From Cephalotus follicularis (taxonomy: Eukaryota; Streptophyta; Magnoliopsida; Oxalidales; Cephalotaceae): 64,000 nt of DNA. The notes beneath the pieces are model-generated. The model had not been told where the DNA came from. It made no database searches and saw only the letters and a program-made list of their open reading frames with translations. Positions within the stretch are counted from its first letter, which is position 1. Every line of letters starts with the position of its first letter. Location of the stretch: contig BDDD01002914.1 in assembly GCA_001972305.1 (NCBI GenBank), forward strand, positions 1 through 64,000. Reading direction: 5' to 3'. Of the stretch, positions 1 through 64,000 are shown piece after piece. The translations under genes and the position numbers were made by a program.

Positions 1-59
1 CATTAAAACATATGATTGAGACTTATCATCAATAAAGTCCCAACACCCGTGGAGTTGTA

Positions 60-1511
60 GTGGCAAGTATGAGGGTACAGCCGAAACTTCTAGAGCGTAT
101 TCTGACTGCTCAGTATAATGATGCTGAATTATGGAGTATCCGTGAGAACCTAGACGCTGATTCTGAGTTCTCCATACATACTGATGGCATGATGAGGTTC
201 CGAGGGAGGATATGTGTCCCTGATGATGAGACTATCAAGAATGAGCTACTGCAACAGGCTCACAAATCGAGATACAACGTCCACCCAGGAAGTACCAAGA
301 TGTGGCACGACCTGAAGAAGAACTACTGGTGGAGTGGTATGAAAAGAGAGATTGCTGAGTATGTAGCTAGATGTTTGACCTGCCAGAGAGTGAAGGCTGA
401 ACATCAGAAACCTGCGGGATTGCTACAGTCACTACCAGTGGTTGAATGGAAATGGGAGCACGTGACCATGGACTTTGTGTCAGGATTACCGAGGTCACGG
501 AATCAGCATGAAGCCGTATGGGTTGTTGTGGACATACTTACTAAGTCTGCATACTTTCTTCCGATGAACATGACATATTCTATCGAGAAGCTTTCTCGAT
601 TGTATATCCGGGAGATAGTGAGATTGCATGGGGTGCCGGTCAGTATTGTCTGCGACCGAGATGCTAGATTTACTTCAAGGTTCTGGAAGAAGTTCCAAGC
701 AGCTATGGGAACAACCTTGAACTTCAGCACTGCATTCCACCCACAGACTGATGGACAGTCCGAGTGTACGATTCAGACCCTGGAGGATATGCTTCGGGCT
801 TGCATGATTGACTTTGCTGGGAGTTGGGAGGATCATCTAGCATTGATTGAGTTCTCTTACAACAACAGTTTCCACACCAGCATCGGAATGGCTCCCTATG
901 AAGCTTTATACGGGAGGAAATGCAGATCGCCTATTTGCTGGGATGAGGTAGGCGAGAGACAAGTGCTGGGACCGGACTTGGTGCAAGAGACCACTGATAA
1001 GGTGGAAATGATCAAGAAGAGACTGCTAGCTGCACAGAGTCGGCAGAAGAGTTACGCCGACAACAAGAGAAGAAAGCTAAAGTTTGAAAAGGGAGATCAT
1101 GTTTTCCTGAAGATCTCGCCTTCGAAGGGGATATACCGTTTTGGCCTTAAAGGGAAACTAGCTCCGAGGTACATTGGACCTTACGAGATACTGGATAGAG
1201 TGGGAGAGGTAGCATACCAGATTGCACTACCGCCTAGCTTGTCGGACGTGCACAACGCATTTCATGTTTCCATGTTACGGAAATATGTACCTGACCCATC
1301 TCACATTTTGAGCTACGACCCTGGATTTATCAGTCCGAGATTGACATATGAAGAAAGGCCGACGAGGATAGTGGATCGCATGGAAAAGGTTCTGAGGAAC
1401 AAAACCATCCCTATGGTCAAGGTATTGTGGCGTTTTCACGGAGCAGAGGAGGCTACGTGGGAGCGTGAGGAAGAAATGAGGGAGACTTTTCCCCACCTTT
1501 TTGAAATGTAA
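60..1511 (+). CDS. Ty3 integrase with C-terminal chromodomain
   Basis: This is the C-terminal part of a Ty3 Pol polyprotein, an open frame of 483 residues. The N-terminal third has the integrase HHCC zinc-binding region (HPGS, then CLTCQRVK near residues 75-110). The integrase core follows, with catalytic-type acidic residues in MDFVSG, CDRDARF and DGQSECT. After the core come the KGDHVFLKISP-type module and, in the last 60 residues, a chromodomain (YEERPTRIVDRM through VLWRFHG to TWEREEEM). In this family the integrase inserts the cDNA into chromosomes and the chromodomain is thought to steer it to particular chromatin. The annotated start is simply the first ATG; in the intact family this is an internal part of a longer polyprotein. 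The element may be broken further upstream, which cannot be judged here. Confidence 0.9.
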   Translation: MASMRVQPKLLERILTAQYNDAELWSIRENLDADSEFSIHTDGMMRFRGRICVPDDETIKNELLQQAHKSRYNVHPGSTKMWHDLKKNYWWSGMKREIAEYVARCLTCQRVKAEHQKPAGLLQSLPVVEWKWEHVTMDFVSGLPRSRNQHEAVWVVVDILTKSAYFLPMNMTYSIEKLSRLYIREIVRLHGVPVSIVCDRDARFTSRFWKKFQAAMGTTLNFSTAFHPQTDGQSECTIQTLEDMLRACMIDFAGSWEDHLALIEFSYNNSFHTSIGMAPYEALYGRKCRSPICWDEVGERQVLGPDLVQETTDKVEMIKKRLLAAQSRQKSYADNKRRKLKFEKGDHVFLKISPSKGIYRFGLKGKLAPRYIGPYEILDRVGEVAYQIALPPSLSDVHNAFHVSMLRKYVPDPSHILSYDPGFISPRLTYEERPTRIVDRMEKVLRNKTIPMVKVLWRFHGAEEATWEREEEMRETFPHLFEM

Positions 1512-1720
1512 TGTCAGGGATAAATTCGAGGACGAATTTTCTTTAAGGAGGGAGGAATGTAATGACTGCAAATTCAGTTAATGTATATTGATTTCCATTG
1601 TTATTATAAATATACATTTTAATTGAATTAATTGTCCAATTCTTAAGATTTATGATTGGTAATTACTTGGGATAAATTGGGATGCAAGTTGGTGGAAATC
1701 CACTTAAGAAAACCCCTTGA

Positions 1721-1800
1721 CAGTCGACTGTCACAGGGGAACAGTCGACTGGCTGATGCGTGTGGTTGACAGTCGACTGGCCCATGCATCCAGTCGACTG
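1721..1800. promoter_or_regulatory. Palindrome array 1, four CAGTCGACTG sites
   Basis: Four perfect 10-bp palindromes start at 1721, 1742, 1770 and 1791, giving steps of 21, 28 and 21 bp. They lie 163-243 bp from the LTR start, in what should be U3. The sister LTR at 57905-60809 has the same four positions with the same steps (60557, 60578, 60606, 60627). The spacers are not repeats of one another. Binding-site function is inferred. Confidence 0.7.
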
Positions 1801-2821
1801 GAATTTCGACAGAACATGTGTCTATGCAGGTGTAAGACTGAGCTTGAGCGTGGCATGTTAAAGGACAGGTGTCGTGGGCATGCACAAGCTTCCATGACAT
1901 GCAAGGAGAGCCCTTGCATGTGCTCTGCAATGACAGACCTGCACCTGCAACTTTGAAAAGAGAAATGAGTAAGAAAACAAAGGCATGGGAGAGAGAGAAG
2001 ATGAGAAATTGCTAAAGTAAAGAACTCTGGAGAAATTCCAGAATTGTGAGCCTATATCATCTGTGCATAGACTAATTGTAAGTGTTGTTAAACACCAAAA
2101 GAAGGAGAATTGATGGAGGATTGTCTTGGATGCATGTTGAAGGTTTAAAGCTCAAAGAGGGAAAAGTGAAACTTTGAGCACCTCCTGGTAAGTGCAGATT
2201 CGAAACCTTGTGTAGTGTAATCTGATAGTAGGGTATCTAGGAATGCTTAACCTTCTATTTACATGGATATAGTTAGCATTTCTAGAATCGAAGGGTATGG
2301 AAATTAAATGGAATGCAACTCTTGGTTCATAAATGGATGTTAATCTCTAAATTGATTAGTAAGCTGTTGTTAGTTCCATAATAAGCTACTAAATTCCTTA
2401 TGGATATACAAACACATCTACTGTCCAATTATGAGATGATGAATCCTATAGTTGATAAATGCATGAGATGTGATAAAGAGAGTTAAATGAGCTTAATGAA
2501 CTAATGACTAAAGCTATGGTTGATTAGAGTTTTCCTAAGTCTACTAAACCTACTGTTACTGATGCATGTACCCATAAACATGCATAGATTAAACCTAATG
2601 AGATTGAAAGAATTATTGGTGGAAGCTTGGAAAAGGCTTTGGAAGCTTTAAAGAGAAAGATCATTCAATTGATCTTGGGATAGCAAACTGAGGTAGGGGT
2701 GGTGTTATATTTTGGAAGATATGTTCATGCATTTCATGTATTTAATTTCTACTTGCATTGGAATTGATTGGCATTGAATTGTACTATATTTACTCTGTTC
2801 TGCCTGTATTCTGGGCAAAAA

Positions 2822-2934
2822 CAGTCGACTGTTATGGAAAACAGTCGACTACTCAATTGATTCAGTCGACTGGCAAGGCCAGGAAGTCGATTGCACAGCC
2901 CAACAGTCGACTGGTTCCTGAATGCAGTCGACTG
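2822..2934. promoter_or_regulatory. Palindrome array 2, six sites at 20-21 bp
   Basis: Six CAGTCGACTG-type sites, one of them degenerate, start at 2822, 2842, 2863, 2884, 2904 and 2925. The steps are 20, 21, 21, 20 and 21 bp. The matching region of the sister LTR has four sites (59312, 59333, 59353, 59373). The regular step with unlike spacers points to phased binding sites rather than a simple minisatellite. Confidence 0.7.
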
Positions 2935-4269
2935 TTCTGGGCAGAAATTGCATAACATCAATGAAATTGTTACTGATTTGCATTGCTACTGAATTGTATA
3001 TGATACCATCATATAATAGATACTGTTTGATGTTATTTAGCATCATTTCTACTGATATTTCAATGATCGAACGAGATATGTGCTATATGCACAAATTATG
3101 GTTTAAACACCACTTTCAATGGAAGTTATCATCTACAAGAACTACAGTTTTGATTAATGTTACCATATATGCTACTTATGTAGTATATACCTACTGTTTG
3201 GTGCTATTAACAACACTACTACTGATAGTTTCAAGATTAAAACCATTTATGGGATTTAAGCCCAAAATTATGATAATTCACTATCATTTTCAAAAGAAGC
3301 TTATTGTTAAGATAAACTACTGATTTCCTCCACATGAGAGGTACCTACTGCTTGTTTCCGAATTGGAAACCATCACTGTACTGATATCGTTTCCTCATAT
3401 GAGATGTACGATTACTGAAATGATATGTTTCTAAAGAAAACGCCTTGATATTGCATATTGATTATATATGTAATATTATTACTGATTGTACTGATTGAAT
3501 TGATTGTCTATGTTATTGCCGTAGTTAGTGATGGAGGATATCACTGATTATGGATGTGATCCTGGGTGCCAAGGGTTGGCCAGAGTATCACCCCACTGTC
3601 TGCAATTGCAGAAATTACTGTTAAACTACCCGCCAACGCCGGTAGTAATTGTTACCTGTTCTATCATCCTCGGTGTATAGGGTGATAGCTAGGTGGTGCA
3701 CAGTTGGTGCTAGGAGTTAGCGACATGTGACACCCAAACCACTGAATGAATTGATTGTACCCTTGTGCGGTATCTTTGCATATGTACTGTTTATGGCCAC
3801 TTGGCATGACTGCTTACATATTGACACACTGAAATGATATTTTATATAAACTGTCATACATGTTGCATTCATATATATTCCTCAGTATACTTTATCTTCC
3901 TACTTAGCCAAGTGAGGACAACGACTAACCCCTACAATTACAGATTGAGCTAGGACGTTCGGAACCTTGCTGCCGAAGTTTGGAAAGCTTCTGTTTATCT
4001 TTTAAGGTTGTTGTTACTTTTAATGTATTGTAATGAATGAACGAATCATACCTCGTTTAGTTGTTTTCCTTATGCTAAGGATAATGTTGAATTGTACCCG
4101 CACGTAGTATGGGATGCGTGCGGATGGCTTGTAATTTTATATTCCAGCTTATTGACTGTTTCCGCATATTGTTTAATTACTGTTGAATGAAATGCTGGAA
4201 TTTATGTTTAATACTGATATCACCATATATGCTGGTCTAATGTAAGTGAACGAAAAATGGGGTGTGACA

Positions 4270-4525
4270 GATTTGTACCCGTAAGCCGAAAATCAAAGGT
4301 TGCTAGTGGTATCTAGTGGAATCTCAAAGGGTTCTTGAGAAACTGGACGTAGGCACGGATTTTGCCGAACCACTATAAATTCGTTTGCACACTCTCTATC
4401 CCTTATCTCTTTTACTTACAAGTGTATTATTTGTTCTTGTGTGATTGTTTAGTTTCTTAGTTTAAATTTGTTAATTCCGCAAACATATTGTTAGTAATTA
4501 AAGGTTGCCATACTCACACATTTTC
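4270..4525 (+). repeat. Sirevirus LTR fragment (D family)
   Basis: This stretch is the reverse complement of the LTR segment at about 40150-40400 of the gag-only Sirevirus D, including the shared CGAACCACTATAAATT sequence. It is cut on the left by the Tekay LTR. The right limit is approximate, since similarity fades after GGTTGCCATA. No coding sequence. Confidence 0.75.
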
Positions 4526-6023
4526 CAACAAAGGGTAAATCAAAATTTACAAGAGATCATCAATATTGATCCACCCTAAGTAGTTACTAGGTCTTGGTGA
4601 AGAAAATCAAAAAGGGAAGAAGAGAAAACAATCTCTATGCTTGTAGAATGGAGGAGATGTGAGCAAACCCTAGGTTTCTCTCTTTCTCTCTTTTCTCTCC
4701 TTTAGGTCGGCCACACTCTCTTCCAAAGTGAGTGTCTCTTGTGTCTTTCTAAAAGCAAGGCCCTCCTTATATATTAGTTAATCAGATCATGTGAGATTGT
4801 GACAAGTGTCAATCGTCGAATGGTGACACATCTAACATAATCCACTAATCAATATACGATTTTATAAGTTATCAAAAAGACATAAATGTTCAACATTTAC
4901 GAGATACCATTCTTGGGTAGGGACCCTAAAATCCTGGTTATTATCAGTAGTATTGATAAATTATCGAAACGCCCTCAGGGTTCGGTTTAGCCATTCTAAA
5001 TAGTCCTAGACCTATCTAAATGCTTCCGGACTAATATCCAATATTATCCAGGTCAGAAATTAGTCTAATTAATTTCCTCATCAACTATCATACACTTTCG
5101 TAACACGTGACTTTTCCCTGTCGACGGTTAGCATGTACTATAAGCCCTCGTCACACTTGGCCCCCACTAAGGTCTAGGGTATGCATACATATCAACCCTC
5201 GTTATACCTTAGTAACTAAAATATATGATAATTACTAAGACTTTAGATAGATATTCCCAGAAATCCAATTTCCAGTCCACCTAAACCATGGCCAAGAATT
5301 TCAACAGTCCACATTATAACTAGACCAATCAGAGCCGATCACCTTCCCTCAGGTGTGACGATCCCATGTTGCAGACTCGCTTATATCCATACATATTCCA
5401 TCAAGCCCAAAGATAACCCGATTGCCAATCCCGTGAGAGAGCTTAGTAAGGTGGAGATCAAAGCAAGATAGTTGCTCAGGTCTAAGGATCAGACAAGTCC
5501 TCCATGGACTAGCTAAGTGTCCAACACTTATACACAACCGCCACATGTAGGAATCACTATTGACACAAGAATAGCGACTATCCAAATAGTGTTTCCTAAT
5601 CGGGTCCTGTTCAGTGTACATGCTTTAAGCACGCACCCCACACTTGCCTCAGTGTTCCCCATAGATGGTAATGAGATTCTCCATCCTTTCCTCCAAGGGA
5701 GCAAGGACAGTACATGCAAGTCTATCCGATTCACTAATGCCTAGTAAGTGAACCTATGACTTGAAACTATTTCAACATAAGGAATAAGGTAGTCAATCTC
5801 GCTGCAGCCACGCTTGGCATCTAACCTTAAATGTCTGGGCATCACATATGTAAGTAGGTTATGATTGATCTACCTCAATTATGAGATAAAACATATGTGA
5901 TATAATGCCATAAACAATTTAATTAAAGCACATGTCATATAAATGGAATGAGACAGTTTATATACATAAATAGGTCCGAATACATCAGCCATCTAATGGC
6001 TTGTTGGGTCACCCTATCTAACA
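4526..6023 (-). repeat. Angela-type copia LTR, inverted
   Basis: Read on the minus strand this starts TGTTAGATAGGGTGACCCAA at 6023 and matches the LTR of element A (13827 onward, 61789 onward) through most of its length. A purine tract (GGAAGGGGAGATA on the minus strand, 6024-6036) borders its start, which suggests it is the 3' LTR of a minus-strand element. No recognisable internal coding region follows to the right. The left limit, next to the Sirevirus fragment, is approximate. Clearly diverged from A, so a different or older copy. Confidence 0.75.
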
Positions 6024-6707
6024 TATCTCCCCTTCCTTTCAACCCTTGCGTGCTTGTTGGACCTGGTTCTTTTCCCTATTAAAGGTTTCGCTTGATCAGG
6101 TTGTTCTGTCCCATTTGTTCTACCCATTTCAGATGTTAGATGACCTAAGATTCATTTTGATGCAGGGACTTGGTGTGTATTGATTTTTTTGAGGATTTGG
6201 ATGGATGAATGATTTTAGGTTCTTGTGCGTTTCTGCCTGGCGGATTGAGAGTTATATTTTATGTTTTTAGAGTTCTTATAAATGTGTTTAACAGGTGTCG
6301 GTTAAACAAACAGTTGTGCATTAGGCGTCGTCACCTAAAAGAAGACATCGTCGCTTAACGTGCATATGTGGGAATAAGTTGATTCGGTGGTCTAACCGTT
6401 GACGATTTGAAAGAGCAATACTAAGCTGCAACACTTGGTATGAAATTCTCATTTAGTGCCAATAATGGACAGAAAATTAAAGCAATGGGTTGAAACAACA
6501 GTAACGTTCAAACCCTTTACATCAATAGTTTGTGATTTTTAGTGTTTCATATTACAAAATTTTTAAGCTCCACAATTAATAATGAATCCTTGCCTATTGA
6601 AAAAGATTTATTATATTGACCTTAATGTTGATAAATAGAAATTTAACACGAATGAATCTTATATGTATGTAATACATATTTCACAGCACATCATAATTGC
6701 ACGACAA
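6024..6707. other. Unassigned, with a degenerate GTCG-type array
   Basis: I recognise no gene here. Between about 6297 and 6403 there are GTCGGT, GTCGTC, ATCGTC and GTTGAC sites in AAGCG/CGCTT-like contexts. They resemble the palindromes in the leader of the Angela element A (38948-39251). With the inverted Angela LTR directly to the left, this may be the decayed leader or internal part of that element. Inference only. Confidence 0.35.
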
Positions 6708-7398
6708 ACTCTCCATATCTCAACACCAATGTATTTTAAATCGTACTACTTCCTTGATAAAAACAGGGTGATTATCCCACAATATGGTGATGACCATCAT
6801 AATCTAATTATAAATTTCACCAAACAATAGAAAATCAAATGAACCAATAAATATCCCATTTGCATATTGTGTTAACCAATCAATTGTTTATACATTGTAC
6901 ACGTATGCATTTACTATGTACGCATATGTTTCTACGCGCATATAATTTACTTACAGTGTTTGTACCCTTTCTGAGAAGTTCTGTGAAGGTATGGTAAAAT
7001 ACAACTATGAAATCCCTGGAATGTAATTGTGCCGTATGACGCTACATACGTTGATTCGCTGATTTTACCTTATAGTAATATTGTTGCATCACGACACAAA
7101 CGTCCGCCTCCTCTGAAGCAAGGATTCCAATTTTTTTCGACTCCAGTTTTTGTTCAACACCAGAGTCGAAAAAATGGGATTTCTTATCATGCGACATGTA
7201 CGGAGTTAAGGGGAGCGGGGATCATGATGTTTACATTCTTTAATGACGAGTGTACATTGAATGTGCATGTGAGTACAATATTTCACGATTACATGCACAT
7301 TTACAGAACGATGGTAAATGAAGGGGGCTGCTGAATGAGTAGTAATCTATCGAATTTGAAATTTAAAATGCATCTTATATATGAGTGTATCACGAATC
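6708..7398. repeat. Dispersed repeat, copy 1
   Basis: This segment aligns in the same orientation with 13344-13820, which is a shorter copy. Both begin near AACTCTCCA and end in CATCTTATATATGAGTGTATCA. The second copy ends exactly where element A is inserted, so copy 1 is a paralogous empty site for that insertion. A 101-residue ORF at 7029-7334 lies inside it; it is not kept in the other copy and matches nothing I recognise. Confidence 0.65.
7132..7174. repeat. Perfect 12-bp inverted repeat
   Basis: TTTTTTCGACTC (7132-7143) is followed after 19 bases by its exact reverse complement (7163-7174). It falls in a part of the dispersed repeat that is missing from the other copy. Too short to call a MITE. 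Confidence 0.5.
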
Positions 7399-7997
7399 AT
7401 TAAGTGGTAAATTAACATGACAAAATGATATATGACCCTATTTTATAACATGTCCATTGTATTTGGGTGATTGTGCCAAACAACAAATGTCACACCACTT
7501 GACCAAGAAACTGCTTGTTGACCTGCGTGGTTGATATGATAAACAATGGCCAGCAATTATGGGACTACCCATAATTGCATACATGCACGACACACCAAGC
7601 CGGTACATTTACATGTATAGCAGTATAAATACACATATTATATACACATATATACGTATCACACACACACACACACACAGACATCAACTTTTAATAGATG
7701 TCAGATGTGTCAACGTGAATGTTTAAAACACACGGACATGAACAATAATAAACAAAACCATCACATTGACGTTAATGTTTCAACGCTACGAGTTGATGCC
7801 TATTTCCATCTTCTTGTAATAAGGGACACAGTATGCATGCTCGTGAAAGGTAGGTCCAACATTACAAGATTTAGTGTCCACCATATAGAAAATTTCATAG
7901 TGTTAGTTTTTTTTGGTCATGGGATTGTGAGCAACATGCACTAGCACATGTGTAGGGGGCCAATTTTCCTGTCTTATCTATTTATAAGTTCCCAATT
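7399..7997. other. Unassigned AT-rich stretch with a CA microsatellite
   Basis: No gene is visible. An alternating CA microsatellite lies at about 7656-7680, preceded by AT-rich ATATAC-type sequence. Confidence 0.6.
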
Positions 7998-8420
7998 CAG
8001 TGAGTGATAGGTTCTAACACAAAGTATGTCACTTCATGGGGTGACTCATTTTTCAATGCCTCCTTTATTAGGATACCTTTATCTCTTTTGTTTGTTTTTG
8101 TGCATTACTTTGTTTTGTTTTTTTACCCTATCTATATCTGATTGTTTCTACAACATTATCCTTATACCAATAATGCAACCATCTACCCCCTATCTATTGT
8201 ATTTGTGTGTGCCCAAAGCAGTGAGTGATAGGCCCCAACACAAAGTATGTCATTTCATGCGATGACTCCTTTTTCAATGGCTCTATTATTAGGATACCCT
8301 TAGCGTATTTGTTTGTGCATGACGTTGTCTTTTTTTTTTTTCTATTTTTACCCTATCTAATTATGTCTACATTGTTATCCTTATACCAATAATGCAACCA
8401 TGTACCTCCATATAAGCCAG
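7998..8420. repeat. Tandem dimer with a 221-bp unit
   Basis: CAGTGAGTGATAGG starts at 7998 and again at 8219. The two units stay alignable through TTATCCTTATACCAATAATG and beyond. They differ at many positions, so the duplication is old. A 79-residue ORF at 8026-8265 runs from one unit into the other and is not credible as a gene. Confidence 0.7.
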
Positions 8421-8569
8421 GACACCCCTTCATTGGTGCATAGCACATGCTTGTACTAAAAAAGCCATTACTATGTTCATCAGTTATGCCACATGTGCTT
8501 TGCATGTTCTTAATTGATATCGTCTAAGAGCAACTTCTTTGGTTCATGGAGAGTGTTAGATAGGGGTAT

Positions 8570-8574
8570 CCCTG
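8570..8574. repeat. TSD of the solo LTR, left copy (CCCTG)
   Basis: CCCTG directly precedes the LTR; the second copy is at 10255-10259. Removing the insertion restores an Angela-like LTR start. Confidence 0.85.
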
Positions 8575-10254
8575 TGTCACACCCCGTTTACAAAACGCAG
8601 CATAAAAGCGGTAAAGGCAATTAACACAAACATACAGCTCATGCAAAACCATAAAATTAAAACTTAAACCCTTAACAAGGTACAACAGTTGCGGAAGCAC
8701 AAAACCATAGGCTGTAAACCGTAACGTGTGTCCCATACCACACGCTACTCAAGAACAAGTCATCAAGCTAATCGCCCATAAAACGGAGCGTGAAAAACAA
8801 TACAAATTTAAATTCTGAAAGAAGCAAGATTATTACAACAGTACAACCGAGAGCCATAACCAACATCGGTGTAAAGCAAAGCAGGAAAACAAGCAGAAAC
8901 AAGATCATAACAACTTGATCATCCTTCATGTCGGTCCAACAGGTCCACGACCTCAATCTGCAAAGTAGGGGGTTAGCCGTTGTCCTCACTTGGCTAAAGC
9001 ATAACAGCAGTTCGGAATTAAAATCAATGCATGTCATGATATGAATGCATAAATGATGCAGTACAGTGGAACGCAGTTTATACATATATAAAAGTACGTA
9101 TATCAGTACAGTAAAATATCAGTGTTACATATATAAGAAATATACGTAAGCAGTAACAGTACAGTAGTAACCCGGCCAGGGCTACGTCACAATCACGGTA
9201 ATGTCCGGGCAGGACCAATAAGCAGTACAGGATGTCCACATAGGACTACAACAGGCAGGATGTCCACATAGGACTACAACAGGCAGTATGTAGACTAAGC
9301 ATGGATATTAATTTGAAATACAGTCATGGCTTTCCCCTACCTCTTGTCCCACGTTAGGAACAGGAAAGTCCACCCCTTTTCGTTTCCAAACAGGTCACAG
9401 CAGCTCCAAGATTCTTCCCGTCGCTGCAAGCCACTAGCTCCCAAGCTTCCAAGCTCCAAGCAAGCTCAACAATGGTGGTCAAAGGAGGAAGTGTTTTCTC
9501 TCTTTTAATTTCTGATCTCCAACAGTCACAGTGTCTCTCTCAGGTGTATGGTTCTTTCCCCAACAGTAGCCGAAGGTAAGGGGTGAGGAATGTCTTTTAT
9601 GCACTCTTCTTTGTTTCTTTTGTGTTTATTGCAGGTCACATGCATCTAGGGCACACCCACCTTCTGCATGCAGTCACTGCGTTGGTTTTTCCCCCTCCTT
9701 CATGCCAGACAGTGCCCCTCCCTTCTATCCATCCATTGCATGCCCACTTGTTCCATTTCTCTTTCATGCATTGCATGTCCACCCCCACAAGTCACACTTG
9801 TTCACATCACTTCTGTCATGCAGGTTAGGGAGTAGGGTGCATGCCCAACACGTCCCAAGCCATGCCCCAAGGCGTCTGCAAAAGCCCCATCTCGATTCTC
9901 CCCTCGCACGTTTTCTGTCAGAAGGTAACATGCAAGACATTCGAACTTAAGACGTCGACGTCTTTCCAAAGACGTCGATGTCTTTGGTCCGGATCGTGGT
10001 GCATGTGCATGCAGTTACGTGAAACACTCTGTCAAAAAGGCGTCGACGTGATTCATAAAGGAGTCGACGTCATTACTCCAAGACAGCGTCGTTTTAGCCC
10101 TTTATACATTCCTTGGACATTTAACACCAAAGCTTCAAAATAAGAAGGATTGGAAAACATCACCAAATTCAGAAAAACCATCCTTATTAATTCCACAATT
10201 TAAGAGTACAAATACATTGTGAAATTATAATACATGGAAATCTCGGGCGTTACA
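8575..10254 (-). mobile_element. Solo LTR of a chromovirus-type element
   Basis: On the minus strand this 1680-bp LTR starts TGTAACGCCC and ends GGGGTGTGACA. It is flanked by the 5-bp direct repeat CCCTG at 8570-8574 and 10255-10259. There is no internal region, so it is a solo LTR left by recombination between the two LTRs of an element. The hairpin box at 8973-8997 matches those in the Tekay LTRs of this window. An array of AAGACGTCGACGTCTT-type palindromes lies near its U3 start. Confidence 0.88.
9951..10070. promoter_or_regulatory. Palindrome array in the solo LTR
   Basis: GTCGAC or GTCGAT cores start at 9954, 9974, 10042 and 10063, forming two pairs with steps of 20 and 21 bp. The first pair has the arms AAGACGTCGACGTCTT, the same type as in Sirevirus D at 43865-44280, although the two elements belong to different superfamilies. 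Confidence 0.65.
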
Positions 10255-10259
10255 CCCTG
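10255..10259. repeat. TSD of the solo LTR, right copy (CCCTG)
   Basis: CCCTG directly follows the LTR and matches 8570-8574. Confidence 0.85.
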
Positions 10260-12590
10260 AATGCCACGAGAGGTGGTTATACGCATATGTATAAACACTC
10301 TTTATATAAACATTCTTAATTCCATTATTGTTTTATGTGCATATTTTATGAAATATGGCATTTTGTTATATTTATTATCCCAAACCATGTTTATGGATCA
10401 ATGAATCGTCATGTTAATTGAATACACATATAACACCCTGTCGATAAAGCCTATGAGAATGAGATCCTTACTCCATTATGACAAAATGTTCTAAGTCATC
10501 GGTTTACTCTCTTAGGGAAATTGATGAACCGTAAAGACTTTTCGTGTCATGCTTGCTCCGAATGATAGAGGATGGAATATCTCATTGCCATTTGGGTTTA
10601 CACTAAAGCTGATGTGGGGTGCATGTGAGGAGGCATGTCACTGAGCTGACCCACCATAGGAAACCTATTTGGAGTGCTCATACCTTTGTCAATAAGATTC
10701 CTATAGTCTTGGTAGTGTATAGTCAAAGGTGACTAGTAGATCATACGTGATTTACGTTGTATCCTTGGACTTAAGCGGCTGGCATGCATTGTGTAGTAAC
10801 CGCTTGGCTTTGGTTTCTGCCTTCCCCAGTACTAGCCACGTGCTGGCAAAAGGGTTGTCTCTGGGCCTTGTGGAAGCTGGATTGAGATGTATGGGTCAGT
10901 GTGCAATATGGAATCATCATACCCGTATTGAGGGGTGACTAGCTCTATAGTATTTATGTACGTTGAGACTTAAATCCTGGCCTGGTGGAGGCAGATTTGA
11001 ATAAGAGGTTCCTGGAATGTCTATCGATTGTCTCAGTTCGAACATGAATTTTATAGCTATCATGGTTTTACCTGGGGTGATATTAATTCAAACCCTAATA
11101 TGCGGTCAGAGCCAAGGATGACGAGGGATACATTACACAAACATCGATGACTGTAGAGAGTACAGGTTATTCGGCTAACGTATGATAGACGTGGTACTAT
11201 GGTCAACAGATCCAGAGTGGTGATTGGATATCACACCGGTGCCATTTAGATAGTCGAAATACTATTGGGATGGTCGTACCAGAAATTTGGGATATTCTAG
11301 GAAATATATCATTGTATCGGAATCCAACCTGGCTTTTGGGTCCTACCTGATTTTGGAATTAGTTGACGTGTGAAGGGTACATGTCATTTAGTTAGAGGAT
11401 GGCATCAAGGGGATGTTAAACATTTATTTTGCTGGACTTTATCTTTTCTTAAAGTCTAAGTTCAAGCTGCACCATCAATAGTATGTTTCGGGCTAAGGGT
11501 ATTTTTGTCATTTATGAATTATTGCGTAATTCATGGAGAGAGAGAGAGCATTTGGGCCGAACCCTATGCCTTGGTATGGCTAGGGTTTGGGGTGCCTAAA
11601 TGTAGCCATTCATCGTGTCAAAGTAACTAATTTAGTTACTTGGAGGTTGGATTAAAACTAGCATGATATTGTTGACTAGTTAAGTTAGTTAGGAGCCAAG
11701 TAACACACGTTTAATAAACTTGGATCATAATCCTCCCTTTATGGCCGGCCATATGAGTGAAGGAGAGTGTGTGTGTGTTGCTAAATTCTGATTGGTTGAT
11801 AGCTTAAGTCATTTGAGACATTTGTTGGTCTCATTTTAAGCACACGGCAACAACACTTTTTTTTTGAACTTAAGTGATTTAACTTAGCTTCTCACATACT
11901 CTTCATATTTCTCTCAACTTCATCCGTCTCTCTCTTTCCTCTCCTCTTCTCCATCACCACCGAAGTTTAAGCTCTCCTTTGATGGAGTTGTAGAGCTCCA
12001 AAGCTCAAGAAGAAAGAAGCAAAAATACTCACCTCTTCTCCCCCCATAACTCTTATTAGGTGGAGTTTTTCATTTGAACTCTTCCTACTTTGAGTGTAGT
12101 TTCTTGGATACCAAACAAGCCTTTACACCTTCATAATACCTCATTGCCGCCACCTTGGGAGAATATTTTGTGAAGTAGGAAAGCTTCAAATTCAACTTGG
12201 AGAACACACCATTTTGGAGTGAAGGAGTAAAGACCATTTGGTATGTTTCTTCCTTCATCTTTTTGCTTATATTGTGAAGTGGTGTGTGTGTTGGTGGCAA
12301 GGGTTTTGCCAAACCCTTGCACATTTTTGCTGGATGTTTTGTGTAGGTTTTGATATATCTAAACCCTTTTCTAGGGTTTGTGTATGGTGGTTATTTGATT
12401 AGGGTTAGTGTGCACCTTAATTAAATTATGGTATGTGGCCATTCCTAGGGTTAGAGTACCCTTGCTCCACCTGAACCCTAGGCTACTTGGGACCTACCAT
12501 AGGTTCATTTAATTGTCCAATTAGAGATCCTAGAATTCAATTGGAACATTTGTGGACATCGGTTATGGGTGGTTCCTTCACATGAACAAA

Positions 12591-13343
12591 AATTTTAACT
12601 TTAGTCACCCTAAACCCTAATGTCTACGAGTGCTTTTCTTCCCCTGCTTTCCTAATTACATCAGAGAGGAGCTATGTCGCACAACCCTTAGTGTCATTAT
12701 CTGGAGTAGAAAAACAATTGAAAATTTTTGCTTTGTGTTGCAAATCAATAACCACATGTGGTAGGTTATTCTGTTCAAAAGCAGAACTTTGATCAACAAC
12801 ATGCCTCTTCGCATCTAAAAAGTTGGCTAAAGTCCTATTTATCGTGCTTTTGGACCGGCAACTTCAGGATGATGGTGGCAATCATGACCCCATTTACATA
12901 TGAGAGTCAATTTGATATGTAACCCTACGTGATTGCTTCCAAACTTTTCCTCGGTGTTGCAGAACTCTGGCTGTACACTTCTTGTTAATATACTATTACG
13001 TGTACAAACGACAGTTAATTTTTTTTTATGTTATCTTCTTTGACAACATGAAATCAAATTAAATCAACACGAATTGCACATTTCCATATAATTTACATCG
13101 AAAGGGGAAGCATGAATATCCAAACATTTTGAGCATTAGTTATGAGATTTAACGTGGATTGAGTTAAATGTTTTCAGTAATTTTCAGCTTCTACGTACAA
13201 AGCGTACACATGATATGCCTACTACATACAATTACAATAGCGAATGAGCACATTTGATATGCCTGACATGCACATTTTCACAACAAGGTGATTGTCTAAT
13301 TTACTCAATTTGGGTTTTCCGTGTTCATTATAAATTTATCTAA
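12591..13343. other. Unassigned stretch
   Basis: I see no gene, LTR end or clear repeat. A lone CCCTAAACCCTAA near 12609 is too short to be telomeric repeat. Confidence 0.5.
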
Positions 13344-13820
13344 CGCAAACTCTCCAAATCTCAGAACCAATATATTTGAAATTGTATGAGTTCCTTGACC
13401 GAAACAGGGTGACCCACAATCATATGATTTAAAATCGTTTCAAAATCAATCTAATTATAAATTTCACCAAACAATATAAAATCAAATGAACCAATAAATA
13501 TCCCATTTGCACGTTGTCCTAACAAATCAATTGTTTATGCATTGTACACAAATGCATTTACAATGTACGCACATGGTACTACGTATGTATAATTTACTTA
13601 AAGTGTTTGTACCCTTTCTAACAAGTTCTTAGAAGAAAATACCCTTATGATGTCTACATTCTTTAACGATGGTCGTACATCAAACGTGCATGTCTGTAAG
13701 ATGTTGCACAATTACATGTACATTTACAGAACGATGGTAAATGAAGCGGGCAACCGAATGAGTACTACTATATTGGATTTGAAATTTTAAGTGCATCTTA
13801 TATATGAGTGTATCAAGGGC
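13344..13820. repeat. Dispersed repeat, copy 2
   Basis: Shorter direct copy of 6708-7398. Its right end is cut by insertion of element A, whose left TSD is at 13822-13826. Confidence 0.65.
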
Positions 13821-13821
13821 C

Positions 13822-13826
13822 GCTAA
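13822..13826. repeat. TSD of element A, left copy (GCTAA)
   Basis: GCTAA precedes the first LTR base. The window ends with GCTA directly after the 3' LTR (63997-64000), consistent with the second copy being cut off by one base. Confidence 0.75.
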
Positions 13827-14723
13827 TATTAGATAGGATGTCCCAACAAGCCATTGGATGGGTTTTCATATTGTATCTATACATGTATATAAACAATCTT
13901 GTTCCTGATATATGACATGTGCTAATTTGTTTATATTATTTATGGCAATATCACTTGTGTTTTATCACATAATTGAAGTAGTTTAATATTTCTCTACTAA
14001 CACTTGTGATGCCCTGACATAAGGTTGGATGCCAAGCATGGAGGCAGTGAGATTGGCTACCTTATTCCTTATGTCGAATTACTTCCAAGTCATAGGTTCA
14101 CTTTGTGGGCATTAGTGAACCGGATAGACTTGCACGTATGTTGTCTGCTTTTGGAATTGGAGGATGGATTCTCTCACTAACATCTGTGTTGGAACACTAG
14201 GGCAAATACGGGGTGCGTGCTGGGAGCGTGTACACTGAACAGGACATGCGTAGGAGACACTGCTTGGATAGTCGTTATTCTCGTGTCAGTAATGACTCCA
14301 ACTTGTTGCTATTGTGTATAAGTGTTAATCACTTAGCGAGTTCTCAAACTCGTATAATCCTTAGACCTGAGCGACTGCTCTATATTGTATGGAGATAGTT
14401 ATATTTTGATCTCCACATTATCCAGTTCTTGCGCAGGGCTGGCAATCGGGTGGTCTTTGGGTATAATTGAATCTATACGAATGTAAGCGAGTGCGCAACA
14501 TGGAATTGTCACACCTGAGCGAAGGTGATCGACTCTATCATTGTCTGATTGTACTATGGACTTATGAAACCCTTGCCCAAGGTTGAGTTGGACTCGAAAT
14601 TAGATTTCCGGAGAGTCTACCAAAGGTCCTAGTGATTATCAGATATTTTAGGCATTCATGTATAATATAGGGTTGACACGTGTCCTTACCCTAGACCTCA
14701 ACCGGGGCCAAGTATGACAAGGG

Positions 14724-14728
14724 ATTAT
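14724..14728. repeat. TSD of element C, left copy (ATTAT)
   Basis: ATTAT directly before TGTAATACCC; its partner is at 37349-37353. The undisturbed 3' LTR of A has ATTGT at the matching place. Confidence 0.88.
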
Positions 14729-15841
14729 TGTAATACCCAGGTACGGTTTTGCAGAAGATTCTCTTTGTCATTTGTGTGTTAAGGCCTGGTTTGGGTTTTA
14801 TCATTTCCTTTATCCATTTGGAAGTCCTCTCTTGTGCAATATTAAGTCCCAAAAGTGGCATTATTGGGAAGAGTCATTTATTTTGACTAAGCCCATATGT
14901 GAAGCTTACAAGAGAAGCTAACGGTTTCCAATTGGATAAGACGTGTGTCAGGGAGAGTGTGTGAAATGATATATCTGGCACCTTGGAGAGAGAAAGAAAG
15001 AGAAGATGTCTGTGAGAAGTAAGAAAAGAGAAGAAGTTAGTGAGAGGTAGGTAGGAAGAATAAGGAAGAAAAGGAAGACGCTGAGTGAACTTTGTCTGGG
15101 TGAGTTGTGAGTACTCCCTGTGAGGTTCAAGCTTCCTCTTCGTTGGATCCTTACTTCTGGCATGACCGAGCATCTCTTCTACAAGTCTTGTTTCTCTTCT
15201 TCTCAATTTCTTTTGTAGTCAAACGTGGTTGAAGGTGATTCTCACAGATCTTTGATGTCCTTACCCAAGTGTGGTACGGTGGATTCGGAGTTCCTCAGTA
15301 CGCCGAGCAATGAGTTGGTATCCCTGGTGTGTTTGACATCTGAGATGGCGAAACGTGGATCCGCTGGTAGATCCAAAGCTCTAGGTGGGCTACTTCAGTT
15401 CTTGGAATATGAAGAATCCAGTGGTATGGTGGATTCGGTGTTCCAAGGAACTGGTAAGCATTGCAGGAGCTGGTCTTGAGAGATCCAGGTATGTGACGTT
15501 TTACTGTGATTTTGTTTATGGTTATACATACTTAACCATTTTGTGTTGAGGTGTTTTGTGAGTTTGTGTTTTAGCATTTAGATTCTGGGTAGACGAGGTT
15601 CCTCAAAACTTATGTGACGAATAGAGCTGTTATGGCCATGTAAGATGCACGTTCTTGCCAGGAAGTTAGTGCGATGTGCGTCCTGGCAGAGGAGTCAGTT
15701 TGATGTATATCCCCTGCTGAGCAATACATGTTAAGCTTTCCTTGCAGAGTAGTCCACATCGGGCGTCCCTGGGTGAGCAGTGCATGTCAAGCATCTTCTT
15801 GAGCATTTACCAGTTGAAGTGTCTCCTTGGTAGTGGCTGAT

Positions 15842-17015
15842 CACACAATTGCGGAAATTTAAAGAGTGTAGGGTTGAGAGAGTTGCAAACAAATATATAG
15901 TGGTTTAGCAAACCGCCTACGTCCACTCCCCAAGGCCTCCCCTTGAGTATTTCACTAGTGTACCCCAATCAGGGCTTGAAACTCCGACCGAGCTTCAAAG
16001 ACTTTCGCTCCAACCAAGCGAAATACAAGTTTGCTCCTTCCGAGCTATGCAAGAGACAACCTCTCTTGTTTACAAGAAATTTAGTGTTTAAAGGTATTAC
16101 AAATTCTCAACGAATTTGTTTACAATTTTAGCTCAAATCTCACAAAGCTTCTAATGATAGAGAATGTAAATGGTGAAGGCTTTGTAGTATGTGATATTGC
16201 TTCTTGATGATCTCTTTTGGTGTTGAGAGAGTTTGGAATTGTGCTTGAGTTAGCTTGAATGAATATTCACTTTGATTGCAAGAGGTTCTTTGAAGAATGC
16301 TCCACTTTGGCTTATAAACAAGTGCTCCAACGGATCTATTTTTGAAGTTCTGGTACAATCCAGTCGGCTGGATTTCTTGGGCAGTCAGCTGGAGTTGATG
16401 AAGCGTATTTCAAATATAGAAGTTAGATGAAGACAGTCGGCTGCTTCCTCTGGGCAGTCGGCTGGTGGAGGTTGACAGTCGGCTGGTGCTCTGTTCCAGT
16501 CTGCTGGTTGAGGTAAATTGGACTTCCAAAAAGCTACTGCCAAATGTTGCACAATTGGTGACAGTCTGCTGGATATGTTGGCAGTCGACACGTGACCCTT
16601 GGCAGTCGACTGGTGTCCTGCTTCAGTCGGCTGGATGAGGTGGTGTGAAGTTCCAAAACCTACTGCCTGAATTTGACACCCTTGGCAGTCGACTGGACCT
16701 CCTTGGCAGTCAACTGTTTTGTCCTGGCAGTCGACTGCTCCCCTGATGCAGTCGGCTGGTGTGTTGTGTACCTGCAGTTCCTGGGTTTCCTTCAAGAACC
16801 AGTCGGCTATTTAATCAAAACAGTCGACTACTCAACCCTGGCAGTCGGCTGGATTTCCCTGTATCTGCAGAAATAGCTTTGGCACAAGTTTGGACATAAA
16901 ATCAAGTGAGTATATGAATTTATAGTTCAGAGAATTATGCATACAAGTACTATATGTTTGTTAATCATCCAAATAACACATGTTAAGACAATTAACGGGG
17001 TGGCAAAGGCCAACA
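15842..17015 (-). repeat. 3' LTR of Sirevirus E
   Basis: On the minus strand it starts TGTTGGCC at 17015. It matches the 5' LTR up to its outer end, which is trimmed where it meets the LTR of C. The ORFs at 15943-16131 and 16140-16358 recur in both LTRs simply because the LTRs are copies. Confidence 0.85.
16361..16851. promoter_or_regulatory. Palindrome array in the 3' LTR of Sirevirus E
   Basis: Sites start at 16361, 16382; 16434, 16455, 16476, 16497; 16562, 16582, 16603, 16624; 16686, 16707, 16728, 16749; 16800, 16821, 16842. Steps inside groups are again 20-21 bp. The last group has three sites compared with four in the other LTR. Confidence 0.75.
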
Positions 17016-17030
17016 ATCTCCCCCTTTTTT
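17016..17030 (-). other. Polypurine tract of Sirevirus E, LTR-proximal
   Basis: On the minus strand AAAAAAGGGGGAGATT abuts the 3' LTR. Further purine tracts of the same type lie at about 21974-21986, 22013-22020 and 22044-22054, interrupted by the LINE. Multiple purine tracts before the 3' LTR are a known Sirevirus feature. Confidence 0.75.
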
Positions 17031-17198
17031 ATGATTGACAAAACATACACATTTTGCATAATTTTTTAAAACCTAAACATTTTTAACCTCCAAAGTTCAA
17101 TATAATCAATTATGTCATAACCATTGCATAAGGCATATCAAAATACACTTGCTCAACACTAGATTTCACATAATTTTATATCGCAATGAATATTCATT

Positions 17199-17243
17199 TT
17201 CAACTAAATGCAACTTTCAAAAACATTTATCCCCCAAATGCAA
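17199..17243. repeat. LINE target-site duplication, left copy
   Basis: 45 bp beginning TTCAACTAAATG and ending CCAAATGCAA, identical by eye to 21899-21943. The first two T may be chance. This is longer than the usual plant LINE TSD. Confidence 0.85.
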
Positions 17244-17408
17244 CACAAACTCAGATTGTCGGATCCCTATTCCCGAATCACCGGTTTCCATATCATCCCC
17301 GCCCAGAGGAGTGGTTTCCACTCGCGCTTCCAAAAAGGCCAAAAGTAAAGGCCAACCTAAAGGCAGCTCTAGTGCCACTATAAAAGGTGCCCTCGCTCCC
17401 TCCTCCTC
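17244..17408 (+). pseudogene. Possible tail of LINE ORF1
   Basis: In frame 1 this reads as a proline/serine-rich and then basic stretch (IPIPESPVSISSPPRG, RASKKAKSKGQPKG), similar in character to the C-terminal tail of plant LINE ORF1 proteins. No zinc knuckle is present because the 5' part is missing. It directly precedes ORF2. Weak call. Confidence 0.35.
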
Positions 17409-20400
17409 ATGCTTAATTTTCTCATCTGGAATATGCGTGGTACGGGCCCTACCACCAAACTCGACTATATCAAAAATGAAGTCAAAACCTCCAATATCTC
17501 TCTTTGTGCTCTCCTTGAGCCTAAGCACCCTGGATCTCACTTGTTGAGAACCTCGCTTGCTCTCCACATCCTGAACCACATCCACTGTAACCCCGTTAAC
17601 AACCACATTTGGCTATTATGGAACAATGACATTGACGTCAACATTGTGGACCACTCCGATCAATACATTACCGCCAAGATAACCCATAACTCCAAAAGCT
17701 TTTTCCTCTCCACCGTCTATGCCAGCTGTGACATCAATCAGAGAAAGCTCCTCTGGCATGAACTCTCTATTTTTGACCCGGGTCCCCTACCCTGGTTGAT
17801 AGGTGGGGATTTCAACACCATATCCAAACCCTCCGAAAAATGCGGAGGAAGGCCCTACTCCAATAAGTCCATGGACCAATTCAACAACTTCATTGCTAGC
17901 TCTAGCCTCCTTGAGATTAGCTATCTTGGTGACCAATACACCTGGTGTAATAACAACGCTGGGCCCACAAGGATTTGGCTAAGACTGGACAGGCTTCTCA
18001 CCAATCTTGCGGGCTCCTTAGCCTTTCCAAACCGTAAAGTGGTCCACAGACCAAGAATCTTGTCTGATCATTGTCCTATAGTCGCCATTAATCATGAGCC
18101 CACTAGATTCCCCCACAACTTCAAGTTTTTAAGACAATGGACTCAGGATGAAGACTTCTCAAATGTTATGCCCCGTTCTTGGGCTTTGAACACTGAAGGC
18201 CCTCCTTTAGTCACTCAGCACAAAAAACTTCTTCGCTGTAAATCTACTTTCTCTTCGCTTCAAAAGCAGAAAAAAGAGGATCTCCACAATCAAATCTTGG
18301 GAGCTTCCCTTCAAATCCAGCACCTTGAGGTCAAGCTCCAATCGACTTTCGACAAGGATTCCCTTTGTGATCTCAACAGTGCCAAACAGCTGCTCACATC
18401 TCTGTTAACAAAGGAGGAAGGCATGATAAGGGACAAGGCTCGGGTCAAGTGGCTCTCTGAAGGTGACCGCAACACGGATTTTTCCATGCCTGCATCAAAG
18501 AGAAGCGCAATCAGATGCACCTTAATTTTTCCCTTCCGGATGGTTCGTACACTGACAATCTGGACTCCCTGGGGCCCATGGTGGTTGAGCACTTCTCTCA
18601 AATCCTCACCTCCGACTCCCCCTCAGCTTTGAAGAAAGCTCTTGCCAAAGTAGCGACCTTCTTACCTTCATTCTGAGAAAAGTTACGAATCAGCAGAATG
18701 CCTACCTTTGCCACCCCCCTGAATGGAACGAAATATGGCCTTCCATCAAGAACCTTAACCTCGACAGTGCCCCAGGCCTGGATGGGTTCTCCGGTCACTT
18801 CTACATGGCAGCCATAGACTAAGTAAAAGAGGATCTACAGTCTGCTTTCCTCGATTTCTTCCGGGGCGGAAACATTCCCAAAAGTGTGGCATCCACCTCT
18901 TTGGCCCTTATACCTAAAGTGAAGAACCCCAGCTCATTTTCGGATCTTAGGCCTATCAGTCTCTGCAATTTCAGTTATAAAATCATCTCTAAAATCCTCA
19001 ATGATCGCCTGGCCTCCATCCTCCCCAATCTCATCAGTCAAGAGCAATCTGGTTTTGTCAAAGGACGGAGTATCCATGAAGGCTTTGCCATGGCTCATGA
19101 GATGGTGCACGAGATTGACAAGAAAACCAAAGGGGGCAATGTCATGTTCAAAATTGACATGTCCAAAGCCTATGACCGCCTCGAATGGGGTTTTCTCCTT
19201 AAAGTCCTCGAGCGCTTTGGGTTCTCCAACCAATGGCAAGATCTCATTTTTCGCTGCATATCCAGCTGTTGGTTTTCGGTGTCCCTGAGCGGCAAATCGT
19301 TTGGGTTCTTCAAGTCAACTAGAGGCCTCCGTCAAGGGGATCCCTTATCCCCTAGCCTTTTCATCCTGGCACAAGACGACTTAAGTCGCAAGTTGAACCA
19401 CCTTGTGTCTGTTGGGGATATAGAGTGCTATAAAGGCCCGGAAGGGTCTAAGAGTGTCTCGCATCTCCTCTTCGCTGATGACATGCTATTTTTTGTTAAT
19501 GGCAAGAAGAATTCCATTTCAAACTTCTGTAAGCTTCTACACGAATATGAGGGCTATAGCGGTCAATTGATTAATCGGGACAAGAGTTGTTTCGTTGTGT
19601 CTTCCATGATGACCAGGCAAAGATCCGACCTCATTTCTGACTGGTCTCATTTTCAAGGTCAATCCGTCCCCATCAAATACCTGGGTATCCCCCTCTTTAA
19701 GGGAAGAGACCAGTCCCAATATTTCGATGACCTCATGGAATGCATTTCCTCGAGGATCCAAAATTGGAAATGCAAACTTCTCTCCTTCGGAGGGAAGCTT
19801 ACTCTAATCAAAAATGTCCTATCCTCTATGCCCGTTCACATCATGACCCTTCTTAAAATTCCCAAAATGGTGTCCAAACGTATCCAATCTTTATTTGCCA
19901 ACTTCCTTTGGAGCTCCCAAGGAAACACCAGACACCACTGGATCAGTTGGCATCAAATATGTCATCCTTTTGAGGAAGGCGGCTTAGGCATCCGGGACAT
20001 GGACTCTGTTATGCAAGCCCTCCAATCCAAACTTACCTGGCTTTTCCTCCAAGGAGAATCCTTGTGGGCCCAAATCATGAGGAGAAAATATGGCACTTGC
20101 CACCATATCCTCCAAAACGGAATCTGACCTTTCTCGTCTCACTGTTGGAAAGCCATAGCTAAACATCTCCCTTTCATCTCCAATAACTCGCGCATGATGA
20201 TACGTTCGGGGAACTCCTCCTTCTGGAAAGAGAATTGGCTGGGTCGCCCTCTCTGGTTTCTAGCTTGCCCCCTTCTCGCTCTTACGGTTAAAGAAGCTCT
20301 GGATATCCCCCCTCTTCTGGACGTGCTACTCGATCACCCCCAAAAAGAGGTGGCCAAGTCCATCAAGCTCATCGAGGGACAGGATAAACTCATCTTCTCT

Positions 20401-21513
20401 CTTGCGCCCTCCAGCATCTTCAGCTCCTCTCTCTTCTATGAAGAAAAGCGCCACAAAGCCAATGCCTTTTCTTGGGTTAAGTATATCTGGAATTCCTTTA
20501 TCCCCACCACAATTGCCTTCTTCATATGGAAGACTATTTTTAACGGTATTTCTGTGGATCAAAACATTCAAAGAAGAGGCATTCCCCTGGCCTCAAAATG
20601 TCGGTGCTGCCTTAATTCCAACGTTGAAACTTTGGAGCATCTCCTTTTTCAAGGAGATGTGGCTGTCAACATCTGGGGAAACTTCAGCAAAGCTCTTAAT
20701 CTCACCCCGTGATGGGATATGCCCTCTTTAAATGCTAATTGGCTTGACAAAATCAACCTATCCAGTCAGTTCGGCATGGTCTCCACTTCCATAGCGGCTC
20801 TGACCCTATGGCATATCTGGTTATCCCGTAACTCTGCTATCTTTGCTGGAACCAGTATGTCCTGGATCTGCGTTAGAAACCAAGTTATCCAGGGTGTCCA
20901 CGACCTCTCTATCTCCTTTAACCCTAAGATCCAAGACTCTTACATCAATCAGTTGAGGTTAAATCACCTTAGCTTCAATCAGATTCCTGTTGTGGTTCAA
21001 AATGGCACATGGACCAATTGGCAGGTCCCCCCCTATGGTTCTCTGAAGCTTAATACTGATGGCTCTTGCATTGATAATGCCTGTGCGGGAGGTGGGGTCG
21101 TCCGTGATCACACCGGTATGATCATCTTGGCTTTCTCTTCGTCTTTTGGCATTTGTAACAGTGCAGAAGCCGAGGTGAAAGCCATGCACCTGGGCCTCCG
21201 CCTCTGCTCAGAAAGAGGCTTGTCCATCTCTTTTATGGAATTGGACTCCCTTTTCCTTGTTAACTGCTTCAATGATCTTTGGGATCCTTCTTGGGCCATT
21301 GAGTACATTTTAAGGGACTGCAAAAATCTCTTCCCCTCTCATGCTTCCGTCTCCCATGTCTTCAGGGAGGCCAATGGGCTTGCAGATAGACTTGCAGCCC
21401 ATGGCCATACCTGTCAAGGCATCTTCACTTTTGAGCGGGACTCGCTTCCTACCACGTGCCACGCTGCTTATCAGGCTGACCTCCTGGGTCAGCCCCAGTA
21501 CAGACCTCCGTAG
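17409..21513 (+). pseudogene. LINE ORF2: endonuclease, RT, zinc-binding, RNase H
   Basis: ORF2 cuts the target and copies the RNA into it. The APE-type endonuclease (17409 to about 18110) begins FLIWNMRG and keeps the active-site stretches ALLEPKH, IGGDFN and SDHCPI. The RT (about 18886-19770) has DMSKAYDRLEW, LRQGDPLSP and the catalytic FADD. A reverse-transcriptase zinc-binding region (WKTIFNGI, CRCCLNSNVETLEHLLF) is at about 20460-20690. A plant-type RNase H (about 21040-21420) keeps its four acidic residues (LNTDGS, SAEAEVKA, MELDS, REANGLADRL). The first stretch ends after a frameshift near 18480. From 18700 on, one frame is kept but is cut by stops at 18820-18822, 20125-20127 and 20710-20712. 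Start chosen as the ATG giving the family N-terminus. Confidence 0.9.
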
Positions 21514-21596
21514 TTGTTTTTTCCCCCTTTTTCCTTCTGTTGTACCTATGTTTCACTTGTTTTGCAGGTTACTTATCTTTTATGTTTATGTTTCTT

Positions 21597-21806
21597 CCCC
21601 CGTTAGTGGGGTTTTAAGTAGAATCCATATGAGGACTTTTTGCAAGGGTAAGATTTATGCACTGCCCTATACTTTTGTAATATCCTCCGTTAGAGGGGAT
21701 TATAGTGTACATATGGGTAAGCCTTACGCACTGCCCAATAGTTTCTGTTTTCCATCTCTTAGAGGTGAGTCTATCTTTTGTAGGGGTAAGTTATATGCAC
21801 TACCCC
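21597..21806 (+). repeat. LINE 3' UTR repeat with hairpins
   Basis: Three diverged units of about 70-80 bp. Each has a first small stem (21597-21611, 21684-21697, and a decayed third) with a CGTTAG-type loop. A second stem with GGGTAAG and CACTGCCC arms follows at 21645-21668, 21715-21736 and 21783-21806. This lies just upstream of the polyadenylation signal. Confidence 0.6.
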
Positions 21807-21898
21807 ATATTCCCCCTCCCCGGTCCAGGTTTTTAAGCCCTGGCCATTTTTTGTTAATAAAATTCTTCTGAGTGCTGTCACAGATTAAAAAAAAAACA

Positions 21899-21943
21899 TT
21901 CAACTAAATGCAACTTTCAAAAACATTTATCCCCCAAATGCAA
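21899..21943. repeat. LINE target-site duplication, right copy
   Basis: Identical to 17199-17243. The Sirevirus sequence continues after it with ACATTGGTCCC. Confidence 0.85.
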
Positions 21944-22223
21944 ACATTGGTCCCAAATACAATGCAAAACATTTCTCCCCTTTTTTGTCAAACAACAAAA
22001 AGATGAACGGAAGCTCCCCCTCAACCAAAGCATGTGATTGAAGAGCTCCCCCTTAACATGTGCATACTCAACGGATATATATCAAAAGAGATCAAATTGG
22101 AGAGGAAATGAAGACAGGTACATAACCAACACAATGTCATTGAACCAAAATAAGATAAGTACATAACATAGTCATTACAGAACCAATTCATAAATAACCT
22201 TGACAAGATCAGCTGTTTAAGAT

Positions 22224-23381
22224 TCAAAGCAAAATACAATGAAAACATGAAATACAGCAATGTTGCTCATGATGATCCAGGAGGATGATTTTGAGGAAAA
22301 GCATTTTGGAACATCTGGATAAGAGTGCTTGACCTTCACAGATTTGGTCCACTCTTCCTCTAAGGTAATCAATGTCTGCTTGAGCCAAATCCATCCTAGC
22401 CTGAAGAGACTCCAGAGTAGGTCTGCTGCTGCTGCTGCTCATTCCAAGGTTTGGTCGAATTTCAAATTGTTGAGCATTTTCATCCTCTTCTTCCTCATCA
22501 TCCCCATCAATGCCAGTTCTCACATTAGTCGGTTCCCTCACTTGTTCTCTTCCTCCAGCTACGTGTTTTACCCACACACCATCCTCGAACTTAATATTCC
22601 AATTTCTAAGCCCGGCTTTGTTTATTAGTTGCTTATGGGATGGTTTAACCGTATGCTCATCATCGGGTATTTCTAGGTCAAGGGATGCTAGAATCCTACT
22701 TAAGAGCATAGGGTAAGGGATGTACTATGATCTAGACAACATGTGATTGATGATTAGGTATGGAAGATTCACAAGAGTTCCATTTTTTATATAAGCAACA
22801 AATTTTAGGTCTCACTCGGAAGGAAGAGTGTGCGAGCCTTCTCTAGGAAATAGGGTGTTTGTGACCAACAAAAGGAGAATGCGGGTGGCGATAGGAAGGT
22901 GACTACTAGTCACAGACATGATAGGGTTAAAGTCGGGGCGTTCTAGGCAAATGCCTATAGCTTCCAATTTCTCAACATCATTAAAGTGTGTAATGCTGGA
23001 ATTAGGAATTCCTAATGTTTCGACAATGAGCTCGGGAGTTAGAGACACTTTATTTCCTAATACGAATGAATTGGCAACACAAGTAGAGGAATTTTCTAAG
23101 TAAGCATAGAAAAGTTTGACAAACCTAGGGTAGATAGTGTGTGATGAGCATAAATATTCAAACCATCCCATTTGCTCTAACCAAGACTTAATAATAGCAA
23201 TATTACTAACTAGTGTATCACTAGATATCCACTTCTCATTGTGTAATTTAACAAAACTAATGACGGAGTGATACCTAGTTTCTTTCTCCTTGGAGAGAAA
23301 AAGTTCATTGTCGTAGTCAATAATGCCTTGAGATGCCCGTGGTTGCCTTGTTGCTATGCTCTTTCGTCTCTTTGAAGCCAT
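22224..23381 (-). pseudogene. Extra Sirevirus ORF downstream of pol (broken)
   Basis: Two open stretches (23381-22812, 189 residues; 22709-22224, 161 residues) lie downstream of pol in the sense of the element. The first begins MASKRRKSIATRQP and contains YPRFVKLFYAYLENS and KVSLTPELIVETLGIPNSS. That pattern resembles the domain annotated as putative plant transposon protein (Pfam PF20167 type); I am recalling this, not searching. The second part has an acidic run (DDEEEEDEN), a serine run and a terminal coiled-coil-like helix (LESLQARMDLAQADIDYLRG). Some Sireviruses carry an extra, sometimes envelope-like, ORF here. No transmembrane segment is visible. Function unknown; broken in this copy. 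Confidence 0.65.
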
Positions 23382-23497
23382 TTGGATCGAATGTAGGTTG
23401 ATTTTAGGGAGAGTTGGGGTTTTAGGGCTGTTTTAGAGTGAGAGGGAGTAAAGAAAAAGAGGGGAAATCGGGTTTTTAAAACCTGATTCCCGAGCTT

Positions 23498-23509
23498 CCA
23501 GTCGACTGG
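23498..23509. promoter_or_regulatory. Single CCAGTCGACTGG site before the extra ORF
   Basis: One perfect 12-bp palindrome of the same type as in the LTRs of E lies about 117 bp upstream of the ATG of the extra ORF on the minus strand, between pol and that ORF. It is the only such site inside the body of E. Confidence 0.5.
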
Positions 23510-23759
23510 GCTATTGGTTTCTGCAAAATTTGGAAAATACAGAAAAATGACCATCCCTTTGATTTGCAAACCTTTAGTTAGCTATTATGGACTAATAGTA
23601 ACTTAGGTACATGATCAATTTGATGTAATTGAGTTAAAAACTCAATGTTTAATGCATGATGAATTTTGAAAAACATTTTTCATACCAATTCACACAACAC
23701 TTAGCAAAATATTACAAATGTGCATAAACTGAGATTCAAGAGGGATTTTGCATACCTAG

Positions 23760-26700
23760 CTCCCTTCGTAATGTGCAGAACCTCTCATTGTCCAAAAGCT
23801 TTGTAAAAATATCTGCAACTTGATTTAAAGTGTCAATATATTGAAGAAAAATATCTCCTTTTTCAACATGATCTCTAAGGAAATGATGTCTAATTTTAAT
23901 ATGTTTTGACTTAGAGTGTTGAACAGTATTTTTACTTAAATTTATTGCACTAGTATTATCACATTTTATACATACATTTTTAATGCTAATGCCAAAATCA
24001 CAAAGTTGTTATTTTAACCACAAAACTTGTGCACAACAACTTCCTGCCGCTACATATTCAGCTTCGGTGGTCGAAAGAGCAACACTATTTTGTTTCTTAG
24101 AAAACCATGACACTAAAGAGTTGCCAAGAAATTGTCAAGTGCCACTAGTGCTCTTTCTATCTATTTTACATCCACCATAATCGACATCGGAAAAAGCATG
24201 CAAATTAAACAATGAATCATTTGAGTAAAACAAGCCTAGTAAAGGAGTGTATGCAAGATATCTAAAGATTCACTTAACCGCAATTAAGTGAGTCTCTTTA
24301 GGTGCAGATTGAAACCTAGCACATAGACATACACTAAACATAATATCTGGTCTACTAGCGGTAAGACAAAGAAGAGATCCTATCATGCTTCTATATATTT
24401 TTTGATCTACCTCTTTACCATTCTCATCTTTGTCGAGTTTGGTCATTGTGCTCATCGGAGTCTTGCAAGGCTTTGAGTTTTCCGTTCCAAACTGTTTGAG
24501 TAAATCTTTTGCGTATTTGGATTGGTTGATGAATGTGCCTTCATTTCCTTGTTGGATTTGAAATCCAAGTAAATACTTGAGTTCACCCATCATACTCATC
24601 TCGAATTCACCTTGCATAGTGTTAGCAAACTCAACACAAAGAGAATCATTAGTAGAATCGAAAATAATGTCATCTACATAAATTTGTACAATTAAAATGT
24701 CATTTAATTTGGTTTTTACAAAAAGAGTTTTATCAACTAAACCTCTTTTAAATTCATTTTCCAAGAGAAATTTAGAAAGCCTTTCATACCAAGCTCTTGG
24801 TGCTTGCTTTAAACCATAAAGTGCTTTTGACAATTTGAAAACATGATCGGTAAAATGTATGTTTTCAAAACCCGGAGGTTGTTCAACATAAACTTCCTCA
24901 TTTATGATGCCATTTAAAAATTCACTTTTAACATCCATTTGATGCAATTTAAAACCTTTAAAACATGCAAAGGCCATTAACAATCTAATAGCTTCTAATC
25001 TAGCTACGGGAGCAAAAGTTTCATCATAGTCAATGCCTTCTTCTTGACTATAACCTTGTGCAACTAATCTTGCTTTATTTCTAATTACCAACCCATTTTC
25101 ATCCATTTTATTATGAAAAATCCATTTTGTTCCAATGGTGGATTGATTTTTAGGCCTAGGAACTAATGACCAAACATCACTCTTGTCAAATTGGTTTAGT
25201 TCCTCTTGCATAGCCACTATCCAAAAATCATCTTTTAAAGCATCAAAAATCTTTTTGGGTTCAATATTAGAAATGAAAGCTACATTGTCACAATACTCCC
25301 TAAGAGAAGAACGAGTTCTTACCCCTTCGGTAGGATTACCGATTACCTCGTTGTCTTTTACATACTCTCTTTCTCTTCTTGCTACGGGCTCCTTGGTGAC
25401 TTGAGTTTGTTGGATTTCCTCTTCATGTGCTCCTTCTTCTTCAATCTTATCAATTTCAACATCTTCTTTGGAGATATCCAAGCTTTCCAATTGGTCCAAG
25501 ATACCTACATCATCAGCAACATCTTCCTTTCTCGAAGCACTATTAGACTCTTCAAATAATACATGAATAGATTCTTCAATAATAAGAGTTCTTTTATTGA
25601 AAACTCTATAAGCTTTAGAGTTTAAAGAGTAGCCTAGAAAAATTCCTTCATCACTCTTGGCATCGAATTTTCCAAGATTATCTTTCCCATTGTTTAAAAT
25701 AAAAACCTTGCACCCAAAAGGTCTCAAATGACTAACATTTGGTTTTATATCATTGAAAAGTTCATATGGGGTTTTCTTTAAAATAGACCGAATCATAACT
25801 CTATTTATTATATAGCAAGCGGTGTTCACGGCTTTGGCCCAAAGATATTTTGGCAAATTGTTTTCACAAAGCAAGGTTCTCCCCATTTCTTCTAGAGTTC
25901 TATTCCTCCTTTCAACAACACCATTTGGTTGAGGAGTTCTAGAAGCCGAGAAGTTATGGTGAATACCAAGTTCATCATAAAAATTTTCAAAACCAAGGTT
26001 TTCAAATTCTTTCCCTTGATCACTACGAATGCTTATAATAGATAGACTCTTTTCATTTTGAATACGTCTACCAAATTTAATGAAGGAATCTAAAGCATCA
26101 CTCTTTAAAGCTAAGAAAATAACCCATGTAAATCTAGAGTAGTCATCTACAATAACTAGGCCATATTGTTTACCACCAATGCTTAGAGTTCTAGTTGGTC
26201 CAAACAAGTCAATGTGCAATAGTTGTAAAATCCTAGTGGTTGAAACAACATTTTTGGCTTTAAAAGAAGTTCTAGTTTGTTTGCCTTGTGCACAAGCATC
26301 ACAAAGTTTATCATTTTCTAATTTCATTTTAGGCAAACCAATGACTAAATCTTTTCTAGAAAGTTTAGCAAGAACATCCATGCTAGCATGGCCTAACCAT
26401 CTATGCCAAAGCCATTTATCATTCGTATTAGCATTGAAACAAACATTTTTGGAAAACATTTCTTTTAAATCAACAACATACACATTCCCTTGTCTATGAC
26501 CAACAAACTTTACATCATTGGTGCTAGTATCAATAATGTGACAAAGTGATGATTCAAAATTAATCTTATATCCTTTATCACACAATTGGCTAACACTAAG
26601 CAAATTATGCTTAAGGCCTACAACATAAGAGACATTTTCAATCAAAGTATTGAATTTGTTACCTATTGAGCCAATGCCAACAATTTTGGCTTTGTTGTTA

Positions 26701-26828
26701 TCTCCAAAGGTGACCTTTCCTCCATCAACTTCTTTAAGTTCAACGAAGAGGCTTTTGTCACCCGTCATGTGCTTTGAGCAACCGCTATCCACGTACCATG
26801 GTTCTTCCTCCTTGTGGTTTGCTCGCAA
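23760..26828 (-). pseudogene. Sirevirus Pol: protease, integrase, RT, RNase H
   Basis: The main open stretch (26828-24270, 852 residues) holds, in order, protease ([13 protein letters not shown]), GAG-pre-integrase (HRWLGHAS), integrase core ([28 protein letters not shown]), RT ([26 protein letters not shown], the active-site YVDD) and the start of the RT-RNase H link ([18 protein letters not shown]). RNase H sequence continues to about 23760 in broken form. Domain order is copia and the sequence is SIRE type. It is the most complete pol in the window but is a broken copy overall, with few breaks in this part. Confidence 0.9.
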
Positions 26829-26912
26829 ACATTGTTCCCCCTACAAAAAAGTCAAATGATTTTGATCTTGGTACCCATTGGTTATTGGGTCCATTATAGT
26901 TACATTTTTGTT

Positions 26913-27518
26913 TTATTGTTCCCTTGGGAACCCAAATTTGTCTAAATGTATAGGATTTTGATTTGGAGAAGGTCTAGTGTGTGAATGAAAGTGAGCAATC
27001 CTTTTAAAACATTTATTAATAGAATGTCCTACCTTATGGAAATATGTGCAATGAGGTTTTGTTTTAGTGTTCTTCAATTTTGCCTTAACTTCTAAGGGAG
27101 CATATCCTATACAGGTTTTATCTAGGTAAGATCTTTGACTAGCAAGCATTTCCTCTAATTTTTTGCTACCTAGTGTGAATTTGCTAAAGGATTTTTCTAG
27201 GTTCACATTCTTTTGTTTGAGAGATTCTACTTCCTTCTCTAAAGCAAAGTCATTACACGAAGTAGGTTTAACTACATGATCAACCCTTTTAGCAAGTTCA
27301 TGTTCATAGATACCAATATCATTTTTCAAATGCTCATTTTCAATAACTAGTAAATCCTTTTCTTTTTCAATACTAGCCATATTTTTCTTAAGTGATGAAT
27401 ATTGAGTGCATTTCTTTTTAAATTCTACAAGTAATTCATCAAATGCAAATTGTAATTCACCAAAGGTATAAGAATCGTCTACCTCATTGTCGCTTTCCTC
27501 ATTGTCACTCAATGCCAT
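26913..27518 (-). pseudogene. Sirevirus Gag, coiled-coil C-terminal part
   Basis: An open stretch of 201 residues starting in an acidic segment. It has heptad-rich sequence (ASIEKEKDLLVIENEHLKND, EKEVESLKQKNVNLEKSF) and a decayed second zinc-knuckle-like motif (HCTYFHKVGHSINKC). A coiled coil in the extended Gag C-terminus is a published hallmark of Sireviruses, reported to bind dynein light chain 8-like proteins. It is separated from the part above in this copy. Treated as a fossil piece of Gag. Confidence 0.75.
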
Positions 27519-27536
27519 GAAGCAAAGGTTTGCAAC

Positions 27537-28568
27537 TTACTCGGTGACTTCATCATCGGAGGAGTCATCATCACTCAAGTGCCAAGCTTTGAGGGCTTTC
27601 TTCTTGAAGAGTTTCTTCTTCTTCAATTGAGGACAATCCACTTTGATATGTCCCGGTTTGTTGCATTCAAAGCATGTGGGAGGATCCATTTTGCTTCCCT
27701 CTCCCTTGTTGAGGTTATTCTTTTGAAATCTTCTAGCTTTATTCATCCTTACGAATTTTGTGAATCGTTTCGCAAAGAGAACATAGTCTTCTTCTTCTAG
27801 CTCCTCCTCACTTGAGATTTCTTCTTTGTGAGTGCTTTTGAGGGCAATGTCCTTCCTCCTTTCTTCTTGGGGCTTTTTCTCCACAAGGTTGGTGGATTTC
27901 TTGTTCAGTTTTACCTCATGAGTCATGAGGGAGCCAAGTAATTCTTCAATTTCCATAACCTTTAGGTCTTTCGACTCTTCGATTGCCGTGACCTTTGGTT
28001 CCCATTCATCGTTGAGACACCCTAGCAATTTCCTAACAAGTTCATCCTTGCCAAAGACCTTGCCAAGACCAGGAAGAGCATTAGTGATATCAAGCAAACG
28101 ATTATATAAATTTTTGATCGATTCATTTGGTTGCATTTTAAACAATTCATAGTCTCTATTCAACAAGGCAAGTTTGGCATTTTTGACTTGCTCGGTACCC
28201 TCATGGATAAGGATGAGCAATTTCCGCACATCATGTGCAGAGGTGCATCTCCTAACGAGATTGTATTCAGTCTTATCTAAAGACACAAGCAATATATTTA
28301 GAGCCTTATTATCTATGGTCAATTTTTTGAAATCATCATCATCCCATTCATCTTCTGTTTTAGCAACGAGTTCATTTTTATCATTGATTCTCATAGGGAT
28401 GTGAGGACCATTTTTGACACTAAGCCAATTCTTAAAGTCTCTAGACTTAAGGTAAATCTCCATACGACTTTTCCAATATGGAAAATCATCACCACTAAAA
28501 AATGGTACCTTAAATTCAGAGACATTGTCATGGTTTCTAGTTTGAGTATTCATGCTAGTGGATGCCAT
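27537..28568 (-). CDS. Sirevirus Gag, N-terminal part with zinc knuckle
   Basis: An open frame of 343 residues with the Sirevirus Gag N-terminus (VPFFSGDDFPYWKSRMEIYL, NGPHIP), the copia gag core (LYNRLLDITNALPGLGK, ELVRKLLGCLNDEWEPKVTAIEE, LGSLMTHEV) and a CCHC zinc knuckle CFECNKPGHIKVDC near residue 295, followed by a lysine-rich and then acidic tail. Gag packages the element RNA in the particle. The ATG at 28568 is preferred because the family motif begins soon after and the primer-binding site lies about 45 bp upstream. The frame ends just before the coiled-coil part described in the next entry; in the family these form one larger Gag. Confidence 0.88.
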   Translation of the reverse strand: MASTSMNTQTRNHDNVSEFKVPFFSGDDFPYWKSRMEIYLKSRDFKNWLSVKNGPHIPMRINDKNELVAKTEDEWDDDDFKKLTIDNKALNILLVSLDKTEYNLVRRCTSAHDVRKLLILIHEGTEQVKNAKLALLNRDYELFKMQPNESIKNLYNRLLDITNALPGLGKVFGKDELVRKLLGCLNDEWEPKVTAIEESKDLKVMEIEELLGSLMTHEVKLNKKSTNLVEKKPQEERRKDIALKSTHKEEISSEEELEEEDYVLFAKRFTKFVRMNKARRFQKNNLNKGEGSKMDPPTCFECNKPGHIKVDCPQLKKKKLFKKKALKAWHLSDDDSSDDEVTE

Positions 28569-28612
28569 GATCTTTAAGTCAAGATGTTAATCTTCAAAAA
28601 TGAGCACACAAT

Positions 28613-28623
28613 CTCTGATACCA
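28613..28623 (-). other. Primer-binding site of Sirevirus E
   Basis: On the minus strand TGGTATCAGAG lies two bases downstream of the 5' LTR, complementary to initiator tRNA-Met. Confidence 0.85.
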
Positions 28624-28625
28624 AT

Positions 28626-29899
28626 TGTAGGAAGTCTAGAGGGGGGGGGTGAATAAACTTATAAAAATTAACTAGCAATATTCCTAAAACAAATTAAACA
28701 CAATCACACAATTGCGGAAATTTAAAGAGTGTAGGGTTGAGAGAGTTGCAAACAAATATATAGTGGTTCGGCAAACCGCCTACGTCCACTCCCCAAGGCC
28801 TCCCCTTGAGTATTTCACTAGTGTACCCCAATCCGGGCTTGAAACTCCAACCAAGCTTCAAAGACTTTCGCTCCAACCAAGCGAAATACAAGTTTGCTCC
28901 TTCTGAGCTATACAAGAGACAACCTCTCTTGTTTACAAGAAATTTAGTGTTTAAAGGTATTACAAATTCTCAACGAATTTGTTTACAATTTTAGCTCAAA
29001 TCTCACAAAGCTTCTAATGATAGAGAATGTAAATGGTGAAGGCTTTGTAGTATGTGATATTGCTTCTTGATGATCTCATTTGGTGTTGAGAGAGTTTGGA
29101 ATTGTGCTTGAGTTAGCTTGAATAAATATTCACTTTGATTGCAAGAGGTTCTTTGAAGAATGCTCCACTTTGGCTTATAAACAAGTGCTCCAACGGATCT
29201 ATTTTTGAAGTTCTGGTACAATCCAGTTGGCTGGATTTCTTGGGCAGTCAGCTGGTGTTGATGGTGCGTATTTCAAATATAGCCGTTAGATGAAGACAGT
29301 CGGCTGCTTCCTCTGGGCAGTCAGCTGGTGGAGCTTGACAGTTGGCTGGTGCTCTGTTCCAGTCGAGTGGTTGAGGTAAATTGGACTTCCAAAAAGCTAC
29401 TGCCAAATGTTGCACAATTGGTGACAGTCGGTTGGATATGTTGGCAGTCGACTGGTGACCCTTGGCAGTCGACTGGTGTCCTGCTTCAGTCGGCTGGATG
29501 AGGTGGTGTGAAGTTCCAAAACCTACTGCCTGAATTTGACACCCTTGGCAGTCGACTGGACCTCCTTGGCAGTCGACTGTTTTGTCCTGGCAGTCGACTG
29601 CTCCCCTGATGCAGTCGGCTGGTGTGTTGTGTACCTATAGTTCCTAGGTTTCCTTCAAGAACCAGTCGGCTGTTTAATCAAAACAGTCGACTACTCAACC
29701 CTGGAAGTTGGCTGCCCAACCTAGGCAGTCGGCTGGATTTCCCTGTATCTGCAGAAATAGCTTTGGCACAACTTTGGACATAAAATCAAGTGAGTCTATG
29801 AATTTATAGTTCAGAGCATTATGCATACAAGTATTATATGTTTGTTAATCATCGAAATAACACATGTTAGGACAATTAACGGGGTGGCAAAGGCCAACA
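28626..29899 (-). repeat. 5' LTR of Sirevirus E
   Basis: On the minus strand it starts TGTTGGCCTTTGCC and ends CTTCCTACA, 1274 bp. It carries eighteen CAGTCGACTG-type sites (29224-29735) and, 43 bp downstream on the minus strand, a TATA-like TTTATAAG (29181-29174). Confidence 0.88.
29224..29735. promoter_or_regulatory. Palindrome array of Sirevirus E, 18 sites in quartets
   Basis: CAGTCGACTG or CAGTCGGCTG sites start at 29224, 29245; 29297, 29318, 29339, 29360; 29425, 29445, 29466, 29487; 29549, 29570, 29591, 29612; 29663, 29684, 29705, 29726. Every step inside a group is 20 or 21 bp. Group starts lie 114-128 bp apart. Spacers differ from site to site. The array lies in U3 directly upstream of the TATA-like sequence of the minus-strand promoter. 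Repeated palindromes are known in Sirevirus LTRs; binding-site function here is inferred. Confidence 0.78.
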
Positions 29900-30305
29900 C
29901 CTTGGACAAAACTAACGCTACGTGATTATCGGCGAGGTAGCTCCTCGATCGATGTTCATATGGTGTAGTGTTGAGCTTGTCATGCAGTGCTCTTGAAGTG
30001 GGTATCCATATGCGTATATGAGGGATGTGTACAGTCCTGCAGCCCATGACCAGGTTGATGGATCTTCAACGGAGTTGTTATTTGTGCTTGTTGAGGTGGT
30101 TCCAGCTGTGGAAGTATGAGTAAGAAGGTTCCCTTAGTTTTGCCCATCCTCCCGACCCTGGACCAGCTCGGTCCCTGAAGATGTTTTGTTGGGTGAGCCT
30201 TGGTGGATCCATTGGGTACTGGGCCGGGGTGAGATTTCATCTCCTCAGTGTAAGTTGAGTGTTGGTGGGACCTCGGGTAGTTGTCCCATTCTTGGCGTTT
30301 GTCCC

Positions 30306-30537
30306 GGGCCTTTTGTTGATCACAGGCATTGCTTATGTTAATCGTTGTCGTTTCCTTGTGCACGGGCCTTGTGTTGATCCTAGGCATTGCTTATGTTAAA
30401 CATTGGCGTTTCCTTATGCACGGGCCTTGTGTTGATCCCAGGCACTGCTTATGTTAAACGTTGTCATTTCCTTATGCATGGGCCTTGTGTTGATCCCAGG
30501 CATTGCTATTGTGGTGGTCTCCCCGGGCATTGCTGTT
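30306..30537 (+). repeat. 58-bp tandem repeat, 5' LTR of C
   Basis: GGGCCTT-type unit starts at 30306, 30364, 30422 and 30480, each exactly 58 bp apart. The 3' LTR has three such starts (35434, 35492, 35550). Confidence 0.8.
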
Positions 30538-31020
30538 GTGGTGGTCTCCCCGGGCATTGCTGGTGTGGTTGTCTCCCTGGGCATTGCAGGTGTGGTTGTC
30601 TCCCCTGACATTGCTGGTGTGGTTGTCTCCCCAGGAATTTGCTTGTGTGGTGGTCTCCCCGAATATCGCTTATGTGGTGGTCTCCTCGGGCGTTGACTGA
30701 GCGAAGTGGCTTCTCTGTTGTTTTGTTGAAGATGCCTTATCGGGCGTGAATCTCCTCGGGCTACCTGCTCTGGTGCTGGGAGTGGGTTTGCATCTGTGGA
30801 TGGTTTGATATCCGTGGATGGGCTGTTGTTCCGTGGATGGTCTGGTACTCCGTAGTGGGCAGGTGTGCATGGCTTCTCTGCTGGCAGGTGGTGGAATTGT
30901 TGTGGCATTCTTCATCTTGCTGTTGTGGATAATGCCTGAAGGTAGACATGCCAACTTGTCGAACTACGTCGCAGGGGTGCGTATCCTTGAAGTGTCGAGC
31001 TCATGGGCAGGCAGTGCTTG

Positions 31021-31190
31021 TGGTCTGGCTTGTTGTCTGGGCAAGCAGTACTTGTGGTCTGGCTTGTTGTCTCGGCAGGCAGTACTTGTGGTCTGGCTTG
31101 TTGTCTTGGTAGGCAGTGCTTGTGGTCTGGCTTGTTATCTGGGTAGGCAGTGCTTGTGGCCTGGCGTTGTGATTTTTTGTTGTGGTCTGC
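31021..31190 (+). repeat. 34-bp tandem repeat, 5' LTR of C
   Basis: TGGTCTGGCTTG-type unit starts at 31021, 31055, 31089, 31123 and 31157, each 34 bp apart. The 3' LTR has seven (36117 to 36321). Confidence 0.8.
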
Positions 31191-31310
31191 CGTTGTGGTT
31201 CCCCTGGCATTGTGATCTGTTGTTGTGGTTTGCCGTTGTGGTTCCCCTAGCATTGTGGTCTGGTGTTGTGGTTCCTCTGGCGATGTGTCTCCTCTGACCA
31301 TAGACCAAGG

Positions 31311-31560
31311 TGTTAAGTGATCACGTGTAGAGCTCGTGGGTGCTCTCCTAGGGTTTAAGTGATACGGTGCATGTTGGGGTCATGGAAGACAGTGTTAAGT
31401 GATAACGTGTAGGACACAAGGGTGCTCTCCTAGGATCTAAGTGATACGGTGCGTGTTGGTGTCTTGGACAATGTTAAGTGATCACATGCATAACACGTGG
31501 GTGTTGTCCTCATGTCTAAATGATACAGTGCGTGTTTGGACGACAGTGTTGAGGATTTAA
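31311..31560 (+). repeat. Roughly 80-bp tandem repeat, 5' LTR of C
   Basis: TGTTAAGTGAT recurs at 31311, 31393 and 31470, with a further decayed unit. The counterpart is at about 36472-36730 in the 3' LTR. Confidence 0.7.
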
Positions 31561-32180
31561 TGAAACGGTGAGCTGGGGCTCTCCTCTCGTTGAAGTCCCC
31601 TACTCCTTTTTATATTACATCCTTGGAGTGCTCTCCTCAGGTTTTATTTAGCAGTGGCTTCTGGTTGGCATAGCTCCCTTGAATGAATGAATTCTGGTGC
31701 GGCTTCTTTGCCATGTATGGCTGTTGTGGTTATCCTTTCATTCTCAGTATTTGCTAAGCCATGTAACCCTATATGTAATGAACTTCATACTAGTGGAACC
31801 TCATGGATGACTGAAGAAGTGGACGTAGGCATATTTTATGCCGAACCACTATAAATTGATTGTCTCATTCTACTCTTTCCTTTATCATGTATGTCTAAAT
31901 GCATGAATGCTATGTCCAAGTTGTTGTAGGTCTGGTCCTCTGCCGCAGAGGAAGAGGACAGGCAAGACCTTGGATCGTGGCGCCAGTCCGCTGCAGTAGG
32001 TAGCCAAGGCGCAGGTGGACGTCCAGTCCTCTGCTCTCGTGATGTGCTGGGAAGAGAAGAAAAAAAAGTATGAAGGAGAAGATGACATAAGGAAGTTGTA
32101 TGACCAGTTTGTGCCATGGGTTATGGTTAAAGTCATCCCAGTTTCCTGTAACGGCTCGGGTTCAGGATCAGGTCGTTACA

Positions 32181-33955
32181 AATTTTGGTATCAGAGAGAC
32201 CAGTTTAGTGATCCGTGTGGTTCTGAAATTCTTTAAGGTTGGGAAGAACTTTGAAGATGGGAAGTTGGTAAGTCGTGTGAGTACGAGGAGTATGTGACAA
32301 CACTGAGGTTGGGATTCTCCTATTTTTGGTATGGCAGATGGTACATTCGGAGGACATCAGTTGGTTTTGTCATTGGAGTTGGGCCTGACAAGTAATCCAG
32401 AGCGTCAAAAACCTGGTAATCTGAGAATCTGGTAAGTGATAGTGGTTGCAGAGGATCAGTAAGTGAAAAAACTCCCTTTTCCTTATGTGATTTTCTTATT
32501 TCTATCGCTTGTTCTCTAAAAACTAACGCATGTGCTGAGAATGTGTGGTGACAGGTTCTATGCTATGTGGAAGTTTGCGCCCCCTGGGTGAGGCTGAGTT
32601 TGCGTTCGATCCGATGGCCATCTAACAGTCCATTGGTCTATGATGTGATTGTTAAGTGGTACTGCCCTTGGGTTTCATATCCAGATCTGCACCTTTAGTC
32701 GGTGTATAACTAATTGTTGCGTTGAGTGCAGACACGCAGGATCTGCTACTCTTGCCAACAGACCTTGTGGGTTGCCCTTGCATGTGATTGCCGGTGAAGG
32801 TATGCTGGAATAGCCTCTCTCGATGTTCACGATGCCCTTGCATGTGATTTTCGGTGAAGGTGTGCTGGAATAGCCCTTCTCTTGATGTTCACGGTGCTGC
32901 ATGATTGCTGGTGAAGGTGTGCTGAATAGCCCTTCTCTCGATGTTCATGCTATGGTTACGGATGCTGGATGCTGGATATGCGAGGCTCTCATGGCCAAGG
33001 AGGAGTGTGCGTTCGATACCCTTTCCATTCAGCGGTGCCATTGTCTATGATGAATCTGTTGGGTGTGACTGCGCCTGGGTTCCATACCCGGATCTGCTCA
33101 TTTCATTGGTCTATGATGGAATGATGTGTGGGAGCAGTAGAGAAATCTGCTAACTTCTTTGGTCAGACCATGCTGAGTTCTCGGACATGGGGTTGCCGAC
33201 CAGGGAGGGGTTGAGCGATGATGCGCCGACCTCCCAGTCGATGTCCTCATCATGATTGTCGACGAGGGTGTTGCATGCAGGCCCCTTAGTCGATGTTCAT
33301 CGTTTATGCATTGCCCCTCAGGGATGAGTCGTGCTTGCCAGCCGAGGACCTCCGATGGAAGTTGCCAGTGGAGCTAGGTGATTGCCGACGAGGGCGGAGC
33401 TCTGGCGGTGATACGTGGGCCCCTCGATCGATTTTCTCCTACACTATGCTGATACGGGGGTTGCGGGCACTGCGGTGGTGTCCCTTCATCAATGCTGGTG
33501 ATATGGTTTAACTCTCAGGGGTAGGGTCGTGCCTGATCAGCCGGGAACCCCTGTAGAGCTGTCATGAATCCTCAGGGGGAAGGATCGTGCTTGCCAGCCG
33601 AAGAACCTCTGTTGGAGACCGAGTCATGGTATCCATGTGTTGACATGAGCAGGTACGGTGCACGCCCTATAGCCATGATTTTTCCTCCGGTCCGCTGTCC
33701 ACACCATTTGAGATGAGCTGATAGATTTTCAGTGGCAGATGCTCATATGGGCCGTTGGGCCAAGGTTTTGTTTGATGTGTTATTTTGCACGTATTGCAGA
33801 CGTGGCTTCGCTAGGCTTGAGGATCTCAAAACACGCCCGACGTGTTTTCGGCTTATCTGATTATCTTGCTGACATGATGTTGGCACAACATATATTATGA
33901 TCGATGGTCATTCTGGTCGGGCAGTGGTATCTGTTCATATATGTTGCTGACCGAG
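32181..33955 (+). other. Internal region of element C, non-coding
   Basis: It begins with the primer-binding site TGGTATCAGAG (32186). I find no gag or pol motif. Three units of about 60 bp with GTGATTGCCGGTGAAGG and CTCGATGTTCA blocks lie at 32773-32945. Related degenerate blocks (GATTGTCGACGAGGG, CTCGATCGA) occur at 33240-33440, and the same theme appears in the LTR at 34930-35110. The internal region and the LTR therefore seem to have been built from one amplified sequence. Confidence 0.6.
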
Positions 33956-36900
33956 AAGCTAACAAGAGAAGCTAACGGTTTCCAATTGGATAAGACGTGT
34001 GTCAGGGAGAGTGTGTGAAATGATATATCTGGCACCTTGGAGAGAGAAAGAAAGAGAAGAAGTCTGTGAGAAGTAAGAAAAGAGAAGAAGTTAGTGAGAG
34101 GTAGGTAGGAAGAATAAGGAAGAAAAGGAAGACGCTGAGTGAACTTTGTCTGGGTGAGTTGTGAGTACTCCCTGTGAGGTTCAAGCTTCCTCTTCGTTGG
34201 ATCCTTACTTCTGGCATGACCGAGCATCTCTTCTACAAGTCTTGTTTCTCTTCTTCTCCATTTCTTTTGTAGTCAAACGTGGTTGAAGGTGATTCTCACT
34301 AATCTTTGATGTCCTTACCCGAGTGTGGTATGGTGGATTCGGAGTTCCTCAATACCCTGAGCAGTCAGTTGGTATCCCTGGTGTGTTTGACATCTGAGAT
34401 GGCGAAACGTGGATCCGCTGGTAGATCCGAAGCTCTAGGTGGGCTGTTTCAGTTCTGGGAATATGAAGAATCTAGTGGTATGGTGGATTCAAAGTTCCAA
34501 GGAACTGGTAAGCGTTGCAGGAGCTGGTCTTGAGAGATCTCGGTATGTGACGTTTTACTGTGATTTCGTTTATGGTTATACTAACTTAACCATTTTGTGT
34601 TGAGGTATTTTTCTGAGTTTGTGTTTTAGCATTTAGATTCTGGGCAGACGAGGTTCCACAGATCTTATGTGACGAATACAGCTGTTATGGCCATGTACGA
34701 TGCGTGTTCTTGCCAGGGAGTTAGTGCGATGTGCGTCCTGGCAGAGGAGTCAGTTTGATGTATATCCCCTGCTGAGCAGTACATGTTAAGCTTTCCTTGC
34801 AGAGTAGTCCACGTCGGGCGTCCCTGGGTGAGCAGTGCATGTCAAGCATCTTCGTGAGCATTTACCAGTTGAAGTGTCTCCTTGGTAGTGGCTGAGAGGT
34901 GATTCGCGGGTCCCTTGGAAGTAACTAACACCACGTGATTGCTGGCGACGTAGCTTCTCGATCGATGTTCATATGGTGTAGTGCGTAGCTCGTAATTGTC
35001 AACAGGGGTGGGCTTGCGTAGCCCCTCGATCGACGTTCATGTAGTGAGGTGCGCCAAATGTATGATTGTCAATGAAGGAGTGCTTGCGTAGCCCTTCTAT
35101 CGATGTTCATATGGTGCTCTGGAAGTGGGTATCCATATGCGTATATGAGGGATGTGTACAGTCCTGTAGCCCATGACCATGTGGATTGATCTTCAATGGA
35201 GTTGTTATTTGTGCTTGCTGAGGTGGTTCCAACTATGGAAGTGTGAGTAAGATGGTTCCCATAGTTTTGCCTATCCCCCCGACCTCGGACCAGCTCGGTC
35301 CCTGAAGATGTTTTGTTGGGTGAGCCCTGGTGGATCCCTTGGGTACTGGGCCGGGGTGAGATTTCATCTCCTTCTTGTAAGTTGAGTGTTGGTGGGACCT
35401 TCGGTAGTTGTCCCATGCTTGGCATTTGTCCCCGGGCCTTGTGTTGATCCCAGGCATTGCTTATGTTAAAGGTTGTTGTTTCCTTGTGCACGGGCCTTGT
35501 GTTGATCCCAGGCATTGCTTATGTTAAACGTTGTCGTTTCCTTGTTCACGGGCCTTGTGTTGATCCCAGGCATTGCTGTTGTGGTGGTCTCCCTGGGCAT
35601 TGCTGTTGTGGTGGTCTCCCCGGGAATTGCTGGTATGGTTGTCTCCCCAGGCATTGCTGGTGCGGTTGGCTCCCCGGGCATTGTTGGTGTGGTTGTCTCC
35701 CCGGGCATTGCTGGTGTGGTTGTCTCCCCGGGCATTTGCTTGGGTGGTGGGCTCCCCGGGTATCGCTTGTGTGGTGCTCTCCTCAGGCATCGACTGAGGG
35801 AAGTGGCTTCTCTGGTATTTTGTTGAAGATGCCTTCTCGGTCATGAATCTCCTCGGGCTACCTGGTATGGTGCTGGGAGCGGGTTGGCATCTGTGGATGG
35901 TTTGATAACCGTGGATGGGCTGTTGTTCGTGGATGGTCTGGTACTCCGTAGTGGGCAGGTGTGCATGGCTTCTCTGCAGGCAGGTGGTGGAATTGTTGTG
36001 GCATTCTACATCTTGCTGTGATGGATGATTTCTGAAGGTAGACAGGCCAACTTGTCAAACTATGTCGCAGGGGTGCGTACCCTTGAAGTGTCGAGGTCCT
36101 GGTTAGGCAGTGCCTGTGGTCTGGCTTGTTGTCTGGGTAGGCACTACTTGTGGTCTGGCTTGTTGTCTTGGTAGGCAGTACTTGTGGTCTAGCTTGTTGT
36201 CTGGGTAGGCAGTACTTGTGGTCTAGCCTATTGTCTGGGCAGGCAGTACTTGTGGTTTGGCGTTTTGTCTGGGCAGGCAGTGCTTGTCGTCTGGCTTGTT
36301 GTCTAGGCAGGCAGTGCTTGTGGCCTGGCATTGTGATTTGTTGTTGTGGTCTGCCGTTGTGGTTCCCATGGCATTGTGATCTATTGTTGTGGTCTATCGT
36401 TGTGGTTCCCCTGGCATTGTGGTCTGGTGTTGTGGTTCCTTTTGCGATGTGTCTCCCCTGACCATAGACCAAGGTGTTAAGTGATCACGTGTAGAGCTCG
36501 TGGGTGCTCTCCTCATGTCTAAGTGATACGGTGCGTGTTGGTGTCTTGGAAGACAGTGTTAAGTGATCACGTGTAGGACACGAGGGTGCTCTCCTCGGGT
36601 CTAAGTGATACAGTGCGTGTTGGTGTCTTGGAAGACAATGTTAAGTGATTACATGCAGAACACGTGGGTGCTCTCCTTGGGTCTAAATGATACGGTGCGT
36701 GTTTGGAAGATAGTGTTGAGGATTTAATGAAACGGTGAGTTGGGGCTCTCCTCTGATTGAAGTCCCCTGCTCCTTTTTATATTACATCCTTGGAGTGCTC
36801 TCCTCAGGTTTTGTTGAGCAGTGGCTTCTGGTTGGCATAGCTCCCTTGAATGAATGAAGTCTGGTGCGGCTTCTCTGCCATGTATGGCCGGTGTGGTTAT

Positions 36901-37348
36901 CCTTTCATTCTCAGTATTTGCTAAGCTATGTAACCCTGTAAGTAATGAACTTCATACTAGTGGAACCTCATGGATCATTGAGGAAGTGGACGTAGGTATA
37001 TTCTGTGCCGAACCACTATAAAATGATTGTCTCATTCTACTCTTTCCTTTATCATGTATGTGTGAATGCATGAATTCTATGTCCAAGTTGTTGTAGGTCT
37101 GGTCCTCTGTCGTGGAGGAAGAGGACAGGCAAGACCTTGGCGCGTGGCGCCAGTCCGCTGCATTGGGTAGCCGAGGCGCAGGTGGATGTCCAGTCCTCTG
37201 CTCTCGTGATGTTCTTGGAAGAGAAGAAAAAAAAAGTATGAAGGAGAAGATGACAGAAGGAACTTATATGACCAGTTTGTGCCATGGGTTATGGTTAAAG
37301 TCATCCCATTTTGCTGTAACAGCTCGGGTTCGGGATCGGGTCATTACA
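33956..37348 (+). repeat. 3' LTR of element C
   Basis: Homologous to the 5' LTR from its AAGCTAACGG block to the end GGTCATTACA. It holds the same arrays: 58-bp units from 35434, about 30-bp units at 35575-35790, seven 34-bp units from 36117, and roughly 80-bp units at 36472-36730. Copy numbers differ from the 5' LTR. The 204-residue minus-strand ORF at 35858-36472 is repeat translation, not a gene. Confidence 0.82.
36117..36354 (+). repeat. 34-bp tandem repeat, 3' LTR of C
   Basis: Seven units start at 36117, 36151, 36185, 36219, 36253, 36287 and 36321, compared with five in the 5' LTR. Confidence 0.8.
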
Positions 37349-37353
37349 ATTAT
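37349..37353. repeat. TSD of element C, right copy (ATTAT)
   Basis: ATTAT directly after TCATTACA, then the LTR of A resumes with AGTACACGCG. Confidence 0.88.
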
Positions 37354-37792
37354 AGTACACGCGAACCGACAACTTAGAAAGTCTCGCATTACGGCGGTGT
37401 GTAATAAATTATGGGAAAATTAATGAGATTAATTTTTATCATATGGATAATATTGGATATTATTCCAAGAGCATTTAAATAGGTCTGGGACTATTTAGAA
37501 TGGCTTAACTAAACCCTAGGGGCATTTCGGTGATTTATGAACACCACTGATTATAACCGAGATTTTATAGGGTCCCTGTCTGATAATGATTTCTTCATAA
37601 ATATGTTGGACACATTAATTCTTGGTGAAATTTATAAAATCAAATATCGGTTAGATGGATTTTGTAATTTGTGGAAACACATTTGCTTGATATTACTTAA
37701 TCAAAATTCGAAGGGATATGTGGCATCACTAAAATGAGTTGGACTCATTTTAATAAGAGTTAGACTCAAAATGTTTGACTAGTCCTCTAAGT

Positions 37793-37908
37793 GTCGACGC
37801 TTTGTGGAAAAGCGTCAACGCTTAAACCACGTCTAAGCGTCAATTCCATGTGTAAAGGCGTTGACGCTTAGCCCGTCTAAGCGTCAACACTTTTGGAAAC
37901 GTGTCGAC
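37793..37908. promoter_or_regulatory. Palindrome array in the 5' LTR of A
   Basis: Six GTCGAC-like cores start at 37793, 37814, 37839, 37860, 37883 and 37903, forming pairs with steps of 21, 21 and 20 bp. The arms are of the AAGCGTCGACGCTT type. The same six occur in the 3' LTR. Confidence 0.65.
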
Positions 37909-38660
37909 GCTTAGAGCGGTAACATGGGTGTATAACGTGGGCGCGCAATATGTGCATGATCTCTCTCCCACTCCCTCTCCCACTCCCAACGGTTTTCACT
38001 TATTAGAAAGTTGAATTGAGCACGTCAAGATCATGCAAACATGTTTCCTTGGAGAGTGCTACATGATCTTGAGTGCATGAGTGGGTGAATAGAGAGAGAA
38101 AGTGGCTGGCATAAAACAGAAGAAAGTGAGTCACTGTGTGTGCAGGACTTTTGGCAGAGCTTTTCTGAGCAAATCCCTTCTCAGATTTCTTCACCAAGTT
38201 TGTTGCTTATCTAGGGTGGATTGCTATTAACTATTGGTTAATTCCAATCCTCTCTTTGTGAGTTTTAAGAGTGAGAGGGAACAAAATAGTGACTATCTTT
38301 CTTCCTAGCTTGAGGAGCCTGTTGCTTGGAGCAGTAAGAGCTCGACTTGGAAGAAAACACCGAGGGAGTCTACGCAAGCGTGAACCGGCAAAGACGAAGG
38401 AGCCATCACCATACGGTTTGAACTCCTTGTCTCCCTCTATGTTGCCATGTTTAAGTATCACCATTGCATGAAATGGTGATGCCAATTCAATTATGTTTAT
38501 GATGTGGTGATCCTTTGTCTGTGGATTCCCTGTTTTGGACCTTGTTTTATGGTGTTTATGTTTTTCCTTCCGGTGCATGATGTTTAGAAACTTTTTGTTC
38601 TACATTCTAATACCCTTGGTCCGAATCCTGGATATGGGTATGGTATACCATACCCAAAAG

Positions 38661-38673
38661 TGGTATCAGAGCC
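38661..38673 (+). other. Primer-binding site of element A
   Basis: TGGTATCAGAGCC follows the end of the 5' LTR by one base. It is complementary to the 3' end of plant initiator tRNA-Met, the usual primer of plant LTR elements. Confidence 0.85.
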
Positions 38674-38947
38674 AACCACAGCATACATAGTTGAATTATG
38701 ATGCTTAAGTTAATGACTAATTGAAGGTTTAATAAGTTGTTGCATTTGTATGGTTGAACTCATCCTATAAGTGCCTAATTCTTTTCTTGATGTTACTAAA
38801 GTTTTTGAATGAAAATTTGCATTTAATTCATAAACTAGTTTTGATATGTTTGAGACTTATGTTTAGAACCTGCATAGTGCAGTTTGTATTGCCAAAGTTG
38901 GAATGCCAAGGTCCAAAAACTGGATAACTGCTGTTTTGTGACATGGA

Positions 38948-39251
38948 GTCGACTGACATCAGGTTTAAGCATCAACGCTGATGATTAAAGCGGCGACGCT
39001 TATCCAGATAACCTGTATTATTTGTGCTGAAGGCTGTGTTAAGCGTTGACGGTTTCTGGTAAACCGTCGACGCTTATACATTAGGCGTCAATTGTTTTAG
39101 TTAACACGTTGACGCTAAAGGTTAATGTGTTGACGCTTCACGTTAGTGTCGATGATTACCTAAGCACTAAAAGAAATATTGAGCATCGACTGTTTATGGC
39201 TAACTGTCAACGCTTATGCGTTAAGTGTCGACGCCTTTGGAAAGTGTCAAC
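38948..39251. promoter_or_regulatory. Palindrome array in the leader of A, 13 sites
   Basis: Cores of GTCGAC, GTTGAC or GTCAAC start at 38948, 38971, 38992; then 39045, 39066, 39087, 39108, 39129, 39148; then 39185, 39206, 39227, 39246. Steps inside groups are 19-23 bp, mostly exactly 21. Arms are of the AAGCG/CGCTT type as in the LTR of the same element. Because it lies downstream of the primer-binding site, it is part of the RNA. Confidence 0.65.
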
Positions 39252-40133
39252 GCCTAAAACAAGAAATCATACTTTTGTTAAAATTTTGGAATTTTTACAT
39301 TAAGGGACTTAAAGGATAATTAATCATTGATTGATTTAGTGGGAGTTTGACCTATAAACAACCTATGATATTAAATAATAATTGGTTATTATAAGAAGCA
39401 TTTGTGTATTGTTTTTGAAGTAATATTAGATATATACTTTAATACTCTTATGCACAATGGATGGCCTGTAAGGACAAGACCTAGCTTTGGTTTTCTTTTG
39501 TGTGTGATTTATTTATCTTTTATTAATGATCTGTAATTTGATGCTTGTGTGCATCATTTTAATTTTCGTCTTATGTATTTTCAACCTTGTATATATTATA
39601 TGTATTTTTCTTTTTAAATGTAAAAGTTACTTTTGTAAAGAAGACTTACCAAGGAAAGATGGAGAAGAGAAGAGGAGAAAGAAGAACAAGACCTTTGAAG
39701 GCCGTGAATGCATGGTAATAAATGTACTAGATAGATTTAATCATAGCACCTAGGGAGACCAAGTAGTGACTTTGGGCTCAAGTCATTACTTATAGTGAGG
39801 TCCTTACTATTTCATTTATTTATTTTATAAATAAGTCCAAGGTGCATAAGATGGATAGTCCAAATACACGTCATGCATGCAAAGCCGTAATTAATTGTAA
39901 TTGGGTAATGAAACCAATGAATTAATTAAAGGCTTGGTAATTAAAATTTGAGACCGTAAATTTCCTCAACTAAATAATAAGTCTGAACGTAGGAACCAAT
40001 GGAGTGGTTCCCCGTGGCCTTCCACAATTTTCGTTGAGTAGTGTACCTGGGTTATTAGTTTGTCATGCCCTAGCTGAAGCTGGTAACTTGTGGGGCACTA
40101 TGTCAACGTCTGTGTTGGGCACCGCAAAGGGTG

Positions 40134-40138
40134 GCTAC
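40134..40138. repeat. TSD of element D, left copy (GCTAC)
   Basis: GCTAC directly before TGAAATTACA; partner at 44405-44409. Confidence 0.88.
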
Positions 40139-40855
40139 TGAAATTACACCTACTAGGATATGGCAACCTTAAACAAGTAATTTGTTTGCGGAAATAACAA
40201 ATTAAGATATGAACATAGACAAGCACGCAAGAACAAGTAATACAATAGTAAGTAAAGAGTTAAGGGATAGAGAGTGCAACGAATTTATAGTGGTTCGGCA
40301 AATCCGTGCCTACGTCCACTTTCTCAAGAACCCCTTGAGATTCCACTAGCCACCACTAGCAACCTCTGATTTTCGGCTTACGGGTGCAAATCAAATAAAC
40401 CACCTAACACTTGATTTTGGGTTCCGGGTGCAAATCAATCAAACACCTTACTAGGGTTCACTCCCCTCTAAATTCTCACCAAGGGTTTTAACGCTCTTTT
40501 TACAAAGATGGATTTGTAAAGATAGTTTGTGTTTACAAATAACCTCTCACAGGTTGGATATGAAAGTGTAAACTAGTTGCAAGCTTTGGATACGTCGACT
40601 TCTTTGACTGTATGGATCGATGTCTTCACCAGAATTTGTCCTGTAACTTTGGGCAAGAAAGACGTCGATGTCTTTCTTATAGGGATTGACTTCTTTTGTA
40701 AGGACGTAGACTTCTTTTCTAGAAGGTCAATGTCTTTTGTCCTGCAGAAGATTTTTGCCTTGACAGCAAACTTTCTAATGTCTTGCGCATTAAGCAAACA
40801 AGTTAAATGCAAATTTGTAATCATTAAAACTTAGGATAGGGACTAAAACCCAACA
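40139..40855 (-). repeat. 3' LTR of element D
   Basis: It matches the 5' LTR at both ends and carries part of the palindrome array (40594-40731). It is shorter than the 5' LTR. Confidence 0.85.
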
Positions 40856-40856
40856 A

Positions 40857-41125
40857 TCTCCCCCTTTTTGATGATTACAAAAATTTGCTTCATTATGGAA
40901 AAATATATGACATTTTAAAGCAAAAAGATTTTCTTTTAGAAACCAATATAAAGACATTAGATATACTCCCCCTTAATATGATACCTAATTTTCATTTTCC
41001 AAAAAAATAAACTCCCCCTTAACATAGTCATCATTAATAGCACATTTCAAATCTATCTCCCCCTTAATATCTATCTCCCCATTAGCATAGGCTATCAATA
41101 TTCCATAATTCTCCCCCTTTTTGTT
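40857..41125 (-). other. Six polypurine tracts of element D
   Basis: Pyrimidine tracts TCCCCC (GGGGGA on the element strand) lie at about 40857, 40966, 41012, 41056, 41074 and 41111. The first abuts the 3' LTR. Multiple tracts before the 3' LTR are typical of Sireviruses. Confidence 0.75.
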
Positions 41126-41465
41126 AACATCAAAAAGAGTATTCCAAAGAATTGATACCAACTAAACTAATATTAGAGGGATACCAATGGAGAATAAAAC
41201 AATATCAATTGAAATGAAATCCATTGAAAGTTTACAATCAATATCATAAAAAAATTTTAAAAGATACCAATTGAAATACCAATTAATATTTTCAATAAAA
41301 TAATTTAAGATTTTGAAGGATACCAATTGAAAATTAAAGATCAAAACCAAAAGAGAGCATAATTCTATAATTAAAATGATACCACCCCTCAATTAAAGCT
41401 TTCCTCCCCAAGTTATGTAGTTGAACAAATTGATCTTGAGTTCAAGTACACCTACAAAACAAGGT

Positions 41466-43116
41466 TTAGGCTTTTGGTACCCATTTTAATTTGGGTCCTT
41501 GCAAGTTAGTCACAAGAGTTCCTTTTGGAACCCAAATCTTTCTAGTTTTACCATAGCAAAGATTATTTCTAGCAAAGCAAGAAGTAGAAATATGTCCTAT
41601 TCTACCACAATAATTGCAAACAATTTTAGGCTCAAATTTCTTAACAAAGAAATTGTTAAAATGTTTGACATTTTTCATTTCTTCATAGCCGAGACCGGCT
41701 TTGTCAAACACACATCTTTGTAGTCCTAACAAATTATCCAATTTAGCACTACTATTTGAAAAAAATAGAAAAAGACTTCTTTAAAGCATCAATTTCAATT
41801 TTTAGCTTTTCATTTTCTTCCATAAAATCATTTGATAATTTTGAAGAAACATTTAAAAAATCAATCTCATTCATATAAAAACTATTTTTATCCTTTAGAG
41901 ATTCAATTTCATTCAAAAACTTGTTATTCTCACCCTTTAGATTTTCCAATTCGTTAGATATAGAAATAGCATTTTTCTTTAGAGATTTATTTTTCAAACA
42001 CACATTCTCATATTCAACATATAAATTTTAATAAGCATATTGTAATTCATCGAAAGTAAAATTTACCTCATTTTCTTCATCATCCTCAATTGCCATGTAA
42101 GCAATGTGTGCAATATCTTCATCGCTTTCCTCTTCAGAGCTTGAGGGATCGCTATCCGACCATGTGGCTACCATCGCTTTCTTCTTCTTGAAGTATTCAT
42201 TCTTTTTCTTGAATTGCTCCTTCTTTTTAATGTTTGGACACTCATTTTTGAAGTGGTCGGGCTTATTGCATTCGTAGCATGTTGGTTCTTCTTCATCTTG
42301 GAGAAATTCCTTTTTGAAAGCCTTTTTCCCTTTTCGATTTTTGAGAAACCTTTTGAATTGGGAAGTTATAAGTGCAACATCTCCATCTTCATCACTTTCA
42401 CTTTCTTCTTTTGAGGCTTTAAAAGCGATTGACTTCTTCTTCTTGACTTCCACATTCTCATGATTCTTCATTGTAGTCTCATGTGTCATCAAGGAACCTA
42501 GAAATTGTTCGAGAGGTAGAGTGGAGAGGTCCTTAGCCTCCTCAATTGTCGTCACCTTTGGAGTCCAAATCTTCGGCAAGCATCTTAAAATTTTTCTTAC
42601 AAGCTCTTGGTAAGAATATGATTTGCCAAGATTCTTAAGAGAATTAATAATAGTAGTAAATCGAGAAAACATATCACTAATACACTCATTTTCATGCATT
42701 ATAAACAATTCATACTCATGTACAAGCATGCTTATTTTTGATTCCTTTACTTGATTAGTGCCTTCGTAAGTGATTTATAATAAATCCCACATTTCGTTTG
42801 CCGAATCACAAGAAGATATCCGATTAAATTCATTCGGGCCAACGGCACAAAATAAAACATGTTTGGCTTTAGAATTCAATTTGAGCATCCTAAAATCATT
42901 ATCATTATATTCATTTTCGGGTTTAGGAGAGACTACTCCTTCTATTGTTCTTGTGGGTATTCTAGGACCATTAACAATTATATGCCACAATTGATAGTCT
43001 AGAGATTGTAGAAAGATGGTCATCCTAGTCTTCCAAAAACTATAGTTGATTCCATCAAAAAACGGAGGTCTAGTTATGGAGGAACCTTCTAATCCTATGT
43101 TCATGTGGTTTGCCAT
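41466..43116 (-). pseudogene. Sirevirus Gag of element D (broken)
   Basis: The Gag N-terminus (RPPFFDGINYSFWKTRMTIFL, with NGPRIPTRTIEG) lies at 43116-42775. The Gag core and a CCHC zinc knuckle (CYECNKPDHFKNEC) are at 42729-42028. A coiled-coil-rich part (NELENLKGENNKFLNEIESL) is at 42003-41752, and a second knuckle (CNYCGRIGHISTSC) at 41741-41466. This order, knuckle then coiled coil then second knuckle, is the extended Sirevirus Gag, as in element E. The reading frame is broken in about three places. Pol does not follow. Confidence 0.85.
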
Positions 43117-43158
43117 GGATCTTTATATCTCTAACAATTAAGAATAATAAGATAAGCG

Positions 43159-43169
43159 CTCTGATACCA
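43159..43169 (-). other. Primer-binding site of element D
   Basis: On the minus strand TGGTATCAGAG lies two bases after the 5' LTR, matching initiator tRNA-Met. Confidence 0.85.
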
Positions 43170-43171
43170 AC

Positions 43172-44404
43172 TGAAATTACACTTACTAGTATATGGCAAC
43201 CTTAAACAAGTAATTTGTTTGCGGAAATAACAAATTAAGATATGAACATAAACAAGCACACAAGAACAAGTAATACAATAGTAAGTAAAGAGTTAAGGGA
43301 TAGAGAGTGCAAACAAATTTATAGTGGTTCGGCAAATCCGTGCATACGTCCACTTTCTCAAGAACCCCTTGAGATTCCACTAGCCACCACTAGCAACCTT
43401 TGATTTTTGGCTTACAGGTGCAAATCAAAGAAACCACCTTACACTTGATTTTGGGTTCCGGGTGCAAATCAATCAAACACCTTACTAGGGTTCACTCCCC
43501 TCTAAATTCTCACCAAGGGTTTTAACACCCTTTTTACAAAGATGGATTTGTAAAGATAGTTTGTGTTTACAAATAACCTCTCACAGGTTGGATATGAAAG
43601 TGTAAACTAGTTGCAAGCTTTGGATATGAAAGTGTAAAAAACTCTAGCTTGATGTCTTTCTCTTTTGTTTGAATATGTGCAAGTTTGAGCTTTTGTGATT
43701 GGATGTTCAAGAATTGTTTCTCTGTGCTTCAAGTCTCTAAAATCTTGTTTCTTGACCTCTATATATAGCTTCCTTCAGATTATAGCCGTTGCAAGAGTCT
43801 TGGGCATTTTGGATATAAAAATATGTTGATGCAGCCTTGTTTTAGTCTCTGTTGACAGAAAGACGTCGATGTCTTTTGGAAAGGCGTCAATGTCTTTGAC
43901 TGTTCCTAGCCGTTGAAAGTGCGCCAACTAGCCGTTCCATGTTTCCCGGGTCTGTCCATTTAAAAAGACGTCGATGTCTTTTTAAAGGCGTCGATGTCAT
44001 TTATGGGAAATCTCCAGGCATTTGAATGTATGAACATCACGTCGACTACTTCTTCCTAGGTCGATGTCTTTAATGGTTTTGGCAGGTTGAACTTGAAAGA
44101 CGTCGATGTCTTATGAAAGGGATCGACTTCTTTTGTACGGACGTCGACTTCTTTGACTGTATGGATCGATGTCTTCACCAGAATTTATCCTGTAACTTTG
44201 GGCAAGAAAGACGTCAATGTCTTTCTTATAGGGATCGACTTCTTTTGTACGGACGTCGAGTTCTTTTCTGGAAGGTCAATGTCTTTTTTCCTGCAGAAGA
44301 TTTTTGCCTTGACAACAAACTTTCTAATGTCTTGCGCATTAAGCAAACAAGTTAAATGCAAATTTGTAATCATTAAAACATAGGATAGGGACTAAAACCC
44401 AACA
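43172..44404 (-). repeat. 5' LTR of element D
   Basis: On the minus strand it starts TGTTGGGTTTTAGTCCC and ends GTAATTTCA, 1233 bp. It holds the palindrome array 43865-44280 and, 97 bp downstream on the minus strand, a TATA box CTATATATAGA (43768-43759). Small ORFs inside (44113-44355, 44153-44383) are LTR translations. Confidence 0.88.
43862..44282. promoter_or_regulatory. Palindrome array of element D, 14 sites
   Basis: GTCGAT, GTCGAC or GTCAAT cores start at 43865, 43886; 43970, 43990; 44041, 44060; 44102, 44122, 44143, 44165; 44213, 44234, 44255, 44275. Steps inside groups are 19-22 bp. The best arms are AAAGACGTCGATGTCTTT. The 3' LTR keeps sites at 40594, 40616, 40664, 40685, 40706 and 40726. 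Confidence 0.72.
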
Positions 44405-44409
44405 GCTAC
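44405..44409. repeat. TSD of element D, right copy (GCTAC)
   Basis: GCTAC directly after ACCCAACA; partner at 40134-40138. Confidence 0.88.
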
Positions 44410-44820
44410 GTTTTGGCACTTTGACATGCCTACGCGTGGGTGTTAAAACTAGTGCATTCCGATGAAAATGGTGGGTGTTTGACTTATCGTGATTCTAATG
44501 GTTTGTTATGCCTTAGCTAAGGCCATACTGAATCTAAGGCCGAATTTTATGATTGGATCTTGTATTAGATGGAAATTGGCAAGAAAGCCTACCCATTGGA
44601 TATATTATGGTTTGTCATGCCCTAGTTGAGGCCATAAAATGATTACGATGGATTCCAATCCCCACTAGGAAGTTGGACTTCTCGAGTTCCATATGGGGGT
44701 ATGGTATACGATTAGAATAGTGGGAGGAACCATAAGCACTAAAGACCAAGTGTTATGGTTGTTATATATTGGAATAAATGCTCACTTATCTTTATGTTTT
44801 CTTATATAGGTTGCTAGAAA

Positions 44821-45570
44821 ATGGCTTTTCAATTTGCTATGTCCCACATTCTAGAGACCAACAAATTGATAGGCCCCAACTTCATCGATTGGCAACGTAA
44901 CCTCAAAGTAATCCTAACGGCCAATAAATTGGCGTATGTGGTGAAATGGGGGCCTCCATCACTAGGTGATGATCCTACGCCTGATGAGTGTGATCGTCTG
45001 GCCATGTGGCTGGAGGACGACAAGCAAGCTCGATGTATAGCCCTTTTGGGGATGACACCGGAGCTACAATGCAAGTCGAGAAGATGGAAACCTTATCCGC
45101 TATACTACTCAATCTCGAGGAGATGTATGGTGTTGGGTCTAGGACTCGAAGGCTTAATCTCTCGCGCAGGCTCTTCAAGGTGCAGATGCCAGAGGGAGCT
45201 TCGGCCCATGATCATGGACTGGAGATGATAGACATGATTGAGCAGCTTACTCAATTAGGTTTTGTCATGGATCACAATCGATATATAGATATTATCCTTA
45301 CATCCCTCCCTGGATCGTTCTAACAGTTTGTGGAGTATTTTCACTTGATCGAGATAGAAGTAACTCTTACTGAGTTAGTTTCTATGTTGAGGACGGCAGA
45401 AGCTAATCTTGACTCTGTGAAGTCAAAGATCCCAGCCCAAGTGGGTAAGCTTGGAGCTACTAGGGATATTTCCAAGAATCGCATGAATCTTTTGGCGGCT
45501 AAGGGTGCATGCTTTTAGTGTGGTAAGACTGGGCACTGGAAGAAGGATTATCGAGTTACTAGTGCTGGAG
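44821..45570 (+). pseudogene. Copia gag, Angela type (broken)
   Basis: The start MAFQFAMSHILETNKLIGPNF and the following NFIDWQRNLKVILTANKLAYV are typical of the Gag N-terminus in the Angela/Tork group. Gag forms the virus-like particle in which reverse transcription takes place. A CCHC-type zinc knuckle (CGKTGHWKKD) lies near 45520-45550, at the expected end of Gag. The region is broken in a few places. The ATG at 44821 is chosen because the family motif begins directly after it. Confidence 0.85.
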
Positions 45571-45608
45571 TCTCTTCTGATACTACCCATGGTGTGAGTA
45601 CATAAGGT

Positions 45609-48590
45609 ATGTTCACGATTGAACTAAATCTAGCTTTGAATAGTAGTTCTTCATGGGTATTGGATACTGGATGTGGAACTAACCTTTGCAATTCATTAAA
45701 GGGCCTAAGTAAAGTTAGGAAGCTTGGAGCTGGAGACTTGGACTTGCGACTTGGTGATGGATCTAGGATCATCGCTAAAGCTGTTGAGATTTGTGATGTT
45801 ACTTTTAGTAGTGGCTTTGTTTTAACTCTTAATCCGTGTTTTTATGTTTCGAACATTGTTAGAAATATTATAAGTGTTTCAAACTTATGTAGTTTGGGCT
45901 TGGAGCTCAAATTTCAAGACATTCAATGTTTTGTATATTCTGATAATGTTTGTGTCGGCAATGGTTTTATCAACAATGGATTATTTTTTTTATATACTGT
46001 GCAATCTAAAGTCCTATCCATAGAGCAAAGTAATAAGAAAAGACCAAGAGAAACTGAGCTAAATAAAACATATACTTGGCATTGTAGACTTGGTCATCTT
46101 AGTGATGCTAGACTTTCACAGTTGGTTCAGGATGATCTTCTAGATATCCAGGACTTGGAGTCCTATTCAACATGTGAATCCTGATTATTGGGAAAGATGA
46201 CCAAATCCCCCTTCTCTAGTGAAGGAGAAAGGGCTATGGACTTACTGGGATTAGTCCATACTGACGTATGTGGTCCTATGTCGGTTTGTGCAAGACGAGG
46301 TTATGTCTACTTCATAACCTTTACCGATGATTTATCTAGGTTTGGTTTTGTGTATTTGATGAGACACAAGTCAGAATCTTTTGAGAAATTTAAGGAGTTT
46401 AGACTTGAAGTAGAAAAGCAAAAAGGTAAATCAATTAAAATACTTCAGTCGGACGAGTTGGTGAGTACATGTCAGCTGAATTCCTATGTTATCTTAGAGA
46501 TAACGGAATTCTATCTCAGTGGACACCTCCTGGAACACCACAACATAATGGTGTGTCCGAAAGGAGGAATCGGACTTTGCTGGACATGGTTCGATCCATG
46601 ATGTCTTTTACTGACCTTCCTACCTATCTCTAGGGATATGCCCTAGAAACAGCTGCCTACATCTTGAATCAGATTCCTTCAAAATCTGTACCCTCCACTC
46701 CATACCAGGTATGGTCAGGGAGGAAGCCCAGCCTCAACCATTAAAAGCTTTGGGGCTGTCCAGCTTATGTCAAGAGCCTTGACGCAGATAAGCTGGATGC
46801 ACAGTCAGACCGGTGCAGGTTTGTGGGGTATTCGAAAGAAACTAAAGGATACTACTTTTACCATCCTAGCGAACAGAGGATATTTGTTTTGCAAAATGAT
46901 GTGTTCCTAGAGAAGGAATACCTTCTTGAAGGAAACAGTGAGAGTCAGGTGGAACTCAAGGAGTTTCCACATGTAGAAACCACACAGGAAATGGAAGAGT
47001 TGGGGGTTGGACCTTCAACAGACACAGTTGAGATTGGATCTCAAACTGAGAGTGAATCTCAGTTAGGCAAAGCTCTTTTAAAGAGATCGGGCCAGATCCC
47101 ATTGGCACCTGAGAGGTATGGTTTCCTCATTGAAGGTACTGATGAGGTCAAAGTCATTGAAGACGATGAGCCTACCAGCTATCAGGAGGTAGTACAGGGC
47201 ACTGAATCTTATGCATGGCTAAGAGCCATGAAATATGAAATGGATTACATGTACTCCAACCAGGTTGGAATTTGGTTGAAGCACCCGAAGGCATAGTGCC
47301 TATTGGCTGCAAATGGATCTTCAAGAAGAAGATGAATGCAGATGGAAAGATCGAGACATATAAACCTCGATTAGTGGCATAAGGGTATAGACAGAGACAC
47401 GGTGTTGACTATACTGAGACTTTCTCACCTGTCACCGTGCTCAAATCCATTCGGATTTTGCTTGCGATTTCTGCTCATTATGATTATGAGATATGGAAAA
47501 TGGATGTCAAGACGACATTTCTGAATGGGTGTCCTGAAGAGGACATATATATGTCTCAACCTGAGGGGTTTACATCTGCTGAGCATCCGCACATGGTGTG
47601 CAAGCTTGAACGGTCCATTTATGGACTGAAGCAAGCGTCACGCAGCTGGAATCTACGTTTTGATGAAGCAGTCAAAGCTTTTGACTTCATTAAAAATGTA
47701 GATGAGCCTTGTGTTTATCGAAAGCAAGAGGGACCTAGTATCACTTTCTTAGTGCTATATGTATATGACATCTTACTCATTGGGAATGATGTAGGGATGT
47801 TGCAGTCTGCAAAGATGTGGATGACTAAGAACTTTTCCATAAAAGATTTGGGAGAAGCCACCTATATACTGGGCATTAGGATCTTCAAGGATAGATCAAA
47901 TAGGTTGCTTGGACTTTCCCAAAGCCAGTACATTAGCAAGGTGCTGAAAAGGTTTAGCATGGAGAATTCGAAGAGAGGCCTATTGCCAATAGGTGAAGGA
48001 ATTCATCGTTCTTGGAAGATGTCTCCATAGACTTTTGAAGAGAGAGAATTCACGAGTCAGATACCTTATGCTTCGGCTGTAGGGTCAATCATGTATGCCA
48101 TGTTATGTACTAGGCCTGATGTCACGAATGCCCTGGGAATGGCAAGCCGTTTTCAGTCTGATCCAAGTGAGAAGAACTGGGAAGTGGTCAAGGGAATCCT
48201 GAAGTACCTTAGAAGGACTCATGATATCTTCTTGATCTATGGAAAGGATAGTGAATTAAAATTGGAGGGCTATACAAACTACAGTATTGATTGTGATCCT
48301 AATGATCACAAGTCTGCCTCTGGATATGTTTTTGTAATTAATGGAGGAGCTGTGAGCCGGCGTAGTACAAAACAAGGGACTATAGCAGATTCTACTATAG
48401 AAGCTGAGTACATAGTAGCCTCAGATGCCGCCAAGGAGGATGTATGGATGCGCAAGTTATTTACTGAACTCGGAGTTGTTCCTTTCATTAGCAGTCCGGT
48501 TGTAATACACTGTGACAATAATGGGGTTGTAGCACAAGCCAAGGAGCCACAGTCTCACCAGCGATCCAAACACATCGAGTAGCGATATCA
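45609..48590 (+). pseudogene. Copia pol, Angela type (broken)
   Basis: This is the remains of a copia Pol polyprotein: protease (WVLDTGCGTNLCN near 45655), GAG-pre-integrase (WHCRLGHLSDARL near 46080), integrase (HTDVCGPMSV, then the FTDDLSRFGFVYL stretch), reverse transcriptase (KMDVKTTFLNG near 47500, LYGLKQASRSWN-type stretch near 47630) and RNase H (ASGYVFVINGGAVSRRSTKQ, EAEYIVASDAAKE near 48320-48440). The order protease, integrase, RT, RNase H defines Ty1/copia. Several breaks divide it into open pieces, so it is a fossil. Upstream is gag; downstream the tail of the element is split by B. Confidence 0.9.
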
Positions 48591-48727
48591 TTTTATCCAG
48601 GAGATTATTGGTAGGGGAGATATTCATCTTGAGAGGGTCTCCTCAGAGGAGAACACAACATATCCACTGACCAAGGCAATGGGCACCAAGGCTTTGGAGC
48701 ATTATCATGGGACGATGGGTCTAGGCT
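48591..48727 (+). other. 3' tail of element A, first part
   Basis: Non-coding tail after RNase H. It continues at 61759-61788 on the far side of element B, ending in the polypurine tract AAGTGGGAGA. Confidence 0.7.
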
Positions 48728-48732
48728 ATAGG
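48728..48732. repeat. TSD of element B, left copy (ATAGG)
   Basis: ATAGG directly before TGTAATATCCC; partner at 61754-61758. Confidence 0.88.
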
Positions 48733-51413
48733 TGTAATATCCCATTTTTCGTGTAGAATTTTCGGGCTTTTTGATCTGTTTCGTATGGGCTATAGATTTG
48801 TTTTTCGGTTTGTGGACTGCCCATTTTTCGGTTTGTTTTGCTTTTCGCTAGGCTAAGCAGGTTTTGGCCTTAGCCTAGTACGTTTTGGTATTAAGTCCAT
48901 GGATAAATAAAACATTTTTTTGGCATTTTATTTATTTGTTAAAACCCAATTTCAGCATTTAAACATTTAAAAACCCTAATTTTATATTAAAAATTGTTTT
49001 CTCTCCCACTCCCTCTCTCTCTCTCCCCGCCACCCTCTCTCTCCCGTTCTCTCTCCCCTCTCTACCTTTGCCACCAGTGTCGGTACCGATATGGCACCGG
49101 CGAAGGCACCGGTCGAACCCCCACAACCTCCTGAGTCCACCGGACCCAACCCCTGCACCGGCCAACGGACCAATCGGCGTGCGCGACGTCTTCTCTCCCT
49201 GCCACTGTCGAGCGCCATAGCTCTGTCTCCGGTGATCGTCACGACAAGACAATCACATATTCAGCATCCTTGCGTCGAGATGAAGAGAACCCGACCAGCC
49301 CCAACCTTTGGCGAAACCGGAAAAGAAGATTGGCGCAAAGTCAACTGTGGTCAAACGTCTTCGTTCCGGCCAAATGCGGCGGCGTTGTGGCAAATGCGCC
49401 CCGGATATGTGATCCCCGGCCTCAAACGCTCCAGAATGGACCCTCGCTGCTACTGGTCGACCGCGCGTGATAGACACGCGTCGGCCAGCGGCGGCGCGTG
49501 AGCCGACGAGGGGCAGTCTCCGGCGACATGTTTTTGACAGTTTCTGACTCCGTTCTCTGCATAGGTGTGATCCGCTCCGATTCCGCGGTGTGATTATGGC
49601 TCTGTTATCTGTTCCGTCTACTTTCAGTAAACTCTGAACCCTACTCCGTTAAATTCTGTTTCCGATTGAATTATGTATTTATGTAATCGTTTTACGATAT
49701 TATGAGCTGAACTAGTATTATGATTGGAAATTGGACAAATTGGACTTACCTTAGCGAATTCAAAATTATGTTTAGATGAGACTTCTGCGAGTTGGACTTA
49801 ACAAACCTATTATTATCTTATATGATTATGATCAGTGTACAATGACCCATGAGTTGAGGTCTGATTTTATTTCAAGTCCTTATGAGAACAATTTTATTTC
49901 TGTTAGATGTTTGCAACAACCGAGGAGCGGTCTAGAGAAGTCTCAATTTATATTCTTAAGGTTATTTTGGTGATTGCATGAGGTATGGATTTTCTGCTCT
50001 TTGGCTATCTGATTTTAATGGAACTATTCCGTTTCACTTTTTATGATTAAAGTACGGATGTTTCGTTCCTTGATACCCTCCTACTGTTTTTATAGTAAAA
50101 AGAAAGTTTTACTTTATGGATAACGTACCGATTCTTCGTTCTTGGTCTCTTCCTACGGTTTTACTGAAATGAATTCAAATGTGATTCCTTCTGTTTTATG
50201 AACTGGGCTATGTTTTATGATTCGATACAATTTTGAAAATAAAAGTCAGTTGACATTTTGCGAATTTAATGTTCTTGACTTTATGCTATGACATGTTAAG
50301 AAATATGATACGATTATCTCTTTACAGTGGAAAATAAATGAGTTGATGGTATGTAATGATTTTGCTATGTCCAGAAAATGTTTAGAAAATGTGTTTACGT
50401 TTTTAAATTGTTTTTAGAAATAAAGCAATGTTTTTGAAATAAGGATATACACAGAGATGTACCATAGGCATGTCGTAGGCCTGGCACGGGGACATGACAC
50501 TTCCGTAGCAGTGTGATTTGACTACGGCGTCTCTCTGTGTTATGAATAAGTCCCATGAGGTGGACTTATGGATCCGATATGTGTGATAGAGGCGTATGGG
50601 TCGACTCTAGTTATATGATATGTGATATGATATGAATTCTGGGGATTGATTATGTAGTGCCGTACACGTCCTTCCGTTTCGCATGTGGGCCTGCAAACCC
50701 CTTGCAATTACGCATATGTGTATGCGCTTTGGATCTCTGAGATGAGATTATGGAATCGGATAAGTCTCTGTTTGTTTTTCGTTTTGAATATGTTTTGGGA
50801 TTTTGAACTTGGATTATGTTTTGAAATTGAATAACGCTTTGAAAATTGGATATTCGTTTTGAATTGATTGTATGACTACTTACTTTCGCTTTTGAAAATA
50901 ATGTTAAACTATTTTATGCATAAAGTATATGATATTTAAAGATTCAGGTATTTTCTATCCTTTAAAGCATCGTTTTATGTTTTATGATTCTCTATCCGTA
51001 CTGAGGTTTGCTCAGTCATGTTTTGTTTTCCATGCGGCAGGTATTCTGGGACAAAATCCGGGCAATGTGTGATGAGCGGGATGTCACCTATGTTTAAGAA
51101 TCATCTAGGAGATTGGTTCGGTTATGTTTTTAGTAGTGTTGTGGTCCTGTATAGGCCAGTTATCTAAACAGTATTGTGATTTTTGGGATTATGACATTTT
51201 GGTTTATGACAAAGTTTTCAGATTATGTTTCAGATTCAGTTTATGTTCCATGATTATACATGTTTTCAGATTTTTAGAACCACCATGTATTGATAATGAT
51301 TAATATTAAGATTAAGATTAATATTAAGATCTTTGATATGTTTTAGTTCAGTTTTGTGTGACACACCAATCCCGAATCAGGAGTGATCCCGGTTCTGAAT
51401 CGGGGGTGTTACA
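48733..51413 (+). repeat. 5' LTR of element B
   Basis: 2681 bp, uninterrupted. A pyrimidine-rich run (about 48998-49060) leads into a GC-rich block to about 49560 in otherwise AT-rich sequence. A 136-codon ORF in that block (49091-49501) is also open in the 3' LTR. A perfect stem ACTGAG/CTCAGT lies at 51000-51016. It ends GGGTGTTACA. Confidence 0.88.
49091..49501 (+). other. LTR-internal ORF of element B, doubtful
   Basis: A 136-residue ORF beginning MAPAKAPVEPPQPPES and ending ASGGA; the 3' LTR copy at 53591-54001 has the same start, length and end. Comparing the two by eye, most differences change the amino acid, which is what drift in GC-rich non-coding sequence would give. I recognise no domain. 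Probably not a gene. Confidence 0.25.
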
Positions 51414-51587
51414 GTTATGGTATCAGAGAATAGGTTTTTCTTTCCTTAGAAGACCTATCTAGGTTTGACCTGTGAGATGGGTAGACATTTGGGTTAGGGA
51501 TATTCCTTAAGAGTTGTTTCGATATGTCCTTTGTATTCCAGTTTTCTGTCTCTCTTTGTTTTACTCCGTTTCGGTTTTGTTTCTTTG

Positions 51588-51680
51588 ATGACACGAAGAG
51601 TCGGACGACTAAGGAATGTTAATCCGGAAGCTGAGTCAGCTGTTTCACAAGAGGATGCATGGTATGAGCCAACTGTATAG
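51588..51680 (+). pseudogene. Possible gag-start remnant in element B
   Basis: A 30-codon frame beginning MTRRVGRLRNVNPEAES. The arginine-rich start followed by VNPEAE resembles the first residues of Ty3 Gag proteins and sits at the expected distance from the primer-binding site. It is followed by repeat sequence. Tentative. Confidence 0.35.
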
Positions 51681-51810
51681 AGATTAAAAGACCGACCGAA
51701 TGAGCCGTAATTCTAAGCGATCGATCGAATGGGCTGAAAGGCATAACTGTTGTCTGAATAGCTTCCGTATCGAATAGTGGTTGATCGAGATAGAATATGA
51801 ATGGTCATTG

Positions 51811-52020
51811 TGAATGGATAGTGTATGGATGGCTAGTGTATCGTTATCGATCGCATAGTATCGTTAAGGACCATTATCGAACAGATCGTGATCGTAAGGA
51901 CCATTGTTGAACGGATAGTGATCGTGTGACCCGTTATAGAACGGACAGTGATCGAATGGGTCGTTATTGAACTGTTAGTGATCGGATGGACTGTTATTGA
52001 ATGGATGGGCATTGCATGGA
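51811..52020. repeat. 30-bp tandem array in element B
   Basis: Units of exactly 30 bp start at 51841, 51871, 51901, 51931, 51961 and 51991, with a weaker one at 51811. A typical unit has CGTTATTGAAC and TAGTGATCG blocks. Units are strongly diverged. Confidence 0.7.
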
Positions 52021-52659
52021 TGCTCAAAATAGTTTGTGAATGAACTAACATGACAGTTAACTACTAATATATACTGATATGAGACAGTATCTGTATTTAG
52101 CAAACCTCTCAATGTCAACTACATATGGAGTTTACCTTTAGATTCCTAGTGGAGTGCTATATGGCTGTGAATCATAAACAGATATGGATTGTAATTGGAT
52201 ATGGACCGTAAACGGATATGAAATGTAATAGATATAGCATGGTCATGGGTTGATATGGATAAAAGGCTTTGGATGATGACATATAGTGGAGTTACTAATG
52301 ACAGGTTGTGTTATTGCTTATATGGATATGATATAGCATTGTTCACATATTTTATGCTAGATATGCATCTCACATGATCGATATTATATATATCTACTAC
52401 ACCTCTATACACATTTATTGCTTAAGATAATGGATATGGATTTGTTTATATGATTTGTAAAGAGTGCCGTCTTGTTTATAAACTAAACTGTATAGATTTA
52501 TAAGACTTGTTATGTATAAGAGGTAACTTAAGAGATATGTTTATTCAGTTATTGACCTGCCGACATGTGGCAGTGTTTATGAGATATATATTGATGTATT
52601 GGATATGCATGAGTTCATACTTGAGTGATTGGAATGATAATTTGGATTTAAATTGTGGT

Positions 52660-53100
52660 TTACTGAGGGCTGAGCCCATTTATAACTGATTGTTCCTCCT
52701 TCGGGAGTGTGGATATAAATTGTGTTTTCTTTACAGGGGGCATATGTCCGATAAACGAATACTACATGCCCAATTTTCGGGAGATTATAAGAGTTAGAAT
52801 GTACTCAATTGATTATTCCATTGACATGATTATCTTTCGGATGCTTATGATATTATTGGATATGATTAAGCTCATCTTTGAGAGTATTGAAAGGATTGTC
52901 CTTCGCGTGCAAATGGTATATTCGATTTAGTGGTGATATAGTCTGTTGCGGGTTGAGCCCAGCATATAGATTGTGATGAGATGTGAGAATTGATCACAAA
53001 ACATATAAACTGGGGTTTATCAGGTGGCATGGAATCCGATAAACGAATACATCATGCCCGATTTTTGGGAAATCCTAAGAGTATGGTTTTTAATGGTTAT
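52660..53100. repeat. Diverged 288-bp duplication in element B
   Basis: The block GCTGAGCCC through CCGATAAACGAATAC to AAGAG occurs twice, with CCGATAAAC at 52748 and 53036, 288 bp apart. Similarity is patchy. Confidence 0.55.
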
Positions 53101-54781
53101 CCATACTGTTTTTAGATATTGTTTGAGGTTTTCGCTGATACGATATGGTGTGTTCCGTTGGGATAATCTGTTTGCTTCAGGTTAGTAGTTGTTTAGATTT
53201 CGGAATGAAATCTCTTTTTTAGGGGGGTGGAGATGTAATATCCCGTTTTCCCGTGTAGAATTTTCGGGCTTTTCGATCTGTTTCGTATGGGCTGTCGATT
53301 TTTTTTTCGGTTTGTGGACTGCCCATTTTTCGGTTTATTTTGCTTTTGGCTAGGCTAAGCGGGTTTTGACCTTAGCCTAGTGGGTTTTGATATTAAGTCC
53401 ATGAATAAATAAAACATTTTTTGGCATTTTATTTATTTGTTAAAACCCAATTTCAGTATTTAAACATTTAAAAACCCTAATTTTATATTAAAAATTGTTT
53501 TCTCTCCCACTCCTTCTCTCTCTCCCCGCCACCATCTCTCTCTCGTTCTCTCTCCCCTCTCTACCTCTGCCCTTCGGTGTCGGTACCGATATGGCACCGG
53601 CGAAGGCACCGGTCGAACCCCCACGACCTCCTGAGTCCACCGGACCCAACCCCTGCACCGGCCAAAGGACCAATCGGCGTGCGCGACGTCTTCTCTCCCC
53701 GCCACTGTCGAGCGCCATAGCTCCGTCTCCGGTGATCGTCACGAAGAGACAATCACATATTCGGCATCCTGGCGTCAAGATGAAGCGAACCCGACCAGCC
53801 CCGACCTTTGGCGATGCCAGAAAAGCAGATCGGCCCAAAGTCAACCGCGGTCAAACGTCTTCGTTCTGGCCAAGTGCGGCGGCGTTGTGGCAAACGCGCC
53901 CGGCATATGTGATCCCCAGCCTCAAACGCTCCAGATCGGACCCTCGCTGCTACAAGTCGATCGCGCGTGAAAGACACGCGCCGGCCAGTGGCGGCGCCTG
54001 AGCCCACGCGCAGCAGTCTCCGGCGACATGTTTTTGATAGTTTCCGACTCCGTTCTCCGCGTAGGTGTGATCCGGTCCGATTCCACGGTGTGATTATGGC
54101 TCTGTTATCTGTTTCATCTGCTTTCGGTAAACTCTGAACCCTACTCCGTTAAATTCTATTTTCGATTGAATTATGTATTTATGTAATCGTTTTACGATAT
54201 TATGAGCTGAACTAGTATTATGATTCGAAATTGGATGAATTGGACAAATTGGACTTACCTTAGCGAATTCGAAATTATGTTTAGATGAGACTGCTGCGAA
54301 TTGGACTTAACAAACCTATTATTATCTTATATGGTTATGATCAGTGTACAATGACCCATGAGTTGAGGTCTGATTTTATTTCAAGTCCTTATGAGAACGA
54401 GTAAAAAGAAAGTTTTACTTTATGGATAACGTACCGATTCTTCGTTCTTGGTCTCTTCCTACGGTTTTACTGAAATGAATTCAAATGTGATTCCCTCTGT
54501 TTTATGAACAGGGCTATGTTTTATGATTCGATACGATTTTGAAAATAAAAGTCAGTTGACATTTTGAGAATTTAATGTTCTTGACTTTATGCTATGACAT
54601 GTTAAGAAATATGATACGATTATCTTTTTACAGTGGAAAATAAATGAGTTGATGCTACGTAATGATTTTGCTATGTCCAGAAAATGTTTAGAAAATGTGT
54701 TTACGTTTTAAAATTGTTTTTAGAAATAAAGCAATGTTTTTGAAATAAGGATATACACAGAGATATTTCCGACCTATGGAG

Positions 54782-54786
54782 ATACC
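54782..54786. repeat. TSD of the inner Tekay element, left (ATACC)
   Basis: ATACC directly before TGTCACACC; partner at 60810-60814. Confidence 0.88.
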
Positions 54787-56101
54787 TGTCACACCCCGTT
54801 ATTTCCATTCACGTACAATGGACCAGCATATGCGGTGATATCAGAAAATAAGCATAAAATAATATTTTGGCACAATCCATAAGTAAATTTGCGGAAGCAT
54901 TTAATTAAACCGAAACATAAGTATAAGTCATCCGCACGCATCCCATACTACGCGCGGGTAAAACAACAGTTATCCTTACATAAAAGGAAATACAACACTA
55001 CGAGGTATGCACCATTCAGTATCAATTACAGTACAACACCATAAATAACAACCTTAATTCAAAGATAAGAAGCTCTCCAAGCTTCAGCAGCAGTCTCCAA
55101 AAGTCCTTGCTTAATCTGAAATTGTAGGGGTTAGCCGTTGTCCTCACTTGGCTAAGTAGAATGATAATGTATGATAAGGAGTATATGAATGCAACATGTA
55201 TGACAGTTTATATCAAATAACATTTGAATGGGCCAATATATAAGCAATCATGCCAAGTGGCCATTAACAATCCATATGCAAGAATACCGCACAAGGGTAC
55301 AATCAATCAGTCCAGTAGTTTGTCCGAAGACCAGTATTGACTCAAGACGTCGCCAACCCCTGGCCTACGTCGAGCTCCTAGCTATCACCCCAACTCCGCT
55401 GATGATAGGAGGCAAACAGTACCACCGGCATTTAGCGGGTAGCGAACAATCAGTTCTGCAATTGCAGACAGTGTGGTGGGTGCCTAGCCAACTCCTGGCA
55501 CATAGGACCACCTCCATAGTCAGTGATGTCTCCTATCACTCGAGTACAGCAGTAAACATAGACAATCAATTCAATCAGTGCAATCCAATGTAATATTACA
55601 TATGTATATAATATGCAATATGAAAATTGTTTTCTTTAGAAACATTAACAATTCAGTAACCGTACCTCTCATAGGAGAAACGATCTCAGTAACAGTAGTG
55701 GTTTCCGGCTGGAAACAAAACAGTGGGCAGTAAAACAGTAGGTGATAAATCAGTAGCTTCTTGTAAATGATAGAAACAAAACAGTAGGTACCTCTCATAT
55801 AGGAGGAAAATCAGAAGTTCCATTTAACAATAAATGTTCTTTTAAAAAGGATAGTAATTATCAAAATTTTGGTTCAAGTCCCATAAATGGTTTTCAATCT
55901 TTAAACTATCAGTAGTAATGGTGTTAATAGCACCAACAGTATATTTATACTAACATAAGTAGTATATGTAGCAACATTAAATCAAAACAGTAGTTCTTGT
56001 AAAAATGGCAATTTTTATTGAAGGTGGTATTAAAACCATAATGTTGTGCATAACTCGTTCGATCGATGCAATACCAGTAATAAAGATGTTAAATAACATC
56101 A
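54787..56101 (-). repeat. 3' LTR of the inner Tekay element, shortened
   Basis: It aligns with 57905-59219 of the 5' LTR at about 98-99 percent by eye. It includes the hairpin box at 55131-55155 but not the palindrome arrays, which lie in the missing part. Confidence 0.85.
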
Positions 56102-56104
56102 AAA

Positions 56105-56930
56105 TCAACCTACCATGTTGCATCAGAACGCATCCCAAACCTTTCCCAGAAGCATCAGTGTAGACAGTAAATCCCTCATTACCTTCCGGTAATGCCAACA
56201 CTGGAGCCGAAATCAACCGACTCTTCAACTCTTGGAAACTCGCTTCACAGGAATCATTCCACACAAAACTGGACTTCTTCTGAGTCAACTGTGTCAGTGG
56301 TGTATGAAGTTTCGAGAATCCCTCGATGAACCTTCGGTAGTAGCCAGCCAAACCCAAGAAACTACGGACCTCCGTCACGTTCTTCGGTAGGGGCCAATCA
56401 ACAATGCTCTCAATCTTCGAAGGGTCCACTGACAATCCTTCACTCGACACAATGTGACCTAGGAACGTCACATGATCCAGCCAGAATTCACACTTACTGA
56501 ATTTGGCGTATAGCTGCTCCTTCCATAGTGTCTGCAGTACAATCCGCAAATGTTGCATGTGTTCCTCAGTATTCTTCGAATAAATCAGGATGTCGTCAAG
56601 AAAGATAACAACAAACTGATCGAGATAGGGTTGGAATACTCTGTTCATTAAACACATGAAAGCTGTAGGAGCATTAGTCAAACCAAATGACAGTATCAGA
56701 AATTCGTAGTGCCCATATCTGGTTCGAAATGCGGTTTTCTCCACATCACCTTCTCTAATCCTCAACTGATGGTAACCTGTTCTCAAGTCGAGTTTGGAGT
56801 ATACAGTCGAGCCTTGCAATTGGTCGAACAACTCCTCAATATGTGGAAGAGGATACTTGTTCTTTACCGTCACCTGATTCAGTAGCATGTAGTCAATGCA
56901 TAGCCGCATCGATCCATCCTTCTTTTTCAC
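56105..56930 (-). pseudogene. Chromovirus RT and RNase H start (relic)
   Basis: This shows the Ty3 RT in order: [55 protein letters not shown], the active-site [24 protein letters not shown] and [17 protein letters not shown]. It continues into the RNase H start ([18 protein letters not shown]). It then meets the shortened 3' LTR, and the open frame ending at 55977 includes LTR sequence. Clearly chromovirus-type, incomplete. Confidence 0.88.
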
Positions 56931-57168
56931 AAACAGAACCGGTGCTCTGGATATAGGAGCAGTCCCAGATCATCGTTCGATATGGAACTCTCGCTATCGG
57001 AATCACACTATCCTCTATTATCGCATCGGTCAGCAAGCAATCACAAGTTGGAGCATTCGTCTCCAACATCACACAGTAACACCATGCAAGTCATACAAAA
57101 ACATGATGTAACGAATGAGTATGCGGTTATGGGTCAATCGATGCATGATCAATTATATACACCAAATA

Positions 57169-57798
57169 TCAGTTGTAGATAAGTATATCCTGACCTTGCA
57201 TGACTCTTTTTCCGGTATCCTTCTGCTGTGAAGATCCAGTTGCAGTATTGCTACTACCAGCAGGTCCAGTAAACTCGATTTTATGACCCTTCAGACAGCC
57301 ACTCATTTTATGGTCTGATGCCCCACACTTTAGGCATTTCCCAGTTTTTCTCCAACACTCACTTTCATCGTGGTTCAAATGACCACAGAAACCACACCTT
57401 CCAAAACTCTGTTGGCTGCTTCGATTAGGAGTTCGTGAACGGCTTCGCCTATTCGGACAAGCCATTAAGAAATGGTCAGTTGCTCCGCACTTCATGCACA
57501 ACCCATTTTTCAACCAACAATCTTCCAGCCGATGGTTTTTACGGCCACAGTGTGAACAAGCTTCAGGTTGAGCATCATTCTCCTGAATAACAGTCCGTCG
57601 AGATTGTCTTGAAGGTCGTCTAGTCTGTTGTACTTGAGCGTGCAATCGTTGCATCTCCTCCATCTGAGCTGCACTGGTAGCCATCTGCTGCTGGATAAAA
57701 TCGGCTATACGTTCCATCGGGTTATCCCCATCATTTGCTTCCTTAGAAACATTTCCATCCATGGCTCGAGACCTTGTACGTCCTCTTCTCCCTTCCAT
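57169..57798 (-). pseudogene. Chromovirus Gag relic with four zinc knuckles
   Basis: A 209-residue open frame. It begins MEGRRGRTRSRAMDGN, has a short glutamine-rich stretch and then four CCHC knuckles: CSHCGRKNHRLEDC, CMKCGATDHFLMAC, CGFCGHLNHDESEC and CLKCGASDHKMSGC. They form two pairs joined by an arginine/serine-rich linker. In the family the knuckles bind element RNA. The capsid part that normally precedes them is not seen. The ATG lies about 90 bp downstream of the primer-binding site, as expected for Gag. The fossil is incomplete. Confidence 0.82.
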
Positions 57799-57888
57799 TT
57801 CGTTTCCTATAAGGAGATGATAAGATCATCAGGAAACAAGTCACTTAACTTCCGAGAAACTTATCCTAGCTTAGCATATATAGAATAT

Positions 57889-57900
57889 GCTCTGATACCA
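57889..57900 (-). other. Primer-binding site of the inner Tekay element
   Basis: On the minus strand TGGTATCAGAGC lies four bases downstream of the 5' LTR, matching initiator tRNA-Met. Confidence 0.85.
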
Positions 57901-57904
57901 TGCT

Positions 57905-60809
57905 TGTCACACCCCGTTATTTCCATTCACGTACAATGGACCAGCATATGCGGTGATATCAGAAAATGAGCATAAAATAATATTTCGGCACAATCCATAA
58001 GTAAATTTGCGGAAGAATTTAATTAAACCGAAACATAAGTATAAGTCATCCGCACGCATCCCATACTACGCGCGGGTAAAACAACAGTTATCCTTACATA
58101 AAAGGAAATACAACACTACGAGGTATGAACCATTCAATATCAATTACAGTACAACACCATAAATAAAAACCTTAATTCAAAGATAAGAAGCTCTCCAAGC
58201 TTCAACAGCAGTCTCCAAAAGTCCTTGCTTAATCTGAAATTGTAGGGGTTAACCGTTGTCCTCACATGGCTAAGTAGAATGATAATGTATGATAAGGAGT
58301 ATATGAATGCAACATGTATGACAGTTTATATCAAATAACATTTGAATGGGCCAATATATAAGCAATCATGCCAAGTGGCCATTAACAATCCATATGCCAG
58401 AATACCGCACAAGGGTACAATCAATCAGTCCAGTAGTTTGTCCGAAGACCAGTATTGACTCAAGACGTCGCCAACCCCTGGCCTACGTCGAGTACCTAGC
58501 TATCACCCCAACTCCGCTGATGATAGGAGGTAAACAGTACCACCGGCATTTAGCGGGTAGCGAACAATCAGTTCTGCAATTGCAGACAGTGTGGTGGGTG
58601 CCTAGCCAACTCCTGGCACATAGGACCACCTCCATAGTCAGTGATGTCTCCTATCACTCGACTACGGTAGTAAACATAGACAATCAATTCAATCAGTGCA
58701 ATCCAATGTAATATTACATATGTATATAATATGCAATATGAAAATTGTTTTCTTTAGAAACATTAACAATTCAGTAACCGTACCTCTCATAGGAGAAACG
58801 ATCTCAGTAACAGTAGTGGTTTCCGGTTGGAAACAAAACAGTAGGCAGTAAAACAGTAGGTGATAAATCAGTAGCTTCTTGTAAATGATAGAAACAAAAC
58901 AGTAGGTACCTCTCATATAGGAGGAAAATCATAAGTTCCATTTAACAATAAATGTTCTTTTAAAAAGGATAGTAATTATCAAAATTTTGGTTCAAGTCCC
59001 ATAAATGGTTTTCAATCTTTAAACTATCAGTAGTAATGGTGTTAATAGCACCAACAGTATATTTATACTAACATAAGTAGTATATGTAGCAACATTAAAT
59101 CAAAACAGTAGTTCTTGTAAAAATGGCAATTTTTATTGAAGGTGGTATTAAAACCATAATGTTGTGCATAACTCGTTCGATCGATGCAATACCAGTAATA
59201 AAGATGTTAAATAACATCAAGCAGTGTGTACTATCTGGTGGTAACATGTACAATTCAATAACAATATCAAACAGCAACAATCCAATCGATGTATGAATTT
59301 CCTGCCCAGAACAGTCGACTGCCATCAAGAACCAGTCGACTGTTGGGTTGAGTAGTCGACTGCTTTGGGTGGCAGTCGACTGCCTCTGCCTAGAAAATGC
59401 AGAAATAGCAAGTCATGTAATGCCAATTCAATTCTCAATCAATTCAATACATGTAATTATGCAGAAAATAAACATACATAATATGCATACTCATATCTTC
59501 CATGACATATCATTACCCCTACCTCAATGTGCTATCCCAAGATCAATTGAGTTTGATCTTTCTCTTTGAGTTTCAAATCACTTTCACCAATCACTCTTTC
59601 AATTCAGCAATATCAATCTATGTAAGCATGTTTTATGGATACATGTATCAATATCAGTAAGTTTCAATAACTCATACAGTGGTTTAATCATTAATCCACT
59701 TAAGCCTTTAACTTTCCTTTACCATTCTATCACTTCCCTTCTTTGAACTCTATGCCAAATATCATTAATCTTTGATTCATTGATATTAATTCATTTGAAA
59801 GTAGGTATATGCATAAAATCAGTATGTATACATGTACTAATCAATTACTATAATCATTATCTAGTTGTATCAAGAATTACTAGAATTCTTAAGTTTCTAG
59901 TTCCATTAAAACACCTTTCATATTCCAACTAATTTACTCACTCCATCTACTGATTTGCATGTTCAACAGTAGGTATATGCATACTTAGGAGTCATTAAGC
60001 ACATCCTAACATTAACAACAATGAAAATCCATTCTAGAGACTATATCACCAATCCCACTTGATTTCATTGTTACTTTCCATTTCAATTCCAAAGATTGTT
60101 ATTCCAATCCATTAACAGAAGATATACAATATTTTTCCTAGTCATTTTATCATCAAAAATAACAAGAATTTCGGATTTAGAACTTACCAAGAGTCTAAAG
60201 TCTCAAAGTCCTCCCTTTTGAGCTTTTCTAATCATCCAATGCAAGCTCCACTAATCCCTTTCTTCTCTCTGTGTTTTCTAACACTCAAACACCATTCATT
60301 CAGCAGATATAACTCTCAATTCGTCAGATTTGTCACCTACTCACATGCACTCACAATTTTCTTTCATTCTTTCTTCCATCACATGCTCCCTCACTCCACT
60401 TTCTCCCATAAATTATCATTTGCAGGTAGTAGGTATGCAGAGAACATGCAAAACATTCCCCTTTTGCATGTTCTGGCAGGTGGGGAGACACAAGTGCCTT
60501 TAACCCATCTGTCCTTCTTGTCTTTGCACATGCTAGGCATCTGTCCAAGAGCAGACCAGTCGACTGGAATTAGTGGGCAGTCGACTGCCTTCCTCACGTG
60601 GCCAACAGTCGACTGTTGCCCTGTGACAGTCAGCTAGTTGGGCTGGATTAGGGTTTTCCAAGCTTTGATACTTTTCCAATTGCATATCTATTCACCCCAA
60701 ACATTTACCAATCATAGAAATCAATATAATAGGACAAATAACTCAATTAAATGTATATTTTATTTCAAATTCGGATCAATATACATTAATCAAAGTTACG
60801 GTTATTACA
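57905..60809 (-). repeat. 5' LTR of the inner Tekay element
   Basis: 2905 bp, homologous to 1558-4269. It has palindromes at 60557, 60578, 60606 and 60627 near the U3 start and at 59312, 59333, 59353 and 59373 in the middle, with steps of 20-21 bp inside groups (28 bp between the two U3 pairs). Confidence 0.88.
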
Positions 60810-60814
60810 ATACC
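60810..60814. repeat. TSD of the inner Tekay element, right (ATACC)
   Basis: ATACC directly after GTTATTACA; the LTR of B resumes with ATAGGCATG. Confidence 0.88.
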
Positions 60815-61753
60815 ATAGGCATGTCGTAGGCCTGGCACGGGGACATGACACTTCCGTAGCAGTGTGATTTGACTACGGCGTCTCTCTATGTTATGAATAA
60901 GTCCCATGAGGTGGACTTATGGATCCGATATGTGTGATAGAGGTGTATGGGTTGACTCTAGTTATATGATATGTGATATGATATGAATTCTGGGGATTGA
61001 TTTTGTAGTGTCGTACACGTCCTTCCGTTCGGCATGTGGGCCTTGCAAACCCCTTGCAATTACGCATATGTGTATGCGCTTTGGATCTCTGACATGAGAT
61101 TATGGAATCAGATAAGTCTTTGTTTGTTTTTTGTTTTGAATATGTTTTGGGATTTTGGACTTGGATTATGTTTTGAAATTGAATAACGCTTTGAAAATTG
61201 GATATTCGTTTTGAATTGATTGTATGACTACTTACCTTCGCTTTTGAAAATAATGTTAAATTATTTTATGTATAAAGTATATGATATTTAAAGATTCAGG
61301 TATTTTCTATCCTTTAAAGCATCGTTTTATGTTTTATGATTCTCTATCCGTACTGAGGTTTGCTCAGTCGCGTTTTGTTTTCCATGCGGCAGGTATTCTG
61401 GGACACCATCCGGGCAATGTGTGATGAGCGAGATGTCACCTATGTTTAAGGATCATCTAGGAGATTGGTTCGGTTATGTAATTAGTAGTGTTATGGTCGT
61501 GTATAGGCCAGTTATCTAAACAGTAATGTGATTTTTGGGATTATGACATTTTGGTTTATGACAAAGTTTTCATATTATGTTTCAGATTCAGTTTATGTTC
61601 CATGATTATACATGTTTTCAGATTTTTAGAACCACCGCGTATTGATGATGATTAAGATTAAGATTAAGATCTTTGATATGTTTTAGTTCAGTTTTGTGTG
61701 ACTCACCGATCCCGAATCGGGTGTGATCCCGGTTCTGAATCGGGGGTGTTACA

Positions 61754-61758
61754 ATAGG
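61754..61758. repeat. TSD of element B, right copy (ATAGG)
   Basis: ATAGG directly after GGTGTTACA; the tail of A resumes with AGTTCATGGC. Confidence 0.88.
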
Positions 61759-61788
61759 AGTTCATGGCTTGAGTATCAAGTGGGAGAT

Positions 61789-63996
61789 TGTTAGATAGGA
61801 TGACCCGATAAGCCATTGGATGGGTTTTCGTATTGTATCTATACATGTATACAAACAATGTTATTCCTGATATATGACACGTGCTAATTTTTTTATATTA
61901 TTTATGGTAATATCACTTGTGTTTTATCACATAATTGAAGTAGTTTAATATTTCTCTACTTACACTTGTGATGCCTTGACATAAGGTTGGATGCCAAGCA
62001 TGGAGACAGTGAGATTGGCTACCTTATTCCTTATGTCGAATTAGTTCCAAGTCATAGGTTCACTTTGTGGGCATTAGTGAACCGGATAGATTTTGTGTAT
62101 GTTGCCTGCTTTTTGAATTGGAGGATGGATTCTCTCACTACCATATGTGTTGGGACACTAGGGAAAATATGGGCTGCGCGCTGGGAGCGTGTACACTGAA
62201 CAGGACCAGCGAAGGAGACACTGTTTGGATAGTCGCTATTCTCATATCAGTAGTGACTCCTACTTGTTGCGATTGTGTATAAGTGTTAATCACTTAGCGA
62301 GTTCTCAAACTCGTCTGATCCTTAGACCTGAGCGATTTCTCTACATTGTATGGAGACAGTTATACTTTGATCTCCACCTTACCCAATTCTTGCGCAGGGT
62401 TGGAAATCGGATGGTCTTTGGGTACGATTGAATCTATATGAATGTAAGCAAGTGCACAATATGGAATTGTCATACCTAAGCGAAGGTGATCGGCTCTATC
62501 ATGGTTTGATTGTACTATGGACTTATGAAATCCTTGGCAGGGTTTGAGGTGGACTGGAAATTAGATTTTCGGAGAGTCTACCAAAGGTCCTAGTGATGAT
62601 CATATATTTTAGGCATTGAGGTATAATCTAGGGTTGACACGTATCCTTACCCTAGACCTCAATCGGGGCCAAGTATGACAAGGGATTGTAGTGCACGCGA
62701 GCCGAAAACTTAGAAAGTCTCGCATTACGGCGGTGTGTAATAAATTATGAGAAAATTAATTAGATTACTTTTTCCCATATGGATAATATTGGATATTATT
62801 CTGAGAGCATTTAAATAGGTCTAGGAACATTTAGAATGGCTTAACCGAACCCTAAGGGTTTTTCGCTAATTTATGAACACCACCGATTATAATCGAGATT
62901 TTATAGGGTCCCTGCCTGATAATGATTTCTTCAAAAACATGTTGGACATATTAAGTATTGGTGAAATTTATAAAATCAAATATCGGTTAGGTGGATTTCG
63001 CAATTTGTGGAAACACGTTGTCTTGATCTTACTTAATCAATATTCGAAGGGATATGTGGCAACACTAAAATGAGTTAGACTCATTTAAATAAGAGTTAGA
63101 CTCGAAATGTTTGACCAGCCCTCTAAGCATCGACGCTTTGTGGAAAAGCGTCAATGCTTAAACCACGTCTAAGCGTCAATGCCTTGTGTAAAGGTGTCAG
63201 CGTTTAGCCCGTCTAAGCATCAGCACTTTTGGAAAAGCGTCGACGCTTAGAACGGTAACATGGGTGTATAACGTGGGCTCGCAATATGCGTATGATCTCT
63301 CTCCCATTCCCTCTCCTACTCCCAATGGTTTTCACTTATTAGAAACTGGAATTGAGCACGTCAAGATCATGCAAACATGTTTCCTTACAGATTGCTACAT
63401 GTTCTTGAGTGGATGAGTGGGTGAATAGAGAGATTAAGTGACTGGCATAAAACTGAAGAAAGTGATTCATTGTGGGTGCGGGTCTTTTGGTAGAGCTTTT
63501 CTGAGCAAATCCCTTCTCATATTTCTTCACCAAGTTTGTTGCTTATATTGGGTGGATTGCTATTAACTATTGGTTAATTCCAATCTTCTCTTTGTGAGTT
63601 TTGAGAGTGAGAGGGAACAAAACAGTGACTATCTTTCTTGCTAGCTTGAGGAGCCTATTGCTTGGAGCAGTAAGAGCTCGACTTAGAAGAGAACACCGAG
63701 GGAGTCTACGCAAGCGTGAACCAGCAAAGAACGAAGGAGCCATCACCATACGGTATGAACTCCTTGTCTCCCTCTATGTTGCCATGTTTGAGTGTCACCA
63801 TTGCATGAATTGGTGATGCCAATTAAATTATGTTTATGATGTGGTGATCATTTACCTGTGGATTCCCTGTTTTGGACCTCGTTTTATGGTGTTTATGTTT
63901 TTCCTTCCGCTGCATGATGTTTAGAAACTTTTTGTTCAACATTCTAACACCATTGGTCCGAATCCTGGATATGGGTATGGTATACCATTGCCAACA
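61789..63996 (+). repeat. 3' LTR of element A
   Basis: It starts TGTTAGATAGG directly after the polypurine tract (61780-61788) and ends GCCAACA at 63996. It is 2208 bp and uninterrupted. It matches the split 5' LTR end to end, at roughly 8 percent difference by eye. It carries the palindrome array and a TATA-like TGTATAAC at 63265-63272. Confidence 0.9.
63129..63244. promoter_or_regulatory. Palindrome array in the 3' LTR of A
   Basis: Six cores start at 63129, 63150, 63175, 63196, 63219 and 63239, with pair steps of 21, 21 and 20 bp. The last core ends about 20 bp before a TATA-like TGTATAAC. Confidence 0.65.
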
Positions 63997-64000
63997 GCTA

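Follow-up and report, generated by a model that had tools for sequence, protein, structure and literature searches.

What are arrays of one short palindrome, repeated at a nearly constant step, doing in retrotransposons of unrelated lineages? The question is raised by a 64,000-nucleotide stretch of contig BDDD01002914.1 (the window) of the Albany pitcher plant, Cephalotus follicularis, in which an earlier sequence-only reading had noticed palindromes with a GTCGAC core in the long terminal repeats (LTRs) of several elements. On the sequence evidence set out below, the arrays are probably (about 0.6) cis-regulatory LTR sites, their palindromes being putative dyad sites for a host DNA-binding protein that would activate rather than repress.

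Palindrome arrays in the window

The arrays are real. The window contains 44 copies of GTCGAC, whereas in 100 shuffles the count averaged 4.95 and never exceeded 12; array stretches totalling 2.7 kb hold 38 of the 44.

Two gypsy elements carry arrays in their LTRs. We call them ‘Tekay-like’ after the earlier label, although our assignment rests on Pfam domains: RVT_1 of the gypsy type in the minus-strand pol (E 6.8e-34), integrase H2C2 in the plus-strand copy (E 3.6e-19) and, in the latter, a weak chromodomain match (E 7e-4; 19.9 bits, under the Pfam cut-off of 25.1). The plus-strand LTR (1558-4269) lies 3′ of an integrase ORF (36-1508). Its array 1 (1721-1801, +) has four CAGTCGACTG sites at steps of 21, 28 and 21 bp, and its array 2 (2822-2934, +) has six sites at steps of 20, 21, 21, 20 and 21 bp. 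The minus-strand copy has a 5′ LTR at 57905-60809, whose partner 3′ LTR (54787-56102) is truncated. Array 2 of this copy (59312-59383, -) has four sites and is 42 bp, or two units, shorter than its plus-strand counterpart; array 1 (60557-60637, -) has four sites at the same 21, 28 and 21 bp steps, counting an outermost site at 60632 that has three mismatches and was added by hand. The array at 60559-60613 had been placed in a solo LTR; it is instead the first array of this 5′ LTR and matches 1723-1798 of the plus-strand copy.

Elements D and E bear Sirevirus marks. The Sirevirus polypurine tract AGGGGGAG, followed by AT and the TG of the LTR start, is found on the minus strand at 17018 in D, ahead of its 3′ LTR (15840-17014, -), and at 40858 in E. 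The E linker holds five identical polypurine tracts (40858-41111); those of D are at 17018, 22014 and 22046, and a copy at 18616 belongs to a nested LINE. The primer binding site TATCAGAGC is exact in E (43158), while D has just GGTATCAGA (28614), a 9-mer found also in the minus-strand Tekay-like element and in element A.

The D 5′ LTR (28625-29899, -; 3′ boundary approximate) contains an array of 18 sites (29224-29736, -) in groups of 2 + 4 + 4 + 4 + 4, with steps of 20-21 bp within groups. The 3′ LTR array (16361-16852, -) has 17 sites, one 21-bp unit fewer; 17 sites per LTR are found at up to two mismatches, and the 18th is a weak unit added by hand. The D core is CAG-TCGA-CTG. A lone CAGTCGACTG site (23499-23508, -) lies immediately upstream of an envelope-like ORF (22815-23432); it is the one exact site (23504) in 22000-24272, where no further site occurs at up to two mismatches. 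In E the 5′ LTR (43170-44404, -) holds an array of ten AAGACRTCGAYGTCTT-type sites (43860-44266, -), and the other LTR keeps a three-site remnant (40589-40717, -). The E array is whole in one LTR only, about 515 bp with seven of the ten sites being missing from the other.

Element A, called Angela in the sequence-only reading, is placed here as a copia element far from D (34% reverse transcriptase identity), with no AGGGGGAG tract on its strand. Its AAGCGTCGACGCTT-type sites are in the LTRs as described, five in the 5′ LTR (37789-37913, +) and four in the 3′ LTR (63125-63249, +), and also in the leader, where eight occur downstream of the primer binding site (38967-39256, +; sites at 38974-39249). 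A fifth set, beyond those described earlier, is carried by an unclassified element at 9957-10088 (array 9949-10096, +; five AAGACGTCGACGTCTT-type sites).

The D array occupies offsets 168-670 of its approximately 1275-bp LTR, and a TATA-like motif follows at 720, 50 bp beyond the array end; the corresponding distance in E is about 100 bp. Beyond the Tekay-like arrays no such motif was found for 240 bp, nor was one found downstream of the A arrays in the window copy.

Step and helical phase

The near-constant step within groups was borne out. With one copy per family, and one weak D site (29710) added by hand, 31 of the 35 site-to-site gaps of up to 30 bp in the window are 20 or 21 bp. Among the 64 palindromic hexamers GTCGAC forms 14 pairs at this distance in the window and no other forms more than one. 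Phase is weak for the 14 longer gaps (V-test p 0.03, Rayleigh p 0.15), and the 27-28 bp middle interval of Tekay-like array 1, conserved and common, is nevertheless off helical phase.

The same step recurs outside the window at independent loci, above controls, and the elements that show it include gypsy as well as copia members, both Sirevirus and non-Sirevirus. Across the genome, pairs of CAGTCGACTG separated by 0-30 bp number 48,687, against 166 for the reversed control, and AAGCGTCGACGCTT pairs within the same limits number 268, against none. Among the 69 CAGTCGACTG matches listed, 52 have steps of 20-21 bp, five of 19 or 22, 12 of 27-28 and none any other; among the 50 AAGCGTCGACGCTT matches listed, where steps peak at 21 and 42-43 bp, the counts are 25 at 20-21, two at 22, 17 at 42-43, two at 32 and four elsewhere. 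In 200 kb sampled independently, 15 of 24 close GTCGAC gaps are 20-21 bp, the runner-up among the 64 palindromic hexamers being AATATT (4/12).

This sample also widens the core, which the window had suggested to be GTCGAC, to R-TCGA-Y. TCGA leads the 16 palindromic tetramers: 103 of its 695 copies have a partner 20-21 bp away, where 1.4% would be expected, and the figure for ACGT, which also lies within one palindrome type, is 22 of 397 (0.8% expected). ATCGAT is phased above other classes (10/79 versus 8/374), and the 12 hexamers strongest in 10.3-bp phasing do not include exact GTCGAC by itself.

Two helical turns had been offered as the meaning of the step, and this reading has gained strength. 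For deduplicated pair distances of 26-110 bp in the independent sample (n = 244), the best period in a 6-16 bp scan is 10.3 bp, and none of 3000 jittered sets was as strong at 10.4 bp. The reversed-motif control has no periodicity, but it comes from 28 distances only. Bootstrapping by locus gives a 95% interval of 0.10-0.37 for the phasing; phase differs among loci, with negative scores in 5 of the 17 that have at least three distances. Odd turns (31, 52, 73 and 94 bp) hold 71 pairs and are filled no less than even turns, with 63, which is beyond what copying of a 21-bp unit alone yields, and so the helical case is stronger than originally claimed.

Growth of the arrays and retention of the palindromes

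Unlike spacers had been taken to exclude simple tandem duplication. This is not supported: D spacers are alike (0.36 versus 0.271 shuffled) and those of the plus-strand Tekay-like copy weakly so (p 0.02), but those of the minus-strand copy are not alike beyond chance (p 0.39). The groups of four reported earlier are seen in D, but they sit inside higher-order blocks of about 125 bp, with similarity shown for three of four blocks, and adjacent blocks of four are 71-72% identical. Array sizes differ between copies by exactly 21 bp in D and 42 bp in the Tekay-like elements. Spacer likeness, block identity and these size differences together indicate growth by unit duplication, after which sites were kept and spacers drifted.

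Between diverged copies, palindromes are retained above spacers. In the Tekay-like LTR pair, where 8 of 10 sites can be aligned, identity is 78/80 for palindrome bases, 45/71 for spacers and 1686/2458 elsewhere; one match of the 78, at the outermost site, is spurious and stems from the alignment (the contiguous sequence there reads TAGCTGACTG). Palindromes likewise exceed spacers in L005 (two LTRs), L012, A-L007, A-L017 and E-L006, although A palindromes are not significantly better kept when the comparison is with the remainder of the LTR instead of spacers (p 0.08 and 0.26). With the palindromes masked from the aligner and offsets of at most 2 bp permitted, two comparisons gave 11 placed sites, 8 of which had no more than one mismatch; for random 10-mers from these comparisons the figure was 62 of 231. 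In L012 no site was placed. Column by column, the masked palindromes are less identical than the rest, both in the minus-strand Tekay-like comparison (45/70 versus 1923/2488, p 0.014) and in L005 (22/40 versus 1947/2465, p 0.0007), which we put down to one-base slips. Inside single insertions palindromes decay faster than the rest (D 12/170, A 12/70, E 4/45), so low mutability is not the cause of their retention between copies.

What the arrays may be for

We propose that each palindrome, an R-TCGA-Y core with family-specific flanks (CAG.., AAGAC.., AAGC..), would be recognised, through its dyad symmetry, by a host protein that works as a dimer or as a symmetric pair. Unequal recombination or slippage would multiply sites, through units of about 21 bp as well as larger blocks. 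Selection on living elements would preserve the palindromes and hold them to one helix face (about 10.36 bp per turn), leaving spacers free to drift. The recurrence of one core in several unrelated lineages would follow from their meeting a common host factor in one nucleus. The sequence-only reading had left host and element-encoded factors side by side; since unrelated lineages share the site, the element-encoded alternative becomes the less likely. More tentatively, and with somewhat less than even odds, one host protein family reading R-TCGA-Y dyads on one helix face may be a common regulator of many LTR lineages, copia and gypsy elements having converged on or exchanged one phased array; the tens of thousands of site pairs in the genome would then amount to an enhancer code common to its transposons. 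An adjacent spacer pair is common to D and the minus-strand Tekay-like copy (p about 0.002, for a statistic picked after seeing it); in the plus-strand copy the sharing is not significant (p 0.27).

Several other accounts compete with regulation by a host protein. The arrays could be functionless minisatellites of about 21 bp arising by slippage, the palindrome being merely the most alike part of the unit; the D and plus-strand Tekay-like spacers, the whole-unit size differences and the masked palindrome columns agree with this, as does a slight likeness among 18 distinct 7-nt spacers of the AAGCGTCGACGCTT matches listed (0.43 versus 0.387). The account is nonetheless unlikely, given that odd helical turns are filled like even ones, that unrelated lineages carry one core with differing flanks and that diverged copies keep palindromes above spacers and, per site, above random 10-mers, even if decay within one insertion is faster. 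A role at the RNA level, with neighbouring palindromes pairing in the transcript and hairpins feeding siRNA production or packaging RNA, has been suggested for maize Sirevirus palindromes, whose LTR clusters draw small RNAs in excess (PMC10760457, in excerpt). Fold z-scores of -3.4 to -6.7 for the Tekay-like arrays and -3.6 for the D array fit such a role, but any repeated palindrome pairs with itself, none of 113 changed base pairs is compensatory, hairpins require no helical phase, and the core itself is kept, beyond bare symmetry. We consider it improbable. Insertion sites of plant LTR elements slightly favour palindromes (PMC6911290, in excerpt), and the arrays might then be integration targets instead of regulatory sites; yet of five nesting events mapped in the window, in which Y, E and B each entered A, D entered Y and the minus-strand Tekay-like element entered B, none has a boundary inside an array, and this is the least credible of the accounts.

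The remaining alternatives differ in the protein. GTCGAC and RYCGAC both figure among catalogued CRT/DRE cores, under the PLACE database names CRTDREHVCBF2 and CBFHV. A table in PMC9138379 gives the former as a core CRT/DRE motif and also has the latter, so that LTRs read by a CBF/DREB-type AP2 protein would be responsive to cold or drought. Among the one-mismatch neighbours found 19-22 bp away, 25 of 40 fit RYCGAC, where the background figure is 96 of 424, and D has sense-strand GCCGAC at 5 of 18 sites in the 5′ LTR and 8 of 17 in the 3′ LTR. Against this, ATCGAT is also phased though it lacks RYCGAC on either strand; RYCGAC on either strand is kept in just 6 of the 17 sites of A and 12 of the 18 in the D 5′ LTR; deamination of the outer CpG can yield ATCGAC; and a monomer needs no palindrome, whose fully overlapping sites could presumably not both be filled. 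The chance of such a reader appears small. VANC proteins, the anti-silencing proteins of VANDAL transposons, have a known signature: short motifs, specific in sequence, that cluster where mobile elements are non-coding. Arrays bound by a VANC-like, element-encoded protein would fit that signature, and D has an extra envelope-like ORF, but gypsy and copia elements use one core, and among 30 ORFs compared with Pfam (13 without a match) no common extra gene was recognised, making this very unlikely.

Relation to known systems

Repeated palindromes are indeed known from Sirevirus LTRs, as the sequence-only reading had stated. In the portions of Bousios et al. 2010 (PMC2829016) used here, these RM boxes are short dyad-symmetric motifs that number 8 to 32 in an element and for the most part cluster ahead of the TATA box, in the upper LTR half (start 200-400); where a Sirevirus has an envelope gene, additional copies lie upstream of it. 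The D array resembles them in being palindromic, in its at least eight copies per LTR and in its upper-half position before a TATA-like motif. It does not match their CGG-CCG core, published for all but Tnd-1; TCGA is central in 2 of the 13 motifs given there (Vitis CGGTCGACCG, Tnd-1 ACAATCGATTGT). The same portions describe RM boxes as Sirevirus-specific and missing from classic copia, name no common binding protein and, so far as they go, state no helical phasing such as that measured here. What is new relative to them is that the R-TCGA-Y set crosses lineages, into gypsy (Tekay-like) and non-Sirevirus copia (A) elements.

Common core, measured phasing and gypsy use together define a biochemical question, namely the identity of the host protein that would bind the R-TCGA-Y dyads. 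Should many lineages depend on one factor, it would give a shared lever on the activity of a genome's transposons, and the arrays would show that unrelated elements of one host are able to adopt the same control site. The 21-bp repeats of the HTLV-1 LTR and the SV40 early promoter likewise place promoter binding sites two helical turns apart; they differ in having few copies, known factors and unrelated sequence. Palindrome clusters of maize Sirevirus LTRs were reportedly also the subject of Bousios et al. 2016. In the excerpts drawn on (PMC10760457, PMC5311732), such clusters are treated as structure and small-RNA hotspot; they too are grouped in the LTR cis-region, with a different motif, CACCGGACNNNGTCCGGTG. 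That motif is reported from maize Helitrons as well (PMC10760457, in excerpt), an earlier hint of sharing across superfamilies.

Elements in the window and lineages with arrays

The window is a nest of LTR retrotransposons, in several of which the LTRs carry arrays, rows of GTCGAC-centred palindromes. Two are gypsy elements that the sequence-only reading labelled Tekay: one (Tek+) lies on the plus strand and is present as an end portion with its LTR at 1558-4269; the other (Tek-), on the minus strand, has a 5′ LTR at 57905-60809 and a truncated 3′ LTR, which at 55980-56102 adjoins the reverse transcriptase ORF directly, a deletion junction. Sirevirus D (minus strand; LTRs 28625-29899 and 15840-17014) has an envelope-like ORF (PF20167), and its gag (27540-28586, minus) best matches a Cephalotus follicularis protein (86% identity, 88% of the query), the same species dominating the stronger hits. 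Nested in Sirevirus D, immediately internal to its 3′ LTR, is a LINE (17077-21871) whose endonuclease, RVT_1, zf-RVT and RVT_3 domains each lie in separate ORFs. Gag is the sole part recognised in Sirevirus E (40137-44404). In copia element A, not a Sirevirus, the 5′ LTR is split between 13829 and 38660; pol lies at 45606-48579, and the 3′ LTR runs from 61791. Gag is 39% identical between D and E, and the reverse transcriptases of D and A are ~34% identical, a deep divergence. An unclassified region (6032-13828) has repeated ends (81-83%) and palindromes at 9957-10088; the five ORFs tested gave no Pfam matches and the element has no lineage. Two further elements, Y and B, have LTRs of the TGTAAT type; those of Y (30305-31536, 35426-36703) are dense in tandem repeats of 27, 34, 43, 58 and 82 bp, several with unequal copy number between its two LTRs.

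The independent sample consisted of twenty 10-kb stretches of other contigs, taken at one fixed position in C20 to C970 rather than drawn at random; one of them, L006 (1-10000), includes 1285 masked bases (N). Of the 20 loci, 15 have two or more GTCGAC no further than 130 bp apart. L005 is a gypsy element with a reverse transcriptase 91% like that of Tek, flanked by two LTR copies; L013 and L024 have arrays in both LTRs of a pair surrounding a gypsy integrase; and the L021 LTR pair encloses a Tek-like gag fragment. Loci with arrays also include an E-like Sirevirus (L006) and A-like LTRs (L007, L017). The exact 14-bp palindrome of copia element A, AAGCGTCGACGCTT, is present in gypsy L024. Phased palindromes are found across gypsy (Tekay-like, L013, L024), copia A and Sireviruses D and E, as the sequence-only reading had proposed for several lineages.

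Spacing and core of the palindromes

GTCGAC occurs 44 times in the window (4.95 expected), with 38 of the 44 inside arrays. The step of 20-21 bp, about two helical turns, that had been claimed from the sequence holds for 31 of the 35 window gaps of up to 30 bp, degenerate copies counted; the remaining four are 19, 22, 23 and 28 bp. Among the 14 longer gaps phase is weak, with p 0.03 in a V-test at 10.5 bp and p 0.15 in a Rayleigh test.

Genome-wide, pairs of the palindrome CAGTCGACTG with 8-14 bp between them occur at 38,225 places, versus 137 for the backwards pattern, and with 0-30 bp between them at 48,687 versus 166, so that 79% have steps of 18-24 bp; these pair counts are not independent events, because the families are present in many copies. 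Among the 69 places listed, all from contig C1, the step is 20-21 bp in 52, 19 or 22 in five and 27-28 in 12, other steps being absent; for the pairs with 8-14 bp between them, the 57 places listed there have a mean step of 20.72 bp with a standard error of 0.08, which corresponds to 10.36 bp per turn. Pairs of AAGCGTCGACGCTT with 0-30 bp between them number 268, versus 0 in the backwards control, and the 50 steps listed, from contigs C10 to C410, are 20-21 bp (25), 22 (2), 42-43 (17), 32 (2) and other (4).

The sample contains 103 GTCGAC, versus 16.9 by an order-2 model. When all 64 palindromic hexamers were compared by adjacent gaps of 12-40 bp, GTCGAC had 15 of 24 at 20-21 bp and the runner-up, AATATT, 4 of 12. 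Among the 16 palindromic tetramers TCGA has a 20-21 bp partner in 103 of 695 cases (14.8%; expected 1.4%), followed by ratio by GCGC (4/161; 0.3% expected), ACGT (22/397; 0.8%), which is a component of the GACGTC-flanked palindrome type, and TGCA (44/960; 1.9%). By NTCGAN class, partners were found for 45/102 GTCGAC, 40/139 ATCGAC/GTCGAT and 10/79 ATCGAT, and for 8/374 in the remaining seven classes pooled; the palindrome core is therefore R-TCGA-Y. A hexamer screen, with pairs not deduplicated, covered the 230 classes that have 30 pairs or more. Of its 15 best classes for pairs at 20-21 bp, 12 are palindrome pieces and the remaining three are A/T-only; of its 12 best for phasing at 10.3 bp, nine are such pieces, exact GTCGAC itself being missing from these 12.

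Helical phasing

The phase test used GTCGAC-like sites in the sample and only deduplicated pairs 26-110 bp apart. The best period for these 244 distances, scanned from 6 to 16 bp, was 10.3 bp (95% interval of the phase score 0.10 to 0.37, loci resampled), and none of 3000 jittered sets matched the phase score observed at 10.4 bp. Odd-turn bins (31, 52, 73, 94) hold 71 distances, even-turn bins (42, 62, 83, 104) 63, and the eight half-turn bins pooled 63. When the test was limited to the 118 adjacent gaps, agreement with the phase was weaker (p 0.0008 by jittering, p 0.03 by Rayleigh test), and the score is negative at 5 of the 17 loci with at least three distances. A reversed-motif control, based on only 28 distances, showed no phase. 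The 27-28 bp interval of the Tekay-like arrays is a real exception to the helical phase.

Retention and decay

Between Tek+ and Tek- the palindromes are identical at 78/80 bases, a count that omits 2 of 10 Tek+ sites without a Tek- counterpart and includes one match, at the outermost site, that is an alignment artefact; spacers are identical at 45/71 and other LTR sequence at 1686/2458. CpG is kept in 7/8 palindromes versus 17/47 elsewhere. Palindrome versus spacer identities in the comparisons involving sampled loci were 87/100 versus 46/92 (L005a), 52/58 versus 32/49 (L005b), 74/87 versus 50/83 (L012), 48/56 versus 39/68 (A-L007), 47/56 versus 37/68 (A-L017) and 100/128 versus 111/175 (E-L006). 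Against all other LTR sequence, the A palindromes did not differ significantly (p 0.08 and 0.26).

Since aligners may favour repeated motifs, palindromes were masked for realignment. Palindrome columns were then lower in identity than those elsewhere (Tek-, 45/70 versus 1923/2488, p 0.014; L005, 22/40 versus 1947/2465, p 0.0007), several sites being intact and one base out of register; for L012 no palindrome site was placed. With a 2-bp shift allowed, five of the seven sites placed for Tek- and three of the four for L005 had at most one mismatch, a higher share than the 62/231 of random 10-mers from these two comparisons (p 0.003).

Within single insertions, palindromes change faster than the rest of the LTR, in D (12/170 versus 24/1005 changed bases, p 0.003), A (12/70 versus 96/1242, p 0.01) and E (4/45 versus 19/674, p 0.05), which argues that retention would be a property of the life of active elements and not of dead copies.

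Candidate functions and known systems

The arrays are putative sites for a symmetric DNA-binding protein. Such sites fit the dyad symmetry, the fixed core with variable flanks and the helical phasing that includes odd turns; they likewise fit the finding that none of 113 changed pairs, counting both LTRs of D and both of A, is compensatory, and the position of the D and E arrays, which lie 50-100 bp in front of a TATA-like motif. Tekay-like and A arrays have no TATA-like motif nearby. As RNA the arrays do fold strongly, but such folding is itself a consequence of palindrome repetition. As to which protein might bind, CBF/DREB factors are a candidate, with evidence on both sides, because GTCGAC and RYCGAC are listed as CRT/DRE cores in passages of PMC9138379.

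Repeated palindromes in Sirevirus LTRs were given as known in the sequence-only reading, and Bousios et al. 2010 (PMC2829016) do describe palindromic boxes in these LTRs, termed Sirevirus-specific. To these boxes D adds another example, which lacks the CGG-CCG core named there and has a TCGA centre resembling their Vitis and Tnd-1 motifs. With the arrays of A, L013, L024 and the Tekay-like copies, this kind of box is found outside Sireviruses as well. Titles, abstract starts and passages of the literature searched held no description of phased GTCGAC arrays across lineages, and no paper retrieved for CAGTCGACTG was transposon-related by title or abstract start; to our knowledge the helical spectrum is new. 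A sequence pattern and two ORFs had no matches among viral contigs.

Duplication and possible exchange

The D LTR pair differs in its array by exactly one 21-bp unit and the two copies of Tekay-like array 2 by 42 bp. D spacers are more alike than shuffled ones (0.36 versus 0.271, reached in 0 of 5000 shuffles); duplication thus contributed to the origin of the arrays. Groups of four in D start 128, 124 and 114 bp apart; blocks one to three are linked by 71-72% similarity over ~205 bp, and a further alignment takes in all four blocks. The earlier argument that unlike spacers speak against tandem duplication accordingly fails for D. Spacers are also alike in Tek+ (0.31 versus 0.246 shuffled, p 0.02), and not beyond shuffled in Tek- (p 0.39); E and A gave p 0.06-0.08.

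Spacer matches with D were in excess for the Tek- copy (p 0.017-0.035; p 0.0017 by an adjacency statistic picked after the fact) and not for Tek+ (p 0.22-0.57; adjacency p 0.27). This is only suggestive of exchange between Tekay-like and D elements, alongside which convergence stands as the alternative.

The two LTRs of E (40592; 43626-44141) differ by ~515 bp containing most of the array, and one break falls on a GTCGAC palindrome, as if palindromes promoted deletions. In both Tekay-like copies (1726, 60632) and both D LTRs (29731, 16847), 167-177 bp separate the first palindrome from the start of the LTR, a match between otherwise unrelated LTRs that may be coincidence.
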